Notes under the pieces: model-generated
What the model was told of the DNA's origin: nothing
Databases searched by the model: none
Seen by the model: the letters and a program-made list of their open reading frames with translations, nothing else
Assembly: GCA_016786585.1 (NCBI GenBank)
Contig: JAEUUI010000014.1
Location: 1-64,000, forward strand
DNA: 64,000 bases
From: Cyclobacteriaceae bacterium
GTDB lineage: Bacteria; Bacteroidota; Bacteroidia; Cytophagales; Cyclobacteriaceae
Direction: 5' to 3'
Made by a program: the position numbers and the translations under genes
Shown: positions 1-64,000 of the stretch, piece after piece
Position numbering within the stretch: the stretch's first letter is position 1
Layout of the letters: each line of letters opens with the position of its first letter

Positions 1-82
1 TACCTAAGGCCGGAATCGAACCGGCACACCTTGCGGTACACGATTTTGAGTCGTGCGCGTCTACCAGTTCCGCCACTCAGGC
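1..82 (-). tRNA. tRNA-Leu (anticodon CAA)
   Basis: Read on the minus strand this folds as a class II tRNA. A 7-bp acceptor stem (GCCTGAG with CTTAGGT, two G-U pairs) is followed by discriminator A at window base 1. The anticodon stem CACGA/TCGTG encloses loop CTCAAAA, giving anticodon CAA, which reads UUG. The T arm is GCCGG/CCGGC around TTCGATT, and the long variable arm is typical of tRNA-Leu. Any encoded CCA would lie outside the window. Confidence 0.95.
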
Positions 83-146
83 AAAAACGACCAGCGGACT
101 TGCTGATCGGGCTGCAAATATGAGCAAACTTTAAGTTTTGACCAAT

Positions 147-440
147 TTACAGTTCGATAAATTTCACCAGTGAAAACGCCTGCGTACGTTCTGAAAACAA
201 GGTTTTCACACGGCCCCAAACACTTTCGAACAATTCCGATTTCCGGTACGCGGCAAGATCGGCATCTTTGTTCCAATGACTGAGCGTAGTGTACACCAGG
301 GGGTCATCGGCATCTTTCAATAACTGCAGGTGCGTACACCCCGGAAAATTCCGGATGGCCTGTTTGTTGGCATCAAATATCCGGAGAAATTCATCCACCC
401 CCGCTTCGGTGAAATGCATCCTCACAATACGTATAATCAT
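147..440 (-). CDS. antibiotic biosynthesis monooxygenase (ABM)-like protein
   Basis: A 97-aa protein with the ABM/dimeric alpha-beta-barrel pattern: an N-terminal strand (MIIRIVRMHF), a helix with FPGC, a strand around LQLLKD, then YTTLSHW and a C-terminal ELFESVW helix. Family members are small dimeric enzymes or heme/quinone-related monooxygenases. No substrate can be inferred here. I chose the internal ATG at 440 because the first predicted strand starts there; the reading frame extends seven codons upstream to 461. It lies 57 nt downstream of a response-regulator operon on the same strand, with a hairpin between, so it may be a separate unit. Confidence 0.75.
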   Translation of the reverse strand: MIIRIVRMHFTEAGVDEFLRIFDANKQAIRNFPGCTHLQLLKDADDPLVYTTLSHWNKDADLAAYRKSELFESVWGRVKTLFSERTQAFSLVKFIEL

Positions 441-465
441 AAGCGTTGCGACAAGTCGCAAAGTT

Positions 466-492
466 AAAAGTCTCCGGCTAATGAACGCGGAG
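466..492 (-). terminator. candidate terminator after response-regulator operon
   Basis: On the minus strand a 5-bp stem (CTCCG/CGGAG, plus-strand arms 472-476 and 488-492) is followed by ACTTTTAA. It lies 6 nt beyond the stop codon of the 498-902 gene. The stem is short, so this is only a candidate. Confidence 0.35.
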
Positions 493-497
493 AAGGA

Positions 498-902
498 TCA
501 GGCATCCAAAATAACCTGAAGATCAACTTCCGTAACCGGCTTGATAAGAAAGTAACGTGCACCTAACTGAAGAGCCCGATCCTGATCACGTTTGTCGAGT
601 GAAGATGAAATAATCGCAATCTTTAGTGTATCCGGAAGTTTCTCCGGAAGCTTCCTGCATGCTTCCAGGAATGCAAAACCACCCATGATTGGCATATTGA
701 GGTCGAGCAAAATAAAATCGGGAAGCGGTGTTCCGGAAAGCCGCGACTCAACAATCAAATCGAGTGCTTCCTTGCCGGATGACGCTGTTCGCACTGCTTC
801 TGCTTGTATCCCGATCCGCGCTAGCATCTTGATTACCAAAAAATGAAAAATACTATCATCGTCCACCACCAGGAACGTCATTGCCGTATGTTCACCCGTC
901 AT
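498..902 (-). CDS. single-domain response regulator (CheY-like)
   Basis: A 134-aa receiver domain with no output domain. It shows the acidic pocket VVDDD, phospho-acceptor D67 in FILLDLNMP, the switch Ser in IISSS and the conserved Lys in LIKPV. Such proteins relay phosphate or act by protein contact. The ATG at 902 starts 1 nt after the stop of the upstream 69-aa gene, which favours coupling; an internal ATG at 881 (MTFLVV) is an alternative start. It is last in a three-gene operon with another receiver-only protein. The cognate kinase is not evident within the operon. Confidence 0.88.
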   Translation of the reverse strand: MTGEHTAMTFLVVDDDSIFHFLVIKMLARIGIQAEAVRTASSGKEALDLIVESRLSGTPLPDFILLDLNMPIMGGFAFLEACRKLPEKLPDTLKIAIISSSLDKRDQDRALQLGARYFLIKPVTEVDLQVILDA

Positions 903-903
903 G

Positions 904-1113
904 CTAGACTTTCTTTCGGGAAATAATTTTCTGACTTGCCTTGGCGCGAATCTCGCGAAGTGTTTTATAACTTAGAAGTTCATTCAGGTCTTCTTCAATT
1001 AATCCATAATCTCCCCGGAATGTTTTCTTCAATTGTTCAATAACAAAGGTTCTGAACTTGGCATCTACCAGGTTTCTATGAAATTCATTCAACTCACTTG
1101 CAGGTAAACTCAT
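904..1113 (-). CDS. unknown 69-aa protein between two response regulators
   Basis: I do not recognise a family. The protein is short, charged and predicted mostly helical, with an N-terminal MSLPASELNEFH and a basic C-terminus ending SRKKV. Its start overlaps the upstream receiver gene by 4 nt (ATGA), and its stop is 1 nt before the downstream receiver ATG, so the three are almost certainly translated together. Position suggests a role in phosphotransfer or as a regulator partner, but no conserved Hpt histidine motif is convincing. Confidence 0.7.
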   Translation of the reverse strand: MSLPASELNEFHRNLVDAKFRTFVIEQLKKTFRGDYGLIEEDLNELLSYKTLREIRAKASQKIISRKKV

Positions 1114-1490
1114 AGCTTCTGTTGTTCCGTTAACACATTCCTAAAAATTTCACACAGTTCATGAAACGAGCTTGGTTTCACCAGGCACTTCGATGCACCC
1201 ATGCGAAGAAATATTTCGCGTTCCGAAGCGTTGTTTGAAGTTGACAACATATACACCGGAATATCATCGAATTCTTCCCGTGCGCGAATCCATTTTACCA
1301 GGTCCCACCCACCCAGGCCGGGCATATTAATGTCTAAAAAAATTCGGTCGGGCTTAACCGTTTCAAGCATCTTCAAACCATCATCGCCTTTAACTGCTAC
1401 CAGGCAGCGATGGGTGGGGTTGACAATTCTAATTGCATCCCGGAATAATTCAAGATCATCCGGATCGTCATCAATAAAGAGTAATGTCAT
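1110..1490 (-). CDS. single-domain response regulator (Rcp1-like)
   Basis: A 126-aa receiver-only protein: acidic pocket FIDDDPDD, phospho-acceptor D53 in IFLDINMPG, switch Ser/Thr in MLSTS, conserved Lys in LVKPS. The pattern resembles receivers that pair with bacteriophytochrome or other PAS kinases in Bacteroidota. It is first in the operon, and its stop overlaps the next gene by 4 nt. The divergent NarL-type regulator and kinase at 1766-3541 are plausible partners (inference). Confidence 0.9.
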   Translation of the reverse strand: MTLLFIDDDPDDLELFRDAIRIVNPTHRCLVAVKGDDGLKMLETVKPDRIFLDINMPGLGGWDLVKWIRAREEFDDIPVYMLSTSNNASEREIFLRMGASKCLVKPSSFHELCEIFRNVLTEQQKL

Positions 1491-1765
1491 AGGCTACAGG
1501 GGGCCTGACCGGAGCGCAAAACCAGACCCCAAAGACAAGGTTTCGCGCTACGTAATCGGTTCAGGTAATATTAAGTGGTAAATAACGTCCTTCGATGCGC
1601 GAAAAACCATCCCGAAAAACACGGATTTTTTAACTGACTCGCTCAGGGCTTCAGGTATGACTAAAAACACTCCGTGGAATTCCGGATTTTACAAACCTTT
1701 TAGGCCTAATAGTTGATTTCAATTTTAAAGCGGTGCTTATTCGCGCCGGATTTTTAGATGAAAGA
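1491..1765. promoter_or_regulatory. divergent intergenic region between regulator operons
   Basis: 275 bases with no convincing coding sequence. It should hold promoters for both flanking regulator genes. On the minus strand TGTCTTTG (1530-1537) differs from the Bacteroidota -7 box TAnnTTTG at one position. I found no matching -33 element and no clear operator. Confidence 0.4.
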
Positions 1766-2434
1766 ATGATACGGGTATTTCATGTAGAGGATTATAAGAT
1801 TATGCGCGATGGAATCAGGCATCTCCTCAATCAGGACGATGAGATTGAAGTTGCAGGCGAAGCGAAAGACGGTGAAGAACTCTTGCGCAAGCTGGAACAT
1901 ACACCCGTAGATGTGCTCATTCTCGACATTTACCTCGATGCCATGGAGGATTTGAAGACGATGAATGGATTTCAGCTCTGCCGTCATATCCGGACTGCCT
2001 ATCCGCAGATCAAAATTGTCGCGCATTCCGTGTATGATGATGCCGACCGCGTTGCCGGTATAATCAATGCCGGTGCACTCGGATTTGTATCGAAGAAATC
2101 GGGCTTTGAAGAGTTGATCCGGGCTATTAAGGCCGTGAACACCGGGCAAAAATTCATCTGCGTAGAGACATCCGGAAGATTAAAAAATTTGAACCAGTTC
2201 TTATTGGGTATCGAAAGTAATCTGCGCGGCAAAGAAGAGTTATTCTCGCAACGCGAACGTGAAGTACTGGAGCTCCTTGCGCAGGGTAAATCGTCACGCG
2301 AAATTGCTGAACAGCTCTTTATCACCGAACGCACGGTAGAATCGCACCGGAAAAATATGATTGAAAAAGGTCAGGTAAAAAATACGGTGGAACTGATCGC
2401 CTATGCCTCTGCACTAGGGCTGGTAAAAAAATAA
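1766..2434 (+). CDS. NarL/FixJ-family response regulator
   Basis: A 222-aa DNA-binding response regulator. The N-terminal receiver has HVEDYKIMRDG, phospho-acceptor D54 in LILDIYLD and the Lys in VSKKSG. The C-terminal LuxR-type HTH (about residues 155-215) has the usual SQREREVLELLAQG and ERTVESHRKN pattern. I chose the ATG at 1766 because the receiver strand starts there; the frame is open back to 1733. A histidine kinase follows after 36 nt on the same strand, forming a likely two-component pair. Confidence 0.92.
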   Translation: MIRVFHVEDYKIMRDGIRHLLNQDDEIEVAGEAKDGEELLRKLEHTPVDVLILDIYLDAMEDLKTMNGFQLCRHIRTAYPQIKIVAHSVYDDADRVAGIINAGALGFVSKKSGFEELIRAIKAVNTGQKFICVETSGRLKNLNQFLLGIESNLRGKEELFSQREREVLELLAQGKSSREIAEQLFITERTVESHRKNMIEKGQVKNTVELIAYASALGLVKK

Positions 2435-2470
2435 AGGCGGATCTGGCGGCTGTTTTGCAACCGCTCAATC

Positions 2471-3541
2471 ATGGAACATGTGGAAACACTTTCTGTACTC
2501 CAGGAAATCGCAAATCTTGCCCACGAGGGGCTTTTGCTTTATAATCTGAAAGAAAACAGGGTTTCGTACGCCAACCGGGCGGCCTCGGAACTAACTGGTC
2601 TGATGGAAAATGCTTCCCCAAAGGAGGTATTTTCTCTACTGTCGAAATTGACGCAGCCCGAGCGCGAGCATCTCAAATCCTATTGGACGGAAATACTGGA
2701 GAATTCTACCGCGCATGTACAAATCCGGTTTCCCGGATCACGTGAACAGGAGCTTTATGTGTCGTGCCGTGGCTACTTCTTAGCAGAAGCCGGTGTGGTG
2801 GCGGTGATTATACGCGACATTACAGAAGCGTATCAGCACAAGGAATACTTGCTGAAGTACACCATGAAAAAGAATAACCTGCTGGACACGCTTGTACATC
2901 ATATCAGCGGGGCATTGAACTTAATGCAGCACCTTTCTGCGGAAGCAGAAAAGCACATCGGGGGACACAGCGATCATAACCTTCGAACCTATTTAAGCCT
3001 GGTGCAGGAGAACAGCCGGCATTGCTTGCGGATCATTGAAGCATTGAATAAAGAAGAGTATCGCGAAGCCCCTCATATTGCACCGCGAAAAAACCGGCTG
3101 GACATTGTCAAGCAGGTAGGAAACATTGCAGACGAATTAAAACAAAGTTATATCAGCAGACCAATCTCCTTCCGGGCTGCAGCGCGATCGATCATCGTTT
3201 CGACTGATGAAGTGAAATTGCTGCTGATTGTGAATAACCTAACATCGAATGCGATCAAATATTCCCATGAAAGCGATCCGATTATCATCACAATAGATGA
3301 ACAGGAAACCGATGTAGTGATAGGAGTTACCGATCAGGGAATTGGCATACCCAACCCGTTGAAAGATTCGATCTTTCAGCGCCAGCAAGGGCATGGGCGT
3401 ATCGGACTGCAGGGGGAGCAATCATTCGGTCTCGGTCTCTACATTTCCAAAACGCTCACCGACCTGCTTGGCGGGAGAATCTGGTTCGAAAGTGAAGAAG
3501 GAAAGGGTTCGAGCTTCTACCTGAGTATTCCAAAAGAGTAA
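2471..3541 (+). CDS. soluble PAS-domain sensor histidine kinase
   Basis: A 356-aa protein without membrane segments. Residues about 10-120 form a PAS domain (LLLYNLKENRVSYANRAASELTG is typical of the fold; it ends with IIRDITEA). A dimerisation/phosphoacceptor helix follows with HHISGALN at residues 143-150. The C-terminal HATPase shows the N box NNLTSNAIKYS, G1 DQGIGIP and G2 GLGLYISK. The H-box lacks the usual HE/DLRTPL wording, so the phosphorylated residue is probably H143 or H144 (inference). It is co-oriented with the NarL-type regulator just upstream. Confidence 0.88.
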   Translation: MEHVETLSVLQEIANLAHEGLLLYNLKENRVSYANRAASELTGLMENASPKEVFSLLSKLTQPEREHLKSYWTEILENSTAHVQIRFPGSREQELYVSCRGYFLAEAGVVAVIIRDITEAYQHKEYLLKYTMKKNNLLDTLVHHISGALNLMQHLSAEAEKHIGGHSDHNLRTYLSLVQENSRHCLRIIEALNKEEYREAPHIAPRKNRLDIVKQVGNIADELKQSYISRPISFRAAARSIIVSTDEVKLLLIVNNLTSNAIKYSHESDPIIITIDEQETDVVIGVTDQGIGIPNPLKDSIFQRQQGHGRIGLQGEQSFGLGLYISKTLTDLLGGRIWFESEEGKGSSFYLSIPKE

Positions 3542-3584
3542 ATTTCCATAAGTGTAGTCATCGGCTGAGATACGCATTAAATGC

Positions 3585-3606
3585 TATCTTTCGGTAACCT
3601 GTTACC
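3585..3606 (+). promoter_or_regulatory. -7-like box and inverted repeat abutting the glycosidase start
   Basis: TATCTTTCG (3585-3593) resembles the Bacteroidota -7 box. It is directly followed by GGTAAC-CT-GTTACC (3593-3606), a perfect 6-bp inverted repeat ending at the ATG. It could be an operator or an mRNA hairpin over the start codon. Confidence 0.35.
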
Positions 3607-5619
3607 ATGAGCCTGAGATCCGGAATACTGACAGCCTTTGCATGCCTCGTACTTGCGGCATGCTCCACTCTTGCTGAAAAGCCCAACCTTGATCATCAAA
3701 AACTTGCGGCTGAATATTTTGCAGAAGATTCAGCCTGGTTTGCCAATAACATCCCATTCTTCGAATGTTCCGACAAAGAGATTGAGCAGGTTTATTATTA
3801 TCGTTGGAAACTTTATAAAGCCCATATTCGAAATACCGGCCCGAACGAATTTATCATCACCGAATTTATCGATCACGTTGCGTGGGACCGCGAACCATTC
3901 TGTACAATCAACGCAGCTTCGATGCATCATATTTACGAAGGCCGATGGCTGCGCGATCCGCGATACATGGACGGGTACATCAACAACCTGTATCAGCAAG
4001 GTGGTAACGACAGGCGGTACAGTGAAAGCGTAGCCGATGCGGCGTACGCGCGCTACCTCGTTGACGGAGATCAAGATTTTATTGTTGCACAACTCGATAA
4101 GATGAAGAGTACATACGAGGGGTGGTACGATCACTATGACAGCACCAAAAAGATGTTCTGGATTCCCGCGATGCCCGATGCTACCGAATACACAATTGCA
4201 TCCATCGATGGTTCGGGAGGTACCGCGGGTTTTGATGGTGGTGAAACGTTCCGGCCAACCATCAACAGCTATATGTACGGCAATGCGTTGGCGATTTCAA
4301 AAATTGCGGCGCTTAAAGGCGACGAACAAACCCGGCGCATATATGCGCAGCGTGCAAACGAATTAAAATCGCTGGTGGAAAAGAATTTATGGAACGATTC
4401 CCTTCAGCATTTCACCGACCGCTACAAGATGGACAACTCGTTTGTGAAATACTGGACGTTCATTCGCGGCCGCGAGCTGGCCGGCATGGCACCGTGGTAT
4501 TTCAACCTGCCGGCCGACAACAATAAATATACCCTTGCCTGGAAACACGTTCTGGATACGACACAGCTACTGGGAAAGTATGGTTTCAGAACCAATGAAC
4601 CTTCGTACGAATATTACTTCAAGCAATTCATCTGGTTCGAAGGCAAGCGCGGCAGCCAGTGGAATGGTCCGAGCTGGCCGTATCAATCCAGCCAGGCGTT
4701 AACTTCGATGGCGAACGTGCTGAATAACTATCATCAGCAAGTGGTTAGCAATTCAGACTATTTACACGTGTTGCGGCTTTTTACACGCCAGCACTACCTG
4801 CCGGATGGAAAAATAAACCTTGTCGAAAATTATGATCCAAACCTGGGAGGCCCGATCGTTTACTACTACTGGAGCAATCATTATCTGCACTCAACATACA
4901 ACAACCTTGTTATTTCCGGATTGTGTGGTGTTCGACCTTCGGAAGGTGACAGCTTAACCATCAATCCCCTGATCGATCGTTCGATTCAATACTTTTATCT
5001 CGATAACATTAACTATCGCGGTCATGATGTATCAGTTGTGTATGATCAGGATGGCTCACGGTACAACATCGGAAAAGGTTTAACCGTGTTTGTTGATGGC
5101 GAAAAGGCAGACGCAAAAACCAACGGAACGAGAACGATGGTTTATATCGGGAAGACACTTGAACCTAAACCGGACGCACAGCCCATAAATGTCGCACTCA
5201 ACCTGCGTAAAAAAGATTCTCCGGTTCCCTCAGCTTCCGTTAATAATGTTCCTGATTCGTTATATCAGGCAATTGATGGAAGGATTTGGTATTTCCCGGA
5301 AATCCGGAACCGATGGGCAACAACCGGTTCGACATTGACAACCGACTGGTATGCCGTTGATTTTGGATCAAATAAAAAAGTTTCGGAAATCAAGCTTCAC
5401 CTGTTTGCCGACCATAAACGATTTGATGTTCCGGATGCCGTTGCGATCGAATATAAAACCGGCAACGAATGGAAACGTGTGGAGCGAACCGAGGATAGAC
5501 TATTAACAGGCAACACATCGAGCACAATACGCTTTAAACCAGTACACACAGAGGCCATTCGGGTAATCTTTGAGCACGAGCAAAAACAAATTGCATTGAC
5601 GGAACTGGAATGTTATTAA
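3607..5619 (+). CDS. MGH1-like (alpha/alpha)6-barrel glycoside hydrolase, lipoprotein
   Basis: A 670-aa predicted lipoprotein: signal peptide with lipobox VLAAC (Cys about residue 19). The bulk is a six-hairpin glycosidase fold like GH63/MGH1 enzymes, with blocks FIDHVAWDREPF, RRYSESVADAAYA, and WNGPSWPYQSSQ, the last being characteristic of GH63/glycogen-debranching relatives. The C-terminal 130 residues resemble a discoidin/F5-8C carbohydrate-binding domain (YAVDFGSNKKVSEI, IRVIFEHEQ, ending ALTELECY). It probably trims an alpha-glycan at the cell surface or in the periplasm; the substrate is not visible. It stands alone between a kinase gene and a convergent permease gene. Confidence 0.8.
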   Translation: MSLRSGILTAFACLVLAACSTLAEKPNLDHQKLAAEYFAEDSAWFANNIPFFECSDKEIEQVYYYRWKLYKAHIRNTGPNEFIITEFIDHVAWDREPFCTINAASMHHIYEGRWLRDPRYMDGYINNLYQQGGNDRRYSESVADAAYARYLVDGDQDFIVAQLDKMKSTYEGWYDHYDSTKKMFWIPAMPDATEYTIASIDGSGGTAGFDGGETFRPTINSYMYGNALAISKIAALKGDEQTRRIYAQRANELKSLVEKNLWNDSLQHFTDRYKMDNSFVKYWTFIRGRELAGMAPWYFNLPADNNKYTLAWKHVLDTTQLLGKYGFRTNEPSYEYYFKQFIWFEGKRGSQWNGPSWPYQSSQALTSMANVLNNYHQQVVSNSDYLHVLRLFTRQHYLPDGKINLVENYDPNLGGPIVYYYWSNHYLHSTYNNLVISGLCGVRPSEGDSLTINPLIDRSIQYFYLDNINYRGHDVSVVYDQDGSRYNIGKGLTVFVDGEKADAKTNGTRTMVYIGKTLEPKPDAQPINVALNLRKKDSPVPSASVNNVPDSLYQAIDGRIWYFPEIRNRWATTGSTLTTDWYAVDFGSNKKVSEIKLHLFADHKRFDVPDAVAIEYKTGNEWKRVERTEDRLLTGNTSSTIRFKPVHTEAIRVIFEHEQKQIALTELECY

Positions 5620-5675
5620 GCCATAAGGACAGTCAAATATTCTTTCACATTGAAGAAAGCTACTTAGAAAGATAG

Positions 5676-7007
5676 TTATAGCACCTGACTTTTTCTTTCA
5701 ACGTACGACTTCAGTATGAACGCGCCCACGCCAAGCATGATTACACAAAGCCCGCCGGCTATCATTCTCCAGCCTGTAGAAAACAATATGAAACCCCAGA
5801 TGGCGATTGCGATAATAACCGGCCACGGATAAAGCGGCATTTTAAACGGAAACTCTTTGGTTTTGCTCTGACGAAGGATCAGCAAGCCGATTGCCTGGCC
5901 GATGAACTGGATCAGAATTCGCATGGCTAGAATGGCACTGATAACATCGCTTAACCGAAACAGCATACTGAACACGAAGGCAATTCCTCCCAAAAAAAGC
6001 AAAGACACGTAGGGAAAATTTCCAATCGGATGAAGCTTTGCAAAAATTTTAAAAAACGATCCATCCGCTGCAGCAGCGTACGGAATCCGGCTGTAGCCAA
6101 GCGTAGCGGAAAACACGGAGGCAAATGCAACGATCAGAATCAAAACAGTGGCGACCGTAGCCGCAACCGGGCCGGCAAGCTCCTGCATAAACAAGCTTAC
6201 CAAGAACTCACTGTCTTTTGCATAGTTCCACGGAATCACGCTCACCACGCTAACATTCATAAAAATGTATAACGCGGCAATGCCAAAGATGGACAGAAAC
6301 ATGCTGCGTGGAATATTTTTAGAAGGATTGATAATCTCACCGCCCAGATGACACACATTATAGTATCCGAGGTAGCTGTAAACCGTTTTCACGGATGCAT
6401 AGCCGATAGCCGCAACAAACGCATAGTTAACCGTAAGGTTTTGATTGAGGTCCGCCAGCGGCTGCAGGAAATTTCCATGTGCCACACCACCCCCGATGAT
6501 CCACACGATTGTGCCGATAACAATCACCCACAGCACCACACTGATCTTTCCAATCGCTTCTATTTTTCGGAACAGCAGGATGACAATCAGTACAACCACT
6601 CCTCCACTAATCAATTTCGATTGCCAGGGTTCTAATGGCACCAGGTATGAAAAGTAAGCAGCAAAACCGATGGCCGCAGAAGCAATAACGAGCGGTGCCT
6701 GAATCATGGTTTGCCAGACAAACAAAAAGCTCATAAGCTTACCCGCCCCGGTTTTCGCATACGTTTCTTTCAAAAAATTATACGATCCTCCGGCTAATGG
6801 GAACGCAGCTCCCAGTTCGCTCCAGATCATGGCATCGATAAAGGAAAGCACTGCACCAGCAATCCACGCATACAGAAAATACGGGCCATTCATGTACTTG
6901 ATTACAATCGGCATGGTAATAAACGGGCCGATGCCGACCATGTCGATCATGTTGATGGCCGTAGCCTGAAATAATCCAAGTTTGCGTTCAGAGGCGGGTA
7001 CTGACAT
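5676..7007 (-). CDS. APC-superfamily amino acid permease
   Basis: A 443-aa integral membrane protein with about 12 hydrophobic segments and the APC signature near the N-terminus (MVGIGPFITMP). The first helices contain AFPLAGGSYNFL, and a later segment has the family SATLGYSRIPYAAA. It likely imports an amino acid or amine by cation symport in the inner membrane. Its start lies 64 nt after the stop of the alpha/beta-hydrolase-like gene, so it may be third in an operon with an ATP-grasp ligase. Confidence 0.9.
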   Translation of the reverse strand: MSVPASERKLGLFQATAINMIDMVGIGPFITMPIVIKYMNGPYFLYAWIAGAVLSFIDAMIWSELGAAFPLAGGSYNFLKETYAKTGAGKLMSFLFVWQTMIQAPLVIASAAIGFAAYFSYLVPLEPWQSKLISGGVVVLIVILLFRKIEAIGKISVVLWVIVIGTIVWIIGGGVAHGNFLQPLADLNQNLTVNYAFVAAIGYASVKTVYSYLGYYNVCHLGGEIINPSKNIPRSMFLSIFGIAALYIFMNVSVVSVIPWNYAKDSEFLVSLFMQELAGPVAATVATVLILIVAFASVFSATLGYSRIPYAAAADGSFFKIFAKLHPIGNFPYVSLLFLGGIAFVFSMLFRLSDVISAILAMRILIQFIGQAIGLLILRQSKTKEFPFKMPLYPWPVIIAIAIWGFILFSTGWRMIAGGLCVIMLGVGAFILKSYVERKSQVL

Positions 7008-7071
7008 TCAAGGGCGGTTTCCCCCGACAACAAGGTTGCAATCAAATTAGTGTCGGATCAATCGAAAATAG

Positions 7072-7857
7072 TCAATGTTTTTCAGAGTGCCATGCGCTGC
7101 CGGAAGAGGGTTTCAGGAATACCAACAGATGCGTCACAAACTGATCAGGCTTTTCAATCATTGGTACATGACCGCAATTCTCAATGAATCTGATCTCGGA
7201 ATTCGAAAGCAAATCGTTAAAATGAAGTGCAGACTCAGGCGGAGACACCGGATCAAGCAGGCCCCATACCAACAATACCGGATGATCGATCTTATTTAAA
7301 AATGACGATACCTGGTGTTGTTTTGACGATCGTACAATTTCACCAAGCGCAGCCTGCTTCGACTCGTCACTGATAACTTCAAGAAGCTCTTCAGAAACAT
7401 GTTCGCGCATATCGCTTCTGAAATAAAAGGCATTCTCAAATTCATCCTGCAGAATCTGAATATCAGTTGGTTCCGAACCGGGCAATGCACTCCGTTCCAT
7501 CAAACCCGCACTACTCACCAAAACAAGCTTCTTAACATTGGCAGGATACAAGTGCGTGTATATGAGTGCCAGTTGGCCCCCTACGGCATGCCCGACCAGG
7601 ATAACATTTCGCAACGCATGATGTTCGATAAACTCATGAAGAATGTGCGCCACGTGTTTTACGTTCGCGTCTTCCAGCGTAAGATCGCGAATGGGAATTC
7701 TTGGAACGATCACCTGGTATGAGTTGCGGAGTGCTTCCACAACCGGCTTCCAAATGTGAACGTTACCAAAAATCCCGTGCAGCAAAATCACGGCCTGCCC
7801 TTCTCCGGTATTAATGTAAGTCTGATAGTATGACGTATTGTTGGCTGGCATTTCCAA
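7072..7857 (-). CDS. alpha/beta-hydrolase-fold protein lacking the nucleophilic Ser
   Basis: A 261-aa alpha/beta-hydrolase with oxyanion segment LLHGIFGN, Asp D202 in WGLLDPVSP and His H230 in CGHVPM. The nucleophile elbow reads GHAVGG, so the expected Ser is Ala (A91; codon GCC on the minus strand). Acid and base remain but a standard acyl-enzyme is impossible. RutD is a known family member with Ala in this elbow, so a Ser-independent role or a non-enzymatic role is possible. It lies 8 nt after the ATP-grasp stop on the same strand and is probably co-transcribed. Confidence 0.85.
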   Translation of the reverse strand: MEMPANNTSYYQTYINTGEGQAVILLHGIFGNVHIWKPVVEALRNSYQVIVPRIPIRDLTLEDANVKHVAHILHEFIEHHALRNVILVGHAVGGQLALIYTHLYPANVKKLVLVSSAGLMERSALPGSEPTDIQILQDEFENAFYFRSDMREHVSEELLEVISDESKQAALGEIVRSSKQHQVSSFLNKIDHPVLLVWGLLDPVSPPESALHFNDLLSNSEIRFIENCGHVPMIEKPDQFVTHLLVFLKPSSGSAWHSEKH

Positions 7858-7865
7858 AACTTAAA

Positions 7866-8834
7866 CTAAGGGCTTGTGTTCAATTTCGTAAACCGGTTGC
7901 AACCGTTGTTCGAGGTATCGACAAACGCTTCATGCGGATTAAAGCCGATTACATCTTCAGCTTGTCCAATAAAGTTTGATAAGGCATTAATATCGTAGTA
8001 ATACGGCTCATTCGTTTCGGGGTGAAGGAGATACTCCACTCCACCGGCATCCAGTCGGGCGGCCTTAACAATACGTTCCACATCATCGATAATCTTCCGC
8101 TCAGGTATGAAAGACTCCACCCGGATTCTTCCTGACAATCCCTCTGATTCTTTACTGGCCGTGCGTATGTCCTGCAGCTCTGCAGCGGAAAAGTTGAAGT
8201 TGTTGCCTTTCGGAAATATTTTGATTGCATATAGAAACTTGCCATTCAGTGTTTCCACTCGCACGATGTATCCGCCTTTGGGCGGGATAAACTCCTGCAC
8301 AAGAGTCGAGTGATCGACCCCAAGGTTTATCTGATGCAGATCAATCGCACGTTGCAGTTTTTGCGTTGTATCGAACTTCAGAATTTCTGCGCCATGACTG
8401 CCCACATTCGGCTTGAGTAACACCGGGAATCGGAGTGATTTAGCAGCAGATAGTAACTGACTGATGTGATTAATAACCCGCGTTTTTGGAAAGAAAAGCC
8501 CCAGTGAAGCAATTAAACCCAGTTGGCGGGCTTTTGAAGTTTCTATTTCCTGTGCAAAGGTTCCGTTCACCACGGGAATACCGAGCCGCTCAATATGATT
8601 TAAAAAGTTAGCCGTGTAAAAGATGCCCTGCACGTTGCCGCGCAGATACGCTGAAGAACTTACACGATTCACAACCAGGCTATAGGGTGCATCCCGCTCC
8701 TGCGGATTGAACTGACTCTGGGCTGCATTGATTCGTACAAAGGGAATGTTTCTGCGTTGCAATTCTTCAAAAAGAGGTTTGAACCAAACATGGTGTTCGT
8801 AAAATATGCCAATAGGTTTATTCGGTGATTTCAT
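7866..8834 (-). CDS. RimK-like ATP-grasp ligase
   Basis: A 322-aa ATP-grasp protein. The N-terminal pre-grasp domain (GIFYEHHVWFKPLFEEL) precedes the ATP-grasp core with FPVLLKPNVGSHG (ATP-binding Lys and glycine loop), TLVQEFIPPKGG, and the metal-binding YYYDINALSNF near the end. Family enzymes join a carboxylate to an amine through an acylphosphate, often adding amino acids to peptides, proteins or cofactors. I chose the ATG at 8834 (MKSPNKPIGIF); the open frame extends to 8924 but that part looks non-coding. It is first in an apparent operon with the Ser-less hydrolase and an APC permease. Confidence 0.85.
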   Translation of the reverse strand: MKSPNKPIGIFYEHHVWFKPLFEELQRRNIPFVRINAAQSQFNPQERDAPYSLVVNRVSSSAYLRGNVQGIFYTANFLNHIERLGIPVVNGTFAQEIETSKARQLGLIASLGLFFPKTRVINHISQLLSAAKSLRFPVLLKPNVGSHGAEILKFDTTQKLQRAIDLHQINLGVDHSTLVQEFIPPKGGYIVRVETLNGKFLYAIKIFPKGNNFNFSAAELQDIRTASKESEGLSGRIRVESFIPERKIIDDVERIVKAARLDAGGVEYLLHPETNEPYYYDINALSNFIGQAEDVIGFNPHEAFVDTSNNGCNRFTKLNTSP

Positions 8835-9075
8835 TTGAAAAAAATAAAGTATGGTGAATTGAATAAAAAAGTGGTTCGGTGGAACCGGATCGCAGCCGAT
8901 CATGGATGGCTGAAGGATCATCAAATAGCTTATCTCTGCTTCATGCGCCTTTAAATTTATAGTTCCCTTTTATGTTGGGCGGATTGGCACTGATCCGTTG
9001 CCGGAAGTTGCCAGGGGATCATCGAGTCCGTCTCTTCTCCCTTCTGTATAAATCTTTACAAAAGTAGAAGGAAAA

Positions 9076-10389
9076 ATGATATTATCAATAAAGTCTATCG
9101 ATTTAGTAGACTATTTAAAAATATTTTTACTTTTGATGAAAAATCAGCCGGACATGAATTTTGCTGCCTTTGTTGTGCCTGCGTTTTTACTGTTTACCGC
9201 ACTCGAGTATTGGTACGCCCGAAAAAAAGGGCGCGCAGATCTTTTTACGTACGAGAACGCAATAACCAATATCTCGGTAGGAATTGCCGAGCGGCTGCTT
9301 AGCTTGCTGGTCACCGCCAGCTTTTACGCACTCTATTATTATGTATACGAGCACTATGCCATATATGAAATCCCAAATCACTGGTTAGTCTGGATAGTTT
9401 TACTGTTAGCGACAGATTTTGTATGGTACTGGTATCATCGGCTGGGGCATGAGATCAACCTGTTTTGGGGCGCGCATGTAGTTCATCATCAGAGTGAAGA
9501 ATCTAACTACACGGTTTCTGCCCGGATTACTGTCTTCCAGGCACTGATCCGGAATTTATTCTGGTGTACGCTGCCATTTCTCGGGTTTCATCCTGCAATG
9601 GTGATTACCATTTTGGTTATTCACGGAACATATTCCTTTTTCACCCATACGCAGGTTATTGGTAAGCTCGGCTGGCTTGAATACGTTTTCATCACACCCT
9701 CTCATCATGGAGTCCATCACGCGTCAAACGAAAAGTATCTGAACAAAAACTATGGCGATATCTTCGTTTTTTGGGATAAACTGTTCGGCACGTTCCAAAA
9801 AGAAGAAGAAAAGCCGGTTTATGGACTGACGCATCCGCTGAAAAGCTACAGCTTCCTCTGGCAGCATTTTCATTATTATGCCGAGTTGTGGGAAGCCTGC
9901 AGAAGAACCAGAAGCGTATGGCAATCGGTTAAAATCATTTTCGGGAAACCTGAATTGCTTGATCAACAAATTCGTCCTGCGCTGGAAGCGCGGTTTCTTC
10001 CGCGAAAAGCCTCTCCCCGGCATACCTTCAGGTTTCGCGCGTACCTCAATATTCAAATTACTGCCGCACTTGTTGGATTATTCTTCTTCATCTTGTTCTA
10101 TCCAAAGCTTGACAAGATTGAAGCAGGCTTAGCGGTAAGTGTTATTCTGCTCACCTTAATCAATTGTGGCGCTATGCTTGAACTCCAGCGCTGGATTTAC
10201 TTTGTTGAAATCAGCCGCGCAATAGTACTGCTGGGGTCAGTATGCTACTGGGCTCACAGCTTTACAATATTCTCCGTAAGCGTAATTATTCTTATGGGTG
10301 TGTGTTCGCTTGACCTGGTAGAGAAAAACTATTATCAGTTTGTGTACGCCAGAAATCTTAAACGATTCATAAAATTCAAGAAGCCTTGA
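9076..10389 (+). CDS. sterol desaturase/fatty acid hydroxylase family membrane enzyme
   Basis: A 437-aa multi-span membrane protein with the di-iron histidine clusters of the family: HRLGH, HVVHH and HHGVHH, plus a further His in FFTHTQ. The core occupies residues about 100-245, and extra membrane segments (about four) make up the C-terminal third. It resembles the alkylglycerol-monooxygenase/TMEM195 branch. It probably hydroxylates a lipid in the inner membrane. AAGGAAAA precedes the ATG at 9076; internal ATGs at 9136 and 9154 are alternatives. The next gene overlaps its stop. Confidence 0.88.
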   Translation: MILSIKSIDLVDYLKIFLLLMKNQPDMNFAAFVVPAFLLFTALEYWYARKKGRADLFTYENAITNISVGIAERLLSLLVTASFYALYYYVYEHYAIYEIPNHWLVWIVLLLATDFVWYWYHRLGHEINLFWGAHVVHHQSEESNYTVSARITVFQALIRNLFWCTLPFLGFHPAMVITILVIHGTYSFFTHTQVIGKLGWLEYVFITPSHHGVHHASNEKYLNKNYGDIFVFWDKLFGTFQKEEEKPVYGLTHPLKSYSFLWQHFHYYAELWEACRRTRSVWQSVKIIFGKPELLDQQIRPALEARFLPRKASPRHTFRFRAYLNIQITAALVGLFFFILFYPKLDKIEAGLAVSVILLTLINCGAMLELQRWIYFVEISRAIVLLGSVCYWAHSFTIFSVSVIILMGVCSLDLVEKNYYQFVYARNLKRFIKFKKP

Positions 10390-10859
10390 AAAATATAAAC
10401 ACCCAAAGTTCGCTGGCCTGCCCGGTTGACTTTATTGCTGTAAACGAGAACAAAGTCAGGCTGATCGCCCTGCACGTATTTGTGCTTTCCATAGTCATCT
10501 TATTTCAACCGCATTGGATTACCATCGGTCTTCTTGCCACAGATTTTTTTCTTCGAACATTCAACGTAAACAAGTTCAGCCCGTTCGCCATCAGTGCTGC
10601 AGGGATCACAAAGGTTTTAGCGTTAGGGTTTAAACCGGTGGATCAGGGACCCAAGCGGTTTGCTGCCGGTGTCGGGCTGACTTTTTCACTTGGCATGCTT
10701 GTCACATACCTGGCAGGCTACACCACAGCCATGCTGATTCTTACCGCCACAATTACCGTGTTCTCATTTCTTGAATCGTTCTTAGCGTTTTGTGCGGGAT
10801 GTTATGTGTACACCATTTTGATCCGCGTTTTTAAAATCGCACAATCATCGAAGCAATAA
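10386..10859 (+). CDS. DUF4395 membrane protein
   Basis: A 157-aa membrane protein with the DUF4395 pattern: N-terminal CPVDFIAVNENKVRL, four hydrophobic segments, and a C-terminal FCAGCYVYT with paired cysteines. Function is unknown for the family. The start codon appears to be TTG at 10386, overlapping the hydroxylase TGA as TTGA, which supports translational coupling; no ATG is available before the CPVD motif. Its 3' end overlaps the convergent porin gene by 29 nt. Confidence 0.82.
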   Translation: MKNINTQSSLACPVDFIAVNENKVRLIALHVFVLSIVILFQPHWITIGLLATDFFLRTFNVNKFSPFAISAAGITKVLALGFKPVDQGPKRFAAGVGLTFSLGMLVTYLAGYTTAMLILTATITVFSFLESFLAFCAGCYVYTILIRVFKIAQSSKQ

Positions 10860-12249
10860 TGCGGGTTTCGTGTTTCACAAGGTCAGCCACATAGCCGGAG
10901 GGATCTCCGATTGGCGCATTCCACCCATTCGGTGACGTAACCCCACCCCGACCTGAGAAGTATGGGACATTTGCATGCCGTGTGACCATTTCAAGGCCCC
11001 ACGTTACATTTTCGTTCGGCATGAATTGAAATGAGGTTGAAAAATCCCAGCCATTGAACTTGTCACCCGGGTTTTGGGTCAACACCGCATTTCCGGCAGG
11101 CAGCAATGCCAGGTATCGACCGGGATTGTTGATGTAGCCACCGCCAATCGTCCAGCCGAGTTTTTCTTTTGCCATCCACAGCCGGTGATAAATCATACCG
11201 CTGATAAAATTCTGAGCAGGCTTTCCATCCCGGCCGAAAGCAGTTACGCCATCGCCATTTTCAAAACCAAAGTCAGCCGTTACCGAAAATGCAGCTTTGG
11301 AGATCTTTCGTCCGGGCGCATGATAATACCGGATTACAGCGCTGTTGTCGGTATGAAATCGAAACCGGCCGGGCATATTCGGGGTATCATACCCACCATA
11401 AAAACTGCTGAGAAGTGAAACGGATTCTTTTGGCCGCCATTGAACCTGTGTACCCAGTCCCGGTGCTTCATTAAACATGCCGTAGCTCTGCCAGCCGTTA
11501 ACGATCCAGTATTCTATTTTCAGTTTTGTTGATGGAAAAGTTTGCACACGAATTCCCGTAAAGAACCATGGCGTATTGTCGGATGTGAACGAAGGCTGGT
11601 AATTCCAGTTTTCAAAATTGTTGTACGACAACAACCCCACGTACGATTTAAAAATTCCGGCATCAATGTTAATTCCTTTCCATACATCGAGGTGATAGCC
11701 TGCATATCCTTCGGTAACAAAACGCATGGCCGTATATAAATCAAACTGGCCCCGCAAAGGCGTGTTATCGTTGCGCGGAACTCCGGTTGCCCGCGTGCCA
11801 AACTGCAGCATCAATCTCGCGCGCACATTTTTGTAATGGAAATCACCGCCTGCTTCGATGTACGAAATGTTGAATTCATTTGAACGAAACGTAGCCGTTG
11901 AACCCGAGTTCGTATGATCAATTGGCCGGTTGAAGGAATAATTGTAGTTCATGTCGAGTGTGATGCTCCCGGTAAAATATCGCGATTGCAGCAATGCGTT
12001 CTTCTGACGGTTGTTTCCCTGAACCCAGGAAAAGTCGCCCCAGGAAAACGGATCCTGAAACGAATAATTGACCGTGTCGCTTATGGTACCGGATTTTATT
12101 TCCTGCCGAAGTGAATCTTTAAGTTCGTTCACGATCGACCGAACCAGTTGTTTGCGTTCATCTTCCGGCAAGGTTTGCGCGTACAAGGTGCCGGCAAAAC
12201 TCATCAGGCAATACGTAACGATTGAACCAAGCGTTCTCATAGTCTTCAT
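10831..12249 (-). CDS. outer-membrane beta-barrel porin (BBP2/OmpL-like)
   Basis: A 472-aa exported protein: signal peptide ending TLYAQ, a short charged helix (about residues 30-50), then beta-strand-rich sequence with alternating aromatic residues and a terminal Phe (IIASMIVRF) expected for Bam recognition. It matches the putative beta-barrel porin-2 family. It starts 11 nt after the kup stop and is probably the last gene of the potassium operon, giving K+ passage through the outer membrane (inference). Confidence 0.82.
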   Translation of the reverse strand: MKTMRTLGSIVTYCLMSFAGTLYAQTLPEDERKQLVRSIVNELKDSLRQEIKSGTISDTVNYSFQDPFSWGDFSWVQGNNRQKNALLQSRYFTGSITLDMNYNYSFNRPIDHTNSGSTATFRSNEFNISYIEAGGDFHYKNVRARLMLQFGTRATGVPRNDNTPLRGQFDLYTAMRFVTEGYAGYHLDVWKGINIDAGIFKSYVGLLSYNNFENWNYQPSFTSDNTPWFFTGIRVQTFPSTKLKIEYWIVNGWQSYGMFNEAPGLGTQVQWRPKESVSLLSSFYGGYDTPNMPGRFRFHTDNSAVIRYYHAPGRKISKAAFSVTADFGFENGDGVTAFGRDGKPAQNFISGMIYHRLWMAKEKLGWTIGGGYINNPGRYLALLPAGNAVLTQNPGDKFNGWDFSTSFQFMPNENVTWGLEMVTRHANVPYFSGRGGVTSPNGWNAPIGDPSGYVADLVKHETRIIASMIVRF

Positions 12250-12260
12250 GTTTCGAAATC

Positions 12261-14201
12261 TTAGTTGTATTTTCTTGTTAACGGTATTGGCGGGGTACTG
12301 TGGTAAACAAGCGGAACCTGTTCAATCACTACGTCACTCTTATCAAGCCCGAATGCCTTTTCATCACTTTGCCCGAGGTGTTTCAGGTAGAAATAGCCAT
12401 TCAGCAAAAGGCCTTCCTTGAGCGTAAACTCATTCTCTACGGAAAGAAACTTCTCCAGCACCACAAATTTGAAATCAGGCTGGGCATTATACCGGGTTGA
12501 GCCATCCGGGCGGACATGAAGATTAAGTTCTTTTTGCGCGACCAGCTCCTGCACAATCCGTTTGAAGAACAGCTCGGCACGGGCCTGCACACGGAAACCT
12601 ATGTGAATATTGACTTTAATGATTTTGTCATCAACCAATTCCGACACATCGTAACTCAATGTGTAGGGTTCATCCGTGCGGTGAAGGTGGAGAAACCAGT
12701 ACACATCGGCACGCTTTGGCTTTTTGGACAGGATTGATTTAATAACCTTCTCTTCTATCTGTTCGCGGTGATTGGCCTTTGTGAGATAGATCAGGTGCGT
12801 GGCAAACTTTGGAATCGAATCATCTTCACTCAACTCCCGGATCAATGTGGTGTATTTACCCAATTCAACAAACTTGACAAACCGGTTATTGATCTTGCGT
12901 GCATAATACCATGTATACATCACGGAAAAGATCAACAACTCAAAAAACAGGAACATCCAGCGTTCCTTGATTTTAACCACATTTGTGATGAAAAATGAAA
13001 TTTCAATTGTTCCGAACAGCATCAGGATCAATACAACAAAAATTACATTCCACTTAAGTTTGTAGATTAAAAAGTAGGATAACAAAATTGTCGTCATCAT
13101 CATGGCAATGGTAATGGAGAATCCGTAAGCTGCTTCCATGTGTGTTGAACTCTGGAAGTAGAGAATCATCATTACACAGCCAATCCATAAAATCGTGTTG
13201 ATGCTTGGAATGTAAATCTGCCCTTTAAGATCGCTGGGCTGACGCACGGACACGCGCGGCCAGAAGTTTAAACTCATCGCTTCACTTATTAATGTAAAGG
13301 ATCCGCTGATCAACGCCTGCGAAGCAATAATCGCTGCTGCCGTTGCGATGATAATACCCGGAAGTAAAAACCAGTCGGGCATCATTTCGAAAAACGGGTT
13401 CCGGCCAGCCAGCAACGGATCGCCCTGATGCAATAACCAGGCAGCTTGCCCCATGTAGTTAACAACCAGGCAAACCTTTACGAAGCCCCATGTGATGCGG
13501 ATGTTTCTCCGACCGCAATGACCAAGATCGGAATACAATGCTTCTGCACCTGTTGTGGCAAGAAACACCGCGCCCAATAACCAGAACCCATGCGGGTATC
13601 GTATTAATAAATTCCAGGCATAAACCGGGTTGAGCGACTTAACGACCTCCGGAAAATGAAAAATCTGGCTGATGCCGATGATCATCAACATGGTAAACCA
13701 GATAAACATAATTGGCCCAAATGCAATACCTACTTTTTGTGTGCCGAAACGCTGAAAGAAAAACAGCAGCGAGAGGATGATCACAACGATCGGCACGGTA
13801 GGAATATGCGGAATGATCATCTCCAATCCTTCTACAGCCGAAGCAACGGAGATTGGCGGTGTAATAATTCCGTCGGCCAACAAGGTTGTGGCTCCGAGAA
13901 TGGTTGGGATGACAAGAAATTTTCCATAACGCCTTACCAGTGCGTAGAGCGAAAAGATTCCACCCTCACCCTGGTTATCGGCCATCAGTGTAAGCACGAT
14001 GTATTTGATGGTGGTTTGAAAGACGAGCGTCCAGAATACGCACGAAACTCCACCCAGCACGAGTGTTTCATCGATCGGGCGGTCGCCCACAATTGCTTTC
14101 AGTACATACAGCGGACTGGTACCGATATCGCCATAAATGATCCCGAGCGCTACGAGCAAAGAGGCAATAGTGATCCTGTTCGAATGATTATCCGATTTCA
14201 T
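12261..14201 (-). CDS. kup: KUP-family potassium uptake protein
   Basis: A 646-aa protein. About 12 transmembrane segments fill the first 430 residues, beginning with the KUP hallmark GIIYGDIGTSPLYVLKA and continuing with DNQGEGGIFSLYALV and GAEALYSDLGHCG. The C-terminal 200 residues form the cytoplasmic domain. It imports K+ by H+ symport in the inner membrane. The gene starts 25 nt after the kdpE-like stop and is followed by the porin gene 11 nt later. Confidence 0.96.
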   Translation of the reverse strand: MKSDNHSNRITIASLLVALGIIYGDIGTSPLYVLKAIVGDRPIDETLVLGGVSCVFWTLVFQTTIKYIVLTLMADNQGEGGIFSLYALVRRYGKFLVIPTILGATTLLADGIITPPISVASAVEGLEMIIPHIPTVPIVVIILSLLFFFQRFGTQKVGIAFGPIMFIWFTMLMIIGISQIFHFPEVVKSLNPVYAWNLLIRYPHGFWLLGAVFLATTGAEALYSDLGHCGRRNIRITWGFVKVCLVVNYMGQAAWLLHQGDPLLAGRNPFFEMMPDWFLLPGIIIATAAAIIASQALISGSFTLISEAMSLNFWPRVSVRQPSDLKGQIYIPSINTILWIGCVMMILYFQSSTHMEAAYGFSITIAMMMTTILLSYFLIYKLKWNVIFVVLILMLFGTIEISFFITNVVKIKERWMFLFFELLIFSVMYTWYYARKINNRFVKFVELGKYTTLIRELSEDDSIPKFATHLIYLTKANHREQIEEKVIKSILSKKPKRADVYWFLHLHRTDEPYTLSYDVSELVDDKIIKVNIHIGFRVQARAELFFKRIVQELVAQKELNLHVRPDGSTRYNAQPDFKFVVLEKFLSVENEFTLKEGLLLNGYFYLKHLGQSDEKAFGLDKSDVVIEQVPLVYHSTPPIPLTRKYN

Positions 14202-14226
14202 TTTATCAAGAAATATGGTTATTGAA

Positions 14227-14910
14227 TTATCCGGCTACGAACCGATAGCCCACGCCCGACTCGGTGATGATATGGACCGGACGGTTAGGATCGGTTTCTA
14301 TTTTCTTTCGAAGCTGCGCAACAAAAACACGCAGGTATTGTGATTCATTTTTATAACTCGGTCCCCACACCTGGTTAAGCATGTATTGATGGGTAAGCAC
14401 CTTTCCTTCATTCTTCACCATCAGCGCAAGTAGAGTATACTCGGTACTGGTAAGCTTAACAGCCGTCCCATTTTTTTTCACCGCACGTGCTGCGAAGTCG
14501 ATTGTGAGATCGGTAAATGTTACCAGCGGGTTGTTTTCATCGGCAGCGGCCTTACGCAATGCAGAACGTATTCTGGCAACCAACTCACCTGTGCGGAAAG
14601 GTTTCACCAGGTAATCGTTTGCCCCGTGATCCAATGCCCGAACAATATCCTCTTCGTCACTTTGCACCGATAAAATGATAACCGGATTGGAATACCACTC
14701 GCGCAAATGCTTCAATACCTCATGGCCGTTCTGGTCGGGCAAGCCCAGATCAAGTAATACCAGATCAGGCGGATGAGTAGAAACAGCTGTAATACCTTCC
14801 TTCGCGGTTGTCGCCTCGGTAACGTTGTATCCGAACGACTGAAGGGTGATGTTCAGCAGCTTGCGGATCTGGGCCTCATCATCGATCACCAAAATCGTTG
14901 CGTTACTCAT
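14227..14910 (-). CDS. kdpE: KdpE-like OmpR-family response regulator
   Basis: A 227-aa regulator. Receiver domain: VIDDEAQIRK, phospho-acceptor D54 in LVLLDLGLPD, Lys in YLVKPF. The winged-helix DNA-binding domain contains LTSTEYTLLALM and ends with the family ESGVGYRF. Wording is close to KdpE (HGANDYLVKPFRTGEL, NESQYLRVFVAQLRKKIE). The start overlaps the sensor gene by 8 nt. It most likely controls the kup and porin genes just downstream rather than a kdpFABC operon, which is absent here. Confidence 0.92.
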   Translation of the reverse strand: MSNATILVIDDEAQIRKLLNITLQSFGYNVTEATTAKEGITAVSTHPPDLVLLDLGLPDQNGHEVLKHLREWYSNPVIILSVQSDEEDIVRALDHGANDYLVKPFRTGELVARIRSALRKAAADENNPLVTFTDLTIDFAARAVKKNGTAVKLTSTEYTLLALMVKNEGKVLTHQYMLNQVWGPSYKNESQYLRVFVAQLRKKIETDPNRPVHIITESGVGYRFVAG

Positions 14911-16009
14911 TTTTCAAACCGTTTAAGTATGAAACTTCGGTTGGTATTTCAATCGTGAACAGAGCCCCGCTCAAGGGAAGATTTTTTAATGTTATCGTTC
15001 CGTGATGCGCTTCTACAAAACCTTTCGCGATCGATAACCCTAACCCGGTTCCACCCGGACGTGAGCCTTTCAGCCTGTAAAATTTGCTGAACACTTTATC
15101 AATCTCACCTTCCGGGAATCCATGGCCATTATCCGCCACCGTCAGTACAAGTGTTTCACCTTCGGCCGCAGCCTGCACGACTATGCCTGTACCTTCAGGC
15201 GTGTAGTTTACGGCATTGCTGATCAGGTTATAAAGTACCTGTTCCATCAAGCCAAAATCCAGTTTAAACAACGGAAGCGATTCCGGAACATGAATGGATA
15301 TCTTATGCTTGCCGGCAGCCGGTTCAATCTGTTTGATCACCGTGTACACCAGCTCCTCCACGTTACACCAGTCTTTCTTGAGCTTGAATGCTCCCGACTC
15401 AAGCCGCGACATGTTTAACAAGTTTTCAACCTGCCGGTTGAGTCGTAGTGATGCGGTAGCAATTTCATTCAACAACTCTTTATTATCCTGTGGCGTGAGC
15501 TTGTCGAAATGATTGATCAGGTTATCGGTTGAACCGAGAATTGTGGTGATGGGAGTTCTGAGTTCATGCGAAAGTGAATTGAACAACGTATTGTAAAATC
15601 TCGCTTCGTTTGCTTTTTCTTCTTTAATGCGGGCTTCTTTCTCTGCTTTCCGGATGCGTACGGTAAGCACTGCATGAATCACCACGATCAGAAAGTACAT
15701 CAGCAGCAAAACACGGTCTTCTGTTTTACCTACGGTGAGCGTAAACCGCGGGGGAATAAACAAATAGTCCCACAATAACGCACTGAGCGTAGCGGCTACA
15801 ATTACCGGAACGATATCGAAGAACATCGCGAGGATGGAAACTGACATCAGCAATAAAAAAGCAACAACCCGGTAGTCGATCAAATCATAAAATAAAGCTC
15901 CGACACCTGCAACACTGCATGTAACAAGAACACTGATCAGGTATTGATTTTTCCGGGCGACCGTATAAAAGCTGCGCTTTTTCACAATTTGCTTTCCGCT
16001 GATTGACAC
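14903..16009 (-). CDS. KdpD-like sensor kinase lacking the N-terminal KdpD domain
   Basis: A 368-aa kinase. Four membrane segments (about residues 24-118) form the DUF4118 module (FDIVPVIVAATLSALLWDYLFIPP). HisKA follows with H148 in SLSHELRTPIT, then HATPase motifs NLISNAVNYTP, DNGHGFP and GTGLGLSIAKG. E. coli KdpD is about 890 aa; the approximately 400-residue cytoplasmic KdpD/Usp/GAF part is missing. The longest frame begins with GTG at 16009, but a -7-like box lies only 2 nt upstream, so GTG at 15985 (MKKRSFYT) may be the true start. Confidence 0.9.
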   Translation of the reverse strand: MSISGKQIVKKRSFYTVARKNQYLISVLVTCSVAGVGALFYDLIDYRVVAFLLLMSVSILAMFFDIVPVIVAATLSALLWDYLFIPPRFTLTVGKTEDRVLLLMYFLIVVIHAVLTVRIRKAEKEARIKEEKANEARFYNTLFNSLSHELRTPITTILGSTDNLINHFDKLTPQDNKELLNEIATASLRLNRQVENLLNMSRLESGAFKLKKDWCNVEELVYTVIKQIEPAAGKHKISIHVPESLPLFKLDFGLMEQVLYNLISNAVNYTPEGTGIVVQAAAEGETLVLTVADNGHGFPEGEIDKVFSKFYRLKGSRPGGTGLGLSIAKGFVEAHHGTITLKNLPLSGALFTIEIPTEVSYLNGLKNE

Positions 16010-16011
16010 GT

Positions 16012-16019
16012 CAAAAGTA
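16012..16019 (-). promoter_or_regulatory. candidate -7 box of the kdpDE-kup-porin operon
   Basis: Minus-strand TACTTTTG fits the Bacteroidota consensus TAnnTTTG exactly. No clear -33 TTG is present at the usual distance. If used, transcription would begin inside or just before the annotated GTG start. Confidence 0.4.
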
Positions 16020-16077
16020 CCGGTTGTGTTATAAATATGGTGTCAGGAAAGTGCTCCCGGACATAAAGATTTTATAA

Positions 16078-16104
16078 AGAAAAAGCCCGGCTTGCGGCCG
16101 GGCT
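16078..16104 (-). terminator. rho-independent terminator of the DUF2911 gene
   Basis: An 8-bp stem AGCCCGGC/GCCGGGCT (plus-strand arms 16084-16091 and 16097-16104) with a 5-nt loop is followed on the minus strand by TTTTTCTTT. It begins 23 nt after the gene's stop codon. Confidence 0.85.
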
Positions 16105-16126
16105 CTGAATTCAGCGAGTTATCGCA

Positions 16127-16675
16127 TCAAAATTTCACAGGAATCTGTACGACTGTGTTTTCCCAGCCGATCCAGAGGTTGCTTTTACCGGTTCCGTTGG
16201 CTTCGTCAAATACCATTGAAAGTGCCTCAATTTCTGTTGCCGGTTTAGTAGTAGGAACATTAAAGCGTACAACGTCTTTGCTTTCATCGTACTCGTATGC
16301 TCCCCATGTATCAAGCTTCGAGTTGAAAATAATGGTCCACTCCTTTTCGTTCGGAATGGCGTACAGCGAATAGGTTCCTGCTTTCACCAGCTTATCACCG
16401 AACGTTACATCCCTGAACAACTTAATCTCCGTGGTTTCGTTGGCACCGAGGCGCCACACTTTGCCGAAAGGCTCGGTACTGCCTAACATGGTTCTGCCCT
16501 TCTTCTGCGGACGGCCATAACTAACTTTTACTACTGCGGCTGACCTTCTTCCGTTTTCACGGAGATAGGAAATGTCGGCCGGGCTCGGGTCCAATCCCGC
16601 AAATTTTTGTGCATATGCCGCTTCTCCCGCCAGCAGCGACAGGATGACAACAAAAAGCATTTTCGTGTTTTTCAT
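16127..16675 (-). CDS. exported DUF2911 protein
   Basis: A 182-aa protein with a signal peptide (MKNTKMLFVVILSLLAGEAAYA) and a DUF2911 domain: KVSYGRPQKKGR, FGKVWRLGANETTEI, AGTYSLYAIP and WTIIFNSKLDTWGAYEY are family landmarks. It is a common periplasmic or surface protein of Bacteroidota with no assigned function. It is a single-gene unit closed by its own terminator. Confidence 0.88.
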   Translation of the reverse strand: MKNTKMLFVVILSLLAGEAAYAQKFAGLDPSPADISYLRENGRRSAAVVKVSYGRPQKKGRTMLGSTEPFGKVWRLGANETTEIKLFRDVTFGDKLVKAGTYSLYAIPNEKEWTIIFNSKLDTWGAYEYDESKDVVRFNVPTTKPATEIEALSMVFDEANGTGKSNLWIGWENTVVQIPVKF

Positions 16676-16768
16676 ATAAAGAGGTTTAACGGTTCAATCT
16701 ATCAGGTAACGGCCCGTAAACCGAAGGGTTTGCGGTGAACGGTTGTTTCAGGTGACGATTACAATTTT

Positions 16769-17104
16769 TTAACAAACTTCTTTCTGGAGGGCATACTGCA
16801 AACCCCAGTCTTTAAGCGCGCCAAAAACCGGCAGCAATGCCTTACCTTTTTCTGTCAGGAAATATTCCACGCGCGGTGGAATTTCCGGGTAAATTACGCG
16901 GTCGATCAGGCCGTCACGTTCCAAATCGCGCAGTTGAGTAGTAAGCATTTGCTTGCTTACGTCTTTCAGCATCATGCTCATTTTTCCAAACCGGTTGATA
17001 TCATTATTAATCAGGTGCAGAATTAAAATTTTCCACTTTCCGCCTATTAAACTCATCGTTGCCGTTACCGGGCAATTCTCCAGATCAAAAATATCTACTT
17101 CCAT
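16769..17104 (-). CDS. HxlR-family transcriptional regulator
   Basis: A 111-aa winged-helix regulator with the HxlR pattern: CPVTATMSLIGGKWKILIL, then MLTTQLRDLERDGLI, and PPRVEYFLTEKGKALLPV. The conserved N-terminal Cys (C11) is present; in related regulators it senses quinones or electrophiles. It is divergent from an NmrA-type oxidoreductase gene, and a palindrome lies between the two, so it probably represses that gene and itself (inference). Confidence 0.92.
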   Translation of the reverse strand: MEVDIFDLENCPVTATMSLIGGKWKILILHLINNDINRFGKMSMMLKDVSKQMLTTQLRDLERDGLIDRVIYPEIPPRVEYFLTEKGKALLPVFGALKDWGLQYALQKEVC

Positions 17105-17163
17105 AACGTCTTGATTTTCAACAATAGTCAGAAAAAAATGACTACATCAGATTAAAATACCTA

Positions 17164-17177
17164 CTTACAATAGTAAG
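17164..17177. promoter_or_regulatory. candidate HxlR operator
   Basis: CTTAC-AATA-GTAAG is a perfect 5-bp inverted repeat in the divergent HxlR/NmrA spacer. It abuts GACCTTTG (17177-17184), a one-mismatch -7 box pointing to the NmrA gene, so binding would block that promoter. Confidence 0.55.
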
Positions 17178-17254
17178 ACCTTTGCCTTAGACTTGCAACA
17201 TAATCGGACTGCACAAACGCTGCAGCCGCAGAAGTTGAAACAAAATATTGTCAC

Positions 17255-18139
17255 ATGAAAGAGTATGTAATCACCGGATCGGTAGGCCACATCAGCAAAC
17301 CGGTTATTAAGGGCCTGGTCAAAGAAGGCAAAAATGTTAACGTTATCACCAGCAGTACCGATAAGGTTAAGGAAATTGAGTCGCTGGGCGCAAAAGCGTT
17401 AACCGGATCATTGTTTGATGCCGCATTCGTAACAAAAGCATTTGAAGGTGCAGAGGTTGTTTATACGATGGTCCCGCCCATCTGGCAAACCAGCGATTGG
17501 AAAGCCTCGCAGCTGGAGATTGTACAGAACTATGTCAACGCTTTGGCCGCGAATAAAACGGTAAAGTATATTGTTAACCTGAGCAGTGTGGGTGCACACC
17601 TTGGCAGCGGCACCGGCCCGATTGACGCGGTATCAGCGCTCGAAAAAGAACTAAACAAACTTTCGGGTGTCCATGTTAAACATCTTCGTCCGACATTCTT
17701 CTACTACAACTTCCTGTCGCAGCTCCCGATGCTGAAACATGGCGGCATCATGGGTGGAAACTATGGCGATCAGAAAATTGCCCTGGTTGACCCGAAAGAC
17801 ATTGCTGAAGCAACTCTGGAAGAGTTGCTGAAATTGAATTTTAACGGGAATTCCGTACGCTACATCTCTGGCGATGAACGTACCGGCAATGAAATAGCGG
17901 AAGTATTGGGCAATGCCATCGGTAAAAAATTTCCATGGGTTGTGTTTACTGACGAGCAGCTGCTCAAGGGTTTACAGGATGGCGGCTTGTCGCTTACGCA
18001 TGCAAGCGCATTTGTTGAAATGGGAGCAGCCCAGCGAAGCGGAAAACTTTTGGAGGATTATCAAAAGCACAAACCAGCGTTCAGCAAAACGAAACTGGAA
18101 GACTTCGCGAAAGAGTTTAAGGCAGCTTACGGGGCGTAA
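17255..18139 (+). CDS. NmrA-like NAD(P)-binding oxidoreductase
   Basis: A 294-aa atypical short-chain dehydrogenase. The N-terminal Rossmann strand and nucleotide loop read YVITGSVGHISKPV, followed by VNVITSSTDK, GSLFDAAFV and VNLSSVGAH. The typical YxxxK catalytic pair is not in its usual place, as expected for NmrA/quinone-reductase-like proteins. Family members act as NADPH sensors or reduce quinones. The divergent HxlR gene suggests induction by electrophiles or quinones (inference). Confidence 0.85.
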   Translation: MKEYVITGSVGHISKPVIKGLVKEGKNVNVITSSTDKVKEIESLGAKALTGSLFDAAFVTKAFEGAEVVYTMVPPIWQTSDWKASQLEIVQNYVNALAANKTVKYIVNLSSVGAHLGSGTGPIDAVSALEKELNKLSGVHVKHLRPTFFYYNFLSQLPMLKHGGIMGGNYGDQKIALVDPKDIAEATLEELLKLNFNGNSVRYISGDERTGNEIAEVLGNAIGKKFPWVVFTDEQLLKGLQDGGLSLTHASAFVEMGAAQRSGKLLEDYQKHKPAFSKTKLEDFAKEFKAAYGA

Positions 18140-18145
18140 TTAAAA

Positions 18146-18181
18146 ATAGCGTCAGGGATCGTTCCGGGTTTCTGACGCTAT
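18146..18181 (+). terminator. hairpin terminator after the NmrA-like gene
   Basis: A perfect 10-bp stem ATAGCGTCAG/CTGACGCTAT (arms 18146-18155 and 18172-18181) begins 6 nt after the stop codon. The following bases are AAAATTCTTT, so the U-tract is weak. Confidence 0.55.
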
Positions 18182-18238
18182 AAAATTCTTTCTAACAATC
18201 GGCTTTCCGGTTGTAGATTGTAACCTGATTTTCAAAAC

Positions 18239-18685
18239 ATGAATTCAGGACGAGCCATTGCCCTTGCCGGTATTTATTTTTTGTTCGGAGCGATTATCAC
18301 CAGTTGGTTTATTGCCCGCAAGGCATGGTTGTATGAAAGTGTCGACCTGATGATCCTGTCAGGAAGCATTGCCGGAGCCAAATGGCTTATCCAACTGGTT
18401 GCCGCGCTGGTTCTGCTGCGCGAAGCGCGCTGGACGTTCATCAAAAATATCGGGCTTGTTTGCCTTGCCGGATCTGCGGCCTTACTGATTTATTATTTTC
18501 TCCCGATCTCCTGGGGATTTGGCACACTGACGGTTTCTGTGGCGTTTTCAGTTTTGCTGATGATTGGTCTTTACTACCGTGCAGTAAAAATTTCCAACGT
18601 TTCAATCTGCTGGTTCTGGAGCTGGATTGTTTGCCTGCTGATCGCGGTATCGCTTCAGCTAACCGTTGTGTTTGATGTAATCTGA
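18239..18685 (+). CDS. small four-helix membrane protein, unknown
   Basis: A 148-aa hydrophobic protein with four predicted transmembrane segments (starting near residues 8, 43, 76 and 116) and short basic loops. I recognise no family. It stands between the NmrA-like gene and the LLM oxidoreductase gene on the same strand but with spacers of about 100 and 51 nt, so co-transcription is uncertain. Confidence 0.65.
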   Translation: MNSGRAIALAGIYFLFGAIITSWFIARKAWLYESVDLMILSGSIAGAKWLIQLVAALVLLREARWTFIKNIGLVCLAGSAALLIYYFLPISWGFGTLTVSVAFSVLLMIGLYYRAVKISNVSICWFWSWIVCLLIAVSLQLTVVFDVI

Positions 18686-18712
18686 TCCGGAACTTAACAG
18701 ATTATAAGTTTC

Positions 18713-18728
18713 GTTGTTCGTAAACAAC
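18713..18728. promoter_or_regulatory. inverted repeat before the LLM oxidoreductase gene
   Basis: GTTGTT-CGTA-AACAAC is a perfect 6-bp inverted repeat 8 nt before the ATG, starting on the last base of the -7-like box TAAGTTTCG (18705-18713). Position over the start of transcription suits a repressor site. Confidence 0.35.
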
Positions 18729-18736
18729 ATATCAAT

Positions 18737-19768
18737 ATGGAATTAGGAATATCCTCGTTTGCCGACATGTCACCCGATCCGATTACGGGTCGTAAAGTTA
18801 CTGCCGAAGAACGCATCACTCAATTATTGGAGGAGGTAAAGCTTGCCGAGCAGGTTGGGCTTGACGTGTTTGCCGTGGGCGAACATCATCGTCCCGATTA
18901 TGCTGCGTCATCTCCTGCCGTGATTTTAGGTGCGATGGCTGCCGTGACGAAAAAGATCAGGTTATCGAGTTCTGTTACCGTGCTAAGCTCCGATGATCCG
19001 GTTCGTGTGTTTCAGGATTTTGCCACAGTCGATGCCCTCTCCAGCGGCCGTTCAGAAATCATGGCCGGCCGAGGTTCGTTCACAGAATCGTTTCCGTTGT
19101 TCGGCTATAGCCTGAATGATTACGATACGTTGTTTTCCGAAAAACTTGACCTGCTGCTGAAAATCCGCGGACAGGAGAAAATCAGCTGGAAAGGAAAGCA
19201 TCGCGCTGCGATTGACAATCTCGGCATCTATCCACGACCTGTTCAAAATCCGTTGCCCGTATGGATTGCCATTGGCGGAACGCCTGAGTCCGTCCAGCGT
19301 GCAGCAACACTTAACCTCCCGATGATGCTGGCCATTATTGGTGGAACGCCCGATCGCTTCGCTCCGTATGTGAAATACTATCGCGACATTTCAAAACAAT
19401 TAGGTCATGACGCTTCAAAACTGCAAGTTGGCATTAATTCCCACGCCTACATTGCCGACACCTCGCAGCAGGCGGCCGATGAGTTTTATCCGGCTTATGC
19501 CGATGTGATGACCCGAATCGGAGGCGAACGTGGCTGGCAGCCGATGCAGCGTGCGCATTACGAAATGATGCGCGAGCCTCATGGCGCATTGTTGGTGGGC
19601 AGTCCGCAGCAGGTGATTGATAAGATTCTTTACGAATACGAACTCTTTAAACACACGCGGTTCCTGGCGCAGATTGGTGTGGGTACAATGCCGCACGATA
19701 AATTGTTGCGTGCGATTGAACTGTTCGGAACGGTAGTCGCACCAGCGGTCCGCAAGGCGATTGGCTAA
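18737..19768 (+). CDS. LLM-class flavin-dependent oxidoreductase
   Basis: A 343-aa bacterial-luciferase-like TIM-barrel protein: [10 protein letters not shown] at the first strand, [19 protein letters not shown], the [17 protein letters not shown] segment, and [16 protein letters not shown]. These match the LLM group of FMN/F420-dependent monooxygenases; in Bacteroidota FMN is likely. Substrate unknown. Its 3' end overlaps the convergent 19765-20301 gene by 4 nt. Confidence 0.9.
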
Positions 19769-20301
19769 GCATTAACCTTGATCTTGTCCAGCAAGCCACG
19801 AAGCTTTATAACTTTAGCCTGTATGGATGGGGTAAGTTCATACGTCAGCGCATTCAGCGTATCGTGAAGTTCGTACACAAACGTAGCCTGGCGATTCGTT
19901 AACTCATATAAACTTTGAAGGGCATGCGTCCGAATGTTTTTCTGTTCATTCGCGTTGAGCGCCATGTACGTTAACATATGCCACAGACTTTCCAGGTCCA
20001 CCGGGTTAAGCGAAATTTTTGGAAGCAGCTGGATTACATAGGATTTAATCTCTTTGTAATCCTGACTTCTCACAATGGTCAGCAATTGTTCAGCGTGAGA
20101 TTGCAGAAACTCCGGAGTGTTTTTCACTACGACCATAATCGCACGCATGGCACGCTGTGCTACGAGTTTTTCATGGTGGAATATCAATTTAAACAACTCA
20201 TCAAAGCTAGCCTGATCTTCTACCGATTCATTAATGCGTTGCTGCCGGTCGTACCGCAACTTTCTGCCTAGCAGTAGGTGCGGAAAATAATTATTCCTCA
20301 C
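19765..20301 (-). CDS. HEAT/ARM-like helical protein, unknown
   Basis: A 178-aa soluble all-helical protein. Repeated amphipathic helix pairs ([63 protein letters not shown]) resemble HEAT repeats. No catalytic motif or signal peptide is visible. Such proteins usually serve as binding scaffolds. It is a single minus-strand gene divergent from the lipoprotein gene at 20546. Confidence 0.65.
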
Positions 20302-20344
20302 AGTTCCTCCCTTTTAATCTGGGTGTAACAAATCAAATACTATA

Positions 20345-20362
20345 CCGTGACAACCCGTGACA
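20345..20362. repeat. helically phased direct repeat CCGTGACA
   Basis: CCGTGACA occurs twice, at 20345-20352 and 20355-20362, ten bases apart, in the 244-base spacer between two divergent genes. A 5-bp inverted repeat GTAGA/TCTAC follows at 20409-20424. Either may bind a regulator; nothing else is seen in the spacer. Confidence 0.35.
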
Positions 20363-20545
20363 GGGTGTCGTTTGACGATAACAATCGGAAGTTACTCCTG
20401 AGGATTACGTAGATTTTTTTCTACACGGAGCCGGAATTGCTAATATCAAAAACGCCAAAATTTCGCTCTTTTCATCGATTTCGGCTTCAGGTGCGAACTG
20501 AAGGCGCAAAATTTGTCCTGATCCGTAAAAAGTGAAGTAAAGTTT

Positions 20546-21283
20546 ATGAAGAAAGTTAATCTAAACAGTCTGGTGGCAACGGGTATCATTCTGCTATCGG
20601 CCTGTCAACCGGTTGACAATAAAAGCAACAACAAGCTGGAACGTCAGCTCGACTCGGTTAATCAGGAACTCGCGGAAACCCGACAGGAACTCATGGACTC
20701 CCAACAGGTAAAAGCCCTGCTTGATTCCATTGATGCAAGCCGCCAGGTAACAGCTGCCCCAATGAATGGAAGCAGCGATGCACAAAATAATATCAGCAGG
20801 CTTAACGATATTAATGAATACGTGAAAGATATCAATCTGAAGATGGACCAAATGGAACGCTCTATCAAATATGTTAATACCATGGCCGCTTCAATACTCG
20901 CGCTGCAGGCGGATGTTAATGCCCGGAGTGAGAAAATCGCCCGACTCGAAGCAGAAGCTAAAAAGTTGACTACTCCAACTAAAGCCAACAGCCTCGCGCT
21001 TCAGCGTAAAGACTCCACGCTGGCCGCATTTATAAAAAGCTGTCAGCAGGATATTGAAGTGCTCCAGAAAACAATGGAAGAAGTCCATGCGAAAAACAAT
21101 CTGGCTACAGCCGAAATTTATTACAAGCAAGCGGAAGTATTGGCCGGCATCATGAAGAACATGAGCTCATCGGCCAAACGAAAATTCGTACAAAAAGAAG
21201 CCCTTGAAATGTATCGGATTTCCTTCTCCCTGGGCAAGAAAGAGGCACGTCAAAAAATATCCGCTATGGAGATGCTGATGTAG
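20546..21283 (+). CDS. coiled-coil lipoprotein, unknown
   Basis: A 245-aa predicted lipoprotein: signal peptide with lipobox LLSAC (Cys about residue 20). The mature part is largely coiled coil (LERQLDSVNQELAETRQELM, then KMDQMERSIKYVNTMAASI and ARSEKIARLEAEAKKL). The C-terminal segment (YYKQAEVLAGIMKNM, ALEMYRISFSLGKKEAR) looks like a helical TPR-like unit. It may be a periplasmic or envelope scaffold. No family recognised. Confidence 0.72.
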   Translation: MKKVNLNSLVATGIILLSACQPVDNKSNNKLERQLDSVNQELAETRQELMDSQQVKALLDSIDASRQVTAAPMNGSSDAQNNISRLNDINEYVKDINLKMDQMERSIKYVNTMAASILALQADVNARSEKIARLEAEAKKLTTPTKANSLALQRKDSTLAAFIKSCQQDIEVLQKTMEEVHAKNNLATAEIYYKQAEVLAGIMKNMSSSAKRKFVQKEALEMYRISFSLGKKEARQKISAMEMLM

Positions 21284-21353
21284 TCTTGGCGCTTTCCAAT
21301 AGCCGGAGCGATTGAATATATTTGCACTATCTGTGCAATCAAGCTCTCCCGGC

Positions 21354-21734
21354 ATGAAGGTAAAAATTCTTAACGCGTTGCTGGTTGTGACCTCACTTTT
21401 CGGATATCTTGAGTGGGGCCAGACCAACAACATGTTCTTGTTTGAGGCTGAAGCAGAAATTCTGACCAAACTCATCCGCGATCCGCAATCGATCATTCAC
21501 CCGTTCACATTACTCCCGCTGCTCGGGCAAATCCTGTTGCTGACTACGCTATTTCAAAAGACTCCGGGCAAATGGCTGACATTTGTGGGGATGGCCGGTA
21601 TCGGAGTGTTGCTAACCTTCATGCTTTTAATTGGCATACTGAGCATGAATGTTAAAATTTTGGTATCAACGCTGCCATTTATGGTAACGGCATGGATGGT
21701 GATTGTTCATCACCGGAAACACCCGAAGCAGTAA
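21354..21734 (+). CDS. small membrane protein, unknown
   Basis: A 126-aa protein with four hydrophobic segments. I chose the ATG at 21354 (MKVKILNALL) because it begins a good first membrane segment; the frame is open back to 21312. No family recognised. Its last 56 nt overlap the 3' end of the convergent histidine kinase gene. Confidence 0.6.
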   Translation: MKVKILNALLVVTSLFGYLEWGQTNNMFLFEAEAEILTKLIRDPQSIIHPFTLLPLLGQILLLTTLFQKTPGKWLTFVGMAGIGVLLTFMLLIGILSMNVKILVSTLPFMVTAWMVIVHHRKHPKQ

Positions 21735-23040
21735 CGAGCGGGAGGCTGAGTGTAAAGACCGATCCTTTTCCTTCGGAAGATTGAACATGGATGGTGCCTC
21801 CGAGTTTTTCCATGGTTTCTTTAACAATGTAAAGCCCGAGGCCCGAGCCAATGGATTTTTCATGCGCCTGAAAGAACATATCGAATACGCGGGGTAACCG
21901 TTCGGATACGATACCAATGCCATTGTCGGAAAACGTGAGGTCAAGCGCAGAGTCGTGAACGCTTGCTGAGATATTCAGGTAATGCTCCTTCTTACCAGGG
22001 TCGTAATACTTAAATGCATTGGATACCAGGTTGCCGATTACCAGTTGAAGGCGCATGGGATCGGAAACAATTGACAATTCTTCGGGTATGTTTAAATTCA
22101 TCCGGACCCGTTCTGAACCGGGATAAAACTGAAGGCTTTCAATCACACTTCCGATACATTCCTTAACCTGTACGGGAGTACGAACAACTTCCATCCGGCT
22201 GTTTCGGGAATAATCGGAAATATCGGTAATAAATTTATCCAGGCTGTCCACGCGGTTCTTCATCAGGCTTACATACAGCTTGATCTCATCCAGGTCTGTT
22301 TCGCGTTCAACCAGTTGAATGAGTCCGCGCACAGAACTTAACGGTGCCCGTAAGTCATGCGAGGTACTGTACACAAATTTATCCAGCTCACTGTTGATTT
22401 TGATTAATTCCTGGTTTTGCACCACAAGCTTCTTTTCGTTATCAACCAAAATACTTTCTGAACGCTGATGGATAGCCAGCATAAAATGAATGATCGTTAC
22501 GCAGGCAATCAAACTGACTAAAAAATTAAATATCAGATTCGCAGCGATGTAGGTTTCGGTGTATGAATGGCGGGGCAAAATATCAAATGGAACAAAAACC
22601 ATTATCAAAAAACAAGCGATTGACATGACGGCAATCAACAGTGCCTTGTTGCGGCCTTCATACCCAAACACCGCATATGCCCCCACTGCGGTAGTGATGT
22701 AAAACATGTACAGCCCGGTGCTTACCTGTTCGAGGCTTGAAAAAATCATAACCGTGAGGTTTATTCCAATTCCCAACATCAGGCTGGCCACGGTATGATG
22801 ACCAATCCGGTTCAGGTACCAGCCCAGTGCAATAATTGCGGCGCACGACAACTGATATGGCCAGGTGTAGTCAATGCCAAATGTGTAATCGAACAACGCA
22901 TACAGGATAACAACAAAGAATGAAATCAGGCAGAGTTGCCCTGTTAGAAGAATTCGCTTGTGTTGTGTATAGGATAAATTATACTGATCTTCTTTTCTGA
23001 AGATGATCGCCTTGACAAGATTTGCGAAGGTTCGTGACAT
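21679..23040 (-). CDS. membrane sensor histidine kinase, six-TM
   Basis: A 453-aa kinase with six membrane segments between residues 30 and 190, similar to 6TM/7TM-type sensors with little periplasmic part. A short coiled coil (residues 195-225) leads into HisKA with H228 in STSHDLRAPLS. The HATPase has NLVSNAFKYYD, DNGIGIV and GSGLGLYIVKE. No response regulator is adjacent, so it is an orphan. On the minus strand TACTTTTCG (plus 23051-23059) sits just upstream and may be its -7 box. Confidence 0.9.
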   Translation of the reverse strand: MSRTFANLVKAIIFRKEDQYNLSYTQHKRILLTGQLCLISFFVVILYALFDYTFGIDYTWPYQLSCAAIIALGWYLNRIGHHTVASLMLGIGINLTVMIFSSLEQVSTGLYMFYITTAVGAYAVFGYEGRNKALLIAVMSIACFLIMVFVPFDILPRHSYTETYIAANLIFNFLVSLIACVTIIHFMLAIHQRSESILVDNEKKLVVQNQELIKINSELDKFVYSTSHDLRAPLSSVRGLIQLVERETDLDEIKLYVSLMKNRVDSLDKFITDISDYSRNSRMEVVRTPVQVKECIGSVIESLQFYPGSERVRMNLNIPEELSIVSDPMRLQLVIGNLVSNAFKYYDPGKKEHYLNISASVHDSALDLTFSDNGIGIVSERLPRVFDMFFQAHEKSIGSGLGLYIVKETMEKLGGTIHVQSSEGKGSVFTLSLPLVTASGVSGDEQSPSMPLP

Positions 23041-23183
23041 ACCAACAATTCGAAAAGTAAAATTTTCCTGCTTTTATTGAAAGGCTTACTCAGGTTTATT
23101 TTTTGAGTTTTGTCAATTTGAGGCTTTGAAACTGGAAGCATGGCTGCCTGAGCGACTTTTGTGTATCTTAAATGCTTAATTCT

Positions 23184-23828
23184 ATGAAGCAACTGAAAAT
23201 TAAAATCTCCGATACCATCGGGTCGGTTTCCGCTGCCGTACTGGAACCGCCTGAGATGAAAGCCCTGATTGTTCTTGCCCATGGCGCGGGTGCGGGCATG
23301 AATCATATTTTTATGACTCAGCTTTCGGACGCACTTGCGCAAAAGGGTATTGGCACGCTTCGGTATAACTTTCCCTACATGGAAAACGGCAAAAAAAGGC
23401 CGGATGTTCCGGCCATAGCCACGAAAACAATCGGGATGGTGCTGGAGAAAGCGCATTCCCTTTTTCCAACAGTAAAACTGTTCGGAGCCGGCAAATCATT
23501 CGGTGGGCGGATGACATCGCAACTTCTTTCAAAGGAACATCCTGAATACGTGCGTGGGTTGCTGTTCTATGGATTCCCGCTTCATGCAGCCGGTGATCCG
23601 GGAATTGAACGGGCAGAACATTTAAAAAGTGTTGCCGTACCGATGCTGTTTATGCAGGGTTCTCGCGATGCCCTGGCCGATCTTAAACTGATCAGGCAAG
23701 TCACAAAAAAACTTAAGAATACCACGCTTGAGGTATTCGAAGGTGCCGATCACTCCTTTAAGTCAGGGAAGAAAATTTTCATTCCCGAACTGGCGAACGC
23801 AACTGAAAAATGGATTGATAGTTTATAA
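23184..23828 (+). CDS. KANL3/Tex30-like alpha/beta hydrolase
   Basis: A 214-aa alpha/beta hydrolase of the short KANL3/TEX30 type: [11 protein letters not shown] oxyanion segment, nucleophile elbow GKSFGGR, acid in MQGSRDAL, base in GADHSF. Substrate unknown. I chose the ATG at 23184 (MKQLKIKIS); the frame opens four codons earlier. It ends 9 nt before the convergent DPP4 gene. Confidence 0.86.
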
Positions 23829-23837
23829 GGTTATCGC

Positions 23838-25901
23838 TTATTTATCCAGCACAAGATGCTGAATAAAAAACTCCATCATGCGTTCGCGGTTCACCGAAGT
23901 ATGCCCCATGTCGGGACCAACCTGAACTTCAAAACTTTTGCCTGCCTTCTGCAGCGCTTCAATGAGTTGCAGCGAGTTTGACGGATGCACGTTGTTATCG
24001 GCCGTTCCGTAGTAAATCAGCAGATTGCCTTTTAAATTTTTAGCCATCGGCATCAGGCTGCCGGCTTCATATCCTTTCAGGTTATTCGACACCAGGTTCA
24101 TAAAACGCTCCGTGTAAACATTATCGTAATTCCGCCAGTCGGTAACAGCCGAGCTTGCCGATGCCGCCTGAAACACATCCGGGTACCGGAACAATAATGT
24201 TGCAGCTGTTGTACCGCCATATGAACCGCCAAAAACACCAACATGATTCTTATCAACATACGGGCGGGTATGCAATGATTTAATACCGGCTGCAAAGTCG
24301 TCCATCTCAACAATGCCAAGATTTCCATACAACACGTCCGATAATTTCTTTCCTCTTCCCCCTACGTTTCGGCCATCTACATTCACAACAAGAAATCCAT
24401 ACTCGGTTAGTACATCAGGAGTTGAAAACGTTTCGCGAACTGCATTGGTACCGGGCCCTCCATAAATACTTAACAGCACCGGATATTTTTTTGCCGGATC
24501 AAAATCAGACGGAAAATGAATCATTCCGTGCAGTTGTGTAACGCCATCCACGGAAGTGAACGTGAATACTTCAGTCTTTTTCAAGCCAAGTGATTCAAAC
24601 TTACTGAGGTCGGATTTCGCAAGTTCGGCAACAAGTTTACCGTTAGCATCCATCAACGATGTTACCGGGGGCACATCGTGTGTTTGCGAGACGTCTACAA
24701 AAAATTTATTATCCGGCGACAGAGTAATCGAGTGATCGAATGCCGGATTGGTTAACCTGACATTTTTAGTACCATCAAGTTTCACGCGATGCAGTTGCTG
24801 CTTCATGTGATTGTCGCCACTGCGCGCCATATAATATAGCACACCTTCTTTTTCATCGACCTTAACTATGCGCGATACTTCAAACGGATGTTGCGTAATC
24901 GCATTGATTAGTTTCCCCGATAAATCATACAAGTAGTAATTGTTAAAACCGCTGCGCTCAGAGGCCCAGATAAAACGTTTGCCATCTTTTAAAACAACCA
25001 TTTCAGGCGAATTGCTGGTATAGCTCGCCAGCCATTCCTCCCGAACCACGGTACGTGATTTTCCCGTAGCAGGATCAGCCGCACGGTATTCCATGATATC
25101 CTGTTTCCGGTTTGTACTGTGATATAAAAGCTCTTTGCCATCGGGTGTCCACGACATGCCATAGAGATAAGTGCCTAAGTCTCCGTCTCTGAACGGTTTT
25201 CCATTGCGCACATCAAACTGTGTAAGCTTGTGACTGTCGACATCGTACACCATCAGATCAACGGGCAGGTTATCTGCACCCACTTTCGGATACGCCTCCA
25301 CCTCAAGTGAGTCCTGCAGCTTCAACTGGTTAAGCAGCACATAATATTTCTTTATGTTCTTTTCCTGGAATTTATAAAAGGCAATTTTTTTGCTGTCGGG
25401 CGACCACCACATGGCTGTAGTCTGCCGAAGCTCTTCACCGTAAACCCACGTAGCCACACCATATTTGATTTGCGTCTGATCATTACCGTCAGACGTGATT
25501 GCCATTGCGTTACCTCCATCGGGCAGACTGATGTACATGTTACGGTCTTTTGTATATGCTTTCCATTTACCATCGGGTGATATGGCAAAGTCGTACTGCC
25601 GCCCGCGGGCCGGGCGCGCTCCCGGTGCCCTGCGTTCCGGAGCGGGCGCATCACCCATGTTAGTCAGCGTCTTTGTTTTAACCGTGTACCGGTAGAGTTT
25701 TTTATCCTGTTCATATTCGAAGTAGCTGCCATCGTCACTCCACTTGACAGTGAGTGCTCCTGTTTTAAAGGCAGTTCTCATTTGGGGAGATATTTTCTGG
25801 AAACGGTCATAGCCGGGCATCTGTCTGAGCTTGTCCTGCGCGGATGCGCTATACGCTGTGATGCAAAAGAATATTACCAGAAAAGAAATGGTGCTTTTCA
25901 T
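23838..25901 (-). CDS. dipeptidyl peptidase IV, S9B family
   Basis: A 687-aa exported serine peptidase. The signal peptide begins MKSTISFLVIFF and ends ASAQ; I chose this ATG at 25901, whereas the open frame extends 65 codons further. The middle is the DPPIV N-terminal beta-propeller (residues about 90-440). The C-terminal catalytic domain has GGSYGG with S560, D635 in GTADNNV and H667 in MGHTS. It removes Xaa-Pro/Ala dipeptides from peptide N-termini in the periplasm or at the surface. Confidence 0.95.
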   Translation of the reverse strand: MKSTISFLVIFFCITAYSASAQDKLRQMPGYDRFQKISPQMRTAFKTGALTVKWSDDGSYFEYEQDKKLYRYTVKTKTLTNMGDAPAPERRAPGARPARGRQYDFAISPDGKWKAYTKDRNMYISLPDGGNAMAITSDGNDQTQIKYGVATWVYGEELRQTTAMWWSPDSKKIAFYKFQEKNIKKYYVLLNQLKLQDSLEVEAYPKVGADNLPVDLMVYDVDSHKLTQFDVRNGKPFRDGDLGTYLYGMSWTPDGKELLYHSTNRKQDIMEYRAADPATGKSRTVVREEWLASYTSNSPEMVVLKDGKRFIWASERSGFNNYYLYDLSGKLINAITQHPFEVSRIVKVDEKEGVLYYMARSGDNHMKQQLHRVKLDGTKNVRLTNPAFDHSITLSPDNKFFVDVSQTHDVPPVTSLMDANGKLVAELAKSDLSKFESLGLKKTEVFTFTSVDGVTQLHGMIHFPSDFDPAKKYPVLLSIYGGPGTNAVRETFSTPDVLTEYGFLVVNVDGRNVGGRGKKLSDVLYGNLGIVEMDDFAAGIKSLHTRPYVDKNHVGVFGGSYGGTTAATLLFRYPDVFQAASASSAVTDWRNYDNVYTERFMNLVSNNLKGYEAGSLMPMAKNLKGNLLIYYGTADNNVHPSNSLQLIEALQKAGKSFEVQVGPDMGHTSVNRERMMEFFIQHLVLDK

Positions 25902-26113
25902 GCGACTTAGGTTTAGGTGGCTTAATGTTAGCACTTTTCGGTTTAAAAAAAAGTCGTTACTACATGTCCGGTAAGCCTTCTCAGAAACCGACATCCGGGA
26001 AACTATGCTGTTCATCAAGAAAAGCTTGCCGTGTGTCATACAATCCGGATTTATACAAATGAGTTGCGTTGATTCAGCTATAAAAAGATTCTTCAACTAA
26101 AATCAACGATGGT

Positions 26114-26578
26114 ATGAAAAATTCAACAAGAACCAGGTTCGCACTGCTCATGATTGCTGTGCTGGCCTCACCGTTAATGGCGTTTACCCTGCGGGGTGGC
26201 GATAGTTTTGAAATTTATGTTGGCAAGACGCTCGTGTTGCAACAATTCCTCCACGTGGATAAAGCTACTAAGACAGTTGATCTTTCAACCGCTGCAACGA
26301 CAGATGAAATACAGGTTACATTCAATCATTGCGGACAAACCGGCACGAACCGCAAGCTTGCAGTAAAAGACAATCAACAGGTTTTGAAAGAATGGAAGTT
26401 TGCCGACATCAAACACGGTCAATCGCCTGCCATGACTATTCCGGTAAAAGAAATCGCGGCTCTTCAAAAAGTACTGAAAGGGAAAAACGTATCACTTTTT
26501 TACTCGTCCGATTTATTGAAAGAAGGTCGCGTGCTGGCAACAATCTCATCGCACAGTGTGCAGGCCAGAGCGAAATAA
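26114..26578 (+). CDS. exported protein of unknown function
   Basis: A 154-aa protein with a signal peptide ending near LMAFT, followed by a small beta-rich domain (FEIYVGKTLVLQQ, IQVTFNHCGQTGTNRKLAVKD, TIPVKEIAALQKVLKGKNVSLFYSS). I recognise no named family; similar small exported proteins are common in Bacteroidota. It is divergent from the DPP4 gene and 79 nt before the carbonic anhydrase start on the same strand. Confidence 0.7.
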   Translation: MKNSTRTRFALLMIAVLASPLMAFTLRGGDSFEIYVGKTLVLQQFLHVDKATKTVDLSTAATTDEIQVTFNHCGQTGTNRKLAVKDNQQVLKEWKFADIKHGQSPAMTIPVKEIAALQKVLKGKNVSLFYSSDLLKEGRVLATISSHSVQARAK

Positions 26579-26657
26579 ACCATTCATAAAAGGATGTGCA
26601 TATCGTGTCGCGGTATGCATTTTCTTTTGTAGTTTAGGCTCTCATTTTTATCCGGAT

Positions 26658-27287
26658 ATGGTACTAGAAAAGATTTTAGAGAGCAATCAGCAATGGATTG
26701 AAGAGCACCTGAGGCTTGATCCGAACTACTTTAACGACCTTTCGAAAGGACAATCTCCGGAGATTTTATACATCGGTTGCTCCGATAGCCGCGTAACAGC
26801 AGAAGAAATGATGGGTGCACGGCCGGGCGAAGTATTTGTGCATCGCAACATCGCCAACGTAATTGCCAATAGTGATCTCAATGTGATGTCGGTAGTAAAC
26901 TATGCTGTTCAATATCTTAAAGTGCAGCATATTGTTGTATGCGGTCATTACTACTGTGGTGGTGTAAAAGCAGCGATGGAATCGACCGACATGGGTATCA
27001 TCAACCTGTGGCTGCGAAACATCCAGGATGTTTATCGGTTGCATAAAGAAGAATTGAACGCTATTGCAAACGAAGAAGCACGTTATAAGCGGCTCGTTGA
27101 ATTGAACGTGCAGGAACAATGCGTTAACCTGCTAAAAACAATTGACGTACAGCAGGCCTATCGTGAACGCGGCCTTACCATTCACGGCTGGGTGTTTGAC
27201 GTAAAGACCGGACGCCTGATTGATCTTAAGATTGATTTTGCCAAAATCCTGAAAGGGCTTTCGGACATTTATACGTACGAACTTTAA
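26658..27287 (+). CDS. beta-class carbonic anhydrase
   Basis: A 209-aa cytoplasmic enzyme interconverting CO2 and bicarbonate. The zinc ligands are visible: C41 and D43/R45 dyad in GCSDSR, and H97 and C100 in CGHYYCGG. HRNIANVI is also typical. Length fits the prokaryotic Can-type. I chose the ATG at 26658 (MVLEKILESN); the longer frame from 26556 overlaps the previous gene and is unlikely. Its stop is 22 nt from the convergent PorU-like gene. Confidence 0.95.
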   Translation: MVLEKILESNQQWIEEHLRLDPNYFNDLSKGQSPEILYIGCSDSRVTAEEMMGARPGEVFVHRNIANVIANSDLNVMSVVNYAVQYLKVQHIVVCGHYYCGGVKAAMESTDMGIINLWLRNIQDVYRLHKEELNAIANEEARYKRLVELNVQEQCVNLLKTIDVQQAYRERGLTIHGWVFDVKTGRLIDLKIDFAKILKGLSDIYTYEL

Positions 27288-27308
27288 TAAAGCTTAGAAA
27301 TCAGAAGG

Positions 27309-30300
27309 TTAGTTTACGACCAGTTTGCCTGTGGCAGTTTTCACCGGTTTACCTGTGCGTGTGAGGATCATCCGGTATAGGTACATTCCATTGGGAGCCA
27401 TATTACCTGCAGCATTCTGACGCTGCCATGTAAGCACGTTCGTACCGACAAACAAATCACTTTTCGTAAATGTTGCAACGGTCTGCCCGTTTGCATTCAT
27501 AATTTCTAGCAACATGCCATCCGGTTGCTGATCACCTGTAATGACTATCGTAAAAAATATATTGTTCTGCGCAGGGTTCGGATAAGGTTTTTCTATCACT
27601 ACCGAATTATCGGCCAGGACCACAAAGCTCAAAACATATGGCTCACTTCCGCCAGAGTTTCCATTGGCATCTTCGGCATTAACCTTCAGGTTATAGGTTC
27701 CTTCCGGCAAACCGATCGGGTTAAACTCAACCCGGAAATCGGAAACGGATGTTGCCGGAAACCACTGAACATCGGTACGCGAAAAGTGAATCGCAGTAAA
27801 ATTATTGTCGCCCGGATATTTCAGAAAAACCTCCACTCCGGTTGTATCGGTTTTAAATCGCACCGGGTTTTCATCCCACACCTTAATAACAATCTTCGGA
27901 TTTGCTGAGACGTAATCTCCATCCGTTACATATCGGCCGTCAATTGTAACATCAACCACCGGGTTGAAGATATCGCCCTGCACATTCAGAAAGTCAGGCA
28001 ACACCAGTACGTTGTTATCATAATAAAGTTCAGGCAGCGTCCGCGGGTTCACGTAAACACGAACATCATTGAGCCCGGCTTTATTGTCGGTTGCATAGCT
28101 CAGCTCAAATGCAGTTTCTTCACCAGGCACAGGTGCAAAGATTTTCTTCGTACGAATGTCAGAGGTGTGTAGTACCTTGTTGTATACGGTATATTGAACC
28201 GTTAGTGAATCGCTGAACGATTTGTTGGAGATATTCATAAATCCATACGTGCCCGTAAAGATCTCACCTTCCGCCAGTGTTTGTGTAGTTGTTTCACCTG
28301 AGTACGTAATCACACCTTCCGCAGCAGGCGTGTACGCTACAATCCAGTTTTCAAGCTGCGGTGAAGTCAGGTTAACCTCATCGGACGCATGGAAGATCAG
28401 CTGTAGGTAGGAATACTGATCAGGATCAATATTCGAAATATTGACGGAGGTTGAGGTAATGCCTGTTGATAACGGAGTTTTTGTTCCGTTCAGCGATATA
28501 CCAATCACATCAAATGTAAATTGATCCGTTACTGGGACCTCAGAGACCTTTCCGCGGAAAGAAATCTTTTGCCATGCGGTTGCCGGACCAATCACCGAAG
28601 ATTTCATTTCGCCCGAAACATGACGACCGGTAACGCTGGCATCAACTGACAGTGATTGTGATTCAGCCGGTGCCGCAACCGTACGCTTAATCACTGCGGT
28701 TCCGGGGGCCGATCCTTTACGGGCAAAAATTATAACAGGCTCACCCGGTTGCAACGCTGCCAATTGCGCCGATGCAACTCCCAGCTCAGCAAGTTTGGTG
28801 TTGACTGCAGCCGGCCACGAGGTATAACCCGGACTACCAAGTGAAAACAAGATCACAGAATCACCAACGGCTACATTGTTAATGTATGCAATAATGTCTT
28901 TGCCATCGCCTGAAACAATATCGGACGTAGTATAGTTGGTAATAATTTCGGGGCGTTTGCCGCAGGCGCGTGCGTCAGGATACTGAACTGCAACCGGCAT
29001 ATAAGGCAACGCGGTAGTTTTTTTGAAGGCAAGTAAGCTGATAGAATTTTTGCGGCATCCAAGTCCGGGAGTTGCCGTGACAAGCGACACCGGGTGATAC
29101 TCGGAGCCGTTTACTTTTACCGAAAGTTCGGGATGATACGTGCGCGGCAATGCTGCGTTCGTAACATAGCCCGGATAATTCACACCAAGTGTTTTGATCG
29201 ATAAACTGGTAACCGTTTCCTGAAGCTCCAGTCTTTTTCCTTCCGCTTCTTTTACAAGCCCGATCGTTTCATTCGATGCGTACTGCGGGAAATCCACCTG
29301 TGCCCAGCCTTCGGGTCCGTTCTTGATATACGTGAATGACGTTGTAGCCCAGTCACCGCTTTCATTTTCTTCCGGTTGCGCGAGTTTAACACGCCAGTAG
29401 TAGGCAAGCGTATCAACCGATGAAATGAGATTTACCGATTGCGTGATAATTTTTCCTGTAACAGAAAGCTCTTTGACGAAAGGACTGTCGAACCGGTCGG
29501 TTGTGTCGAGTTGGATTATAAACTCACGCTCATCGTCCAGCGGATTTGTACTTTGAACAACCAGGTTTGTGGTAAGTGAATTCACGATCGCAAAGCCTTG
29601 CGGATAAAGACTCCGGGCTGAGTTAAGTGGAACCAGCAGCGAGAAATCCGTGGAGTTGTTGTTTTCATTAAGTTCCGGTGCTTTGTTATTCGGATCGATT
29701 GTAACCGTAAAGGTATTGTTGCCAGCTCCCCTGTTATCACGCGGAATATTGAACGACAGTGTGTCTGAATACAAAACAGGTAAGAATGTTGAGTCGTAGG
29801 TGATAGTAGTATTGTCGCTCAGCAAGCGCGTTACCCGGATATCAAGCGTATCTTCTTTAGCACGACCAAAGTTTCGCACGATAATTTTTAATGCAAAAGA
29901 ATCACTAACAGCCGTGATTGGGTCAGCGGTATACGATTCAGCAAAAATGTTTGCCGTATTTACCTCATAGTCGGGTTTGTTCGCACCAAATAACGACACA
30001 GCCGGATCACCGAGCAGAAGCATCTGCTGCGATTGCGTGATCATTTGCAACGATCCGTCATTATCAGTTGTTTGACGAACCAGTTCTTTTTGCACGTCAC
30101 CAATTCCCTTGTGTATGAAAACCGAGTCGCTGTAGGCAATCTGATAAAAAGCATGTGAGTATGTTTTCAGATAGTTCTCATAACCAAATGAAGTGTTGGC
30201 CATAAAACCGACCGCGCCTTTGTTAGCCGTGTTGATCCAGTCTTCTCCATAACGGGTTGTGGTCGCGAAGAAGTCGCCTGCGTTACAGCCGTTGATCAGG

Positions 30301-32243
30301 AACATTGGATACTTTCCTTGATTGTTGTATCCAAGGTCCGGAGCGCTGACAAAACCTATGTTTACATCATTTTGTCCGGGAGAAGAGTGACCGAACAGCG
30401 TAACCAAGTTCAGTCCTTTGTTAACATAGTCGGAAACATTGAACAGTTCAAGGCCGATATCTTTTTTAGAGATGGCAGTGACATGACCTCCGAGGTAATA
30501 TTCTTCAGCATAAGGCTCCAGTTCCTGCAGATTCGCAGCGAATAACGCTGGTTCGCCTGGATTAATGCCTCCACTCAAATGAAGAATATCCTTACGCCAC
30601 AAACCATCAAACGGAAGAGCCTCCATTTCCTTTACCTTGTTCAGGTAAGCTGCAACATCCTGAGGTGTGCTGGCGGTTATTCGACCAGTGGCAACCGCGG
30701 GTTCGTTTGGATTGCCTCCGGCCAATCCGGCTGTGTAGTAAATGTCTGACGCTGGCATACCAGCTGTCGGCACCAGGTCTTTCAATGTAAAAGCCGATGG
30801 GTTGCGATGGTAGCCGTACCACACATCCAGTGCTTTTCCAATCAGAAAAAGATATTTTGGATTACCCTGATTAACAAGGTATCGCATGAATCGCGTAATA
30901 GCCAGCGGTGATATTTCACCATAGTTGAATTGGTTGTAAAGCTGATCCATTTCAACCGTAAGGGTATCGTACGAGCCGCCTTCCGCGGAAGCACGGTATG
31001 CGGCATATGCTTTTACCGGATCGGAATATGAGCCGGCAGGTTTCATGAGCGCTTTGTTACTGATGATTACGAATTCCCCCGAAGGGTTAATATTCCGAAA
31101 ACTAATTTTTTTAACGGGTGGTGTTGAGAAAACCGATGTTGCAAAAATCTTGCGCGATGAAAAGGTATTATCGATCACCGGTTTGAGTATAGTGGTGCCT
31201 TTCGGATCGATGGCGATCACATTGTTTGGCTCAGTAACATCAAACAACTGTGTATTGGGTGCAGGGTTTGTAATTTCCACATACGACTTATTTCCCGGGT
31301 TAGGATTGAGTATGAAGAATTTCTCAGTTGCGCCCGCAGCATTGAACGTCTGCGGATATTGAAGTTTGATATACGAGGCGCTGATCCGGGAACTGGAGCC
31401 GACAGACTTTACCTGCACAAACAGTTTCCCGTCAGGGCCAATATCCGACCAGTTCAATGTACCACTTAAGGTTACTACGTCCGATCCATAAAGCGATTGC
31501 TGACCAAACAAGCGTGAAGGTGAAGAGGGTCCAACCCAGATCTCAACCTGATGGCTTTTCTCCTGACGTCCCACAATCTGAACATTCAATACAGGACTAC
31601 CGGAACTTTGCGAAGTGTTATTGATATCCGTTAACGTGAACGTTAGCGCATTGCCGCCGGCCAGCTCCTGACCGGTCCAGCCTTCGCCTGTTTCAAAGAA
31701 AGTATTTTGAATGTAATCCAGGTATCGTGCTCCTGTGTTGTAATCATTTGTCATCAACAACAGTTTTTCATCGGTGTGTGAAGTTTCCGCAGGCAAGCCG
31801 AAGTTCACTTCCGAAAACAATTCGATCCGCAAACCGGGTGTAGACGAACTTACTGTTAAAAAGTAAGCTGACGTATCGCTATACAGGTTATAATATTGAT
31901 GGGGCTGTGTAGAAGGCGCGTACAGTTCATTGTCGCTGAAGCCGGTGTTCTTCTGACCGTAAAATTCAACGTAGTCGCTCGTGTTAAAAACTCCGTCCAG
32001 TTCACCCGCTACGCGAATGCGTTGTTCGATGCCGCGATGGAAAATCTGGATGCGTTGCGGATTGGTTGACGCCACCGGAAAGCCTGCGTTCTGAAGGTCG
32101 GTAGCCGTGAGGCGGTAAAGCCCGTCTTTCGCAACGGAAATTTTATAGTAGGGCTGGCTGAAATTCACCCATTCGTTGCCGTACTGGGAAAATCCCTGGA
32201 ATGCCAGAAAAATGCTTAAAAATGTAAAAAAGAGACGTTTCAT
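27309..32243 (-). CDS. C25 (gingipain-family) protease, PorU/PorU2-like T9SS sortase
   Basis: A 1644-aa exported protein. The signal peptide starts at the ATG at 32243 (MKRLFFTFLSIFL). An N-terminal beta-rich domain opens with KISVAKDGLYRLT, common to PorU proteins. The C25 catalytic domain (about residues 470-770) has H619 in GHSSPG and C653 in NGCNAGD. About 750 residues of repeated Ig/CARDB-like domains follow, then a T9SS type A sorting domain (KPYPNPAQN ... GMYLYRM). PorU cleaves sorting domains from secreted cargo and attaches it to A-LPS. Classic PorU is nearer 1100-1200 aa, so this may be a PorU2 paralogue or another C25 protease. Confidence 0.8.
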   Translation of the reverse strand: MKRLFFTFLSIFLAFQGFSQYGNEWVNFSQPYYKISVAKDGLYRLTATDLQNAGFPVASTNPQRIQIFHRGIEQRIRVAGELDGVFNTSDYVEFYGQKNTGFSDNELYAPSTQPHQYYNLYSDTSAYFLTVSSSTPGLRIELFSEVNFGLPAETSHTDEKLLLMTNDYNTGARYLDYIQNTFFETGEGWTGQELAGGNALTFTLTDINNTSQSSGSPVLNVQIVGRQEKSHQVEIWVGPSSPSRLFGQQSLYGSDVVTLSGTLNWSDIGPDGKLFVQVKSVGSSSRISASYIKLQYPQTFNAAGATEKFFILNPNPGNKSYVEITNPAPNTQLFDVTEPNNVIAIDPKGTTILKPVIDNTFSSRKIFATSVFSTPPVKKISFRNINPSGEFVIISNKALMKPAGSYSDPVKAYAAYRASAEGGSYDTLTVEMDQLYNQFNYGEISPLAITRFMRYLVNQGNPKYLFLIGKALDVWYGYHRNPSAFTLKDLVPTAGMPASDIYYTAGLAGGNPNEPAVATGRITASTPQDVAAYLNKVKEMEALPFDGLWRKDILHLSGGINPGEPALFAANLQELEPYAEEYYLGGHVTAISKKDIGLELFNVSDYVNKGLNLVTLFGHSSPGQNDVNIGFVSAPDLGYNNQGKYPMFLINGCNAGDFFATTTRYGEDWINTANKGAVGFMANTSFGYENYLKTYSHAFYQIAYSDSVFIHKGIGDVQKELVRQTTDNDGSLQMITQSQQMLLLGDPAVSLFGANKPDYEVNTANIFAESYTADPITAVSDSFALKIIVRNFGRAKEDTLDIRVTRLLSDNTTITYDSTFLPVLYSDTLSFNIPRDNRGAGNNTFTVTIDPNNKAPELNENNNSTDFSLLVPLNSARSLYPQGFAIVNSLTTNLVVQSTNPLDDEREFIIQLDTTDRFDSPFVKELSVTGKIITQSVNLISSVDTLAYYWRVKLAQPEENESGDWATTSFTYIKNGPEGWAQVDFPQYASNETIGLVKEAEGKRLELQETVTSLSIKTLGVNYPGYVTNAALPRTYHPELSVKVNGSEYHPVSLVTATPGLGCRKNSISLLAFKKTTALPYMPVAVQYPDARACGKRPEIITNYTTSDIVSGDGKDIIAYINNVAVGDSVILFSLGSPGYTSWPAAVNTKLAELGVASAQLAALQPGEPVIIFARKGSAPGTAVIKRTVAAPAESQSLSVDASVTGRHVSGEMKSSVIGPATAWQKISFRGKVSEVPVTDQFTFDVIGISLNGTKTPLSTGITSTSVNISNIDPDQYSYLQLIFHASDEVNLTSPQLENWIVAYTPAAEGVITYSGETTTQTLAEGEIFTGTYGFMNISNKSFSDSLTVQYTVYNKVLHTSDIRTKKIFAPVPGEETAFELSYATDNKAGLNDVRVYVNPRTLPELYYDNNVLVLPDFLNVQGDIFNPVVDVTIDGRYVTDGDYVSANPKIVIKVWDENPVRFKTDTTGVEVFLKYPGDNNFTAIHFSRTDVQWFPATSVSDFRVEFNPIGLPEGTYNLKVNAEDANGNSGGSEPYVLSFVVLADNSVVIEKPYPNPAQNNIFFTIVITGDQQPDGMLLEIMNANGQTVATFTKSDLFVGTNVLTWQRQNAAGNMAPNGMYLYRMILTRTGKPVKTATGKLVVN

Positions 32244-32372
32244 CCGGGAATTAACCACCAACACCAATTTGCACGCAATATACGGAAGCCTATGGTGTAC
32301 TATATACCGGTTACGAACGTAAAGTAAGAGGTTCGAAAGCTTTATCTTTCGCGTTGAAACCGGGTTTTCAGA

Positions 32373-33227
32373 TTGAAAAAATACCTCCAGCTCGCGGCAC
32401 AAATTTTACGGTACGGAACGCTTCGCGGCCGCGGGCAAAACTTTCAGAAAAACCGCGCCCAGGTACTTGAATCACTTAGTCCATACGTGCCTCCGAACAA
32501 GCTGGCGCTGACGGAAAGCAGAGAATCAAATTCCCCCAACAACCTCGTAGCACAATTGGCATTTATCCGGTCTGCGTTCCGGAAGAGAGGGGGCCATCTC
32601 ACCGCATCAGAAATCGCGTACATCCGCATTCCGAAGTCGGCCAATACCTCCATCAGCTATGCGATGCTCGTAAAAAAATACCCCGCCTTGAAAACTCAGC
32701 GTGTAAATGACACGCAAATAAATTTTCTGGCGGATGTAAATCTTAATCCTGTGAACGAGGACACAGAGCAGTTTTTCACAGTTGTGCGCGACCCTTTTGC
32801 CCGGTTGGTTTCGGTGTACCGTGACTTTTTTGAGAACAGGCAGTCCGATTTTTTGTATGCCGATTACCTTTTCGGGATACTTAAGCCCGACATGTCGTTT
32901 GCAACATTTGTATCGCGCGTTAGCGAAATTCCCGACCGCCTAAAAGATCAGCATTTTCGTCCACAACATTGTTTTATCGATGCATACGAAACAACTGGTA
33001 AAAGCGTAACCATCTTTAAACTGGAAGAACCGGTCGCACTTGAGCAATTCCTGCAGACGCATGAAATGGTACTGCCGCACCTCAATAAAAGTACGGCATC
33101 ATATTCCTACGCAGATTACTATACGCCTGCCGTCCTTGACCGGGCCTATTCCATGTATAAGACTGATATCATGCGATACGGATATCAGGCTAATTATGAG
33201 AAACTGAAAGCTTCCCTGAAATCCTGA
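32373..33227 (+). CDS. sulfotransferase family 2-like protein
   Basis: A 284-aa enzyme with the PAPS-binding pair of the family: 5'-phosphosulfate loop IRIPKSANTSIS and 3'-phosphate motif VVRDPFARLVSVYRDF. It resembles membrane-associated carbohydrate sulfotransferases, so the acceptor may be a surface polysaccharide or lipid (inference). The start codon is taken as TTG at 32373 (reads MKKYLQLAAQIL) because no ATG lies upstream of the binding loop. TATCTTTCG at 32343-32351 may be its -7 box. Divergent from the PorU-like gene. Confidence 0.82.
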   Translation: MKKYLQLAAQILRYGTLRGRGQNFQKNRAQVLESLSPYVPPNKLALTESRESNSPNNLVAQLAFIRSAFRKRGGHLTASEIAYIRIPKSANTSISYAMLVKKYPALKTQRVNDTQINFLADVNLNPVNEDTEQFFTVVRDPFARLVSVYRDFFENRQSDFLYADYLFGILKPDMSFATFVSRVSEIPDRLKDQHFRPQHCFIDAYETTGKSVTIFKLEEPVALEQFLQTHEMVLPHLNKSTASYSYADYYTPAVLDRAYSMYKTDIMRYGYQANYEKLKASLKS

Positions 33228-33242
33228 TAGTTTAAAGAATTC

Positions 33243-33296
33243 ACTGTTCAAAACTGTTCACAAGGCCCCTAAAAAGTGTTCACTTTTGTAAGTTTG
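33243..33296 (+). promoter_or_regulatory. GTTCA direct repeats and a -7 box upstream of padR
   Basis: ACTGTTCA occurs at 33243-33250 and 33253-33260, ten bases apart, with a further GTGTTCAC near 33276. TAAGTTTG at 33289-33296 matches the TAnnTTTG -7 consensus. This could be a regulated promoter for padR, although it lies about 145 nt before its ATG. Confidence 0.4.
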
Positions 33297-33384
33297 TCTT
33301 AGGAAAGCACGGGCGAAATCAATCACATTTAAATTTATAGAACTGAAAATCAGTGCCTTACAAAACCAGTTGTTTTCTAGCACA

Positions 33385-33405
33385 GTACTTGGTATTGCCA
33401 AGTAC
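33385..33405. promoter_or_regulatory. palindromic operator candidate for PadR
   Basis: Arms GTACTTGG and CCAAGTAC form a perfect 8-bp inverted repeat around TATTG, ending 35 nt before the padR ATG. Its size and symmetry fit a PadR-dimer site for autoregulation of padR and the PspC gene. Confidence 0.65.
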
Positions 33406-33440
33406 AACTGCATAATCCATGCAGTCGATAACGAAACACT

Positions 33441-33782
33441 ATGGACCTGGAGAACACACAAGTACAGATGAGGAAGGGAATACTGGAGTACTGTATTCTT
33501 CACATCATTGCCCGGGGTGAGGTGTACGCCTCCAACATGATTGACGAGCTGACCTCCGCCAAGATGATTGTGGTGGAAGGCACGCTTTATCCCCTGCTTA
33601 CCCGCCTGAAAAATTCAGGCCTGCTGGAATACAAATGGGTGGAATCGAAATCCGGTCCACCGCGCAAGTATTACAAGCTTACCGACAAGGGTGCGAAGTT
33701 TTTGGAGAAACTCACCGAAACGTGGGACGAGCTCATCCACTCTACCGAAATGATCACCTCACGCAGCAACACCAAGGCATAA
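33441..33782 (+). CDS. PadR-family transcriptional regulator
   Basis: A 113-aa winged-helix regulator: MRKGILEYCILHIIARGEVYASNMIDEL, then EGTLYPLLTRLKNSGLLEYKW and SGPPRKYYKLTDKGAKFL are the PadR signature. A coiled C-terminal helix mediates dimerisation in the family. It is 28 nt upstream of the PspC/GIN gene in the same direction, and the pair is a recurrent Bacteroidota arrangement. A palindrome upstream is the likely autoregulatory site. Confidence 0.93.
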   Translation: MDLENTQVQMRKGILEYCILHIIARGEVYASNMIDELTSAKMIVVEGTLYPLLTRLKNSGLLEYKWVESKSGPPRKYYKLTDKGAKFLEKLTETWDELIHSTEMITSRSNTKA

Positions 33783-33810
33783 ACCAACTAACTACGATTC
33801 TTCATTTTTT

Positions 33811-36195
33811 ATGAAAAAGAATATAAGCATCAACATCAGCGGAATCATCTTTCACATTGAGGAAGACGGGTACGAGGTTCTGAAAAAGTATCTCGATTCG
33901 ATTAACAAATACTTCTCTTCCTTTGAAGACAGCAGTGAAATCCTGTCGGACATTGAAAGCCGCATTGCTGAAATCTTCCTGGGCAAACTCAGCGAAGGCA
34001 AGCAGGTGATTACGTTTGAAGATGTAAACTCGCTGGTGCAAACCATGGGTAGCGTAAGCGACTTTAAAGCGGCCGAAGAACAAGAGTTTCAACAGAGTTC
34101 GCAGCAGGCGGAACCACAACCGCAAGCCGAGCGCAGGCAATCCGGTCAGGCGTATACACCACCGCGTCAGCTCCTGCGCGATCAGGCTCGCAAAATTCTG
34201 GGTGGTGTTTGTGCCGGTCTTGGACACTACTTTAACATTGATGCTGTTTGGGTGCGCCTTTTCTTTGCATTGCTCACGTTCGCATGGGGTTTCGGTTTGT
34301 TGGTTTACGTGATCATGTGGATCGCCATCCCGGGATCATACACGCTCGAAGAAATTCAGGCTAACCGCAAGCTGTTCCGCGATAACGAGCGCAAAGTTAT
34401 CGGTGGCGTGTCGGGCGGACTCGCTGCCTATTTCGGGATCGACATCATTGTAATCCGATTGTTGTTTGTGGTTACCGCATTTTTCGGATTCGGGTTAGTG
34501 GCCTATGTAGTCCTTTGGATTGTACTGCCTGCAGCCGTTACCATTACCGATAAGATGGAAATGCAGGGCGAACCCGTTACACTCTCAAACATCGAATCAA
34601 ATCTTAAAAAAAATTTCAACGTAAAGGAAGATGAAGAGAATGTGTTTGTTAAAATCATTCTTTTTCCGTTCCGGCTTATCGGGATGATTCTCACCGGCAT
34701 CGGCAAACTCATCCGTCCCCTGCTGGAAGTTATCCGCGTAGCAATCGGGGTGCTGATAACCTTCCTCGGCCTTTCGATGGTACTGTCGGTTATCATTACC
34801 ACCGGAATTTTAATCGGGGTAATCTCCGGCAGCTCCGTACCTATTCATTTAGGAGTTCCTTTTAATGAAGCCAGTCTGCCGATCGATGCCATGAGCAGAG
34901 CTGTACCTGCATTAGCCATTGTTGCAGCGTTTATCGCATCCTTGCTTCCGGGTATCTTTATCACCCTGCTCGGGATATCAACTATCGCCAAGCGGATTGT
35001 ATTCAGCTCGGTAGTAGGCTGGTCGATGTTTGTGTTGTTCCTGGCAAGCTTGCTGGTGTTAAGCTTCACGATCCCGAAGATTGTATACTCCTTTAAACAG
35101 GATGGTGAATTGAAAACAGAATCAGTTCATTCACTTCCGACCGCGAACAAGCGTATCGTACTTCGCATAAATGAAACCGGTCTTGACGATTATATTCGGC
35201 CGCGCGTGGAAATAAAGGGCTATGCCGGCAACGAAATTAAAATGGTTCAGATTATTGAATCGCAAGGCTTGAGCCGTCAGGTAGCAATCGAAAACGCCAA
35301 AATGGTCGACTACCATGTAACGGTTCAAGACTCGGTATATACATTCGATTCGAACCTGACGTTTAAAAAAGACGGTGTATTTCGCGGTCAGCACGCGATC
35401 ATCGAACTTTATGTTCCGTTTGATTATCCGTTCTACATCGAAGAAGATTTCAGGCTGAGCAATATCGGCTGGTACAACAACAGCGAGTTCCAGAATAACA
35501 CCTGGGTGATCTCGAAAGAGAGCAAAGACTTCAAATGCGTAAGCTGCCCGGTTGTTGAAGTTTCGGAAGAAGAAGCCGAGACCGAACGAATCAATTCGCT
35601 GAGCGATTACAATGAGGTTGAGATCAGCGGTTTCTTTGATGTGACCATCATTCAGGAACAAGGCACGCATGGCATTTCGATTGACGGTCCCGACCAGGAT
35701 GAAGAGAAGAAATATAAAGTGACCCAGTTCGGTAACACGCTTAAGATCGAGTACAGTGGGGCTACGAAAAACTTTGATCTTAAAAACCTTTCCGGGCTCG
35801 ATGAAACCAAAATCCGTGTAACACTTCCTGAACTCAAAGGCCTGAAACTGAAAGGTGCCGGCGAAGTGCGGATCGAAGATTTCAATGTAGACGATCTGGA
35901 TATTGAAGTATACGGACCAGTAACTGTAAAAGGAAGCCTTACAGCCGGCCGGGTGAACGTTAATCTTGCGGGCGCTGCCAAGCTTGAGCTTGAAGGTCAG
36001 GGGCACGCATTAGACGCGCTGGTTCAGGGCGCATCGACTTTGAGAGCATTTGATTTCCCGGTTCAGAACGCCATGATCGAAACCACCAGCGCATCGACCG
36101 CCAAGGTAACGGCCAGCGGCCGACTGGAAATGAAAGAAGGTATTTCCAGCAAAATCAGCTACCAGGGCGATCCGGCCGAAGTAATTAAAGAGTAA
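33811..36195 (+). CDS. PspC-domain membrane protein with C-terminal head-GIN domain
   Basis: A 794-aa envelope protein. Residues 1-90 form the conserved N-terminal module (NISINISGIIFHIEEDGYE). Two PspC repeats follow at about 121-180 (KILGGVCAGLGHYF) and 191-250 (KVIGGVSGGLAAYFGI). Three to four membrane segments lie between about 280 and 430. The C-terminal DUF2807 head-GIN domain (about 595-775) is a beta-helix with YNEVEISGFFDVTI and GLKLKGAGEVRIEDF. It is probably an envelope-stress or membrane-homeostasis protein under PadR control. Confidence 0.88.
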   Translation: MKKNISINISGIIFHIEEDGYEVLKKYLDSINKYFSSFEDSSEILSDIESRIAEIFLGKLSEGKQVITFEDVNSLVQTMGSVSDFKAAEEQEFQQSSQQAEPQPQAERRQSGQAYTPPRQLLRDQARKILGGVCAGLGHYFNIDAVWVRLFFALLTFAWGFGLLVYVIMWIAIPGSYTLEEIQANRKLFRDNERKVIGGVSGGLAAYFGIDIIVIRLLFVVTAFFGFGLVAYVVLWIVLPAAVTITDKMEMQGEPVTLSNIESNLKKNFNVKEDEENVFVKIILFPFRLIGMILTGIGKLIRPLLEVIRVAIGVLITFLGLSMVLSVIITTGILIGVISGSSVPIHLGVPFNEASLPIDAMSRAVPALAIVAAFIASLLPGIFITLLGISTIAKRIVFSSVVGWSMFVLFLASLLVLSFTIPKIVYSFKQDGELKTESVHSLPTANKRIVLRINETGLDDYIRPRVEIKGYAGNEIKMVQIIESQGLSRQVAIENAKMVDYHVTVQDSVYTFDSNLTFKKDGVFRGQHAIIELYVPFDYPFYIEEDFRLSNIGWYNNSEFQNNTWVISKESKDFKCVSCPVVEVSEEEAETERINSLSDYNEVEISGFFDVTIIQEQGTHGISIDGPDQDEEKKYKVTQFGNTLKIEYSGATKNFDLKNLSGLDETKIRVTLPELKGLKLKGAGEVRIEDFNVDDLDIEVYGPVTVKGSLTAGRVNVNLAGAAKLELEGQGHALDALVQGASTLRAFDFPVQNAMIETTSASTAKVTASGRLEMKEGISSKISYQGDPAEVIKE

Positions 36196-36204
36196 CAAAA
36201 AACC

Positions 36205-36234
36205 GGGTGCTGCGTAAAAGAAAGCGCGGCACCC
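36205..36234 (+). terminator. hairpin after the PspC gene
   Basis: A 10-bp stem GGGTGCTGCG/CGCGGCACCC (one G-T pair) with a 10-nt loop begins 9 nt after the stop. The following bases are CTAAAAAA, not T-rich, so it may act as an attenuator or a 3'-protective structure rather than a full terminator. Confidence 0.5.
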
Positions 36235-36265
36235 CTAAAAAACCCGAAACCCAAACCCTACGCAT

Positions 36266-36337
36266 ATGTTCATCATCCTCGTAATTGTCGCAATCCTGTT
36301 CTACATCGGCCTGGTTATCGGAAAATTGCTCCGCTAA
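36266..36337 (+). CDS. 23-aa single-span membrane microprotein
   Basis: An ATG at 36266 opens a 24-codon frame ending with TAA at 36335-36337. The product (MFIILVIVAILFYIGLVIGK then LLR) is one hydrophobic helix with a basic C-terminus, the normal shape of a small inner-membrane regulator. It sits 12 nt before the thioredoxin ATG and after the PspC hairpin. No family is known to me. Coding is inferred from codon pattern, hydrophobicity and position only. Confidence 0.5.
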   Translation: MFIILVIVAILFYIGLVIGKLLR

Positions 36338-36349
36338 CTGTTCCACACC

Positions 36350-36970
36350 ATGAGAAACCGAAAAGCGTTACCGCTCGTGTTGCTGGCGGTGCTGGCAGCA
36401 TACTCCATATTCTTATGGATTCAGCTGCGGCAACCGTACGGCAGAATTTCACTCGTAATTGTTCTGGCGGGCTTCGCGTTTAATTTAATCAGCAACCGCA
36501 AGCGCGCGCTGAGTCTTGTTTCACTTGCTGCCGCAGGCAGCGTGTTTGTACTTACAGCCGGCACCATGTTCATGATCAACAATCATAACAAACGCAAGCT
36601 GTTTGACATCGACACCACAGTAACCTTCCACAAGATCAGCTTCGAAGAAGCACAGGCAAAAGCCAAGGCTGAAAACAAAGTAATCTTTGTCGACTTCTAC
36701 ACCGCATGGTGTGTCCCATGCCTGGAGTTTACACAAAACGTACTCACTGATAAAGAAGTTGGTGACGCGATGAACAAGAGTTTCATCAGCCTGAAGTATG
36801 ATGCCGAAAAAGGTGATGGTATTGCGCTTGCTGAACGTTACAAAGTACGGGGCTATCCTACCCTGCTCGTGCTCGATGCCAATGGTAATGTGCTGGAAGA
36901 AGTAGGTGGCCAGTTTATTCCAAGGCGCGAACTCATGATTGAGACTGCCCGGAAGTATCAGAAAAACTAA
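36350..36970 (+). CDS. membrane-anchored thioredoxin-like protein
   Basis: A 206-aa protein with three N-terminal membrane segments (within residues 6-76) and a thioredoxin domain resembling the DsbD gamma domain or thioredoxin_7: VIFVDFYTAWCVPC with C121 and C124, then KYDAEKGDGIALAERYKVRGYPTLLVLD including the cis-Pro. It likely reduces or repairs disulfides in the envelope. It may be co-transcribed with the 23-aa microprotein just upstream. Confidence 0.9.
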   Translation: MRNRKALPLVLLAVLAAYSIFLWIQLRQPYGRISLVIVLAGFAFNLISNRKRALSLVSLAAAGSVFVLTAGTMFMINNHNKRKLFDIDTTVTFHKISFEEAQAKAKAENKVIFVDFYTAWCVPCLEFTQNVLTDKEVGDAMNKSFISLKYDAEKGDGIALAERYKVRGYPTLLVLDANGNVLEEVGGQFIPRRELMIETARKYQKN

Positions 36971-37087
36971 TCATCTAAACTATTAATACCTTTTCATACC
37001 TCCACAGTTCATGGGGAAGGTTGTTCGCTATCATCCGTGCTGCGATCAAATTTTTCAACTATCTACATAGCCTTTGCGCGCGGACGT

Positions 37088-37197
37088 CCACGAACAGCGC
37101 GGCGCAAACCGGGGAATGTGCGCGAGCAAGGCGGTCAGCAGAGCGGAGGTGCGCAGTGTTCGTGGCGCCCTTTTCTTTTCGGCGAGCAAAAGAAAAG
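37088..37197. repeat. structured GC-rich intergenic element
   Basis: An outer pair CCACGAACA (37088-37096) with TGTTCGTGG (37157-37165) continues inward as GCGC/GCGC with a 2-nt bulge. A separate perfect 10-bp hairpin CTTTTCTTTT/AAAAGAAAAG (37170-37179, 37188-37197) follows. Base composition is much more GC-rich than the flanks. The layout resembles interspersed non-coding repeats of Bacteroidota; only one copy is in the window. Confidence 0.5.
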
Positions 37198-37264
37198 TAA
37201 TGAGCTGTTCTGACAAGTTGAAAATTGCACTTCACCGAAGCAGTTATCTTCCTATCTTTCTGTT

Positions 37265-38056
37265 ATGAAAAACTTCATGCTGGTTCTCTGCCTGGTGGCG
37301 TTCGCGTGTACACCTGAGCCGAAACACACACCCATTGCCAACACTAAAATTTTAGTGATCCTCGCCCACCCTGACGATGAAACGGCTGTTGCGCCCGTGT
37401 TGGCGAAATACGCTGGCGATCATGACGTGTATCTCGCCCTTGCTACCGATGGCCGGTATGGCTACCGCGAACATGCGGGAATTCCGAAAGGTGATTCACT
37501 GGTTGCGGTGCGCAAGAAAGAAGCTGAATGTTCGTGTCGGGCGATGGGCATTCATCCACCAATTTTGTTAGGCTTTCATGACGGTTCAGGAATGGTTACC
37601 GGCATTGGCGAATACTTTCGGCAAACCGAAGCGATGCGCGAAAAAGTAAAATCAACCATTGCAGAAATCGATCCGGGCATGATCATCACGTTCGGGCCGG
37701 ATGGCGACACCGGTCATCTCGATCACCGCGGCATTGGCGACATTACCACCGAAGTTGTTTTACGTGAAGGCTGGTATGAAAAGTATCCCGTGTTTTACAT
37801 CGGCTGGACGAAAGACAAACTCGTGAGCTTGCCACAGAACGATGCCGTTAACACCGCTGATGAAAGCTACCTGAACATCCGCATTCCGTATAGCCAGGCT
37901 GAAGAAGAAAAACTTTATGCAGTGATTAAATGCCATAAAAGTCAGTTCTCACCTTCCGAGACAACCGACTGGATTGAAACAGAGAAAAAAGATACTGTTA
38001 ACGTAGCCTACTTCCGGCAGCTTACGCTGGATACCAGGGTGAGGGGAGATTTTTGA
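37265..38056 (+). CDS. PIG-L family deacetylase, lipoprotein
   Basis: A 263-aa predicted lipoprotein (lipobox LVAFAC, Cys about residue 15) with the PIG-L/LmbE fold: metal-binding AHPDDE near residue 37 and HLDHRG further on supply the zinc ligands and base. Family members N-deacetylate GlcNAc-containing lipids, mycothiol or antibiotic precursors. Substrate unknown. TATCTTTCT lies only a few bases before the ATG, suggesting a very short leader. Confidence 0.87.
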   Translation: MKNFMLVLCLVAFACTPEPKHTPIANTKILVILAHPDDETAVAPVLAKYAGDHDVYLALATDGRYGYREHAGIPKGDSLVAVRKKEAECSCRAMGIHPPILLGFHDGSGMVTGIGEYFRQTEAMREKVKSTIAEIDPGMIITFGPDGDTGHLDHRGIGDITTEVVLREGWYEKYPVFYIGWTKDKLVSLPQNDAVNTADESYLNIRIPYSQAEEEKLYAVIKCHKSQFSPSETTDWIETEKKDTVNVAYFRQLTLDTRVRGDF

Positions 38057-38108
38057 TCCGGAGGCGTAAAGAGCCGTTAGAAATCTTGCGGTAAAAAATA
38101 CCCGATCT

Positions 38109-38297
38109 TCAGGAATTGAGAATGAAAAATACTGCCGGAAGAATAATAGTAAACACTACAACAAGAAAGACTATCCCAATAACAAAATTTAATCGGTCAT
38201 TTTTGTCGTCATAGAAATTCATGAACGAGCCTTTAAAGCCTGAAAAGATCCACCTTGAGAACGCACCTAGAGCTTTTAAAATTTCAACGTTTTCCAT
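38109..38297 (-). CDS. small membrane protein, unknown
   Basis: A 62-aa protein: an amphipathic N-terminal half with several aromatic residues and one strong transmembrane segment near the C-terminus (FVIGIVFLVVVFTIILPAVFF). Composition is more AT-rich than neighbours. No family recognised. It lies 156 nt downstream of another small membrane-protein gene on the same strand. Confidence 0.5.
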   Translation of the reverse strand: MENVEILKALGAFSRWIFSGFKGSFMNFYDDKNDRLNFVIGIVFLVVVFTIILPAVFFILNS

Positions 38298-38453
38298 GTG
38301 ATATCAGGAGACTACTGAGGTGACCAATCATTTGAGCCTTCTCATACTTTTTAGAATTTTAAAACATCTTGCGAGTCAATATGCCGGAAGCATTCAATTT
38401 CAAATTGAAAGTTTATTTAAAAACCGGCAGCCTGTGCGGACTGATGATAACTA

Positions 38454-38843
38454 TCACTTCACAAAATAAGATTCTGAATCAGCCTCCTGCTCCAGATAAT
38501 AAAATGATTTTTGGTCAATCCTCAGTTTAACCATCCGGTTTCCAAAAAAACGATACTTTTTCATGAATTTCACTTGTTCAATAGGGATTTCATTACTCAT
38601 TAAAAGCGTACCGAATAAGATCACACTCCGTTGAACGTCCAGCCTGACATGAATCACCTTATTAATAAAAAAAACTAGTACGGCCCCTACAATACTAGTC
38701 AAAGGCACCAGAAAAAAGAAAAGAGTTTCATCCGGTAGCAACGTTGCCTTATACAAAAGAAACGTAAAAAAGGAAATACCAAAGACGAGTATCAGTATCC
38801 CTATGTAATACATGAGTTTTGAGGAAATATCTTTGTATCTCAT
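38454..38843 (-). CDS. two-TM membrane protein with PH-like tail, unknown
   Basis: A 129-aa protein with two membrane segments (about residues 10-32 and 40-62) followed by about 65 residues of alternating beta pattern (IHVRLDVQRSVILFGTLL, MVKLRIDQKSFYYLEQEAD) that suggests a bacterial PH/YdbT-like fold. No name can be given. The AT-rich composition, shared with the 62-aa gene downstream, hints at acquired DNA. Confidence 0.55.
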   Translation of the reverse strand: MRYKDISSKLMYYIGILILVFGISFFTFLLYKATLLPDETLFFFLVPLTSIVGAVLVFFINKVIHVRLDVQRSVILFGTLLMSNEIPIEQVKFMKKYRFFGNRMVKLRIDQKSFYYLEQEADSESYFVK

Positions 38844-38995
38844 TCCTGGTTTCTCTGTGATGTAATCATTGAAGTATTTTTTTCCGTGACGATTGTTTTC
38901 GAACTTCTCTCTGCAACATGGGCTTTATTGCAGAAACACGCCGAATTTACGCAAACGAGCCAAAACATGCGGGTTTTTTAATTTTTTCGCACCCG

Positions 38996-39024
38996 TGCAA
39001 CCTGTGGCACCGTTATGGCATCTT
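38996..39024 (+). promoter_or_regulatory. candidate ECF-type promoter of the sigma operon
   Basis: GCAACC (38996-39001) lies about 16 nt before CATCTTA (39018-39024), 17 nt from the sigma ATG. A GCAACC -35 element is the kind expected for an autoregulated ECF sigma factor. The -10 assignment is weak. Confidence 0.35.
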
Positions 39025-39041
39025 ACAGGCGACCAACTTAA

Positions 39042-39623
39042 ATGGATTTCAAAATTTACCGGGCTAACGAACAGGAGCTTATTCAAGGATGCCGCCGGGG
39101 CGACCGTGCGGCCCAGAAGCGCCTGTACGATACATTCTCGCCCAAAATGTATGCGCTTTGCTGCCGGTATGTGAAGGATTCCATGGAAGCGGAAGATGTG
39201 CTGGTAACGGCCTTCACAAAAATCCTTGACAAGATCGATCAATATAAAAGTGAAGGAAGTTTTGAGGGTTGGATCCGCAGGGTGGTGGTCAATGAAGCAC
39301 TCACCTGGTTGCGCAGAAACCGTAACATGTACCTGGAGCTGGAACTGGAGGCTGCCGATTACGAACCCGATTACAAATCATTGAGCGATCACCTCGAAGC
39401 GGAGGACCTGATGACGATGATCAACGAACTCCCCTCGGGGTATCGCATCGTCTTTAACCTGTATGCCATCGATGGCTACTCGCACAAGGAAATTGCCGAT
39501 CAGCTCGGCATCAGCGAGAACACTTCGAAATCGCAACTCAGTCGCGCACGCGCATGTTTACAAAAGCTATTAACGGACAACGATTGGAAAACAAACCAAC
39601 AACGTCATGACATCACAACCTGA
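39042..39623 (+). CDS. ECF-type RNA polymerase sigma-70 factor
   Basis: A 193-aa sigma factor. Region 2 reads FSPKMYALCCRYVKDSMEAEDVLVTAF with the following FEGWIRRVVVNEALTWLRR; region 4 reads LPSGYRIVFNLYAIDGYSHKEIADQLGISENTSKSQL. This is the Bacteroidota RpoE-like group. The next gene starts 17 nt before its stop and encodes the likely anti-sigma factor. Confidence 0.94.
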   Translation: MDFKIYRANEQELIQGCRRGDRAAQKRLYDTFSPKMYALCCRYVKDSMEAEDVLVTAFTKILDKIDQYKSEGSFEGWIRRVVVNEALTWLRRNRNMYLELELEAADYEPDYKSLSDHLEAEDLMTMINELPSGYRIVFNLYAIDGYSHKEIADQLGISENTSKSQLSRARACLQKLLTDNDWKTNQQRHDITT

Positions 39624-40305
39624 TAAATTGTTTCGCGAGAAGCTGGAAAACTTTCAGCGCCCCGCTCCTGCTGCCGCATGGGACCGGATCGAAAAAAATC
39701 TTTCGAAGCCATCCCGTGCAATTATATGGCTTCGGATCGCTGCCGGTATTGCAATACTGGCCACCGCTGCTGTATTGGTTTGGCCAGCCGGAAAAAATCC
39801 GGAAGCCCTTGCCGAAACAAAAAATAAACCTGTTGTAACGCCTGTCGACACGGTTAAGGAATCCCAAATGAAAAAAGAGGATACCGTTAACAAACAACAA
39901 ACTCCCGGTAAGAAAAAAATTGTTCGCGATGTGGTACCAACAATCAATCATCAACCGGCAGCAAGGGTTGAAACGCCTGTTCAAAAATCAGAACAGGCAG
40001 TAAACGATTCTATTGCTATCAATCCCGTTTCACAACCAAAAGAACTGGTTGCAGAAATCGTTACACCGGTGAAAGCTGAATCATCCAATACAATTGTTTA
40101 CACGAACCGTGAAGTGAATGCAAAATTCTTAAAGAAAAAGTTATCGCCTGAAGCAACGCCCGAAGATAAAGACGCATCTGGAATACAGAAGCTGATCGGA
40201 CTTGCTTACGCTGCAAAAAATTCAGAAGGTGGCCTGGCTGATCTCCGGCAAAAGAAAGATGATTTTCTGGCGCTGAGCTTCGGTAAAAAGAAAAGCGAGA
40301 ACTAA
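39607..40305 (+). CDS. putative anti-sigma factor, single-span membrane protein
   Basis: A 232-aa protein: a short cytoplasmic N-terminus (FREKLENFQRPAPAAAWDRIEKNL, a pattern common in anti-sigma proteins beside such ECF factors), one transmembrane segment (IIWLRIAAGIAILATAAVLVW), and a Lys/Pro/Thr-rich, low-complexity periplasmic part. It should hold the sigma factor at the membrane until a signal arrives. The start overlaps the sigma gene by 17 nt; its stop overlaps the next start as TAATG. Confidence 0.78.
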   Translation: MTSQPDKLFREKLENFQRPAPAAAWDRIEKNLSKPSRAIIWLRIAAGIAILATAAVLVWPAGKNPEALAETKNKPVVTPVDTVKESQMKKEDTVNKQQTPGKKKIVRDVVPTINHQPAARVETPVQKSEQAVNDSIAINPVSQPKELVAEIVTPVKAESSNTIVYTNREVNAKFLKKKLSPEATPEDKDASGIQKLIGLAYAAKNSEGGLADLRQKKDDFLALSFGKKKSEN

Positions 40306-41309
40306 TGAACGACCGTATGAAAAAAAATTTGACCCTCACGATTATCCTGTTTACTACGCTAACAACTTTCGCACAGAAAACCGACACGGTTGTAGTGGAG
40401 CTGGCTAAAACCAGTCGCATGGTGTTTACCATCCGCGACAAGAGCGATCTTGAGCAACTCCGCCAGTACGATTTCCAGGCAATGTTTGACGATATTCTCA
40501 ATCGCCTTGAAAAGAACGACAGTGTGGTTGTTGTTGTGAACCCAAGTGAAAAGACCGATGCCGTAGCAACCGATGTAACACCCAGCGACTTTAACGTATA
40601 TCACAACGATGAAGACGATGACGATGACAACGATAACGATGATGATTACTTGCGTCACAAACACCGTCATCGCACGCGCCAGGCATTTAATGTCGACCTG
40701 GGTTTGAACAGTTACCTGCAGGATGGAAAATTTCCGGATGAAGAAGGTCAGCCGTATGCCACCCGGCCGTGGGGATCGTGGTATCTTGGATTGAATTCCG
40801 TGCAACGCACCTCCGTTACCAACAACTTTTATGTTGAGTGGGCATTGGGTGTAAGCTGGAACATTTTCCGGTTCCAAAACGATAACACGATTGTTGTAAA
40901 AGATGATGAAGGTGTAAGCTTCGAGGAAGACTTCCGCGATGTATCATTCATCAAGAGCAAGCTCGGAGTAACGTACCTCAATGTATCGGCTGTGCCCATG
41001 TTCAGCTTTGGTGAAGATCGTGGGGGCAGACGATGGAGAACATACAATTCAGGCTTTCGGCTTGGTATCGGCCCGTATGCAGGCTACCGCATCGGAAGCT
41101 GGGCGCGCCAGGTATACAAAGACGAAGATGGCGATCGCCAGCGTGAACGCAACCGCGATAACTTTTACCTCAATAACTTCCGCTATGGCTTGCGTATGCA
41201 GATTGGGGTTCGCTCGGCCGACTTCTTCATCAACTATGATATGAACGAATTGTTTGCCACCGGCAAAGGACCGAAACTTAATGCCTTCAGCTTTGGAGTA
41301 ACATTCTGA
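40305..41309 (+). CDS. outer-membrane beta-barrel protein of the sigma operon
   Basis: A 334-aa exported protein with signal sequence KKNLTLTIILFTTLTTFAQ (ATG at 40305 or at 40317). After a periplasmic segment comes a run rich in Asp/Asn (about residues 104-117) immediately followed by a His/Arg/Lys cluster (LRHKHRHRTRQ), then a beta-barrel (FNVDLGLNSYL to a terminal AFSFGVTF). It overlaps the anti-sigma stop by 1 nt and is probably part of the same envelope-sensing unit. Confidence 0.78.
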   Translation: MNDRMKKNLTLTIILFTTLTTFAQKTDTVVVELAKTSRMVFTIRDKSDLEQLRQYDFQAMFDDILNRLEKNDSVVVVVNPSEKTDAVATDVTPSDFNVYHNDEDDDDDNDNDDDYLRHKHRHRTRQAFNVDLGLNSYLQDGKFPDEEGQPYATRPWGSWYLGLNSVQRTSVTNNFYVEWALGVSWNIFRFQNDNTIVVKDDEGVSFEEDFRDVSFIKSKLGVTYLNVSAVPMFSFGEDRGGRRWRTYNSGFRLGIGPYAGYRIGSWARQVYKDEDGDRQRERNRDNFYLNNFRYGLRMQIGVRSADFFINYDMNELFATGKGPKLNAFSFGVTF

Positions 41310-41337
41310 CGATACTCTTTACTATTAATGACGGAAT

Positions 41338-41362
41338 ATGCCGGCCCTGAAAAAGCCGGCAT
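41338..41362 (+). terminator. hairpin terminator of the sigma operon
   Basis: An 8-bp stem ATGCCGGC/GCCGGCAT (arms 41338-41345 and 41355-41362) is followed by GTTTCATTT. It begins 29 nt after the last stop of the operon. Confidence 0.6.
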
Positions 41363-41438
41363 GTTTCATTTCGGCCCACCCGGTTTCCAAACAAAATACC
41401 CGGTCGAATTTGCTATTTTGCGGGGCTAACGCTCACTC

Positions 41439-43889
41439 ATGAAAAAAATCAATTTCGTCCGGAACGTATTCCCGCATCTGATTGCCGTTGTCGCTTTTTT
41501 CCTTGTCACGGTTTTCTTTTTTAACCCGATATTTTTCGAAAACAAAACACTTGTTCAGCACGACATTGCACAATCCATCGCGGGCTCAAAAGCGCTTGCC
41601 GACTACCGTGAGCAAACCGGTGAGGAAGGCTTGTGGGCGCCTGGCATGTATAGTGGTATGCCCGCGTATATGGTGAGTGTGCAGTGGGGCAACGAAGCGA
41701 TTGGTTTGATCAAGCGCGTACTCACACTTTCACTCCCCCACCCGGTCTCTAATATTTTCCTGGCATTCATTTGCTATTACATCATGCTTCTGGCGTTCGG
41801 CATACGGCCGTATCTCGCGATAGCGGGAGCATTTGCCTTCGGACTTTCTTCATTTATGATCATCGGCCTGGGAGCCGGGCACAATGCACGAATCGGTGCC
41901 ACGGCTTTGGTACCGTTAGTAATTGCCGGTATTCATTTAACATTCTCCGGTAAACGCGTTTTAGGATTTGGCGTAACCGGGGCTGCCCTTGCACTTCATC
42001 TGCGTGAGAATCACCTGCAGGTAACGTATTACATGATTCTGATTGTGTTAGGATACGGTCTGATGCAATTGATTGTGGCCATCCGCGACAAGAAAGTAGT
42101 TGACTTTGCCAAGAATGTTGGCATTCTCATCCCTGCCGCGCTGCTGGCGGCCGGAACCTTCTTCGGACAATTATGGGCCGTTAAGGAATATACAACCTAC
42201 TCTGCCCGTGGTAAAAATGAACTGAGTACTCCGGCACAAACCAACGTGGCACCGGCAAGCGGCATGAACCGCGATAAAGCGTTTGAATACAGTAATGGTA
42301 TTCTGGAACCGATTACGTTCCTGATTCCAAATTTCTATGGCGGAAGCAGCCAGGAGTATCTTGTTCAAAATCAAAAAAGTGAAACATACCAGGCGCTGGT
42401 AAACTCCGGCAACAACGAGCAGGCCAACCAGCTTGCAGCTTATACTAGTCCGTATTGGGGAACACAACCGTTGGCCGCTCCTTACTATGGCAGTGCCATA
42501 ATCGTATTGCTTTTTGTTGTCGGACTTTTGTTTGCCGAACGGAAATATGTATGGTGGCTGGTGAGCATCAGCGCATTTGCCATTGTGTTGAGCTGGGGTA
42601 AAAATTTCGAATCGTTCAACTACTTTTTGTTCGATCACCTGCCGGGATACAACAAGTTCCGTTCCGTGACTTTCGCGTTGTCGATGGCGTTTTTGGCAAT
42701 GCCCTTGCTGGGATTGATGGGACTTGAGAGATTATTTGAAAAAGGAATTACTGCCGAAACAAAGAAGAAACTTTGGATTGCGTTCGGTGTAACCGGAGGG
42801 GTATGCCTGTTGCTGTTGGTGTTTGGCGGAATGTTCAGCTTTATGCGCGAGGGTGAGGAGAATCTTCCGAACTGGTTCTTAAGTGCGTTACGCGAAGATC
42901 GGAAGTCCCTCATGCGAAGTGACGCATTCCGGTCGCTGGCATTCATTGCCGCGATATTTATCATTATTTATTTCAACCTGATCAAAAAGGTTTCTCCGTG
43001 GATCGTATGTGGATTTATTGCCTTTATGGTAATGATCGATCTGACGATCATCGACAAGCGTTACTTCGCTAAAGAAAACTACAAGCGCAAGCGCGAAGCT
43101 GTGTTTGCCTTACAACCTTCTGAAGAGCAGGTTTTAAAAGATAAAAGTTACTATCGCGTATACAACGCCGAAAATGGCGGCCGGGCTTCATACTTCTTTA
43201 ATTCGGTAACCGGGTATCATGGCGCGATTCTGCGCAGGTACCAGGATTTGATGGATTCGTGTCTATACGCTGATATGGGAAGACTTTCGGCAGATGCGCA
43301 AACCGGCAAGTTCAATTTTGCGAACTACAGCACGCTGAACATGCTTAACTGTAAGTACATTATTTATGGCGAACAGGCTAATGCCTACCTGGTGAACGAT
43401 GCCACTCCGGGCCCGGCATGGTTTGTTCAGGATGTGGTAAGTGTGAACTCACCGAATGAAGAACTTGCAAAAATCAACGGCATTGATACGCGGAAGACAG
43501 CCTTGATCGATACATCGAAATTCAAGGCGCCAACCTTTCAATTTGATTCAACTGCAACCCTCGTGAACCTGGAGCATACACCACGGTATCTTAAATATGA
43601 GTCGCAGTCGCAGGTGAACGGGCTGGGTGTGTTTTCTGAAATCTACTATCCGGACGGATGGATCGCGACCATTGATGGAAAAGAAACCTCAATCATGCGT
43701 GTTGATTATGTACTCCGCGCACTGGAAGTTCCGGCAGGTAAACATACGATCGAGTTCAAATTCGAACCACGTGCCTACACGGTGGGTAATAAAGTTACTA
43801 CGGCCTGTTCATGGATTATGCTGCTGGTACTACTCGGAAGCATTGGATGGACTCTTAGAAAAGAACCCAACGATACGGTAGCTGCTTAA
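41439..43889 (+). CDS. YfhO-family membrane protein
   Basis: An 816-aa multi-span protein with about 12-13 membrane segments and a C-terminal periplasmic beta domain (GVFSEIYYPDGWIATIDG, VLRALEVPAGKHTIEFKF), the landmark of YfhO. Early segments contain AFAFGLSSFMIIGLGAGHNARIG and HLRENHLQVTYY. The family is GT-C-like; characterised Firmicute members take part in glycosylating lipoteichoic acid or related polymers, so a role in surface glycan modification is likely (inference). It is a single gene. Confidence 0.9.
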   Translation: MKKINFVRNVFPHLIAVVAFFLVTVFFFNPIFFENKTLVQHDIAQSIAGSKALADYREQTGEEGLWAPGMYSGMPAYMVSVQWGNEAIGLIKRVLTLSLPHPVSNIFLAFICYYIMLLAFGIRPYLAIAGAFAFGLSSFMIIGLGAGHNARIGATALVPLVIAGIHLTFSGKRVLGFGVTGAALALHLRENHLQVTYYMILIVLGYGLMQLIVAIRDKKVVDFAKNVGILIPAALLAAGTFFGQLWAVKEYTTYSARGKNELSTPAQTNVAPASGMNRDKAFEYSNGILEPITFLIPNFYGGSSQEYLVQNQKSETYQALVNSGNNEQANQLAAYTSPYWGTQPLAAPYYGSAIIVLLFVVGLLFAERKYVWWLVSISAFAIVLSWGKNFESFNYFLFDHLPGYNKFRSVTFALSMAFLAMPLLGLMGLERLFEKGITAETKKKLWIAFGVTGGVCLLLLVFGGMFSFMREGEENLPNWFLSALREDRKSLMRSDAFRSLAFIAAIFIIIYFNLIKKVSPWIVCGFIAFMVMIDLTIIDKRYFAKENYKRKREAVFALQPSEEQVLKDKSYYRVYNAENGGRASYFFNSVTGYHGAILRRYQDLMDSCLYADMGRLSADAQTGKFNFANYSTLNMLNCKYIIYGEQANAYLVNDATPGPAWFVQDVVSVNSPNEELAKINGIDTRKTALIDTSKFKAPTFQFDSTATLVNLEHTPRYLKYESQSQVNGLGVFSEIYYPDGWIATIDGKETSIMRVDYVLRALEVPAGKHTIEFKFEPRAYTVGNKVTTACSWIMLLVLLGSIGWTLRKEPNDTVAA

Positions 43890-43996
43890 GGTTTAAGATC
43901 TAAAGTTTAAGGTTCAACCTTCGACAAGCCCAGGTTGACATTTGTTTTGAACGTTGAACAAAAATCCAGCGATAGATTCGATCGTCTGTAAGAAAT

Positions 43997-44509
43997 TTAT
44001 CTTCCGAAATCGTCCTGCAGACGAACGATGTCACTTTCATCAGATGGATTTTGTGCATCGGTATGTTGCCAGATTTCGGCAACAACGCCCCATTCGTTCA
44101 GCCCCATCAGCCGGTGACGCTGGCCTTGAGCAAGCCGGATTTCATCTCCGGGCTTCAGGTGCGTAGTATCTTTTTCTTCATCGGTCATGCTCGTAACAAC
44201 GCCAACTTTGCCGGAAACTGCACGCCAGATTTCTGCCCGTCTGAAATGATATTGCCACGATAAGCGTTTCTTTGGTTCAACTACCAGAATCTTCGGACTT
44301 AGCTTTCCGCTGATCCGCAGCGATGACAAATCCACACCCGGAAAAAATAACTCTGCGAACTGCTTCGCCTGGGATTCATCGATCACAAAAAAACCACCCC
44401 ATGGGCGTGTGAAGTCATTTGATACCACCTTCAGGTTTAATCCATCCAGGTAATTGGCGATCTCTTCAAATACGGCTTTACGCTCGCTGCTCTTTAGTTG
44501 GAATTCCAT
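43997..44509 (-). CDS. cupin protein resembling mannose-6-phosphate isomerase
   Basis: A 170-aa protein. N-terminal helix (MEFQLKSSERKAVFEEIANYL), then a cupin barrel with RPWGGFFVIDE, LSPKILVVEPKKRLSWQYHFRRAEIWRAVSGKVGV and LAQGQRHRL. Relatives are annotated as type II mannose-6-phosphate isomerases or, in Bacteroidota, phosphoheptose isomerase. In this PUL it probably turns mannose-6-phosphate into fructose-6-phosphate. It starts 11 nt after the ROK kinase stop and is the last gene of the operon. Confidence 0.75.
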   Translation of the reverse strand: MEFQLKSSERKAVFEEIANYLDGLNLKVVSNDFTRPWGGFFVIDESQAKQFAELFFPGVDLSSLRISGKLSPKILVVEPKKRLSWQYHFRRAEIWRAVSGKVGVVTSMTDEEKDTTHLKPGDEIRLAQGQRHRLMGLNEWGVVAEIWQHTDAQNPSDESDIVRLQDDFGR

Positions 44510-44520
44510 AGGTGTATAAC

Positions 44521-45399
44521 TTATAATATTGTTTTCGATTCAAAAAGACTGGCTGCGCCTAAAATGGCCGCTTCTTCGCCAAGCTCGGCACGGACAATCG
44601 GAACGGTAATATTCCGCCCAGCAAGCTGAGCTGTTAAATCCTCCATAAAAAGTGAAGAACACTGTGCAATGTTTCCGCCCATCACAATCACTTGCGGCTT
44701 CTCGGCACGTACAAATCCCTCTAAAAACACCACGAGATTTTTTACAAACTCTTTGAAGATGTTTTTCACCTGCTCATCCGACCCATGTAAATCAGCAAGT
44801 GTTTTCACATCTTTTACCGTATTACCGGTTAATTCGCTGTATCGCTTTACAAACCAGCGGGTAGAAAAATATTCATCGGCTATGCTGTCCATAAACGGTG
44901 CCGGGCCCAGGTTTGCATCGTGGGTTATGCCATGATGATGCATCGCACTGCCGGTTCCGGTTCCGAGCGTGATTCCGATTACATCCTGATATCCCCTGGC
45001 TGCACCATAATACACTTCACCGCGCAGAAAACACGCGGCATCGTTCATCATTAAAATTGAAGTTTCCGGAATGCTCAACCGTTTCGAAAGAATTTCTTTC
45101 ACATTAAGCTTGTAGAGTGCTTCATATTTGTCAAGACCCCTGATCAGCGAAATGCCGTTAGCATAATCAAACGGACCGGGCATCGCAATCCCGATCCTTT
45201 TACTTTTTACCGGGTGAGCCTGAAATGTATCGTCAATGGCCTTCGTCCAGATATCGAGGATTTCCTCGGCTGTTCCCTTTGAATTTACACGCACGCGGAG
45301 GTAAGAATCGGGAACAAATTTCCTGGTTGCTTCGTCCACCAGCGCTGCCGTTAAGTGCGAGCCGCCAATGTCAATCCCCAGAACGATAGCGTCTTTCAT
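44521..45399 (-). CDS. ROK-family sugar kinase
   Basis: A 292-aa ASKHA-fold kinase: phosphate loop GIDIGGSHLTAALVDE, catalytic Asp in MMNDAACFLRGE, and adenosine loop GITLGTGTGSAM. The zinc-binding CxCGxxGCxE motif found in many ROK kinases is absent; the region reads NLGPAPFMDS. It should phosphorylate a hexose, most simply mannose or glucose released by the GH130 enzyme. It is 18 nt from the preceding gene and 11 nt from the cupin gene. Confidence 0.88.
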   Translation of the reverse strand: MKDAIVLGIDIGGSHLTAALVDEATRKFVPDSYLRVRVNSKGTAEEILDIWTKAIDDTFQAHPVKSKRIGIAMPGPFDYANGISLIRGLDKYEALYKLNVKEILSKRLSIPETSILMMNDAACFLRGEVYYGAARGYQDVIGITLGTGTGSAMHHHGITHDANLGPAPFMDSIADEYFSTRWFVKRYSELTGNTVKDVKTLADLHGSDEQVKNIFKEFVKNLVVFLEGFVRAEKPQVIVMGGNIAQCSSLFMEDLTAQLAGRNITVPIVRAELGEEAAILGAASLFESKTIL

Positions 45400-45417
45400 A
45401 AATCAAAAAGCCCAAAA

Positions 45418-46059
45418 CTACTTATTAAATCTATAAAAGATAAAAATTCCTGAGGCCGGAGATGTGTTCACTGCGAGTCCGTGACCATCAAGGTGTTCCG
45501 TAGAATCAGGGTTAAAATAGTAACGCGTTAATTTCGAGTACCGGTAGTTTACATTGAAACTGGCTTCGGCTGAGACGTAAAGTCGCGGATTGATATTAAA
45601 GCGGATTGCCAGAAAAGGCCGCGCTATAATTCCTGCGGATGTTCGCTTCATTCCCGAAGTCTGGACTTTATCAGAAAACGCTTCATATTGATAATAGGAA
45701 AAGCCGGGAATCACGTCCATTCCATAATACCAAACCCACGATTTACCAATCTTTTGCTGAAACTCTTTCCCGATTACAATTCCAAGGTCAACCTGGTTGC
45801 TATTGGAATATTGAGTATCGCCCGAAGCATCGCTCCACGACACGTTCAAGTTTACGCCATAGCGCATTGCGTGACCGGGTTTATTATACGTTTTCAACAT
45901 AATGGCCACCGGAGCGTCAAAGGTCTCAAAAATCCCTTTGAAGATTATATTGGTATTAAAACCAATGTCGCGTGTATAAACAACTTGTGTAGAGTCTTGC
46001 GCATGCACTGCAAAGCCAACTGCAAACAGGAATATTCCTAAAACGATCTTCTTTTTCAT
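45418..46059 (-). CDS. small exported outer-membrane protein of the PUL
   Basis: A 213-aa protein with signal peptide MKKKIVLGIFLFAVGFAVHA and strongly alternating beta segments (VNLNVSWSDASG, QVDLGIVIGKEF, SWVWYYGMDVIPGFSYY, FLAIRFNINPRLYVSAEASFNVNY). It probably forms an 8-10 stranded outer-membrane barrel. No family name. It starts 8 nt after the T9SS-protein gene. Confidence 0.72.
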   Translation of the reverse strand: MKKKIVLGIFLFAVGFAVHAQDSTQVVYTRDIGFNTNIIFKGIFETFDAPVAIMLKTYNKPGHAMRYGVNLNVSWSDASGDTQYSNSNQVDLGIVIGKEFQQKIGKSWVWYYGMDVIPGFSYYQYEAFSDKVQTSGMKRTSAGIIARPFLAIRFNINPRLYVSAEASFNVNYRYSKLTRYYFNPDSTEHLDGHGLAVNTSPASGIFIFYRFNK

Positions 46060-46067
46060 ACCAAAGA

Positions 46068-49000
46068 TTATTGAACTACAATCTTCCGGACAATCATCTT
46101 CGACCCCGCTTTTATTTTAATCAAGAATATTCCATTAGCAGCGTTTATCGTAAGCCGGGCCGTGTTTTGATTTTGAAACTCGATTGTCGTTGGTACCGTT
46201 TTTCCTGTCAGTTCAAAGACCTGAAGGCTGCTCATTGTAGCATTGCCTTGTATGGAGATAACGCCCGCGCTCGGATTAGGATAGATGTGCACCAAACCCT
46301 GTGTGTCTTCCACACCAGTCACAACCTCATACCACTTATCTTTTAATGTGAGGATTTCATTAGGAGGAACAATCGCATGATAGATACGAACTTCATCGAG
46401 CACGCCCCGCAGGTAGTAACTTGCTTCACCGGAATCCTTGCGACCGAACGTAAGTGAATTAGACGTTGTGCCCATCGATCCGGAATGTTGTATAAATGCA
46501 TCCAGTTCTCCATCGGCATACAGCTCCATCGAATAGCCTGAGTACACGGCTGTAAAATGATAGAACTGATTCAGCGTAAGCGGAAAGGAACTGTCCAGAT
46601 CACGGGTGGCAGAATTTGTTTTAACCGTCCAACGCAAGCGGCCGGAGGGAGTTATGGAAACCTTCCAGCGTTGTTCCCAGCTTCCGTGCGAAAGGATAAA
46701 CGTTTCTTCGGGAATGGAAGATGCTTTAACCCAAAACGAAAGCGTAATCTTATCCTGAAAATTCAGGCTGGATACATTCGGTACCGAAATAAGGTCTGAT
46801 CCGGAGTTAAATAAATAAGCTTTACCCTCCTCACCCCGGGCATCGGTAGTTTCATCAACACCCTGCATGGTGGCATTGAAGTCATTACCACTATAATCTT
46901 TTGTATCTCCGTCAAGCGGATAGTATGCCAGCACCGGTGTCTCATCCGTTCCGGACTTTTTTACCAGTACCGGAATTGTCTTTCCGGCTGTAAGGCCATC
47001 CTGATCCGTTACTTCGCACGTGATAAGATAAATACCCTCCGTTGAAGGTGCCTGCCACGTCATGGTGGCACCACTCTGGCTCACTAAGCTTCCGCCCGTC
47101 ATTGTCCAATCGAATTGCAGTGCATTAATCGCGTCTTCATCATCCGTAACGGAAACTGTAAAAACCACCTGACTGCTTACCGGTTGCCACAGGTTTTCAG
47201 ATGTAATGGCCGAGACTACCGGTGGTTCAGGCACACTTTCAACCACGTTAAATGTAATGCTGTCTGTAACCGTCTTGCCGCCTGCTGTTACTTCAACTAC
47301 CAGCACATTTTCACCGGCAAGATTGGGCGCGACCCAGGTAAACACAGGGGTCGTAAATGTTCCTTCCGATCCCTGATCATCATGCCAGGTATAACTTGCA
47401 CCTCCCGCATTTTCAACGGTCAGGTACACCGGAACTGATTGCCCGAACTCAACCGTTGTGTTCGCAACGCCGAGCGCCTTGATTCTCAAATCGGGTGTGA
47501 AATCGTAACCGTAGTGATAATCTACAATCACATCGTTACCCACAAGCTTTCCGTTTTCGGCAACTAGCGTAGTACCGGCCGGAACGTATGTCAGCAACAA
47601 AGCCTCATCGGCTTTAATGGTAATGGTTGTTGATCCGCTAACGGATGTTTTAATTGTAGTTTCCGAAAGCGCATCATAGATATCATGTGTGCCGGCAGGA
47701 AGCGTAAGTGTTACAACTTTATCTGTCGCGTAAGGATTATACAATGCATAAGTTGGATACGCATTTTCCAGGAAGAAATCCGTTTTATTTGCATCAAGTA
47801 ACAAAATACCGTCAACATCTGTTGTGTTGATTACTGCAGCGAGATAGCCTACACTTGAAGAACCATACAAGCCCAGGTTGGTGGCAGCCCAGCTGTTGCG
47901 CTTCGCATCTCCTGTCGCGCGTAATGGAAGGTTTCCATTATGACTATCGCGTTCTTTTAATGCTTCGTAGGCGATCACAGCATCAGGGTCGTACGTGGAA
48001 CTCCAGGTAAAGTCGTCCTGACTGCTCGGATAGGGTCGGTAAAAGAAGCGGCTCGCGTTCGCGAGATTAAGTGCCCACTTGGCGATGTCACGGGTGAAGC
48101 GTTTGTCGTACTTCACCAGCGGAACAAGCGCACCCGCCTGCTGAAAACCATTCAAGGCAAATGCATAATCATTACCACCATCGTTTGCCTCACCGATGAG
48201 GCCGCTCACATCTTTTCCATCCCACTGACCTTTGATAACGCCCCAGCCACGCAAGGGCCCGCGATCAAAACACCAATTCAGAATTTTTGGAACATCATAC
48301 GAGGTGCCCTGTTCGGCATTCATTTTCGCAGCAACGAAGGCTCCGTACGGAAGCTGTAATTCATACGAAGGATTGGACGTTAATGAGGAAAGAAACTCAA
48401 CTGATTGTTGCGCTCCGTTTAAATATTTTTTTTCACCTGTCTCCAGGTAGGCATGGTATAATAACCAACCTATTCCGCCCGCTGCTTCCGGTTCTTTAAC
48501 ACCATCGGAATTACCCGTCATGGTGGCAAGATTCCAGGCACGGTAATTCATGTTCGGAACATTCCAGGGTGCCGTGCGGCCGCCCATGGCATTCACGGCA
48601 GCAAGCCATCGATCCGCTACCGAAACAAATTGTGTTTGATAATCGCTTATGGATGGGTATTGCGTATAAAGTTGATAGAAAAAAATATTCGGCATAACGT
48701 CATACCACCAATCACCACCGCTTCCGGCATTCGATCCGTTGAGGTATACGTTCTGACCATTGGCTTTATTAAAAAAATCTTTTGTTTTCTCTACCCAGTT
48801 GATACCACCCTGATTGGATTTATTGATACCGACCAATGTTGCACCAACCATGGAAGGAATAATGTTTATGCCTTCGGCCTGGGTTGTACTGGGTGAACCG
48901 ATGTAGGTATCAAGTGCAATCGGAGTAATAGAAGGATAGTTGACGGGTGTGCGGGTACCGATCAACGGAAAATAATCTCCCGTATGAGCGTTGACATAAA

Positions 49001-49160
49001 TAAACTGATCGTACTTAACAGCCACATCTTTCCAGTCGCGCATCACGTACGGTGACGGCAAATCCGGCATTTGCGAAACGCGGTTGATGGTGAGTTGCCC
49101 GGTCTGTGCTATGCCGGTCAAACAAAAACTACAGAATACAATCAGTAAAAAATGTTTCAT
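46068..49160 (-). CDS. T9SS-secreted alpha/alpha-barrel (putative glycosidase) with Ig and LamG domains
   Basis: A 1030-aa secreted protein; start ATG at 49160 (MKHFLLIVFCSFC). Residues about 20-560 are homologous to the lipoprotein at 54950-56758, sharing MPDxPSPY, VGI.K.N..G.N, DWWYDV.PN, GA.VAAK.NA, LNW.FD, GWGVI, LVP.VKYD.R and PTY..YNPY. Ig/PKD-like domains (about 565-735), a LamG domain (about 740-920) and a T9SS type A sorting domain (from about 950; IYPNPSAG) follow. Helix-rich layout and PUL context suggest an endo-acting glycosidase or lyase; I do not recognise the family. Confidence 0.72.
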   Translation of the reverse strand: MKHFLLIVFCSFCLTGIAQTGQLTINRVSQMPDLPSPYVMRDWKDVAVKYDQFIYVNAHTGDYFPLIGTRTPVNYPSITPIALDTYIGSPSTTQAEGINIIPSMVGATLVGINKSNQGGINWVEKTKDFFNKANGQNVYLNGSNAGSGGDWWYDVMPNIFFYQLYTQYPSISDYQTQFVSVADRWLAAVNAMGGRTAPWNVPNMNYRAWNLATMTGNSDGVKEPEAAGGIGWLLYHAYLETGEKKYLNGAQQSVEFLSSLTSNPSYELQLPYGAFVAAKMNAEQGTSYDVPKILNWCFDRGPLRGWGVIKGQWDGKDVSGLIGEANDGGNDYAFALNGFQQAGALVPLVKYDKRFTRDIAKWALNLANASRFFYRPYPSSQDDFTWSSTYDPDAVIAYEALKERDSHNGNLPLRATGDAKRNSWAATNLGLYGSSSVGYLAAVINTTDVDGILLLDANKTDFFLENAYPTYALYNPYATDKVVTLTLPAGTHDIYDALSETTIKTSVSGSTTITIKADEALLLTYVPAGTTLVAENGKLVGNDVIVDYHYGYDFTPDLRIKALGVANTTVEFGQSVPVYLTVENAGGASYTWHDDQGSEGTFTTPVFTWVAPNLAGENVLVVEVTAGGKTVTDSITFNVVESVPEPPVVSAITSENLWQPVSSQVVFTVSVTDDEDAINALQFDWTMTGGSLVSQSGATMTWQAPSTEGIYLITCEVTDQDGLTAGKTIPVLVKKSGTDETPVLAYYPLDGDTKDYSGNDFNATMQGVDETTDARGEEGKAYLFNSGSDLISVPNVSSLNFQDKITLSFWVKASSIPEETFILSHGSWEQRWKVSITPSGRLRWTVKTNSATRDLDSSFPLTLNQFYHFTAVYSGYSMELYADGELDAFIQHSGSMGTTSNSLTFGRKDSGEASYYLRGVLDEVRIYHAIVPPNEILTLKDKWYEVVTGVEDTQGLVHIYPNPSAGVISIQGNATMSSLQVFELTGKTVPTTIEFQNQNTARLTINAANGIFLIKIKAGSKMIVRKIVVQ

Positions 49161-49180
49161 AACTAAGAAATCTAAAAGCA

Positions 49181-49210
49181 ATCACCCCGAAGGTTGCCCT
49201 CCAGGGTGAT
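49181..49210 (-). terminator. intra-operon hairpin after the LamG lipoprotein gene
   Basis: Arms ATCACCC and GGGTGAT (49181-49187, 49204-49210) form a 7-bp stem 25 nt past the stop, followed on the minus strand by TGCTTTTAG. It may partly terminate or protect the susCD-side mRNA and so lower expression of downstream genes. Confidence 0.45.
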
Positions 49211-49235
49211 GCACAACAGTTAACCAAAAAAAATT

Positions 49236-50312
49236 TTATTCAACAGGCTTTTCGATGTTATACAACGTTGTTACCTGAGTTTCTGTGAGCGGAGTGTTGT
49301 AGATACGGACTTCGTCCAAAACGCCTTTGAAGTATCCACCCCAGTTTACATAGAAGTCACCTTCTGTAGCAGTGTACTTATCGGTTGGTAAATCCTGGCC
49401 GATAGTCAAGTTGATCGGATTCGCAGAAATGTCGATTCCTGTTCCAGGCGTGTTATCCCAGTCCTTCACTTTCGTTCCGTTTACGTAGAAAATCATGTGG
49501 CCATCACCGAATGTTACCACTACATGATACCAGTCACCCTGCGTAAGGATTGGATCAGCGTTGTCTCTGTCGTAGTAAGCCGGATCTGGACTTCCTGCTA
49601 CATCAGCTTTAACAGTCATGAACGCCTTAGGGCTATCCTGCATATTAAGTTTCCAGCCGTTCCAACGGTTTACTGCAACCATGTATTGGTTATTCAAGAT
49701 GGTGGGCGTGTTTACATCCTGCTTCATCCACAATGAGATAGTCATCTTTTCAGGATTCAACTGCGTGCTGTACGGAACTTCAATGTTTGAACCTGCATTG
49801 AAATAGATAGCTCTGTTAGCATTACCGTAGCGGTCAGCTGTCCAGGTTGGATTTCCAGCGCCCCAGAATGCATGACCGGTTTTAAATGTACCGTCATGGT
49901 TGTTATCAGATGCATCATTAGCAGTTGTACCAGTTCCCTCATCGAACTTCCAGTGCGCCATCAGGTTTGCCGGAGCGATCGGGGTAATGATCTTACTTTC
50001 ATACGTAGTGATTGCTGCCTGAAGGTTAACGTTTGCGTTGTTCACCTCAGTTTGCGTTGCATTTTTATCTGCTGCCACCGCTGCTGCTGCTGTTACTGCG
50101 GCAGTCAGCGCAGTTTGAGAACCCGTCAGGTACTGGCCATTTGAAGTTCCTTCTTCGGTGTTGTCTAATAGGTCTTGCGCTTCAGCGATGCTTGCCAAAA
50201 GCGTTTCCTTGTCAGCACCCTTTCCACCGCCATCATCGTCCGAACATGCGGCCATAAATCCTACACCGAGGATGACCGCGAAGGAGAGCAATAATTTGAT
50301 CTTCGTTTTCAT
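49236..50312 (-). CDS. surface glycan-binding lipoprotein with LamG domain
   Basis: A 358-aa lipoprotein: lipobox FMAAC, followed by DDDGGG (an Asp/Gly-rich tether typical of surface-exported lipoproteins). Residues about 35-110 form a FIVAR-like three-helix module (Ala-rich). A LamG/concanavalin-like domain covers about 115-350 (LMAHWKFDEGTG, MTISLWMKQD, GVLDEVRIYNTPL). It probably binds the target glycan beside SusCD. It is 48 nt after susD. Confidence 0.85.
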   Translation of the reverse strand: MKTKIKLLLSFAVILGVGFMAACSDDDGGGKGADKETLLASIAEAQDLLDNTEEGTSNGQYLTGSQTALTAAVTAAAAVAADKNATQTEVNNANVNLQAAITTYESKIITPIAPANLMAHWKFDEGTGTTANDASDNNHDGTFKTGHAFWGAGNPTWTADRYGNANRAIYFNAGSNIEVPYSTQLNPEKMTISLWMKQDVNTPTILNNQYMVAVNRWNGWKLNMQDSPKAFMTVKADVAGSPDPAYYDRDNADPILTQGDWYHVVVTFGDGHMIFYVNGTKVKDWDNTPGTGIDISANPINLTIGQDLPTDKYTATEGDFYVNWGGYFKGVLDEVRIYNTPLTETQVTTLYNIEKPVE

Positions 50313-50360
50313 AGTTTAATCATTAAAGTTTAATCGTTTATTGTTTATTGTTTAAGGTTA

Positions 50361-51848
50361 CTAGTCAATAGCTGTGTTGGCGTCTACTTCTGCCTGCGGA
50401 ATCGGGAAATACCGTTCCGTTGCATAATCAAAATCTGTATCGGAAAGCGCTGCTTCGGCCGTTGCAGCGCCATAGCGCATCAAATCAAAAAAGCGGTGGA
50501 ATTCAAAACCAAGCTCTACCCTGCGTTCATGACGGATGGCATTGCGTACCGAGGTTTGTGACGTTGCCGGCACATCGGGTAAAAGGTTTGCCGGAACAGA
50601 ACCAGCCCCTGGCAAATCCAAATCGTACAGATAGCTTTCCCGCGCGCGCTTGCGAACTTCGTTCAACGGAATTATGGCCTGCGCTGTCTGATTAAGTTCG
50701 TTCAGCGCTTCGGCTTTCATCAACAGGATGTCGGCATAACGCATGTATACATAATTCAAGCTGGCGTCACCGATGATCGGCTCTTCCCGCAACGGCTGAA
50801 CATGTTTCTTTTGCAGGTATCCGGTAGCTGACCATGTCGGATCGAACGGTTCGCCATTGATCCAGTCTTGTCCGGCCTGACCAACGGTATAATCAAGTCG
50901 CGGATCAACTACGTTTCCGGCAGTCACCTCAAACTCATCAACGAAATCCTGCAACGGAACATCAAATGCATAGCCGTTGTTATCAGGTGCTCCAAACCAT
51001 TGATTGAGGTGACTTCCTAGTTTCGGGATCTGACCACTTTCATGCTGAATCTCAAAAATTGATTCGCTGTTGTTTTGGGTTGAATCGAGGAAATTGTTTT
51101 TGTAAACAGGCTGCAGACTGTAAATCCCTAAATCCTCCAGCGACTGAATCGCATCAAGTGATTCCTGCCACTTACCCTGGTACAACCTGGCTTTAGCCAA
51201 TAAACCCCACGCTGCTCCTTGTGTCGCACGCCCAACATCCGCTCCTGAATACTCAACCTCTAATACTTCTGTAGCATCCAGCAGGTCTTCTTCAATCTGC
51301 GCATACACATCCTCCACAGACGATTTGCCGATGTTGATCAGGCCGGAGTTTAATGGCGGTTGCGTCTTCAGGGGAATCTCACCGAAAATGTTCACGAGAT
51401 TGAAATAGAAAAACGCCCGCAGAAATTTGGCTTCACCCAATATTCTTGCTTTCAGATCAGCATCCATAGCAATGTTATCCGCATAGTAAAGCAGGTAGTT
51501 TGCACGCGTGATGCCTTCGTAATACTGACTCCAGATTTTAAGCAGGAACCCGTTGTTGGCCGAGTAGTTGAACTCTTCGAGGAACTGAATCTCGCTTTGA
51601 TCGCCCGCTGCTCCGCCTTTCACGGCATCATCAGAAGCAACATCCCCAAAAACCCATAATGCATTGTTGGTCGAAACAAATGAAGCTTTGTTATACACCC
51701 CGGTTATCGCCAGCAGGGCGTGTTCTTCCGTTTTGTAGAAATTCTCAGTAGTGTACCTTCCTTTCGGTGTTTCGTCAAGGAAATCAGCGCACGCTGAAAC
51801 AAATCCGATCAGCGCTAAGAAGAAAATTATTTTATACGAATTTTTCAT
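50361..51848 (-). CDS. SusD/RagB-family glycan-binding lipoprotein
   Basis: A 495-aa surface lipoprotein: MKNSYKIIFFLALIGFVSAC lipobox, then FLDETPKGRYTTENFYKTEEHALLAI, the standard SusD opening. The TPR-rich body includes EAKFLRAFFYFNLVNIFGEIPL, and the C-terminal half has RYADILLMKAEALNEL and IRHERRVELGFEFHRFFDLMRYG. It forms the lid of the SusC pore and captures oligosaccharides. I chose the ATG at 51848, 12 nt after the susC stop; the frame opens at a TTG at 51860. Confidence 0.96.
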   Translation of the reverse strand: MKNSYKIIFFLALIGFVSACADFLDETPKGRYTTENFYKTEEHALLAITGVYNKASFVSTNNALWVFGDVASDDAVKGGAAGDQSEIQFLEEFNYSANNGFLLKIWSQYYEGITRANYLLYYADNIAMDADLKARILGEAKFLRAFFYFNLVNIFGEIPLKTQPPLNSGLINIGKSSVEDVYAQIEEDLLDATEVLEVEYSGADVGRATQGAAWGLLAKARLYQGKWQESLDAIQSLEDLGIYSLQPVYKNNFLDSTQNNSESIFEIQHESGQIPKLGSHLNQWFGAPDNNGYAFDVPLQDFVDEFEVTAGNVVDPRLDYTVGQAGQDWINGEPFDPTWSATGYLQKKHVQPLREEPIIGDASLNYVYMRYADILLMKAEALNELNQTAQAIIPLNEVRKRARESYLYDLDLPGAGSVPANLLPDVPATSQTSVRNAIRHERRVELGFEFHRFFDLMRYGAATAEAALSDTDFDYATERYFPIPQAEVDANTAID

Positions 51849-51860
51849 AGCTGTCGTCAA

Positions 51861-54800
51861 TTAAAAAGTTAGCGTAACACCCACATTATAAGACTTCGCA
51901 GATGGGTATGTTCCCCAATCCATACCGGCAGAACGTTCGCCTTCATTCAGCGCATTATCGCTTACGGTCATTTCAGGATCCATTCCACCCTGATACTTCG
52001 TAAAGGTTAACAGGTTGGCACCTGATACATATACCCTGCACGATGAGAAGCCATACCGTTCGAGGAATGTACCCGGAAGTGAGTAGCCTATCTGTAAATT
52101 CTTCAGCCGGGTGTATGACCCGTTTTCCAGAAAGCGTGTTGAAAACTTTGTGTTGTTTCCGGAAGCATCCCACGATGCGCGCGGTTGAGAATTGCTGGTG
52201 CCCGGGCCGGTCCAATGCTCATCATAGTAGCGCTGTGTTACGTTGAAGGGTCTGTAGAATCCTTCAATGTCACGATTCAATACTGAAAAGATTTCCTGTC
52301 CGTAAGCGCCCTGGAAGAAGATCGACATATCCCAGTTCTTGTAACGCAGGTTGATGTTAAGCGCTGCTGTTACATCGGGAATCGGACTTCCCGTGTGCAC
52401 GCGGTCTTTAGCTGTGATAATACCGTCACCATCCTGGTCTTTATATTTTACATCTCCCGGCTGAATGCCATTGCCCTGATTGGCATGCGTAAAAATATCT
52501 GCTGCATCCTGGAAAATTCCTTCCATCTCATACAGATAGAAAGACGACACCGGATATCCCTTCTCTACCAGCGTGATCCGGTCCGAACCAATTGCACCAC
52601 CCTGGATAACAGGATTAACCGCCAGCACTTCATTGTGGAGCGTTGCAAAATTCGCGTTGATCTCGTAGTGAAAATCTCCGATTGTTTTGATGTGGCTGAT
52701 CGCAACTTCGATACCGCGGTTAACAATTTTACCGTTGTTAACAATAGGCGCACCAGCTTCACCCGCTGACGGAGGTATCGGCTGACTTATCAGCAAATCG
52801 GATGTCACTTTATTGAAGTAGTCGAAGGTCAGGTAAATCTCGCCTTTCAAAATTTCAAGATCGAAGCCTGCATTAAACTGGTTGGATGATTCCCACTTCA
52901 CTTTGGTATTTCCCAGTTGGTTGATTGCAAAACCGTTGCTCTGAACATTACCGAACGGATAATTGTAGTTGTTACCAACGCCTTCGAGGTACGGGAAGTC
53001 AGGGATTTCCTGGTTACCGATACTTCCATACGCTGCGCGTACAAGCAAGCCTTCAATCCAGTCAACATTTTGGAGGAACGACTCATTTTTCATTTGCCAG
53101 CCGAGTGAACCGGCATAAAAATTTCCCCAACGGTTATCCGGACCAAAGCGCGATGAGCCATCTCTTCGATACGTTACAGATGCGAGGTAGCGGCCATCGT
53201 AGTCGTACCCGACTTTTCCGAAAACAGAAAGTAACGAGTTATTGGTTTCACTTTCCGTGGATGTCTTTATTCCCTGACCGTTGCCGAGGTATACAAGGCT
53301 CTTTTTCTGATCCGGGAAATTGTTGTCAGTTGCTCCCACTGCATACAGGTTATTCTTGATTGATTCGACACCTGCTGTGAAAACAAAATTGTTTTTACCG
53401 AACGACTTGTCGTAGGTAACTACGCTGTTGATGGTAAACGCTTTTCCGTTTGCGTTTGATATGGTAAGACGATTCGGGTTATTGATACGATTTGCAGTTC
53501 CCCAGTTACGATCGAAACGTCTCTGATTTTGATGATTGATGTCAAAACCAAAATTGGTGAGCCATGTTAATCCCGGCAACGGAGTGATGCGTGTATAGAA
53601 TTTTCCAAAAAGCTGATCAGAAATGCGATGGTTCTGATTGTATGCAAGCATTCCAACTGGACTGTAGCCATCACCTAAAAAACGATACAAATCAGGCTTG
53701 TCAGTAAAATCACCGTTCGCATCGTACACCGGAATGGCAGGAGTCCGGAAGAATGCATAGCGGATAACGCTGCCACCGTTTCCACCCGCTCCATCACCGG
53801 AACTCGGAATGAAGTCGCGGTTGGAGCGTGCCATGTTCAGGTTCATTCCCGTAGTCAGCCAGGGTTTTACTTCTGTTTCAATGTTTGCACGACCGGTTAA
53901 CCGGTTGTATGCGCTCGACTTGATGATACCTTCCTGATCGAAGTAGCTTACTGATAACAAATAGTTTGTTTTACCAGATGAACCCGAAGCTGTAATGCTG
54001 TGCGATTGAATTACCGCATCCTGCATGATCTCTTTGATGTAATCCACGTTCGAGAAATCAGCCGCCATGGCTTCGGTAATCAACGGGCGAAGGAAAATAC
54101 CCGTCTTCCCCACGTTGTCGTTCGCAGCTGCTTCGTTATAAATCTTTACATACTCCTTAGTGTTCGCCATGTCGATGAGGCGTGAAGGCGACTGAACACC
54201 GAATTGCGTTTTGATTTCAATCTGGGGAGCTTTCCCTTTTCCGGACTTCGTAGTCAGCACAACAACACCATTAGCAGCACGTGCCCCGTAAATTGCGGCC
54301 GCACTGGCATCTTTCAGCACCGTGATGCTGGCCATATCGTTCAGTGAAATTCCGTCTACGTTCAGTGCTGGCACACCATCGATGATATACAACGGATAGT
54401 TACCGCTGTTGATAGAGCCAACTCCGCGGATGCGAACACTCACACCTTCTCCCGGCGCACCGGTATTCTGTGTAACCACCACACCTGCTGCACGGCCCTG
54501 TAACGCCTGATCGAGTGTTGGTACCGGAACCCGCAACAATGCTTCGGGCTTTACGGTTGTTACTGCACCCGTTACTTTTTCACGCTGTTCGGTTGTATAA
54601 CCTGTAATAACAATTTCGCCAAGTGTTTTTGTATCCTCGGGTAGCGTAACATTAACTTCCGACCGGCCTTCAATGGCGACTTCCTGGGTTACATATCCGA
54701 TGAATGAAAATACAAGTGTCTTCGGCTCGACACCGGCAGGAACCGACAAAACATAGTTTCCGTCTACATCGGTAATTCCTCCTACATTGGAATCTTTCAG

Positions 54801-54926
54801 GTAAACACTGACACCTATCAGCGCCTCTCCTTTATCGTCCGATACTTTTCCGCGAAGCGTGGTTTGTGCCTGCGCATAAGCAGCCAACACAAACGTTGCC
54901 AGAATCAGTGTAAAGTATTTCTTCAT
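51861..54926 (-). CDS. SusC/RagA-family TonB-dependent transporter
   Basis: A 1021-aa outer-membrane importer. Signal peptide MKKYFTLILATFVLAAYAQA (ATG at 54926; an in-frame ATG at 54941 is possible). A carboxypeptidase-D-like regulatory domain comes next (TTLRGKVSDDKGEALIGVSVYLKD), then the plug with ITGYTTEQREKVTGAV, APGEGVSVRIRGVGSINSG, YIIDGVPA and KDASAAAIYGARAANGVV, and the 22-strand barrel ending YNVGVTLTF. It drives oligosaccharides across the outer membrane with TonB energy. susD follows after 12 nt. Confidence 0.97.
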   Translation of the reverse strand: MKKYFTLILATFVLAAYAQAQTTLRGKVSDDKGEALIGVSVYLKDSNVGGITDVDGNYVLSVPAGVEPKTLVFSFIGYVTQEVAIEGRSEVNVTLPEDTKTLGEIVITGYTTEQREKVTGAVTTVKPEALLRVPVPTLDQALQGRAAGVVVTQNTGAPGEGVSVRIRGVGSINSGNYPLYIIDGVPALNVDGISLNDMASITVLKDASAAAIYGARAANGVVVLTTKSGKGKAPQIEIKTQFGVQSPSRLIDMANTKEYVKIYNEAAANDNVGKTGIFLRPLITEAMAADFSNVDYIKEIMQDAVIQSHSITASGSSGKTNYLLSVSYFDQEGIIKSSAYNRLTGRANIETEVKPWLTTGMNLNMARSNRDFIPSSGDGAGGNGGSVIRYAFFRTPAIPVYDANGDFTDKPDLYRFLGDGYSPVGMLAYNQNHRISDQLFGKFYTRITPLPGLTWLTNFGFDINHQNQRRFDRNWGTANRINNPNRLTISNANGKAFTINSVVTYDKSFGKNNFVFTAGVESIKNNLYAVGATDNNFPDQKKSLVYLGNGQGIKTSTESETNNSLLSVFGKVGYDYDGRYLASVTYRRDGSSRFGPDNRWGNFYAGSLGWQMKNESFLQNVDWIEGLLVRAAYGSIGNQEIPDFPYLEGVGNNYNYPFGNVQSNGFAINQLGNTKVKWESSNQFNAGFDLEILKGEIYLTFDYFNKVTSDLLISQPIPPSAGEAGAPIVNNGKIVNRGIEVAISHIKTIGDFHYEINANFATLHNEVLAVNPVIQGGAIGSDRITLVEKGYPVSSFYLYEMEGIFQDAADIFTHANQGNGIQPGDVKYKDQDGDGIITAKDRVHTGSPIPDVTAALNINLRYKNWDMSIFFQGAYGQEIFSVLNRDIEGFYRPFNVTQRYYDEHWTGPGTSNSQPRASWDASGNNTKFSTRFLENGSYTRLKNLQIGYSLPGTFLERYGFSSCRVYVSGANLLTFTKYQGGMDPEMTVSDNALNEGERSAGMDWGTYPSAKSYNVGVTLTF

Positions 54927-54949
54927 AGAGTTCGGTTTCATGTGTTAGG

Positions 54950-56758
54950 TTAGTGTTTTGTTGAGTCGGGTAACCAGGTTACGACCTTGCCACCGGCAGA
55001 CACCTGATTTTTTTGCTTTTCGATTTTACTTCCCTGAGGGAGAACAACAATCAGTCGTGCACTTTTTGCCGGAATAGTGAATGAGCCACCGGAGGTTGCA
55101 CCTTCAAGCAATGTTGTTTGAGTCAGCGCATCATACAGATCAAAGTTTCCTTCAGCACCGGTAAAACTTACGTCTTTTGGCTCCTCGTATGGATTGTAAT
55201 ACAAATACGTTGGGAAATCGTTCTTGCCGTAGAAATCCGTTACGTTGCAATCGAGCTGAAGAATTTTTTCAACGTTTGTTTTCTTAATAATGGAACCAAA
55301 AATTCCAACCTGCGAAGAGCTGTACAAACTGTACATGCTCTCTTCAGGCTGACCTTTAACCCATTTCGGACCGTCTCCTAATGAAACCGGTGTAATTCCT
55401 TTTAATGCAGCCTTTCCGTAATCATCCGCTTTACGGATTCCTTCGTAGGCAATAACATTCTTCGTGATCTCTTTCTTTTCAGGAAGCCACTGGTGCTGGT
55501 CGTCCATTTCATATGGATAGAAGAATCTTGCCGCATTCGAAACATTCAGCATCCATTTCCCAATCGTAACTGCATACCGGCTGTCGTATTTAACCATCGG
55601 CACAAGCGGCCACGCGAGATCGAACGAGTTCATGAGAAACGCATAGCCTCCGCCATCGGTAATGCTGCCTTGCAAGCCATGCATATCGTAGTCGCCCCAG
55701 CGTTCGGCAATTACGCCCCAGCCCGTGCGACCGTCAGCAGCTTTGCAGCCGTCAAACGTCCAGTTCAAAAATTTCTGAACATCGTAGTTTGTTCCGTGAT
55801 CAGCATTAAGCTTCGCAGCCACCAATGCACCAAATGGCATCATCAGTTCATAGAACCGGCTTTCCTTCTGACTCGCAAAGGCATCCATAGCCGACTTTGC
55901 ACCTTTCAGATATTTTTCATCGCCAAATTTTTCATATGCGCTGAGCAGCACAAATGCATGGCCGGCTGCTGCGTCCTGTTGTTTCGGAATCTGGTTAACA
56001 AATCCCTGCATCTTGCTGTAATCGAAATATGAGTAGTCGTAACTGCCATTCAGAACTGAATCGGCTTTATAAAACTGATCGGCAATGATCCGCTGTAGGC
56101 TATCGGCACGTGGTACATTCGGGTACAGGTCGCAGATCGCGTAGAAAAGCATGTTCGGCACAACATCATACCACCAGTCGCGGCCATAGCCTCCGCCCAT
56201 AAGGGCGACAGAAGGATGGGTATTATTCATCATGATGTTCCAGCCGTTTTCGCGATTGAAGTAGTTCTGGATCATCTTCACATAGTTCATTCCATCATGG
56301 TTTGTCTTGTCAATTCCGACAAGGCCCGCACCCATAATGGCGCCCATGGCGTTGAGTGCTTCATGAAACTCTTTATTACCTTTTGCACCCTGACGCACGT
56401 CCCCGATCACGGTAAACAAGCCAAACGTTGTCTGATTGAAATTGCGTTTTGTACTGTCGAGCCACAGGAATGGCAAAAACTCGCCTTTTAAGTTCCGGTT
56501 AAAAACATACTGATCGTAATTCAGCGCCTTCTCTTTCCAGTCGAGCATTTTATATGGGGACGGCTGATCGGGCATGAGATTGACGCGATCGATTGAAAGC
56601 TGTTCGACCTGAACAGGATCTGACTTGCAGCCGGCCAGCAGGGAAACCGCCACCAGGATAGCAACCATAGCGCGGACGGAAGAATATCTCAGCAGTCCCT
56701 TATTCGGGGATTCTTCGCTGATGCTCAGCATGACGTTATATGATCTAAACTTTATCAT
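54950..56758 (-). CDS. alpha/alpha-barrel lipoprotein of the PUL, paralogue of the T9SS protein
   Basis: A 602-aa lipoprotein with lipobox LLAGC (signal peptide probably from an internal Met near AMVAILVAVSL, after a short basic leader). The mature protein is helix-rich with DWWYDVVPNMLFY, YELMMPFGALVAAKLNADHGT, LNWTFDGC, GWGVIAERWGDYD and TDGGGYAFLMNSFD, matching the N-terminal half of the 46068-49160 product, and ends with a beta domain like the all-beta caps of (alpha/alpha)6 glycosidases. Its start overlaps the MFS stop by 14 nt; susC follows after 23 nt. Likely a glycan-degrading enzyme; family unknown to me. Confidence 0.75.
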   Translation of the reverse strand: MIKFRSYNVMLSISEESPNKGLLRYSSVRAMVAILVAVSLLAGCKSDPVQVEQLSIDRVNLMPDQPSPYKMLDWKEKALNYDQYVFNRNLKGEFLPFLWLDSTKRNFNQTTFGLFTVIGDVRQGAKGNKEFHEALNAMGAIMGAGLVGIDKTNHDGMNYVKMIQNYFNRENGWNIMMNNTHPSVALMGGGYGRDWWYDVVPNMLFYAICDLYPNVPRADSLQRIIADQFYKADSVLNGSYDYSYFDYSKMQGFVNQIPKQQDAAAGHAFVLLSAYEKFGDEKYLKGAKSAMDAFASQKESRFYELMMPFGALVAAKLNADHGTNYDVQKFLNWTFDGCKAADGRTGWGVIAERWGDYDMHGLQGSITDGGGYAFLMNSFDLAWPLVPMVKYDSRYAVTIGKWMLNVSNAARFFYPYEMDDQHQWLPEKKEITKNVIAYEGIRKADDYGKAALKGITPVSLGDGPKWVKGQPEESMYSLYSSSQVGIFGSIIKKTNVEKILQLDCNVTDFYGKNDFPTYLYYNPYEEPKDVSFTGAEGNFDLYDALTQTTLLEGATSGGSFTIPAKSARLIVVLPQGSKIEKQKNQVSAGGKVVTWLPDSTKH

Positions 56759-58079
56759 TACTCAATTTATTCGCTACGTTAACAATGTGTTTCGCCAATG
56801 GAATTGACGCGATCTGCAATACAGCAATCACAATGAGGGAGTACTTCAACGCAAAAGTTTCGGAGACGTACGTAGCCAATACAATGAAAAGACCCAGGCC
56901 AATGAAACGACCGATGTAAAGGCCAAACTCATGATTGAAGATGTAAGCAAATTCGTTCCGGTTCTCAATTTTAGACACTACATCAATCACGCGCATTTGG
57001 ATGGGAAAGTACGCTATATCATGCAAAGGCTGGAACAACACTTTACACAATACGAAAACAATTACGCCAATGGCCGAAAACAGAATGCCATTGGTAAGCG
57101 TGCCTATCAGGAAAATAAATAACCCGGCAGTTAAAATAGCGATACGATGTTTGGGTAACGTGAATCTTCCAAGCAGGTAAAGCATGAAAGCAGTAATCAC
57201 TCCGCTTACCGCCTGCACCATTCCCAATGATCCTTCATTACCAACAAGCGTAAGGATAAGAATTGCCGGAGCGGTAACGAGATAACCCTGTGCCAATCCC
57301 TTCAAACCCGCCAGCACGAGCATCTTACGCCAAAGTGAATGGAATTTAAAAAACAGGAATGCCTTCTGAGCAGGCTTGACAAAATGCCCGCGGTTTATAA
57401 CAATACTGGAAAGAATCGTAAGAATAAAGACTACGATTGTAACGATCTGGTAAGCTGTCTGGAAGTTGCCGCCGAACCACGCACCATCGCTTGCCGCGCC
57501 CAAAAATGCGCCAATGGCAAACGGAACGAGGATGGCCGTCATGGTATAGAAGAATGTTTCTAATCCATAGTAATAGTTACGATTTGCATCGTTCGTAGTG
57601 GCCAGCGCGAGGTAATCGCGGTTCGCCCAAAAGAAACCAAATGAACATCCCATTAAAATACCGGCAACCCCTACGCCTGTTGCCGAAAGTGTGTTCAGGG
57701 TCATCATCACCAGCATCGACAGTCCGCTGAGCAGCATCCCAAAACTGTAGAGGTGCGATGTCTTCACGCGACTCAACAGATATCCATTAATCAGAAATGT
57801 TAATGGAATTCCGGTGTAAACGGTAAGCTGATAAATCACCACAATTTTCGGATCATTTGAGCTCCGCATGATGTATGCTCCCACGAAGATTTCAATTACC
57901 GGCAATACAAATGCGTAAATCAGATTGGTCACCAGCAACACACGCATATCGCGCGGCATGGTCATGAAATAATTAAACTCGCTGAACGGCTTTTTCCAAA
58001 ACGATGGTTTGCGTGTTACCGCTGCGCTGGTCGTTCCCTCAAAATTTTCTGCAACGTCTGTGGATGTATCCCGAATCAT
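56745..58079 (-). CDS. MFS sugar transporter
   Basis: A 444-aa inner-membrane carrier with 12 predicted helices. After a polar N-terminus (about 35 residues) come FVLPVIEIFVGAYIMRSS, FGFFWANRDYLALATTND and a second half with LKGLAQGYLVTAPAIL. No signature gives the substrate, but placement directly after GH130 (2 nt) and before the barrel lipoprotein suggests import of the oligosaccharide made in the periplasm. I chose the ATG at 58079; the frame extends to 58133 inside the GH130 gene. Confidence 0.87.
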   Translation of the reverse strand: MIRDTSTDVAENFEGTTSAAVTRKPSFWKKPFSEFNYFMTMPRDMRVLLVTNLIYAFVLPVIEIFVGAYIMRSSNDPKIVVIYQLTVYTGIPLTFLINGYLLSRVKTSHLYSFGMLLSGLSMLVMMTLNTLSATGVGVAGILMGCSFGFFWANRDYLALATTNDANRNYYYGLETFFYTMTAILVPFAIGAFLGAASDGAWFGGNFQTAYQIVTIVVFILTILSSIVINRGHFVKPAQKAFLFFKFHSLWRKMLVLAGLKGLAQGYLVTAPAILILTLVGNEGSLGMVQAVSGVITAFMLYLLGRFTLPKHRIAILTAGLFIFLIGTLTNGILFSAIGVIVFVLCKVLFQPLHDIAYFPIQMRVIDVVSKIENRNEFAYIFNHEFGLYIGRFIGLGLFIVLATYVSETFALKYSLIVIAVLQIASIPLAKHIVNVANKLSNDKV

Positions 58080-58081
58080 AC

Positions 58082-59128
58082 TCAGCGGTTTAAAGTTTTC
58101 AATATTTCGTTTATCGACAGCTCGGCCATGCAAATCACTTCATCACTCGCTCCATAATACATGCGAATGGTATCGCCTTCCACAATATGGCCGTTGGTAA
58201 ACACCACATTCCCGAAGAAGCCGGTTAGTTCGTAGTCCGCTGTGGGTTCAACAAAAGGCTCTTCGCTGCGCGCAAGCACTTTTGACGGATCGTTCAGATC
58301 CAGTAACAACGCACCCAAGCAGTAGCGGTGTTTTTCATTTGCGCCATGATAGATTTCAAGCCAGCCGTGCGGTGTTTTAATCGGTGCTGCACCCGCGCCT
58401 ACACGGGCACTGTCCCACATGCCTTTGCGGGATGTAGCAATGCATTTATGATTTCCCCAGTGCAACAGATCGGGCGACTCGGCAATCCAAATGTAATTAC
58501 CACCCAATTGCGGACTGCTCGGCCGGTGCAATGCATAGTATTTTCCATTGATCTTCTCTTCGAAGATGGCACAGTCTTTATTGTGGGGTGAAAAAATCAT
58601 TCCCTTGCGGTCGAGCTTTTTCCAGTCTCTGGTTTGGATTAAACCTACACCTACCCCGTATGACGACACCTGGGTGTACGTTAGGTTATACGTTCCGTCA
58701 ATATTGATCACGCGGCAGTCCTCAATTCCGTATGCCTCGTGCTTGTCGCTTCCAAAAATGGGCGCATACCCCTCCGGCTCATAAAACTTCTCGTTACCCT
58801 CGCTGCACACAAGCCGGAGGTGCGAAAGCGTAGTTAAGTAGTCCTTTCCTTTATAATTAATAACCCTGGGATCGCTGAAATCGAGGTTTGGGTCAGACTT
58901 ATCAAACGTGAGGATCTCGATCTTCCCGGACTCATTATATATAGGAAAGCTGATTTTACCATCCTGCTGCTCGGGCATTTCAGCCACTCGTAACAACAAC
59001 CAGGTCTTATTTTGGTAAGTAAACACGCCCGGATTGAGCAAACACTCGATTTTCATACCCGGCATGCTGGGTTTCAGGTCCGCAGGCCGGAGAATCGGGT
59101 TGTTTTTGAATCGCTTGGCTATGTCCAT
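58082..59128 (-). CDS. GH130 family beta-mannoside phosphorylase/hydrolase
   Basis: A 348-aa five-bladed propeller enzyme. FKNNPILRPADL, ECLLNPGVF, the general-acid Asp D137 in GIEDCRV, and CLGALLLDLNDPSKVLARSEEPFVEP are GH130 landmarks. Known members phosphorolyse beta-1,4-mannosyl-glucose or beta-1,4-/beta-1,2-mannooligosaccharides, or hydrolyse beta-1,2-mannosides. No signal peptide, so it acts in the cytoplasm. I chose the ATG at 59128; the frame opens at 59197 but that leader contains a strong inverted repeat. It is the first gene of the ten-gene PUL operon. Confidence 0.93.
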   Translation of the reverse strand: MDIAKRFKNNPILRPADLKPSMPGMKIECLLNPGVFTYQNKTWLLLRVAEMPEQQDGKISFPIYNESGKIEILTFDKSDPNLDFSDPRVINYKGKDYLTTLSHLRLVCSEGNEKFYEPEGYAPIFGSDKHEAYGIEDCRVINIDGTYNLTYTQVSSYGVGVGLIQTRDWKKLDRKGMIFSPHNKDCAIFEEKINGKYYALHRPSSPQLGGNYIWIAESPDLLHWGNHKCIATSRKGMWDSARVGAGAAPIKTPHGWLEIYHGANEKHRYCLGALLLDLNDPSKVLARSEEPFVEPTADYELTGFFGNVVFTNGHIVEGDTIRMYYGASDEVICMAELSINEILKTLNR

Positions 59129-59150
59129 TTGTCTGTCTATCAGTTCATTG

Positions 59151-59182
59151 ATCGTTTTCAGAAGATATTTCCCGAAAACGAT
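59151..59182. promoter_or_regulatory. inverted repeat upstream of the PUL operon
   Basis: ATCGTTTTC (59151-59159) and GAAAACGAT (59174-59182) form a perfect 9-bp inverted repeat with a 14-nt spacer, 22 nt before the GH130 ATG. It could bind the divergent hybrid regulator or form a 5'-leader hairpin. Confidence 0.5.
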
Positions 59183-59310
59183 TGCAATTTTGGCCATCCG
59201 GGGACTTTTGGCGTCCGCTATTTTGTTTATTTAGTTCTCCCGGTTCCGTTTTTTCAGTGAAAAGAGAATCCAGTGGACAAAAGGAGTACCCGCAGGACAA
59301 CTTTCCCGGG

Positions 59311-59338
59311 TTTGCTTCTTTCGGAATGCATAGGTTTG
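59311..59338 (+). promoter_or_regulatory. Bacteroidota-type promoter of the hybrid regulator gene
   Basis: TTTG (59311-59314) and TAGGTTTG (59331-59338) match the -33 and -7 consensus, with a 16-nt spacer, slightly short of the usual. The ATG follows 28 nt after the -7 box. Confidence 0.6.
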
Positions 59339-59366
59339 TAATACTTACCTTGAGTGGAATGTGGCT

Positions 59367-62300
59367 ATGAGTACTGCGCTTCTAGTATCGGTTTTCCTGT
59401 CGCTGCCCGTTTCGGACACTCTAACCCCATTGCCCTACCAGCACATTGGTAAAAAAGACGGCCTTTCGAACAGCGCCATCACCTCTATTTATATGGACCA
59501 GTATGATTATACCTGGTTCGGGAGCTGGGATGGTCTGAACCGCTATGACGGCAGTACTATTAAAGTATACAAGCCTGAAGCGTTTGGCGATGGCGCCATC
59601 AGCAATAACATCGTCAGGAACATGCTGGAAGACAAAGCCGGCAACCTATGGATCGTTACCCACAAAGGTATTAACCGGTACAACCGCGATACCGATTCAT
59701 TTAAGAGCTACCTCTCCGACCTTTCAAATATCCCGGTGCTTGAAAATAACATGCGAACGTGTTTGGGCCCCGATTCGTCTTTATGGGTTAGCGTGATCGG
59801 GCAGGGTATTAACCGCTACGACAGCAAGAGTGATGCATTTATTCCGGTGGAAATAAAAGATGTTCCGGCTGAATGGCTAAAAGCTGTTTCCGGCATCGGC
59901 AGCGCAAATGGATTAATGTACCTGCTGGGGAGCGATGCCCGGTTGACTTGTCTGCTCAATAATAAAGTAGTTTTCAGCAAACAGCTTATCCCGGCCGCGC
60001 AACTGCGTTTACATTATTTCTTTACCATCAACGGAAAGTATTACCTCGCGCTTTCGTTTGACGATGGAAGTATCATGCTCTACTCGCTTGCCGACATTGA
60101 ACGGGCACCGCAGTCGATTGATCTTTCCGCATTTCCGGTTTCTTCTTTGTCCGTTAACCGGGACAACGCCGCGCTGTGGATCGGCACTGACCTTGGCGAT
60201 ATTTTTAAGCTGACCTTATCAAACAATCAATTCGTTCCTTCCAACCAGGCTTCACGGTTTCCGCTTCTGTCGAAAGCGCAACGGAAGATTCTCGCCATCA
60301 CAGAAACCAAACAGGATATTTTTTGGGTGGGTACCGATGGTGACGGTATTTTCAAATTTCTAACCCGTCCAAAACCATTTTATTCTGTTCCCTCGGGTTC
60401 AACCGAAAAGGGCGGCTTGTCGAACAGCATTGTGCGCTCTGTATACGAAGACAATGATGGCACATTATATACCGGGACGCGCGGTGGCGGATTGAATATC
60501 ATCCGTGCGAATCAGCCTACCAAAGTATTGAACACAGCAAAAGGACTCAGCAATAATGCAGTTTTGTCACTCAATAAAGACAAAGCCGGCAATTTGTGGA
60601 TTGGGGTTGATGGCGAAGGCATTGACATGCTGGAATCGAAAACCGGAAAAATCTTTCACTTCCCGCGCGACTTCGAAAACAAAACCGATTTGAAGTTCAA
60701 TTTCGTGTATTCCATTTGTTTGGATGCATACGGAACGTTGTGGCTGGGTACCAGCGGAAACGGGGTGATTAATATGAAAGTCAGCAAGGGCAGATCCGGA
60801 AAGTATCAGCTTGAATATTATAAACAGATTTCTCACAGCGCAGAAGAAAGCTCATCGATCAACAGTAACGTGGTTTACTCGGTGGTAGAAGAAACCCCGA
60901 ATATTCTCTGGTTCGGAACGCGTGGTTCCGGAGTCTATCGGTATAATTCGCTCTCCGGAAAAATCGAAGAACATTTTTACACCGGCTCCGACAAACAACG
61001 CCTCAGCAACGATGATGTACTCAGCCTGTTCATCAGCGAGAAAGAAGAGCTTTGGGTTGGTACAAGCGGTGGGGTAAATAAAATCTCGCTGCAAACGAAG
61101 CCTTATGCAATTTCGCGCTACACACAACGCGAAGGGTTGCCAAACAATACCATTCATGCTATCCTACAGGATGCAAACAACATGCTATGGCTTTCTACCA
61201 ATAATGGGCTCGTAATGCTCGATCCTGTGAAAGCTGCATTTAAAAATTTCGACACCAACGATGGATTGCAAAACAACGAATTCACCGATGGTGCTTCGTT
61301 CCGTTCGCGCGGTTCTGAAAAACTGTTCTTTGGTGGCATTAACGGTCTCGATATCATTTATCCAACAAAACTCGATACCATCAGCAACTTCCCGCGGCTT
61401 ACCATCAGCGAGTTTCAGGTCCACAACGTAATTGTAACGCCACGCGATTCAAGCCAGATTCTAAAGAAGCACATTGATCTCGCGAAAGAAATTTCCCTGA
61501 ACTACGATCAGAACTTCATCAGCTTCCACTTCACTACACTAAACTACTGGAATAAGCAGCGAACCGAGTATGCCTACTTTCTTGAAAATTTCGACAAAGC
61601 CTGGAACTACATCGGTCAGCAGTCGGTGGTTAACCTGACAAACATTCCGCCCGGCAGGTACACGCTTCATATTAATTACACCAACGAAAATGGTACGTGG
61701 AATACCAAGCCTAAAAAGATTGCGATTGTAGTTCATCCACCTTTCTGGAAAACAAATCTCGCGTACGCGATTTATTTGCTTTTGTTAGTAGGCCTGCAGA
61801 TTGGGATCGTATTGATCGTTCGTCAGCGTGCACGAACCAAGCGCGCGGCTGCGATCAATAAATTCAAAATGCAGCAAATGAAAGAGCTGAATGATTATAA
61901 GCTTCAGTTCTTCACAAACGTAGCACATGAGTTTCGTACACCGCTTACGCTGATCTTCGGTCCGGTGACGGCTTTAATTAAAAAAGCTTCCAGCGCCTGG
62001 GACCGCTACCAGCTTAAAACAATTTATGGAAACTCACTTCGGCTTCAAAAGCTGATTGAAGAGCTTATTCAGTTCAGAAAGATTGAAAGCGGAAAAGAAA
62101 AGCCGCAGGTTACGCAGGTGGAGTTAATCACATTCACGCAGGATATTGTCGAAACCTTTGTTCAGCACGCAGTAGATCACGATGTACATCTCGAATTTTT
62201 GCCGGAACCTGAATCTATGCAGGCCTGGATCGATCCCAAAAAGCTTGAGAAAATCCTGATCAACCTGATTTCGAATGCGATCAAATACAATGTGAAGGGC

Positions 62301-63485
62301 GGCCACGTTGAGATCATTCTACGCGAAAGCAATCAACATGCTGTGTTCATCATTAAAGACACTGGCGTAGGCATAGCCGACAGCGACCGGAGCAAAATTT
62401 TTGAGAGCTTTTACCAGAACACCGCACAGCCTGCAGAACAACAGCCTTTTGCAATGAGTACGGGCATTGGCTTATCGCTTACAAAGAGTTTGGTTGAATT
62501 ACATCTCGGTGAAATCCGCCTCGAAAGCACAGCGGGCAAAGGCTCAACGTTTACCGTTACGTTGCCGATCAGTCGTGAAGCGTATGCGATGTTCGCAGAC
62601 GAAAAGAACTACACGCTGCCGGTTACAAACCTGGAAGAAAAAGTACAGCAGGAGTTCGGATACATCAACCGCGCTCCCGAATTGCCGACAACCGATGCGG
62701 AAGTACTTCCCGAGCTTGACCGGTATTCACTTTTGATTGTGGATGATCACGATCAGATTCTTGTGCTGCTGCAAAGTATTTTATCCGATAAGTACAAAAT
62801 TTTTACCGCGCGAAACGGAGAAGAGGCCCTGGCATTGCTTGACGAAGAAAAAATCGACCTCGTGATCAGCGATATTCTGATGCCGGGCATGGATGGCCTC
62901 ACGTTATGCCGCAGAATAAAAGATAATATTCAAACCAGTCACGTGCCGGTAATCCTGTTAACCGCAAAAGCTGAAATCGAAGATCGGATCGAAGGACTGC
63001 AGATGGGCGCTGACTCCTACATTCCAAAACCTTTCCACCCGGATCACCTGTTCATCCGCATTGAAAAGCTGATCAAGAACCGGGAACAGATTAAAAAGCG
63101 CTTCGAGAATTTTGCAGAGGTTGAACTCGGACAGATGTCAACCGGTATCAGTGAAAAAGATGATGAGTTCTTCGTACGCATAACGCAATGTATTGAACGT
63201 CATCTGAGCGAATCTGAATTCAGTGCCGATACAATTGCCGATGAAGTCGGTATGAGCAAGGCATCGTTGTACAAAAAAGTAAAAGCAACGGTTGGTTTGA
63301 CGCCTCACGGACTGATCAAACAGTACCGCCTGCGAAAGGCAGCTGACTTGCTCAAAAACACCGATATGAGCGTTTCCGAAGTGATTTATGAAACAGGCTT
63401 CAACAGCCGTTCATACTTTTACAAATCGTTCAACGAGATGTTCCATTGCCATCCAAAGGATTTTGGAGGTGCCAAGGCTGGATAA
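59367..63485 (+). CDS. hybrid two-component system regulator (Reg_prop/Y_Y_Y, HK, REC, AraC HTH)
   Basis: A 1372-aa membrane regulator that senses oligosaccharide in the periplasm and activates its PUL. Signal sequence, then about 14 Reg_prop propeller repeats (DGLSNSAITSI, WIGTDLGDI, WLGTSGNGV) up to about residue 690, a Y_Y_Y domain, one transmembrane segment near 798-818 (YAIYLLLLVGLQIGIVLI), HisKA with H854 in VAHEFRTPL, HATPase (NLISNAIKYN, GIGLSLTKS), receiver with D1169 in LVISDILMPGMDG, and a C-terminal AraC-type HTH (ADEVGMSKASLYKKV). ATG at 59367 preferred over GTG at 59361. Divergent from the GH130-led operon. Confidence 0.96.
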   Translation: MSTALLVSVFLSLPVSDTLTPLPYQHIGKKDGLSNSAITSIYMDQYDYTWFGSWDGLNRYDGSTIKVYKPEAFGDGAISNNIVRNMLEDKAGNLWIVTHKGINRYNRDTDSFKSYLSDLSNIPVLENNMRTCLGPDSSLWVSVIGQGINRYDSKSDAFIPVEIKDVPAEWLKAVSGIGSANGLMYLLGSDARLTCLLNNKVVFSKQLIPAAQLRLHYFFTINGKYYLALSFDDGSIMLYSLADIERAPQSIDLSAFPVSSLSVNRDNAALWIGTDLGDIFKLTLSNNQFVPSNQASRFPLLSKAQRKILAITETKQDIFWVGTDGDGIFKFLTRPKPFYSVPSGSTEKGGLSNSIVRSVYEDNDGTLYTGTRGGGLNIIRANQPTKVLNTAKGLSNNAVLSLNKDKAGNLWIGVDGEGIDMLESKTGKIFHFPRDFENKTDLKFNFVYSICLDAYGTLWLGTSGNGVINMKVSKGRSGKYQLEYYKQISHSAEESSSINSNVVYSVVEETPNILWFGTRGSGVYRYNSLSGKIEEHFYTGSDKQRLSNDDVLSLFISEKEELWVGTSGGVNKISLQTKPYAISRYTQREGLPNNTIHAILQDANNMLWLSTNNGLVMLDPVKAAFKNFDTNDGLQNNEFTDGASFRSRGSEKLFFGGINGLDIIYPTKLDTISNFPRLTISEFQVHNVIVTPRDSSQILKKHIDLAKEISLNYDQNFISFHFTTLNYWNKQRTEYAYFLENFDKAWNYIGQQSVVNLTNIPPGRYTLHINYTNENGTWNTKPKKIAIVVHPPFWKTNLAYAIYLLLLVGLQIGIVLIVRQRARTKRAAAINKFKMQQMKELNDYKLQFFTNVAHEFRTPLTLIFGPVTALIKKASSAWDRYQLKTIYGNSLRLQKLIEELIQFRKIESGKEKPQVTQVELITFTQDIVETFVQHAVDHDVHLEFLPEPESMQAWIDPKKLEKILINLISNAIKYNVKGGHVEIILRESNQHAVFIIKDTGVGIADSDRSKIFESFYQNTAQPAEQQPFAMSTGIGLSLTKSLVELHLGEIRLESTAGKGSTFTVTLPISREAYAMFADEKNYTLPVTNLEEKVQQEFGYINRAPELPTTDAEVLPELDRYSLLIVDDHDQILVLLQSILSDKYKIFTARNGEEALALLDEEKIDLVISDILMPGMDGLTLCRRIKDNIQTSHVPVILLTAKAEIEDRIEGLQMGADSYIPKPFHPDHLFIRIEKLIKNREQIKKRFENFAEVELGQMSTGISEKDDEFFVRITQCIERHLSESEFSADTIADEVGMSKASLYKKVKATVGLTPHGLIKQYRLRKAADLLKNTDMSVSEVIYETGFNSRSYFYKSFNEMFHCHPKDFGGAKAG

Positions 63486-63503
63486 ACTCCGGGCAATTTT
63501 TAG

Positions 63504-63511
63504 TACTTTTG
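63504..63511 (+). promoter_or_regulatory. -7 box of the slyD-like gene
   Basis: TACTTTTG matches TAnnTTTG exactly, 52 nt before the ATG. No -33 TTG is visible at the usual distance. Confidence 0.4.
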
Positions 63512-63518
63512 ATCCTTC

Positions 63519-63541
63519 AAAGGCTGCAAAAGGCAGCCTTT
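63519..63541 (+). terminator. terminator hairpin between hybrid regulator and slyD-like gene
   Basis: A perfect 9-bp stem AAAGGCTGC/GCAGCCTTT (63519-63527, 63533-63541) with a 5-nt loop and TATTCTTTATT after it. It should end the regulator transcript, and may also be the first structure of the downstream mRNA leader. Confidence 0.75.
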
Positions 63542-63563
63542 ATTCTTTATTAAAAATCACAGC

Positions 63564-64000
63564 ATGAAAATCGGAAAAGAAAAAGTAGCCGCCATTCATT
63601 ATACGTTAACGGATAACAGCGGTAATGTGCTCGACAGCAGCAAAGGCCGCCAACCATTGTATTATATCCAGGGAATTGGCAACCTGATCCCGGGAATGGA
63701 GGAAGGTCTGGAAGGAAAATCAAAAGGCGATAAGTTCACGATCAAGGTTAGTCCTGAAAAAGGATATGGCGTTCGCGATGACAAACAGATTCAAAAGGTT
63801 CCGCGTTCAGCGTTCGGAACACAAGACGTAAAAAAAGGCATGCAATTTTCCGCAAGCGGTAATCACGGCTCCCAGGTTGTTACCGTAACAGAAGTTGGGT
63901 TGGATACCGTAACCATCGATGGCAATCACCCGCTGGCAGGCGTTGAATTAAACTTTGATGTGGAAGTAATGGAAGTTCGCAACGCAACAAGTGAAGAGCT
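63564..64000 (+). CDS. FKBP-type peptidyl-prolyl isomerase, SlyD-like (partial)
   Basis: The first 145 codons of a gene cut by the window end. The product opens MKIGKEKVAAIHYTLTDNSG, then NLIPGMEEGLEGKSKGDKFTI, GYGVRDD, a chaperone-type flap insert (about residues 75-120) and NHPLAGVELNFDVEV, the SlyD signature. It is a cytoplasmic proline isomerase and folding helper. The C-terminal tail, which may hold metal-binding His in SlyD, is not in the window. Confidence 0.93.
   Translation, partial: MKIGKEKVAAIHYTLTDNSGNVLDSSKGRQPLYYIQGIGNLIPGMEEGLEGKSKGDKFTIKVSPEKGYGVRDDKQIQKVPRSAFGTQDVKKGMQFSASGNHGSQVVTVTEVGLDTVTIDGNHPLAGVELNFDVEVMEVRNATSEE

Follow-up and report, generated by a model that had tools for sequence, protein, structure and literature searches.

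The window analysed here is the whole stretch of 64,000 nucleotides (positions 1-64,000, forward strand) of contig JAEUUI010000014.1 from Cyclobacteriaceae bacterium (GCA_016786585.1). Between positions 43997 and 59197, it carries ten minus-strand ORFs, all of which are open over their listed coordinates, and divergently from this ten-gene operon a plus-strand ORF encodes a hybrid regulator of 1374 aa (Table 1). In coordinate order from 43997 to 59197, the genes are separated by 11, 18, 8, 54, 48, 0, 8, -14 and -52 nt, a range of -52 nt to a maximum of 54 nt. The sequence-only reading of this DNA, which described ten minus-strand genes spaced by 75 nt or less, was correct in this respect, but it overstated the overlaps as "several", since only two of the nine junctions overlap. 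Both overlaps depend on the choice of the longest ORF, because the true start of the GH130 gene is probably Met24, the position at which Uhgb_MS starts. A SusC/SusD pair with a linked CAZyme and a regulator, the combination by which polysaccharide utilisation loci of Bacteroidota are defined, is found at this site.

Table 1. Genes of the operon and of its divergent regulator, with positions in the window
Feature	Coordinates	Strand	Evidence
Cupin related to mannose-6-phosphate isomerase (MannoseP_isomer)	43997..44509	-	PF01050, 41.3 bits, cut-off 23.6
ROK sugar kinase, predicted to phosphorylate released mannose	44521..45399	-	PF00480, 85.2 bits
Small exported protein, 213 aa	45418..46059	-	No family match
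Secreted barrel paralog with LamG domain and T9SS sorting tail	46068..49181	-	PF13385, PF18962; identity to barrel lipoprotein
LamG lipoprotein, probable surface glycan-binding protein	49236..50312	-	PF13385, 69.8 bits; lipobox then CSDDD, read from sequence
SusD-type surface glycan-binding lipoprotein	50361..51860	-	PF07980 and PF14322 above cut-off
SusC-type TonB-dependent transporter	51861..54941	-	TIGR04056, 884.6 bits
(α/α)-barrel lipoprotein with C-terminal β-sandwich, candidate β-1,2-mannan depolymerase	54950..56758	-	AlphaFold and Foldseek; lipobox LLAGC read from sequence
MFS transporter, predicted inner-membrane oligosaccharide importer	56745..58133	-	PF07690 below cut-off; adjoins GH130 in 22/22 loci
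GH130, predicted cytoplasmic β-1,2-mannobiose phosphorylase	58082..59197	-	PF04041; Uhgb_MS and Lin0857 best PDB matches
Hybrid two-component regulator	59361..63485	+	Reg_prop, Y_Y_Y, HisKA, HATPase_c, Response_reg, HTH_18, all above cut-off

Domain searches recovered the GH130, SusC, SusD, the two LamG domains, the T9SS tail, the ROK kinase and the cupin named in the sequence-only reading and, together with the coordinates, the hybrid regulator that it had placed opposite the operon. The MFS identity was the exception, with a match to PF07690 (24.2 bits, E 1.9e-5) that remained under the cut-off of 33.4. Pfam scans of the operon genes also agreed with the claim that GH26, GH5, GH92 and GH76 domains are absent, and revealed none of the β-1,4-mannanase families GH26, GH5, GH113 and GH134 in the locus.

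Three genes at one end of the operon are outside the conserved core. Among the matches listed for 22 related loci (see below), the ROK kinase was found in three, the small protein in one (L006) and the cupin in none, with many loci ending soon after the T9SS gene. The ROK kinase had no NCBIfam equivalog above cut-off, and the 213-aa protein had no family in Pfam or NCBIfam, PHROGs giving nothing useful. No PDB relative of the cupin was detected at E 0.01. Compared by eye with the metal motif typical of such cupins, the protein seems to be devoid of one usual His ligand; as the motif is conserved only in part, its role in the operon appears the least certain.

The operon GH130 is a member of this family by profile (PF04041, 168 bits against a cut-off of 26). 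Its best matches in the PDB were Uhgb_MS (563 bits, E 2e-168) and Listeria Lin0857 (332 bits, E 3e-98), followed by a β-1,2-oligomannan phosphorylase (179 bits), a β-1,2-mannobiose phosphorylase (162 bits) and TM1225 (156 bits); the remaining β-1,4 enzymes scored 111.5 bits or below. Passages of PMC8950772 describe Uhgb_MS as a mixed-linkage mannoside synthase with β-1,2-mannobiose among its products and TM1225 as a β-1,4-mannooligosaccharide phosphorylase, and the tables of the same paper give Lin0857 as a β-1,2-mannobiose phosphorylase. At E <= 1e-5, NCBIfam searches returned three models, BtaManbiosPhlase, β-1,2-mannobiose phosphorylase and β-1,2-mannosidase, of which the mannobiose phosphorylase models ranked first; none exceeded its equivalog cut-off (NF050092, 436 against 550 bits; NF052550, 208 against 450 bits).

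Motif positions point in the same direction. In the alignment, these are E159-D160, K207, R225, R265 and H284. K207 belongs to an NKD motif common to Uhgb_MS, Lin0857 and 9fj8, and this position is a Lys in all aligned GH130 rows except that of a second GH130 of the genome; the GH130-like row of locus L070, a 26% match, fails to align at the motif. R225, R265 and H284, the putative basic phosphate ligands in place of which hydrolases carry two glutamates, are all present; at position 265, close relatives have Arg, and distant relatives have Lys or Gln. According to passages of PMC4599007, a lysine is the determinant of β-1,2 specificity, occurring in the four β-1,2 enzymes compared there and absent from β-1,4 enzymes. 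K207 is likely equivalent to this residue, Lys199 of BT3780. At the level of sequence, a β-1,2 mannoside linkage is well supported, and the operon GH130 is predicted to be a β-1,2-mannobiose phosphorylase. The mannose-containing substrate put forward by the sequence-only reading is supported, and narrowed to β-1,2-linked mannosides by these comparisons; placing the enzyme among GH130 subgroups, a check set beforehand, gave an outcome that favours a mannoside.

The second GH130 is located on contig C14 and has 4-O-β-D-mannosyl-D-glucose phosphorylase as its best PDB match (589 bits), with an Arg at the K207 position and a Tyr before the catalytic Asp. Its neighbours are a gene of the GlcNAc_2-epim family and another of the sodium:solute symporter family. 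A GH130 of the mannosylglucose-phosphorylase type in such surroundings suggests that the genome likely possesses a separate β-1,4 route.

With 36-39% identity to the N-terminal part of the T9SS protein, the barrel lipoprotein is its paralog. Both had been called unrecognised, and this was confirmed: the barrel part exhibited no Pfam or NCBIfam family above cut-off, the GH127, GH144, GH76 and GH92 families of Pfam included, and no solved PDB relative by sequence at significance. Outside the barrel, the LamG domain and the sorting tail of the T9SS protein do match Pfam. Confident AlphaFold models were obtained for both the lipoprotein (pLDDT 90.4) and the T9SS barrel domain (pLDDT 93.2). In Foldseek searches, a virus tail protein was the top row for the lipoprotein model, followed by GH127/GH146, most top matches being (α/α) glycosidases, and the T9SS barrel domain retrieved GH88 unsaturated glucuronyl hydrolases, then GH76, epimerases, GH9 and GH47 among others. 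The (α/α) matches were weak (TM about 0.25-0.6, 8-13% identity), and the models thus provide a clear fold class, that of (α/α) glycosidase-type barrels, rather than a close structural relative; the reaction is less clear. Profile comparisons with hhalign against GH127, GH144 and GH92 sequences yielded nothing significant. A GH144-like β-1,2-glucanase origin was rejected on the lack of a significant profile match, and so was a relation to GH127 beyond the fold, with 25 columns aligned and no significance.

Residues D82, E133, E304, E439 and D462 are invariant in the 25 lipoprotein-type and the 14 other barrel sequences (39/39), the truncated barrel of L024 being outside the alignment. In a FastTree phylogeny with a midpoint root, the lipoprotein-type sequences form a clade with a support of 1.0, which includes L070 and an extra barrel of L013, and the T9SS barrel proteins form the other side of the tree with a support of only 0.196. 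Five proteins of 634-761 aa derived from weak barrel matches gave an hhalign probability of 32.7 over 71 columns. Judged by sequence, the two barrels are members of one conserved family that has no name.

The distribution of this family was addressed with partly overlapping genome sets, namely a 22-locus scan, a survey of 395 genomes of the phylum and a survey of the genus (G238 and L026 are probably one genome). The 22 loci come from a single scan of genome contigs seeded with the barrel sequence of the window, which finds close relatives only; Bacteroides ihuae, Pedobacter nutrimenti, Chryseolinea and Chryseotalea are among the organisms represented. GH130, MFS and barrel genes are adjacent in all 22, a core gene order that is conserved well beyond chance. 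Across the phylum, barrel matches occurred in 26 of the 395 genomes, 19 of them strong (E < 1e-180) and seven weak (E 1e-5 to 1e-3), the latter being left out of the counts. A GH130 (E <= 1e-10) was detected in each of the 19 strong-barrel genomes against 135 of the 395 overall (Fisher p 5.7e-10, uncorrected for relatedness). For the 18 strong-barrel genomes other than that of the window, stretches of up to 20 kb around the barrel contained a GH130 in 15: the three core genes were adjacent in six and the GH130 was elsewhere in the stretch in nine. Of the other three genomes, two had no GH130 in the stretch, and the third had a 26% match at best, which is weak. Conversely, of the 23 genomes that encode a close GH130 (at least 58%), 13 had no strong barrel match, which argues against a strict partnership between GH130 and barrel. 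In 12 of these 13 genomes (G202 was left out), neither an MFS nor a barrel gene was found beside the close GH130 among the matches listed.

Within the genus of the window, the barrel was present in three of 17 genomes, which marks the locus as accessory. The same cluster is carried by two plasmids, in Persicobacter psychrovividus and Aureibacter tunicatorum, where the barrel homologs are labelled "hypothetical protein" in RefSeq. Around the barrels of distant genomes, genes of one GH2-sized family were encountered in eight loci; the five members scanned were all GH2, with a mannosidase Ig domain in four, and ABC transporter genes also adjoin the barrels in such genomes. A GH13 α-glucosidase was found in four loci (L019, L058, L060 and L158), the four proteins being 58-65% identical to each other, and some substrates may therefore contain an α-glucose or other non-mannose component. 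Pfam scans covered part of the flanking genes of the loci.

These data lead us to favour, with somewhat more confidence than doubt, a polysaccharide utilisation locus that targets β-1,2-linked mannan or mannooligosaccharides of this linkage, in which the backbone would be cleaved by an unnamed glycosidase family. The β-1,2-mannan chain would be cut by both barrels, at the surface by the T9SS-secreted one, and the LamG lipoprotein together with SusC/SusD would bind and import the fragments. Short oligomers would be carried into the cytoplasm by the MFS protein and cleaved there by the GH130 with phosphate, giving mannose-1-phosphate and mannose, and the ROK kinase and the cupin might convert mannose to fructose-6-phosphate, feeding glycolysis. 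The hybrid regulator would sense a released oligomer and turn the operon on. That the barrels are depolymerases acting on β-1,2-mannan is what we infer from sequences and models, and the earlier proposal that backbone cleavage rests on these two proteins holds at this level, as they are paralogs with a predicted (α/α) glycosidase-type barrel that travel with the GH130. A bolder formulation is that they represent an undescribed GH family whose members act as β-1,2-mannanases, in endo or exo mode, and are the missing depolymerases of β-1,2-mannan, spread across Bacteroidota and borne on plasmids in two Persicobacteraceae; to this we attach about equal belief and doubt.

Some observations run against the β-1,2-mannan reading. 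The GH130 scores under NCBIfam cut-offs and has the mixed-linkage Uhgb_MS as its closest relative, and a virus tail protein heads the Foldseek matches of the barrel lipoprotein. The conserved core does not extend to the ROK kinase and the cupin, close GH130 genes occur without a strong barrel in 13 of 23 genomes, and the GH13 α-glucosidase is found in four loci.

Among the alternatives, a substrate in which β-1,2-mannose merely caps a larger α-mannan, bacterial O-antigen or exopolysaccharide has a minor but appreciable chance; the barrels would then cleave the part that is not β-1,2-linked and the GH130 would handle the caps only. Such structures exist: according to PMC4599007, β-1,2 caps are present on Candida α-mannan, and α-mannan loci encode β-1,2-mannosidases that have been characterised, while β-1,2-mannosyl motifs in O-antigens of Klebsiella and Salmonella are mentioned in PMC4264767. 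The mixed-linkage products of Uhgb_MS (PMC8950772) and the GH13 α-glucosidases of four barrel loci point the same way. Against caps speaks the absence of GH92 and GH76 from the operon, with no GH76 match in the genome. An α-mannan locus was rejected on the same absence, the two GH92 genes of the genome being located on contig C7. The α-mannan alternative is also weaker because the shortest distances between a GH92 and a barrel across the 19 strong-barrel genomes were 13 kb (G080), 15 kb (G379) and 36 kb (G238); in the others, the GH92 was further away, on another contig or absent (39 genomes or loci were searched; L013 and L026 were outside this survey, and contig relations refer to genomes reached other than through L loci).

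The two other alternatives concern the linkage and the barrels. It is improbable that the barrels are epimerases, lyases or binding proteins with depolymerisation left to other enzymes. The Foldseek matches do include some epimerases and isomerases that share this fold, and a weak C5-epim_C match (E 0.005) would fit this idea, but that match is a short helical stretch of 31 residues scoring 16.8 against a cut-off of 23.3, and membership of the C5-epimerases was rejected. Furthermore, the operon offers no other candidate depolymerase, and a pair of paralogs, one secreted and the other lipid-anchored, fits polymer cleavage. A locus for β-1,4-mannan or glucomannan appears more improbable still. 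GH130 does include β-1,4-mannooligosaccharide phosphorylases such as TM1225, with its 156 bits, and GH2 genes encoding mannosidase Ig domains occur near distant barrels; against this, the operon enzyme has its nearest relatives in the β-1,2 group, GH26 and GH5 are absent from the operon, and the GH130 of the mannosylglucose-phosphorylase type sits elsewhere, on C14, with the 2-epimerase-family gene and the sodium symporter.

Exo-acting phosphorylases and mannosidases are known for the β-1,2-mannose linkage. Glycans with this linkage include Candida mannan (PMC4599007), and β-1,2-mannosyl structures are reported in PMC4264767 from Candida, trypanosomatids and several O-antigens, with β-1,2-mannose serving as a reserve in Leishmania. 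Searches of open-licence literature, in which most hits were assessed at the level of the abstract or less, revealed no characterised member or report of the barrel family and no enzyme reported for internal cleavage of β-1,2-mannan (endo-β-1,2-mannanase); the uses of "2-mannanase" that were checked in such papers referred to endo-α-1,2-mannanase. The barrel family thus appears new within the open-licence literature searched. Relative to the sequence-only reading, the present analysis adds a β-1,2 linkage in place of a mannoside in general and the recognition of the barrels as one conserved, unnamed family. Such a candidate family beside a phosphorylase offers an experimental handle on the recycling of β-1,2-mannan, and could supply reagents for detecting or trimming β-1,2-mannose glycans.

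Several known systems share part of these features. GH127, GH88 and GH76 have the overall (α/α) barrel fold of the operon barrels in Foldseek searches, with 8-13% identity in the structural matches, and of the three GH127 was covered by hhalign. The β-1,2-glucanases of GH144, GH162 and GH192-194, as described in PMC12102758, have an (α/α)6 barrel and degrade a β-1,2-linked polymer, and in this resemble the role proposed for the barrels. Unlike these enzymes, the barrels have no detected sequence relation to GH144-type sequences, and entries of GH144, GH162 and GH192-194 were not named among the best 50 Foldseek rows of either model. The α-mannan loci of BT3780 provide a Bacteroides example of a GH130 active on β-1,2-linked mannose; PMC4599007 describes the GH130 enzymes of this type as hydrolases without phosphate-binding residues, encoded in yeast α-mannan loci, whereas the operon GH130 keeps the basic residues R225, R265 and H284 in a locus devoid of GH92 and GH76. 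The closest likeness in the GH130 itself is with Lin0857 and Uhgb_MS, which share high similarity over the whole protein and the same motifs; unlike them, the operon GH130 belongs to a complete SusCD locus that also encodes two barrel proteins.

The gene cluster of the (α/α)-barrel protein family, the candidate β-1,2-mannan depolymerase, includes a GH13 α-glucosidase in four diverged loci, with an identity between loci of 58-65%, which hints that the substrate contains α-glucose. Two Persicobacteraceae carry the barrel locus on plasmids, pPP5 and pAT2 (L158 and L159), a location that suggests its horizontal transfer.

Coordinates of features in the window and in compared loci
Feature	Locus	Position	Strand
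GH13 α-glucosidase	L158	19442-21076	
GH13 α-glucosidase	L019	17524-19143	
GH13 α-glucosidase	L058	11409-13037	
GH13 α-glucosidase	L060	7754-9376	
Hybrid regulator, two pieces	L014	1448-5576	
FKBP-type prolyl isomerase	window	63564-63998	+
Second GH130 gene group	L002 (contig C14)	176-3865	

In the window, the hybrid regulator is followed after 78 nt by an FKBP-type prolyl isomerase gene on the same strand. In L014 the regulator comes in two parts, 962 and 382 aa long, and its gene may be split or broken there.

Close GH130 genes (63-65% identical) were also found in L107, L110, L111, L115, L116, and L121, surrounded by genes of recurring sizes, and no barrel, MFS, or SusCD was among the matches listed for these stretches.

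Elsewhere in the window's own genome, a cluster of four genes at 70-76 kb of contig C8 (L142, L146, L148, and L149) belongs to the Pfam family Glycoamylase (GH144-type) and possibly represents a β-1,2-glucan locus. The β-1,4-mannan route of this genome is probably its second GH130 group, in which the GH130, with mannosylglucose phosphorylases as its nearest relatives, is adjoined by genes of the GlcNAc_2-epim and sodium:solute symporter families.
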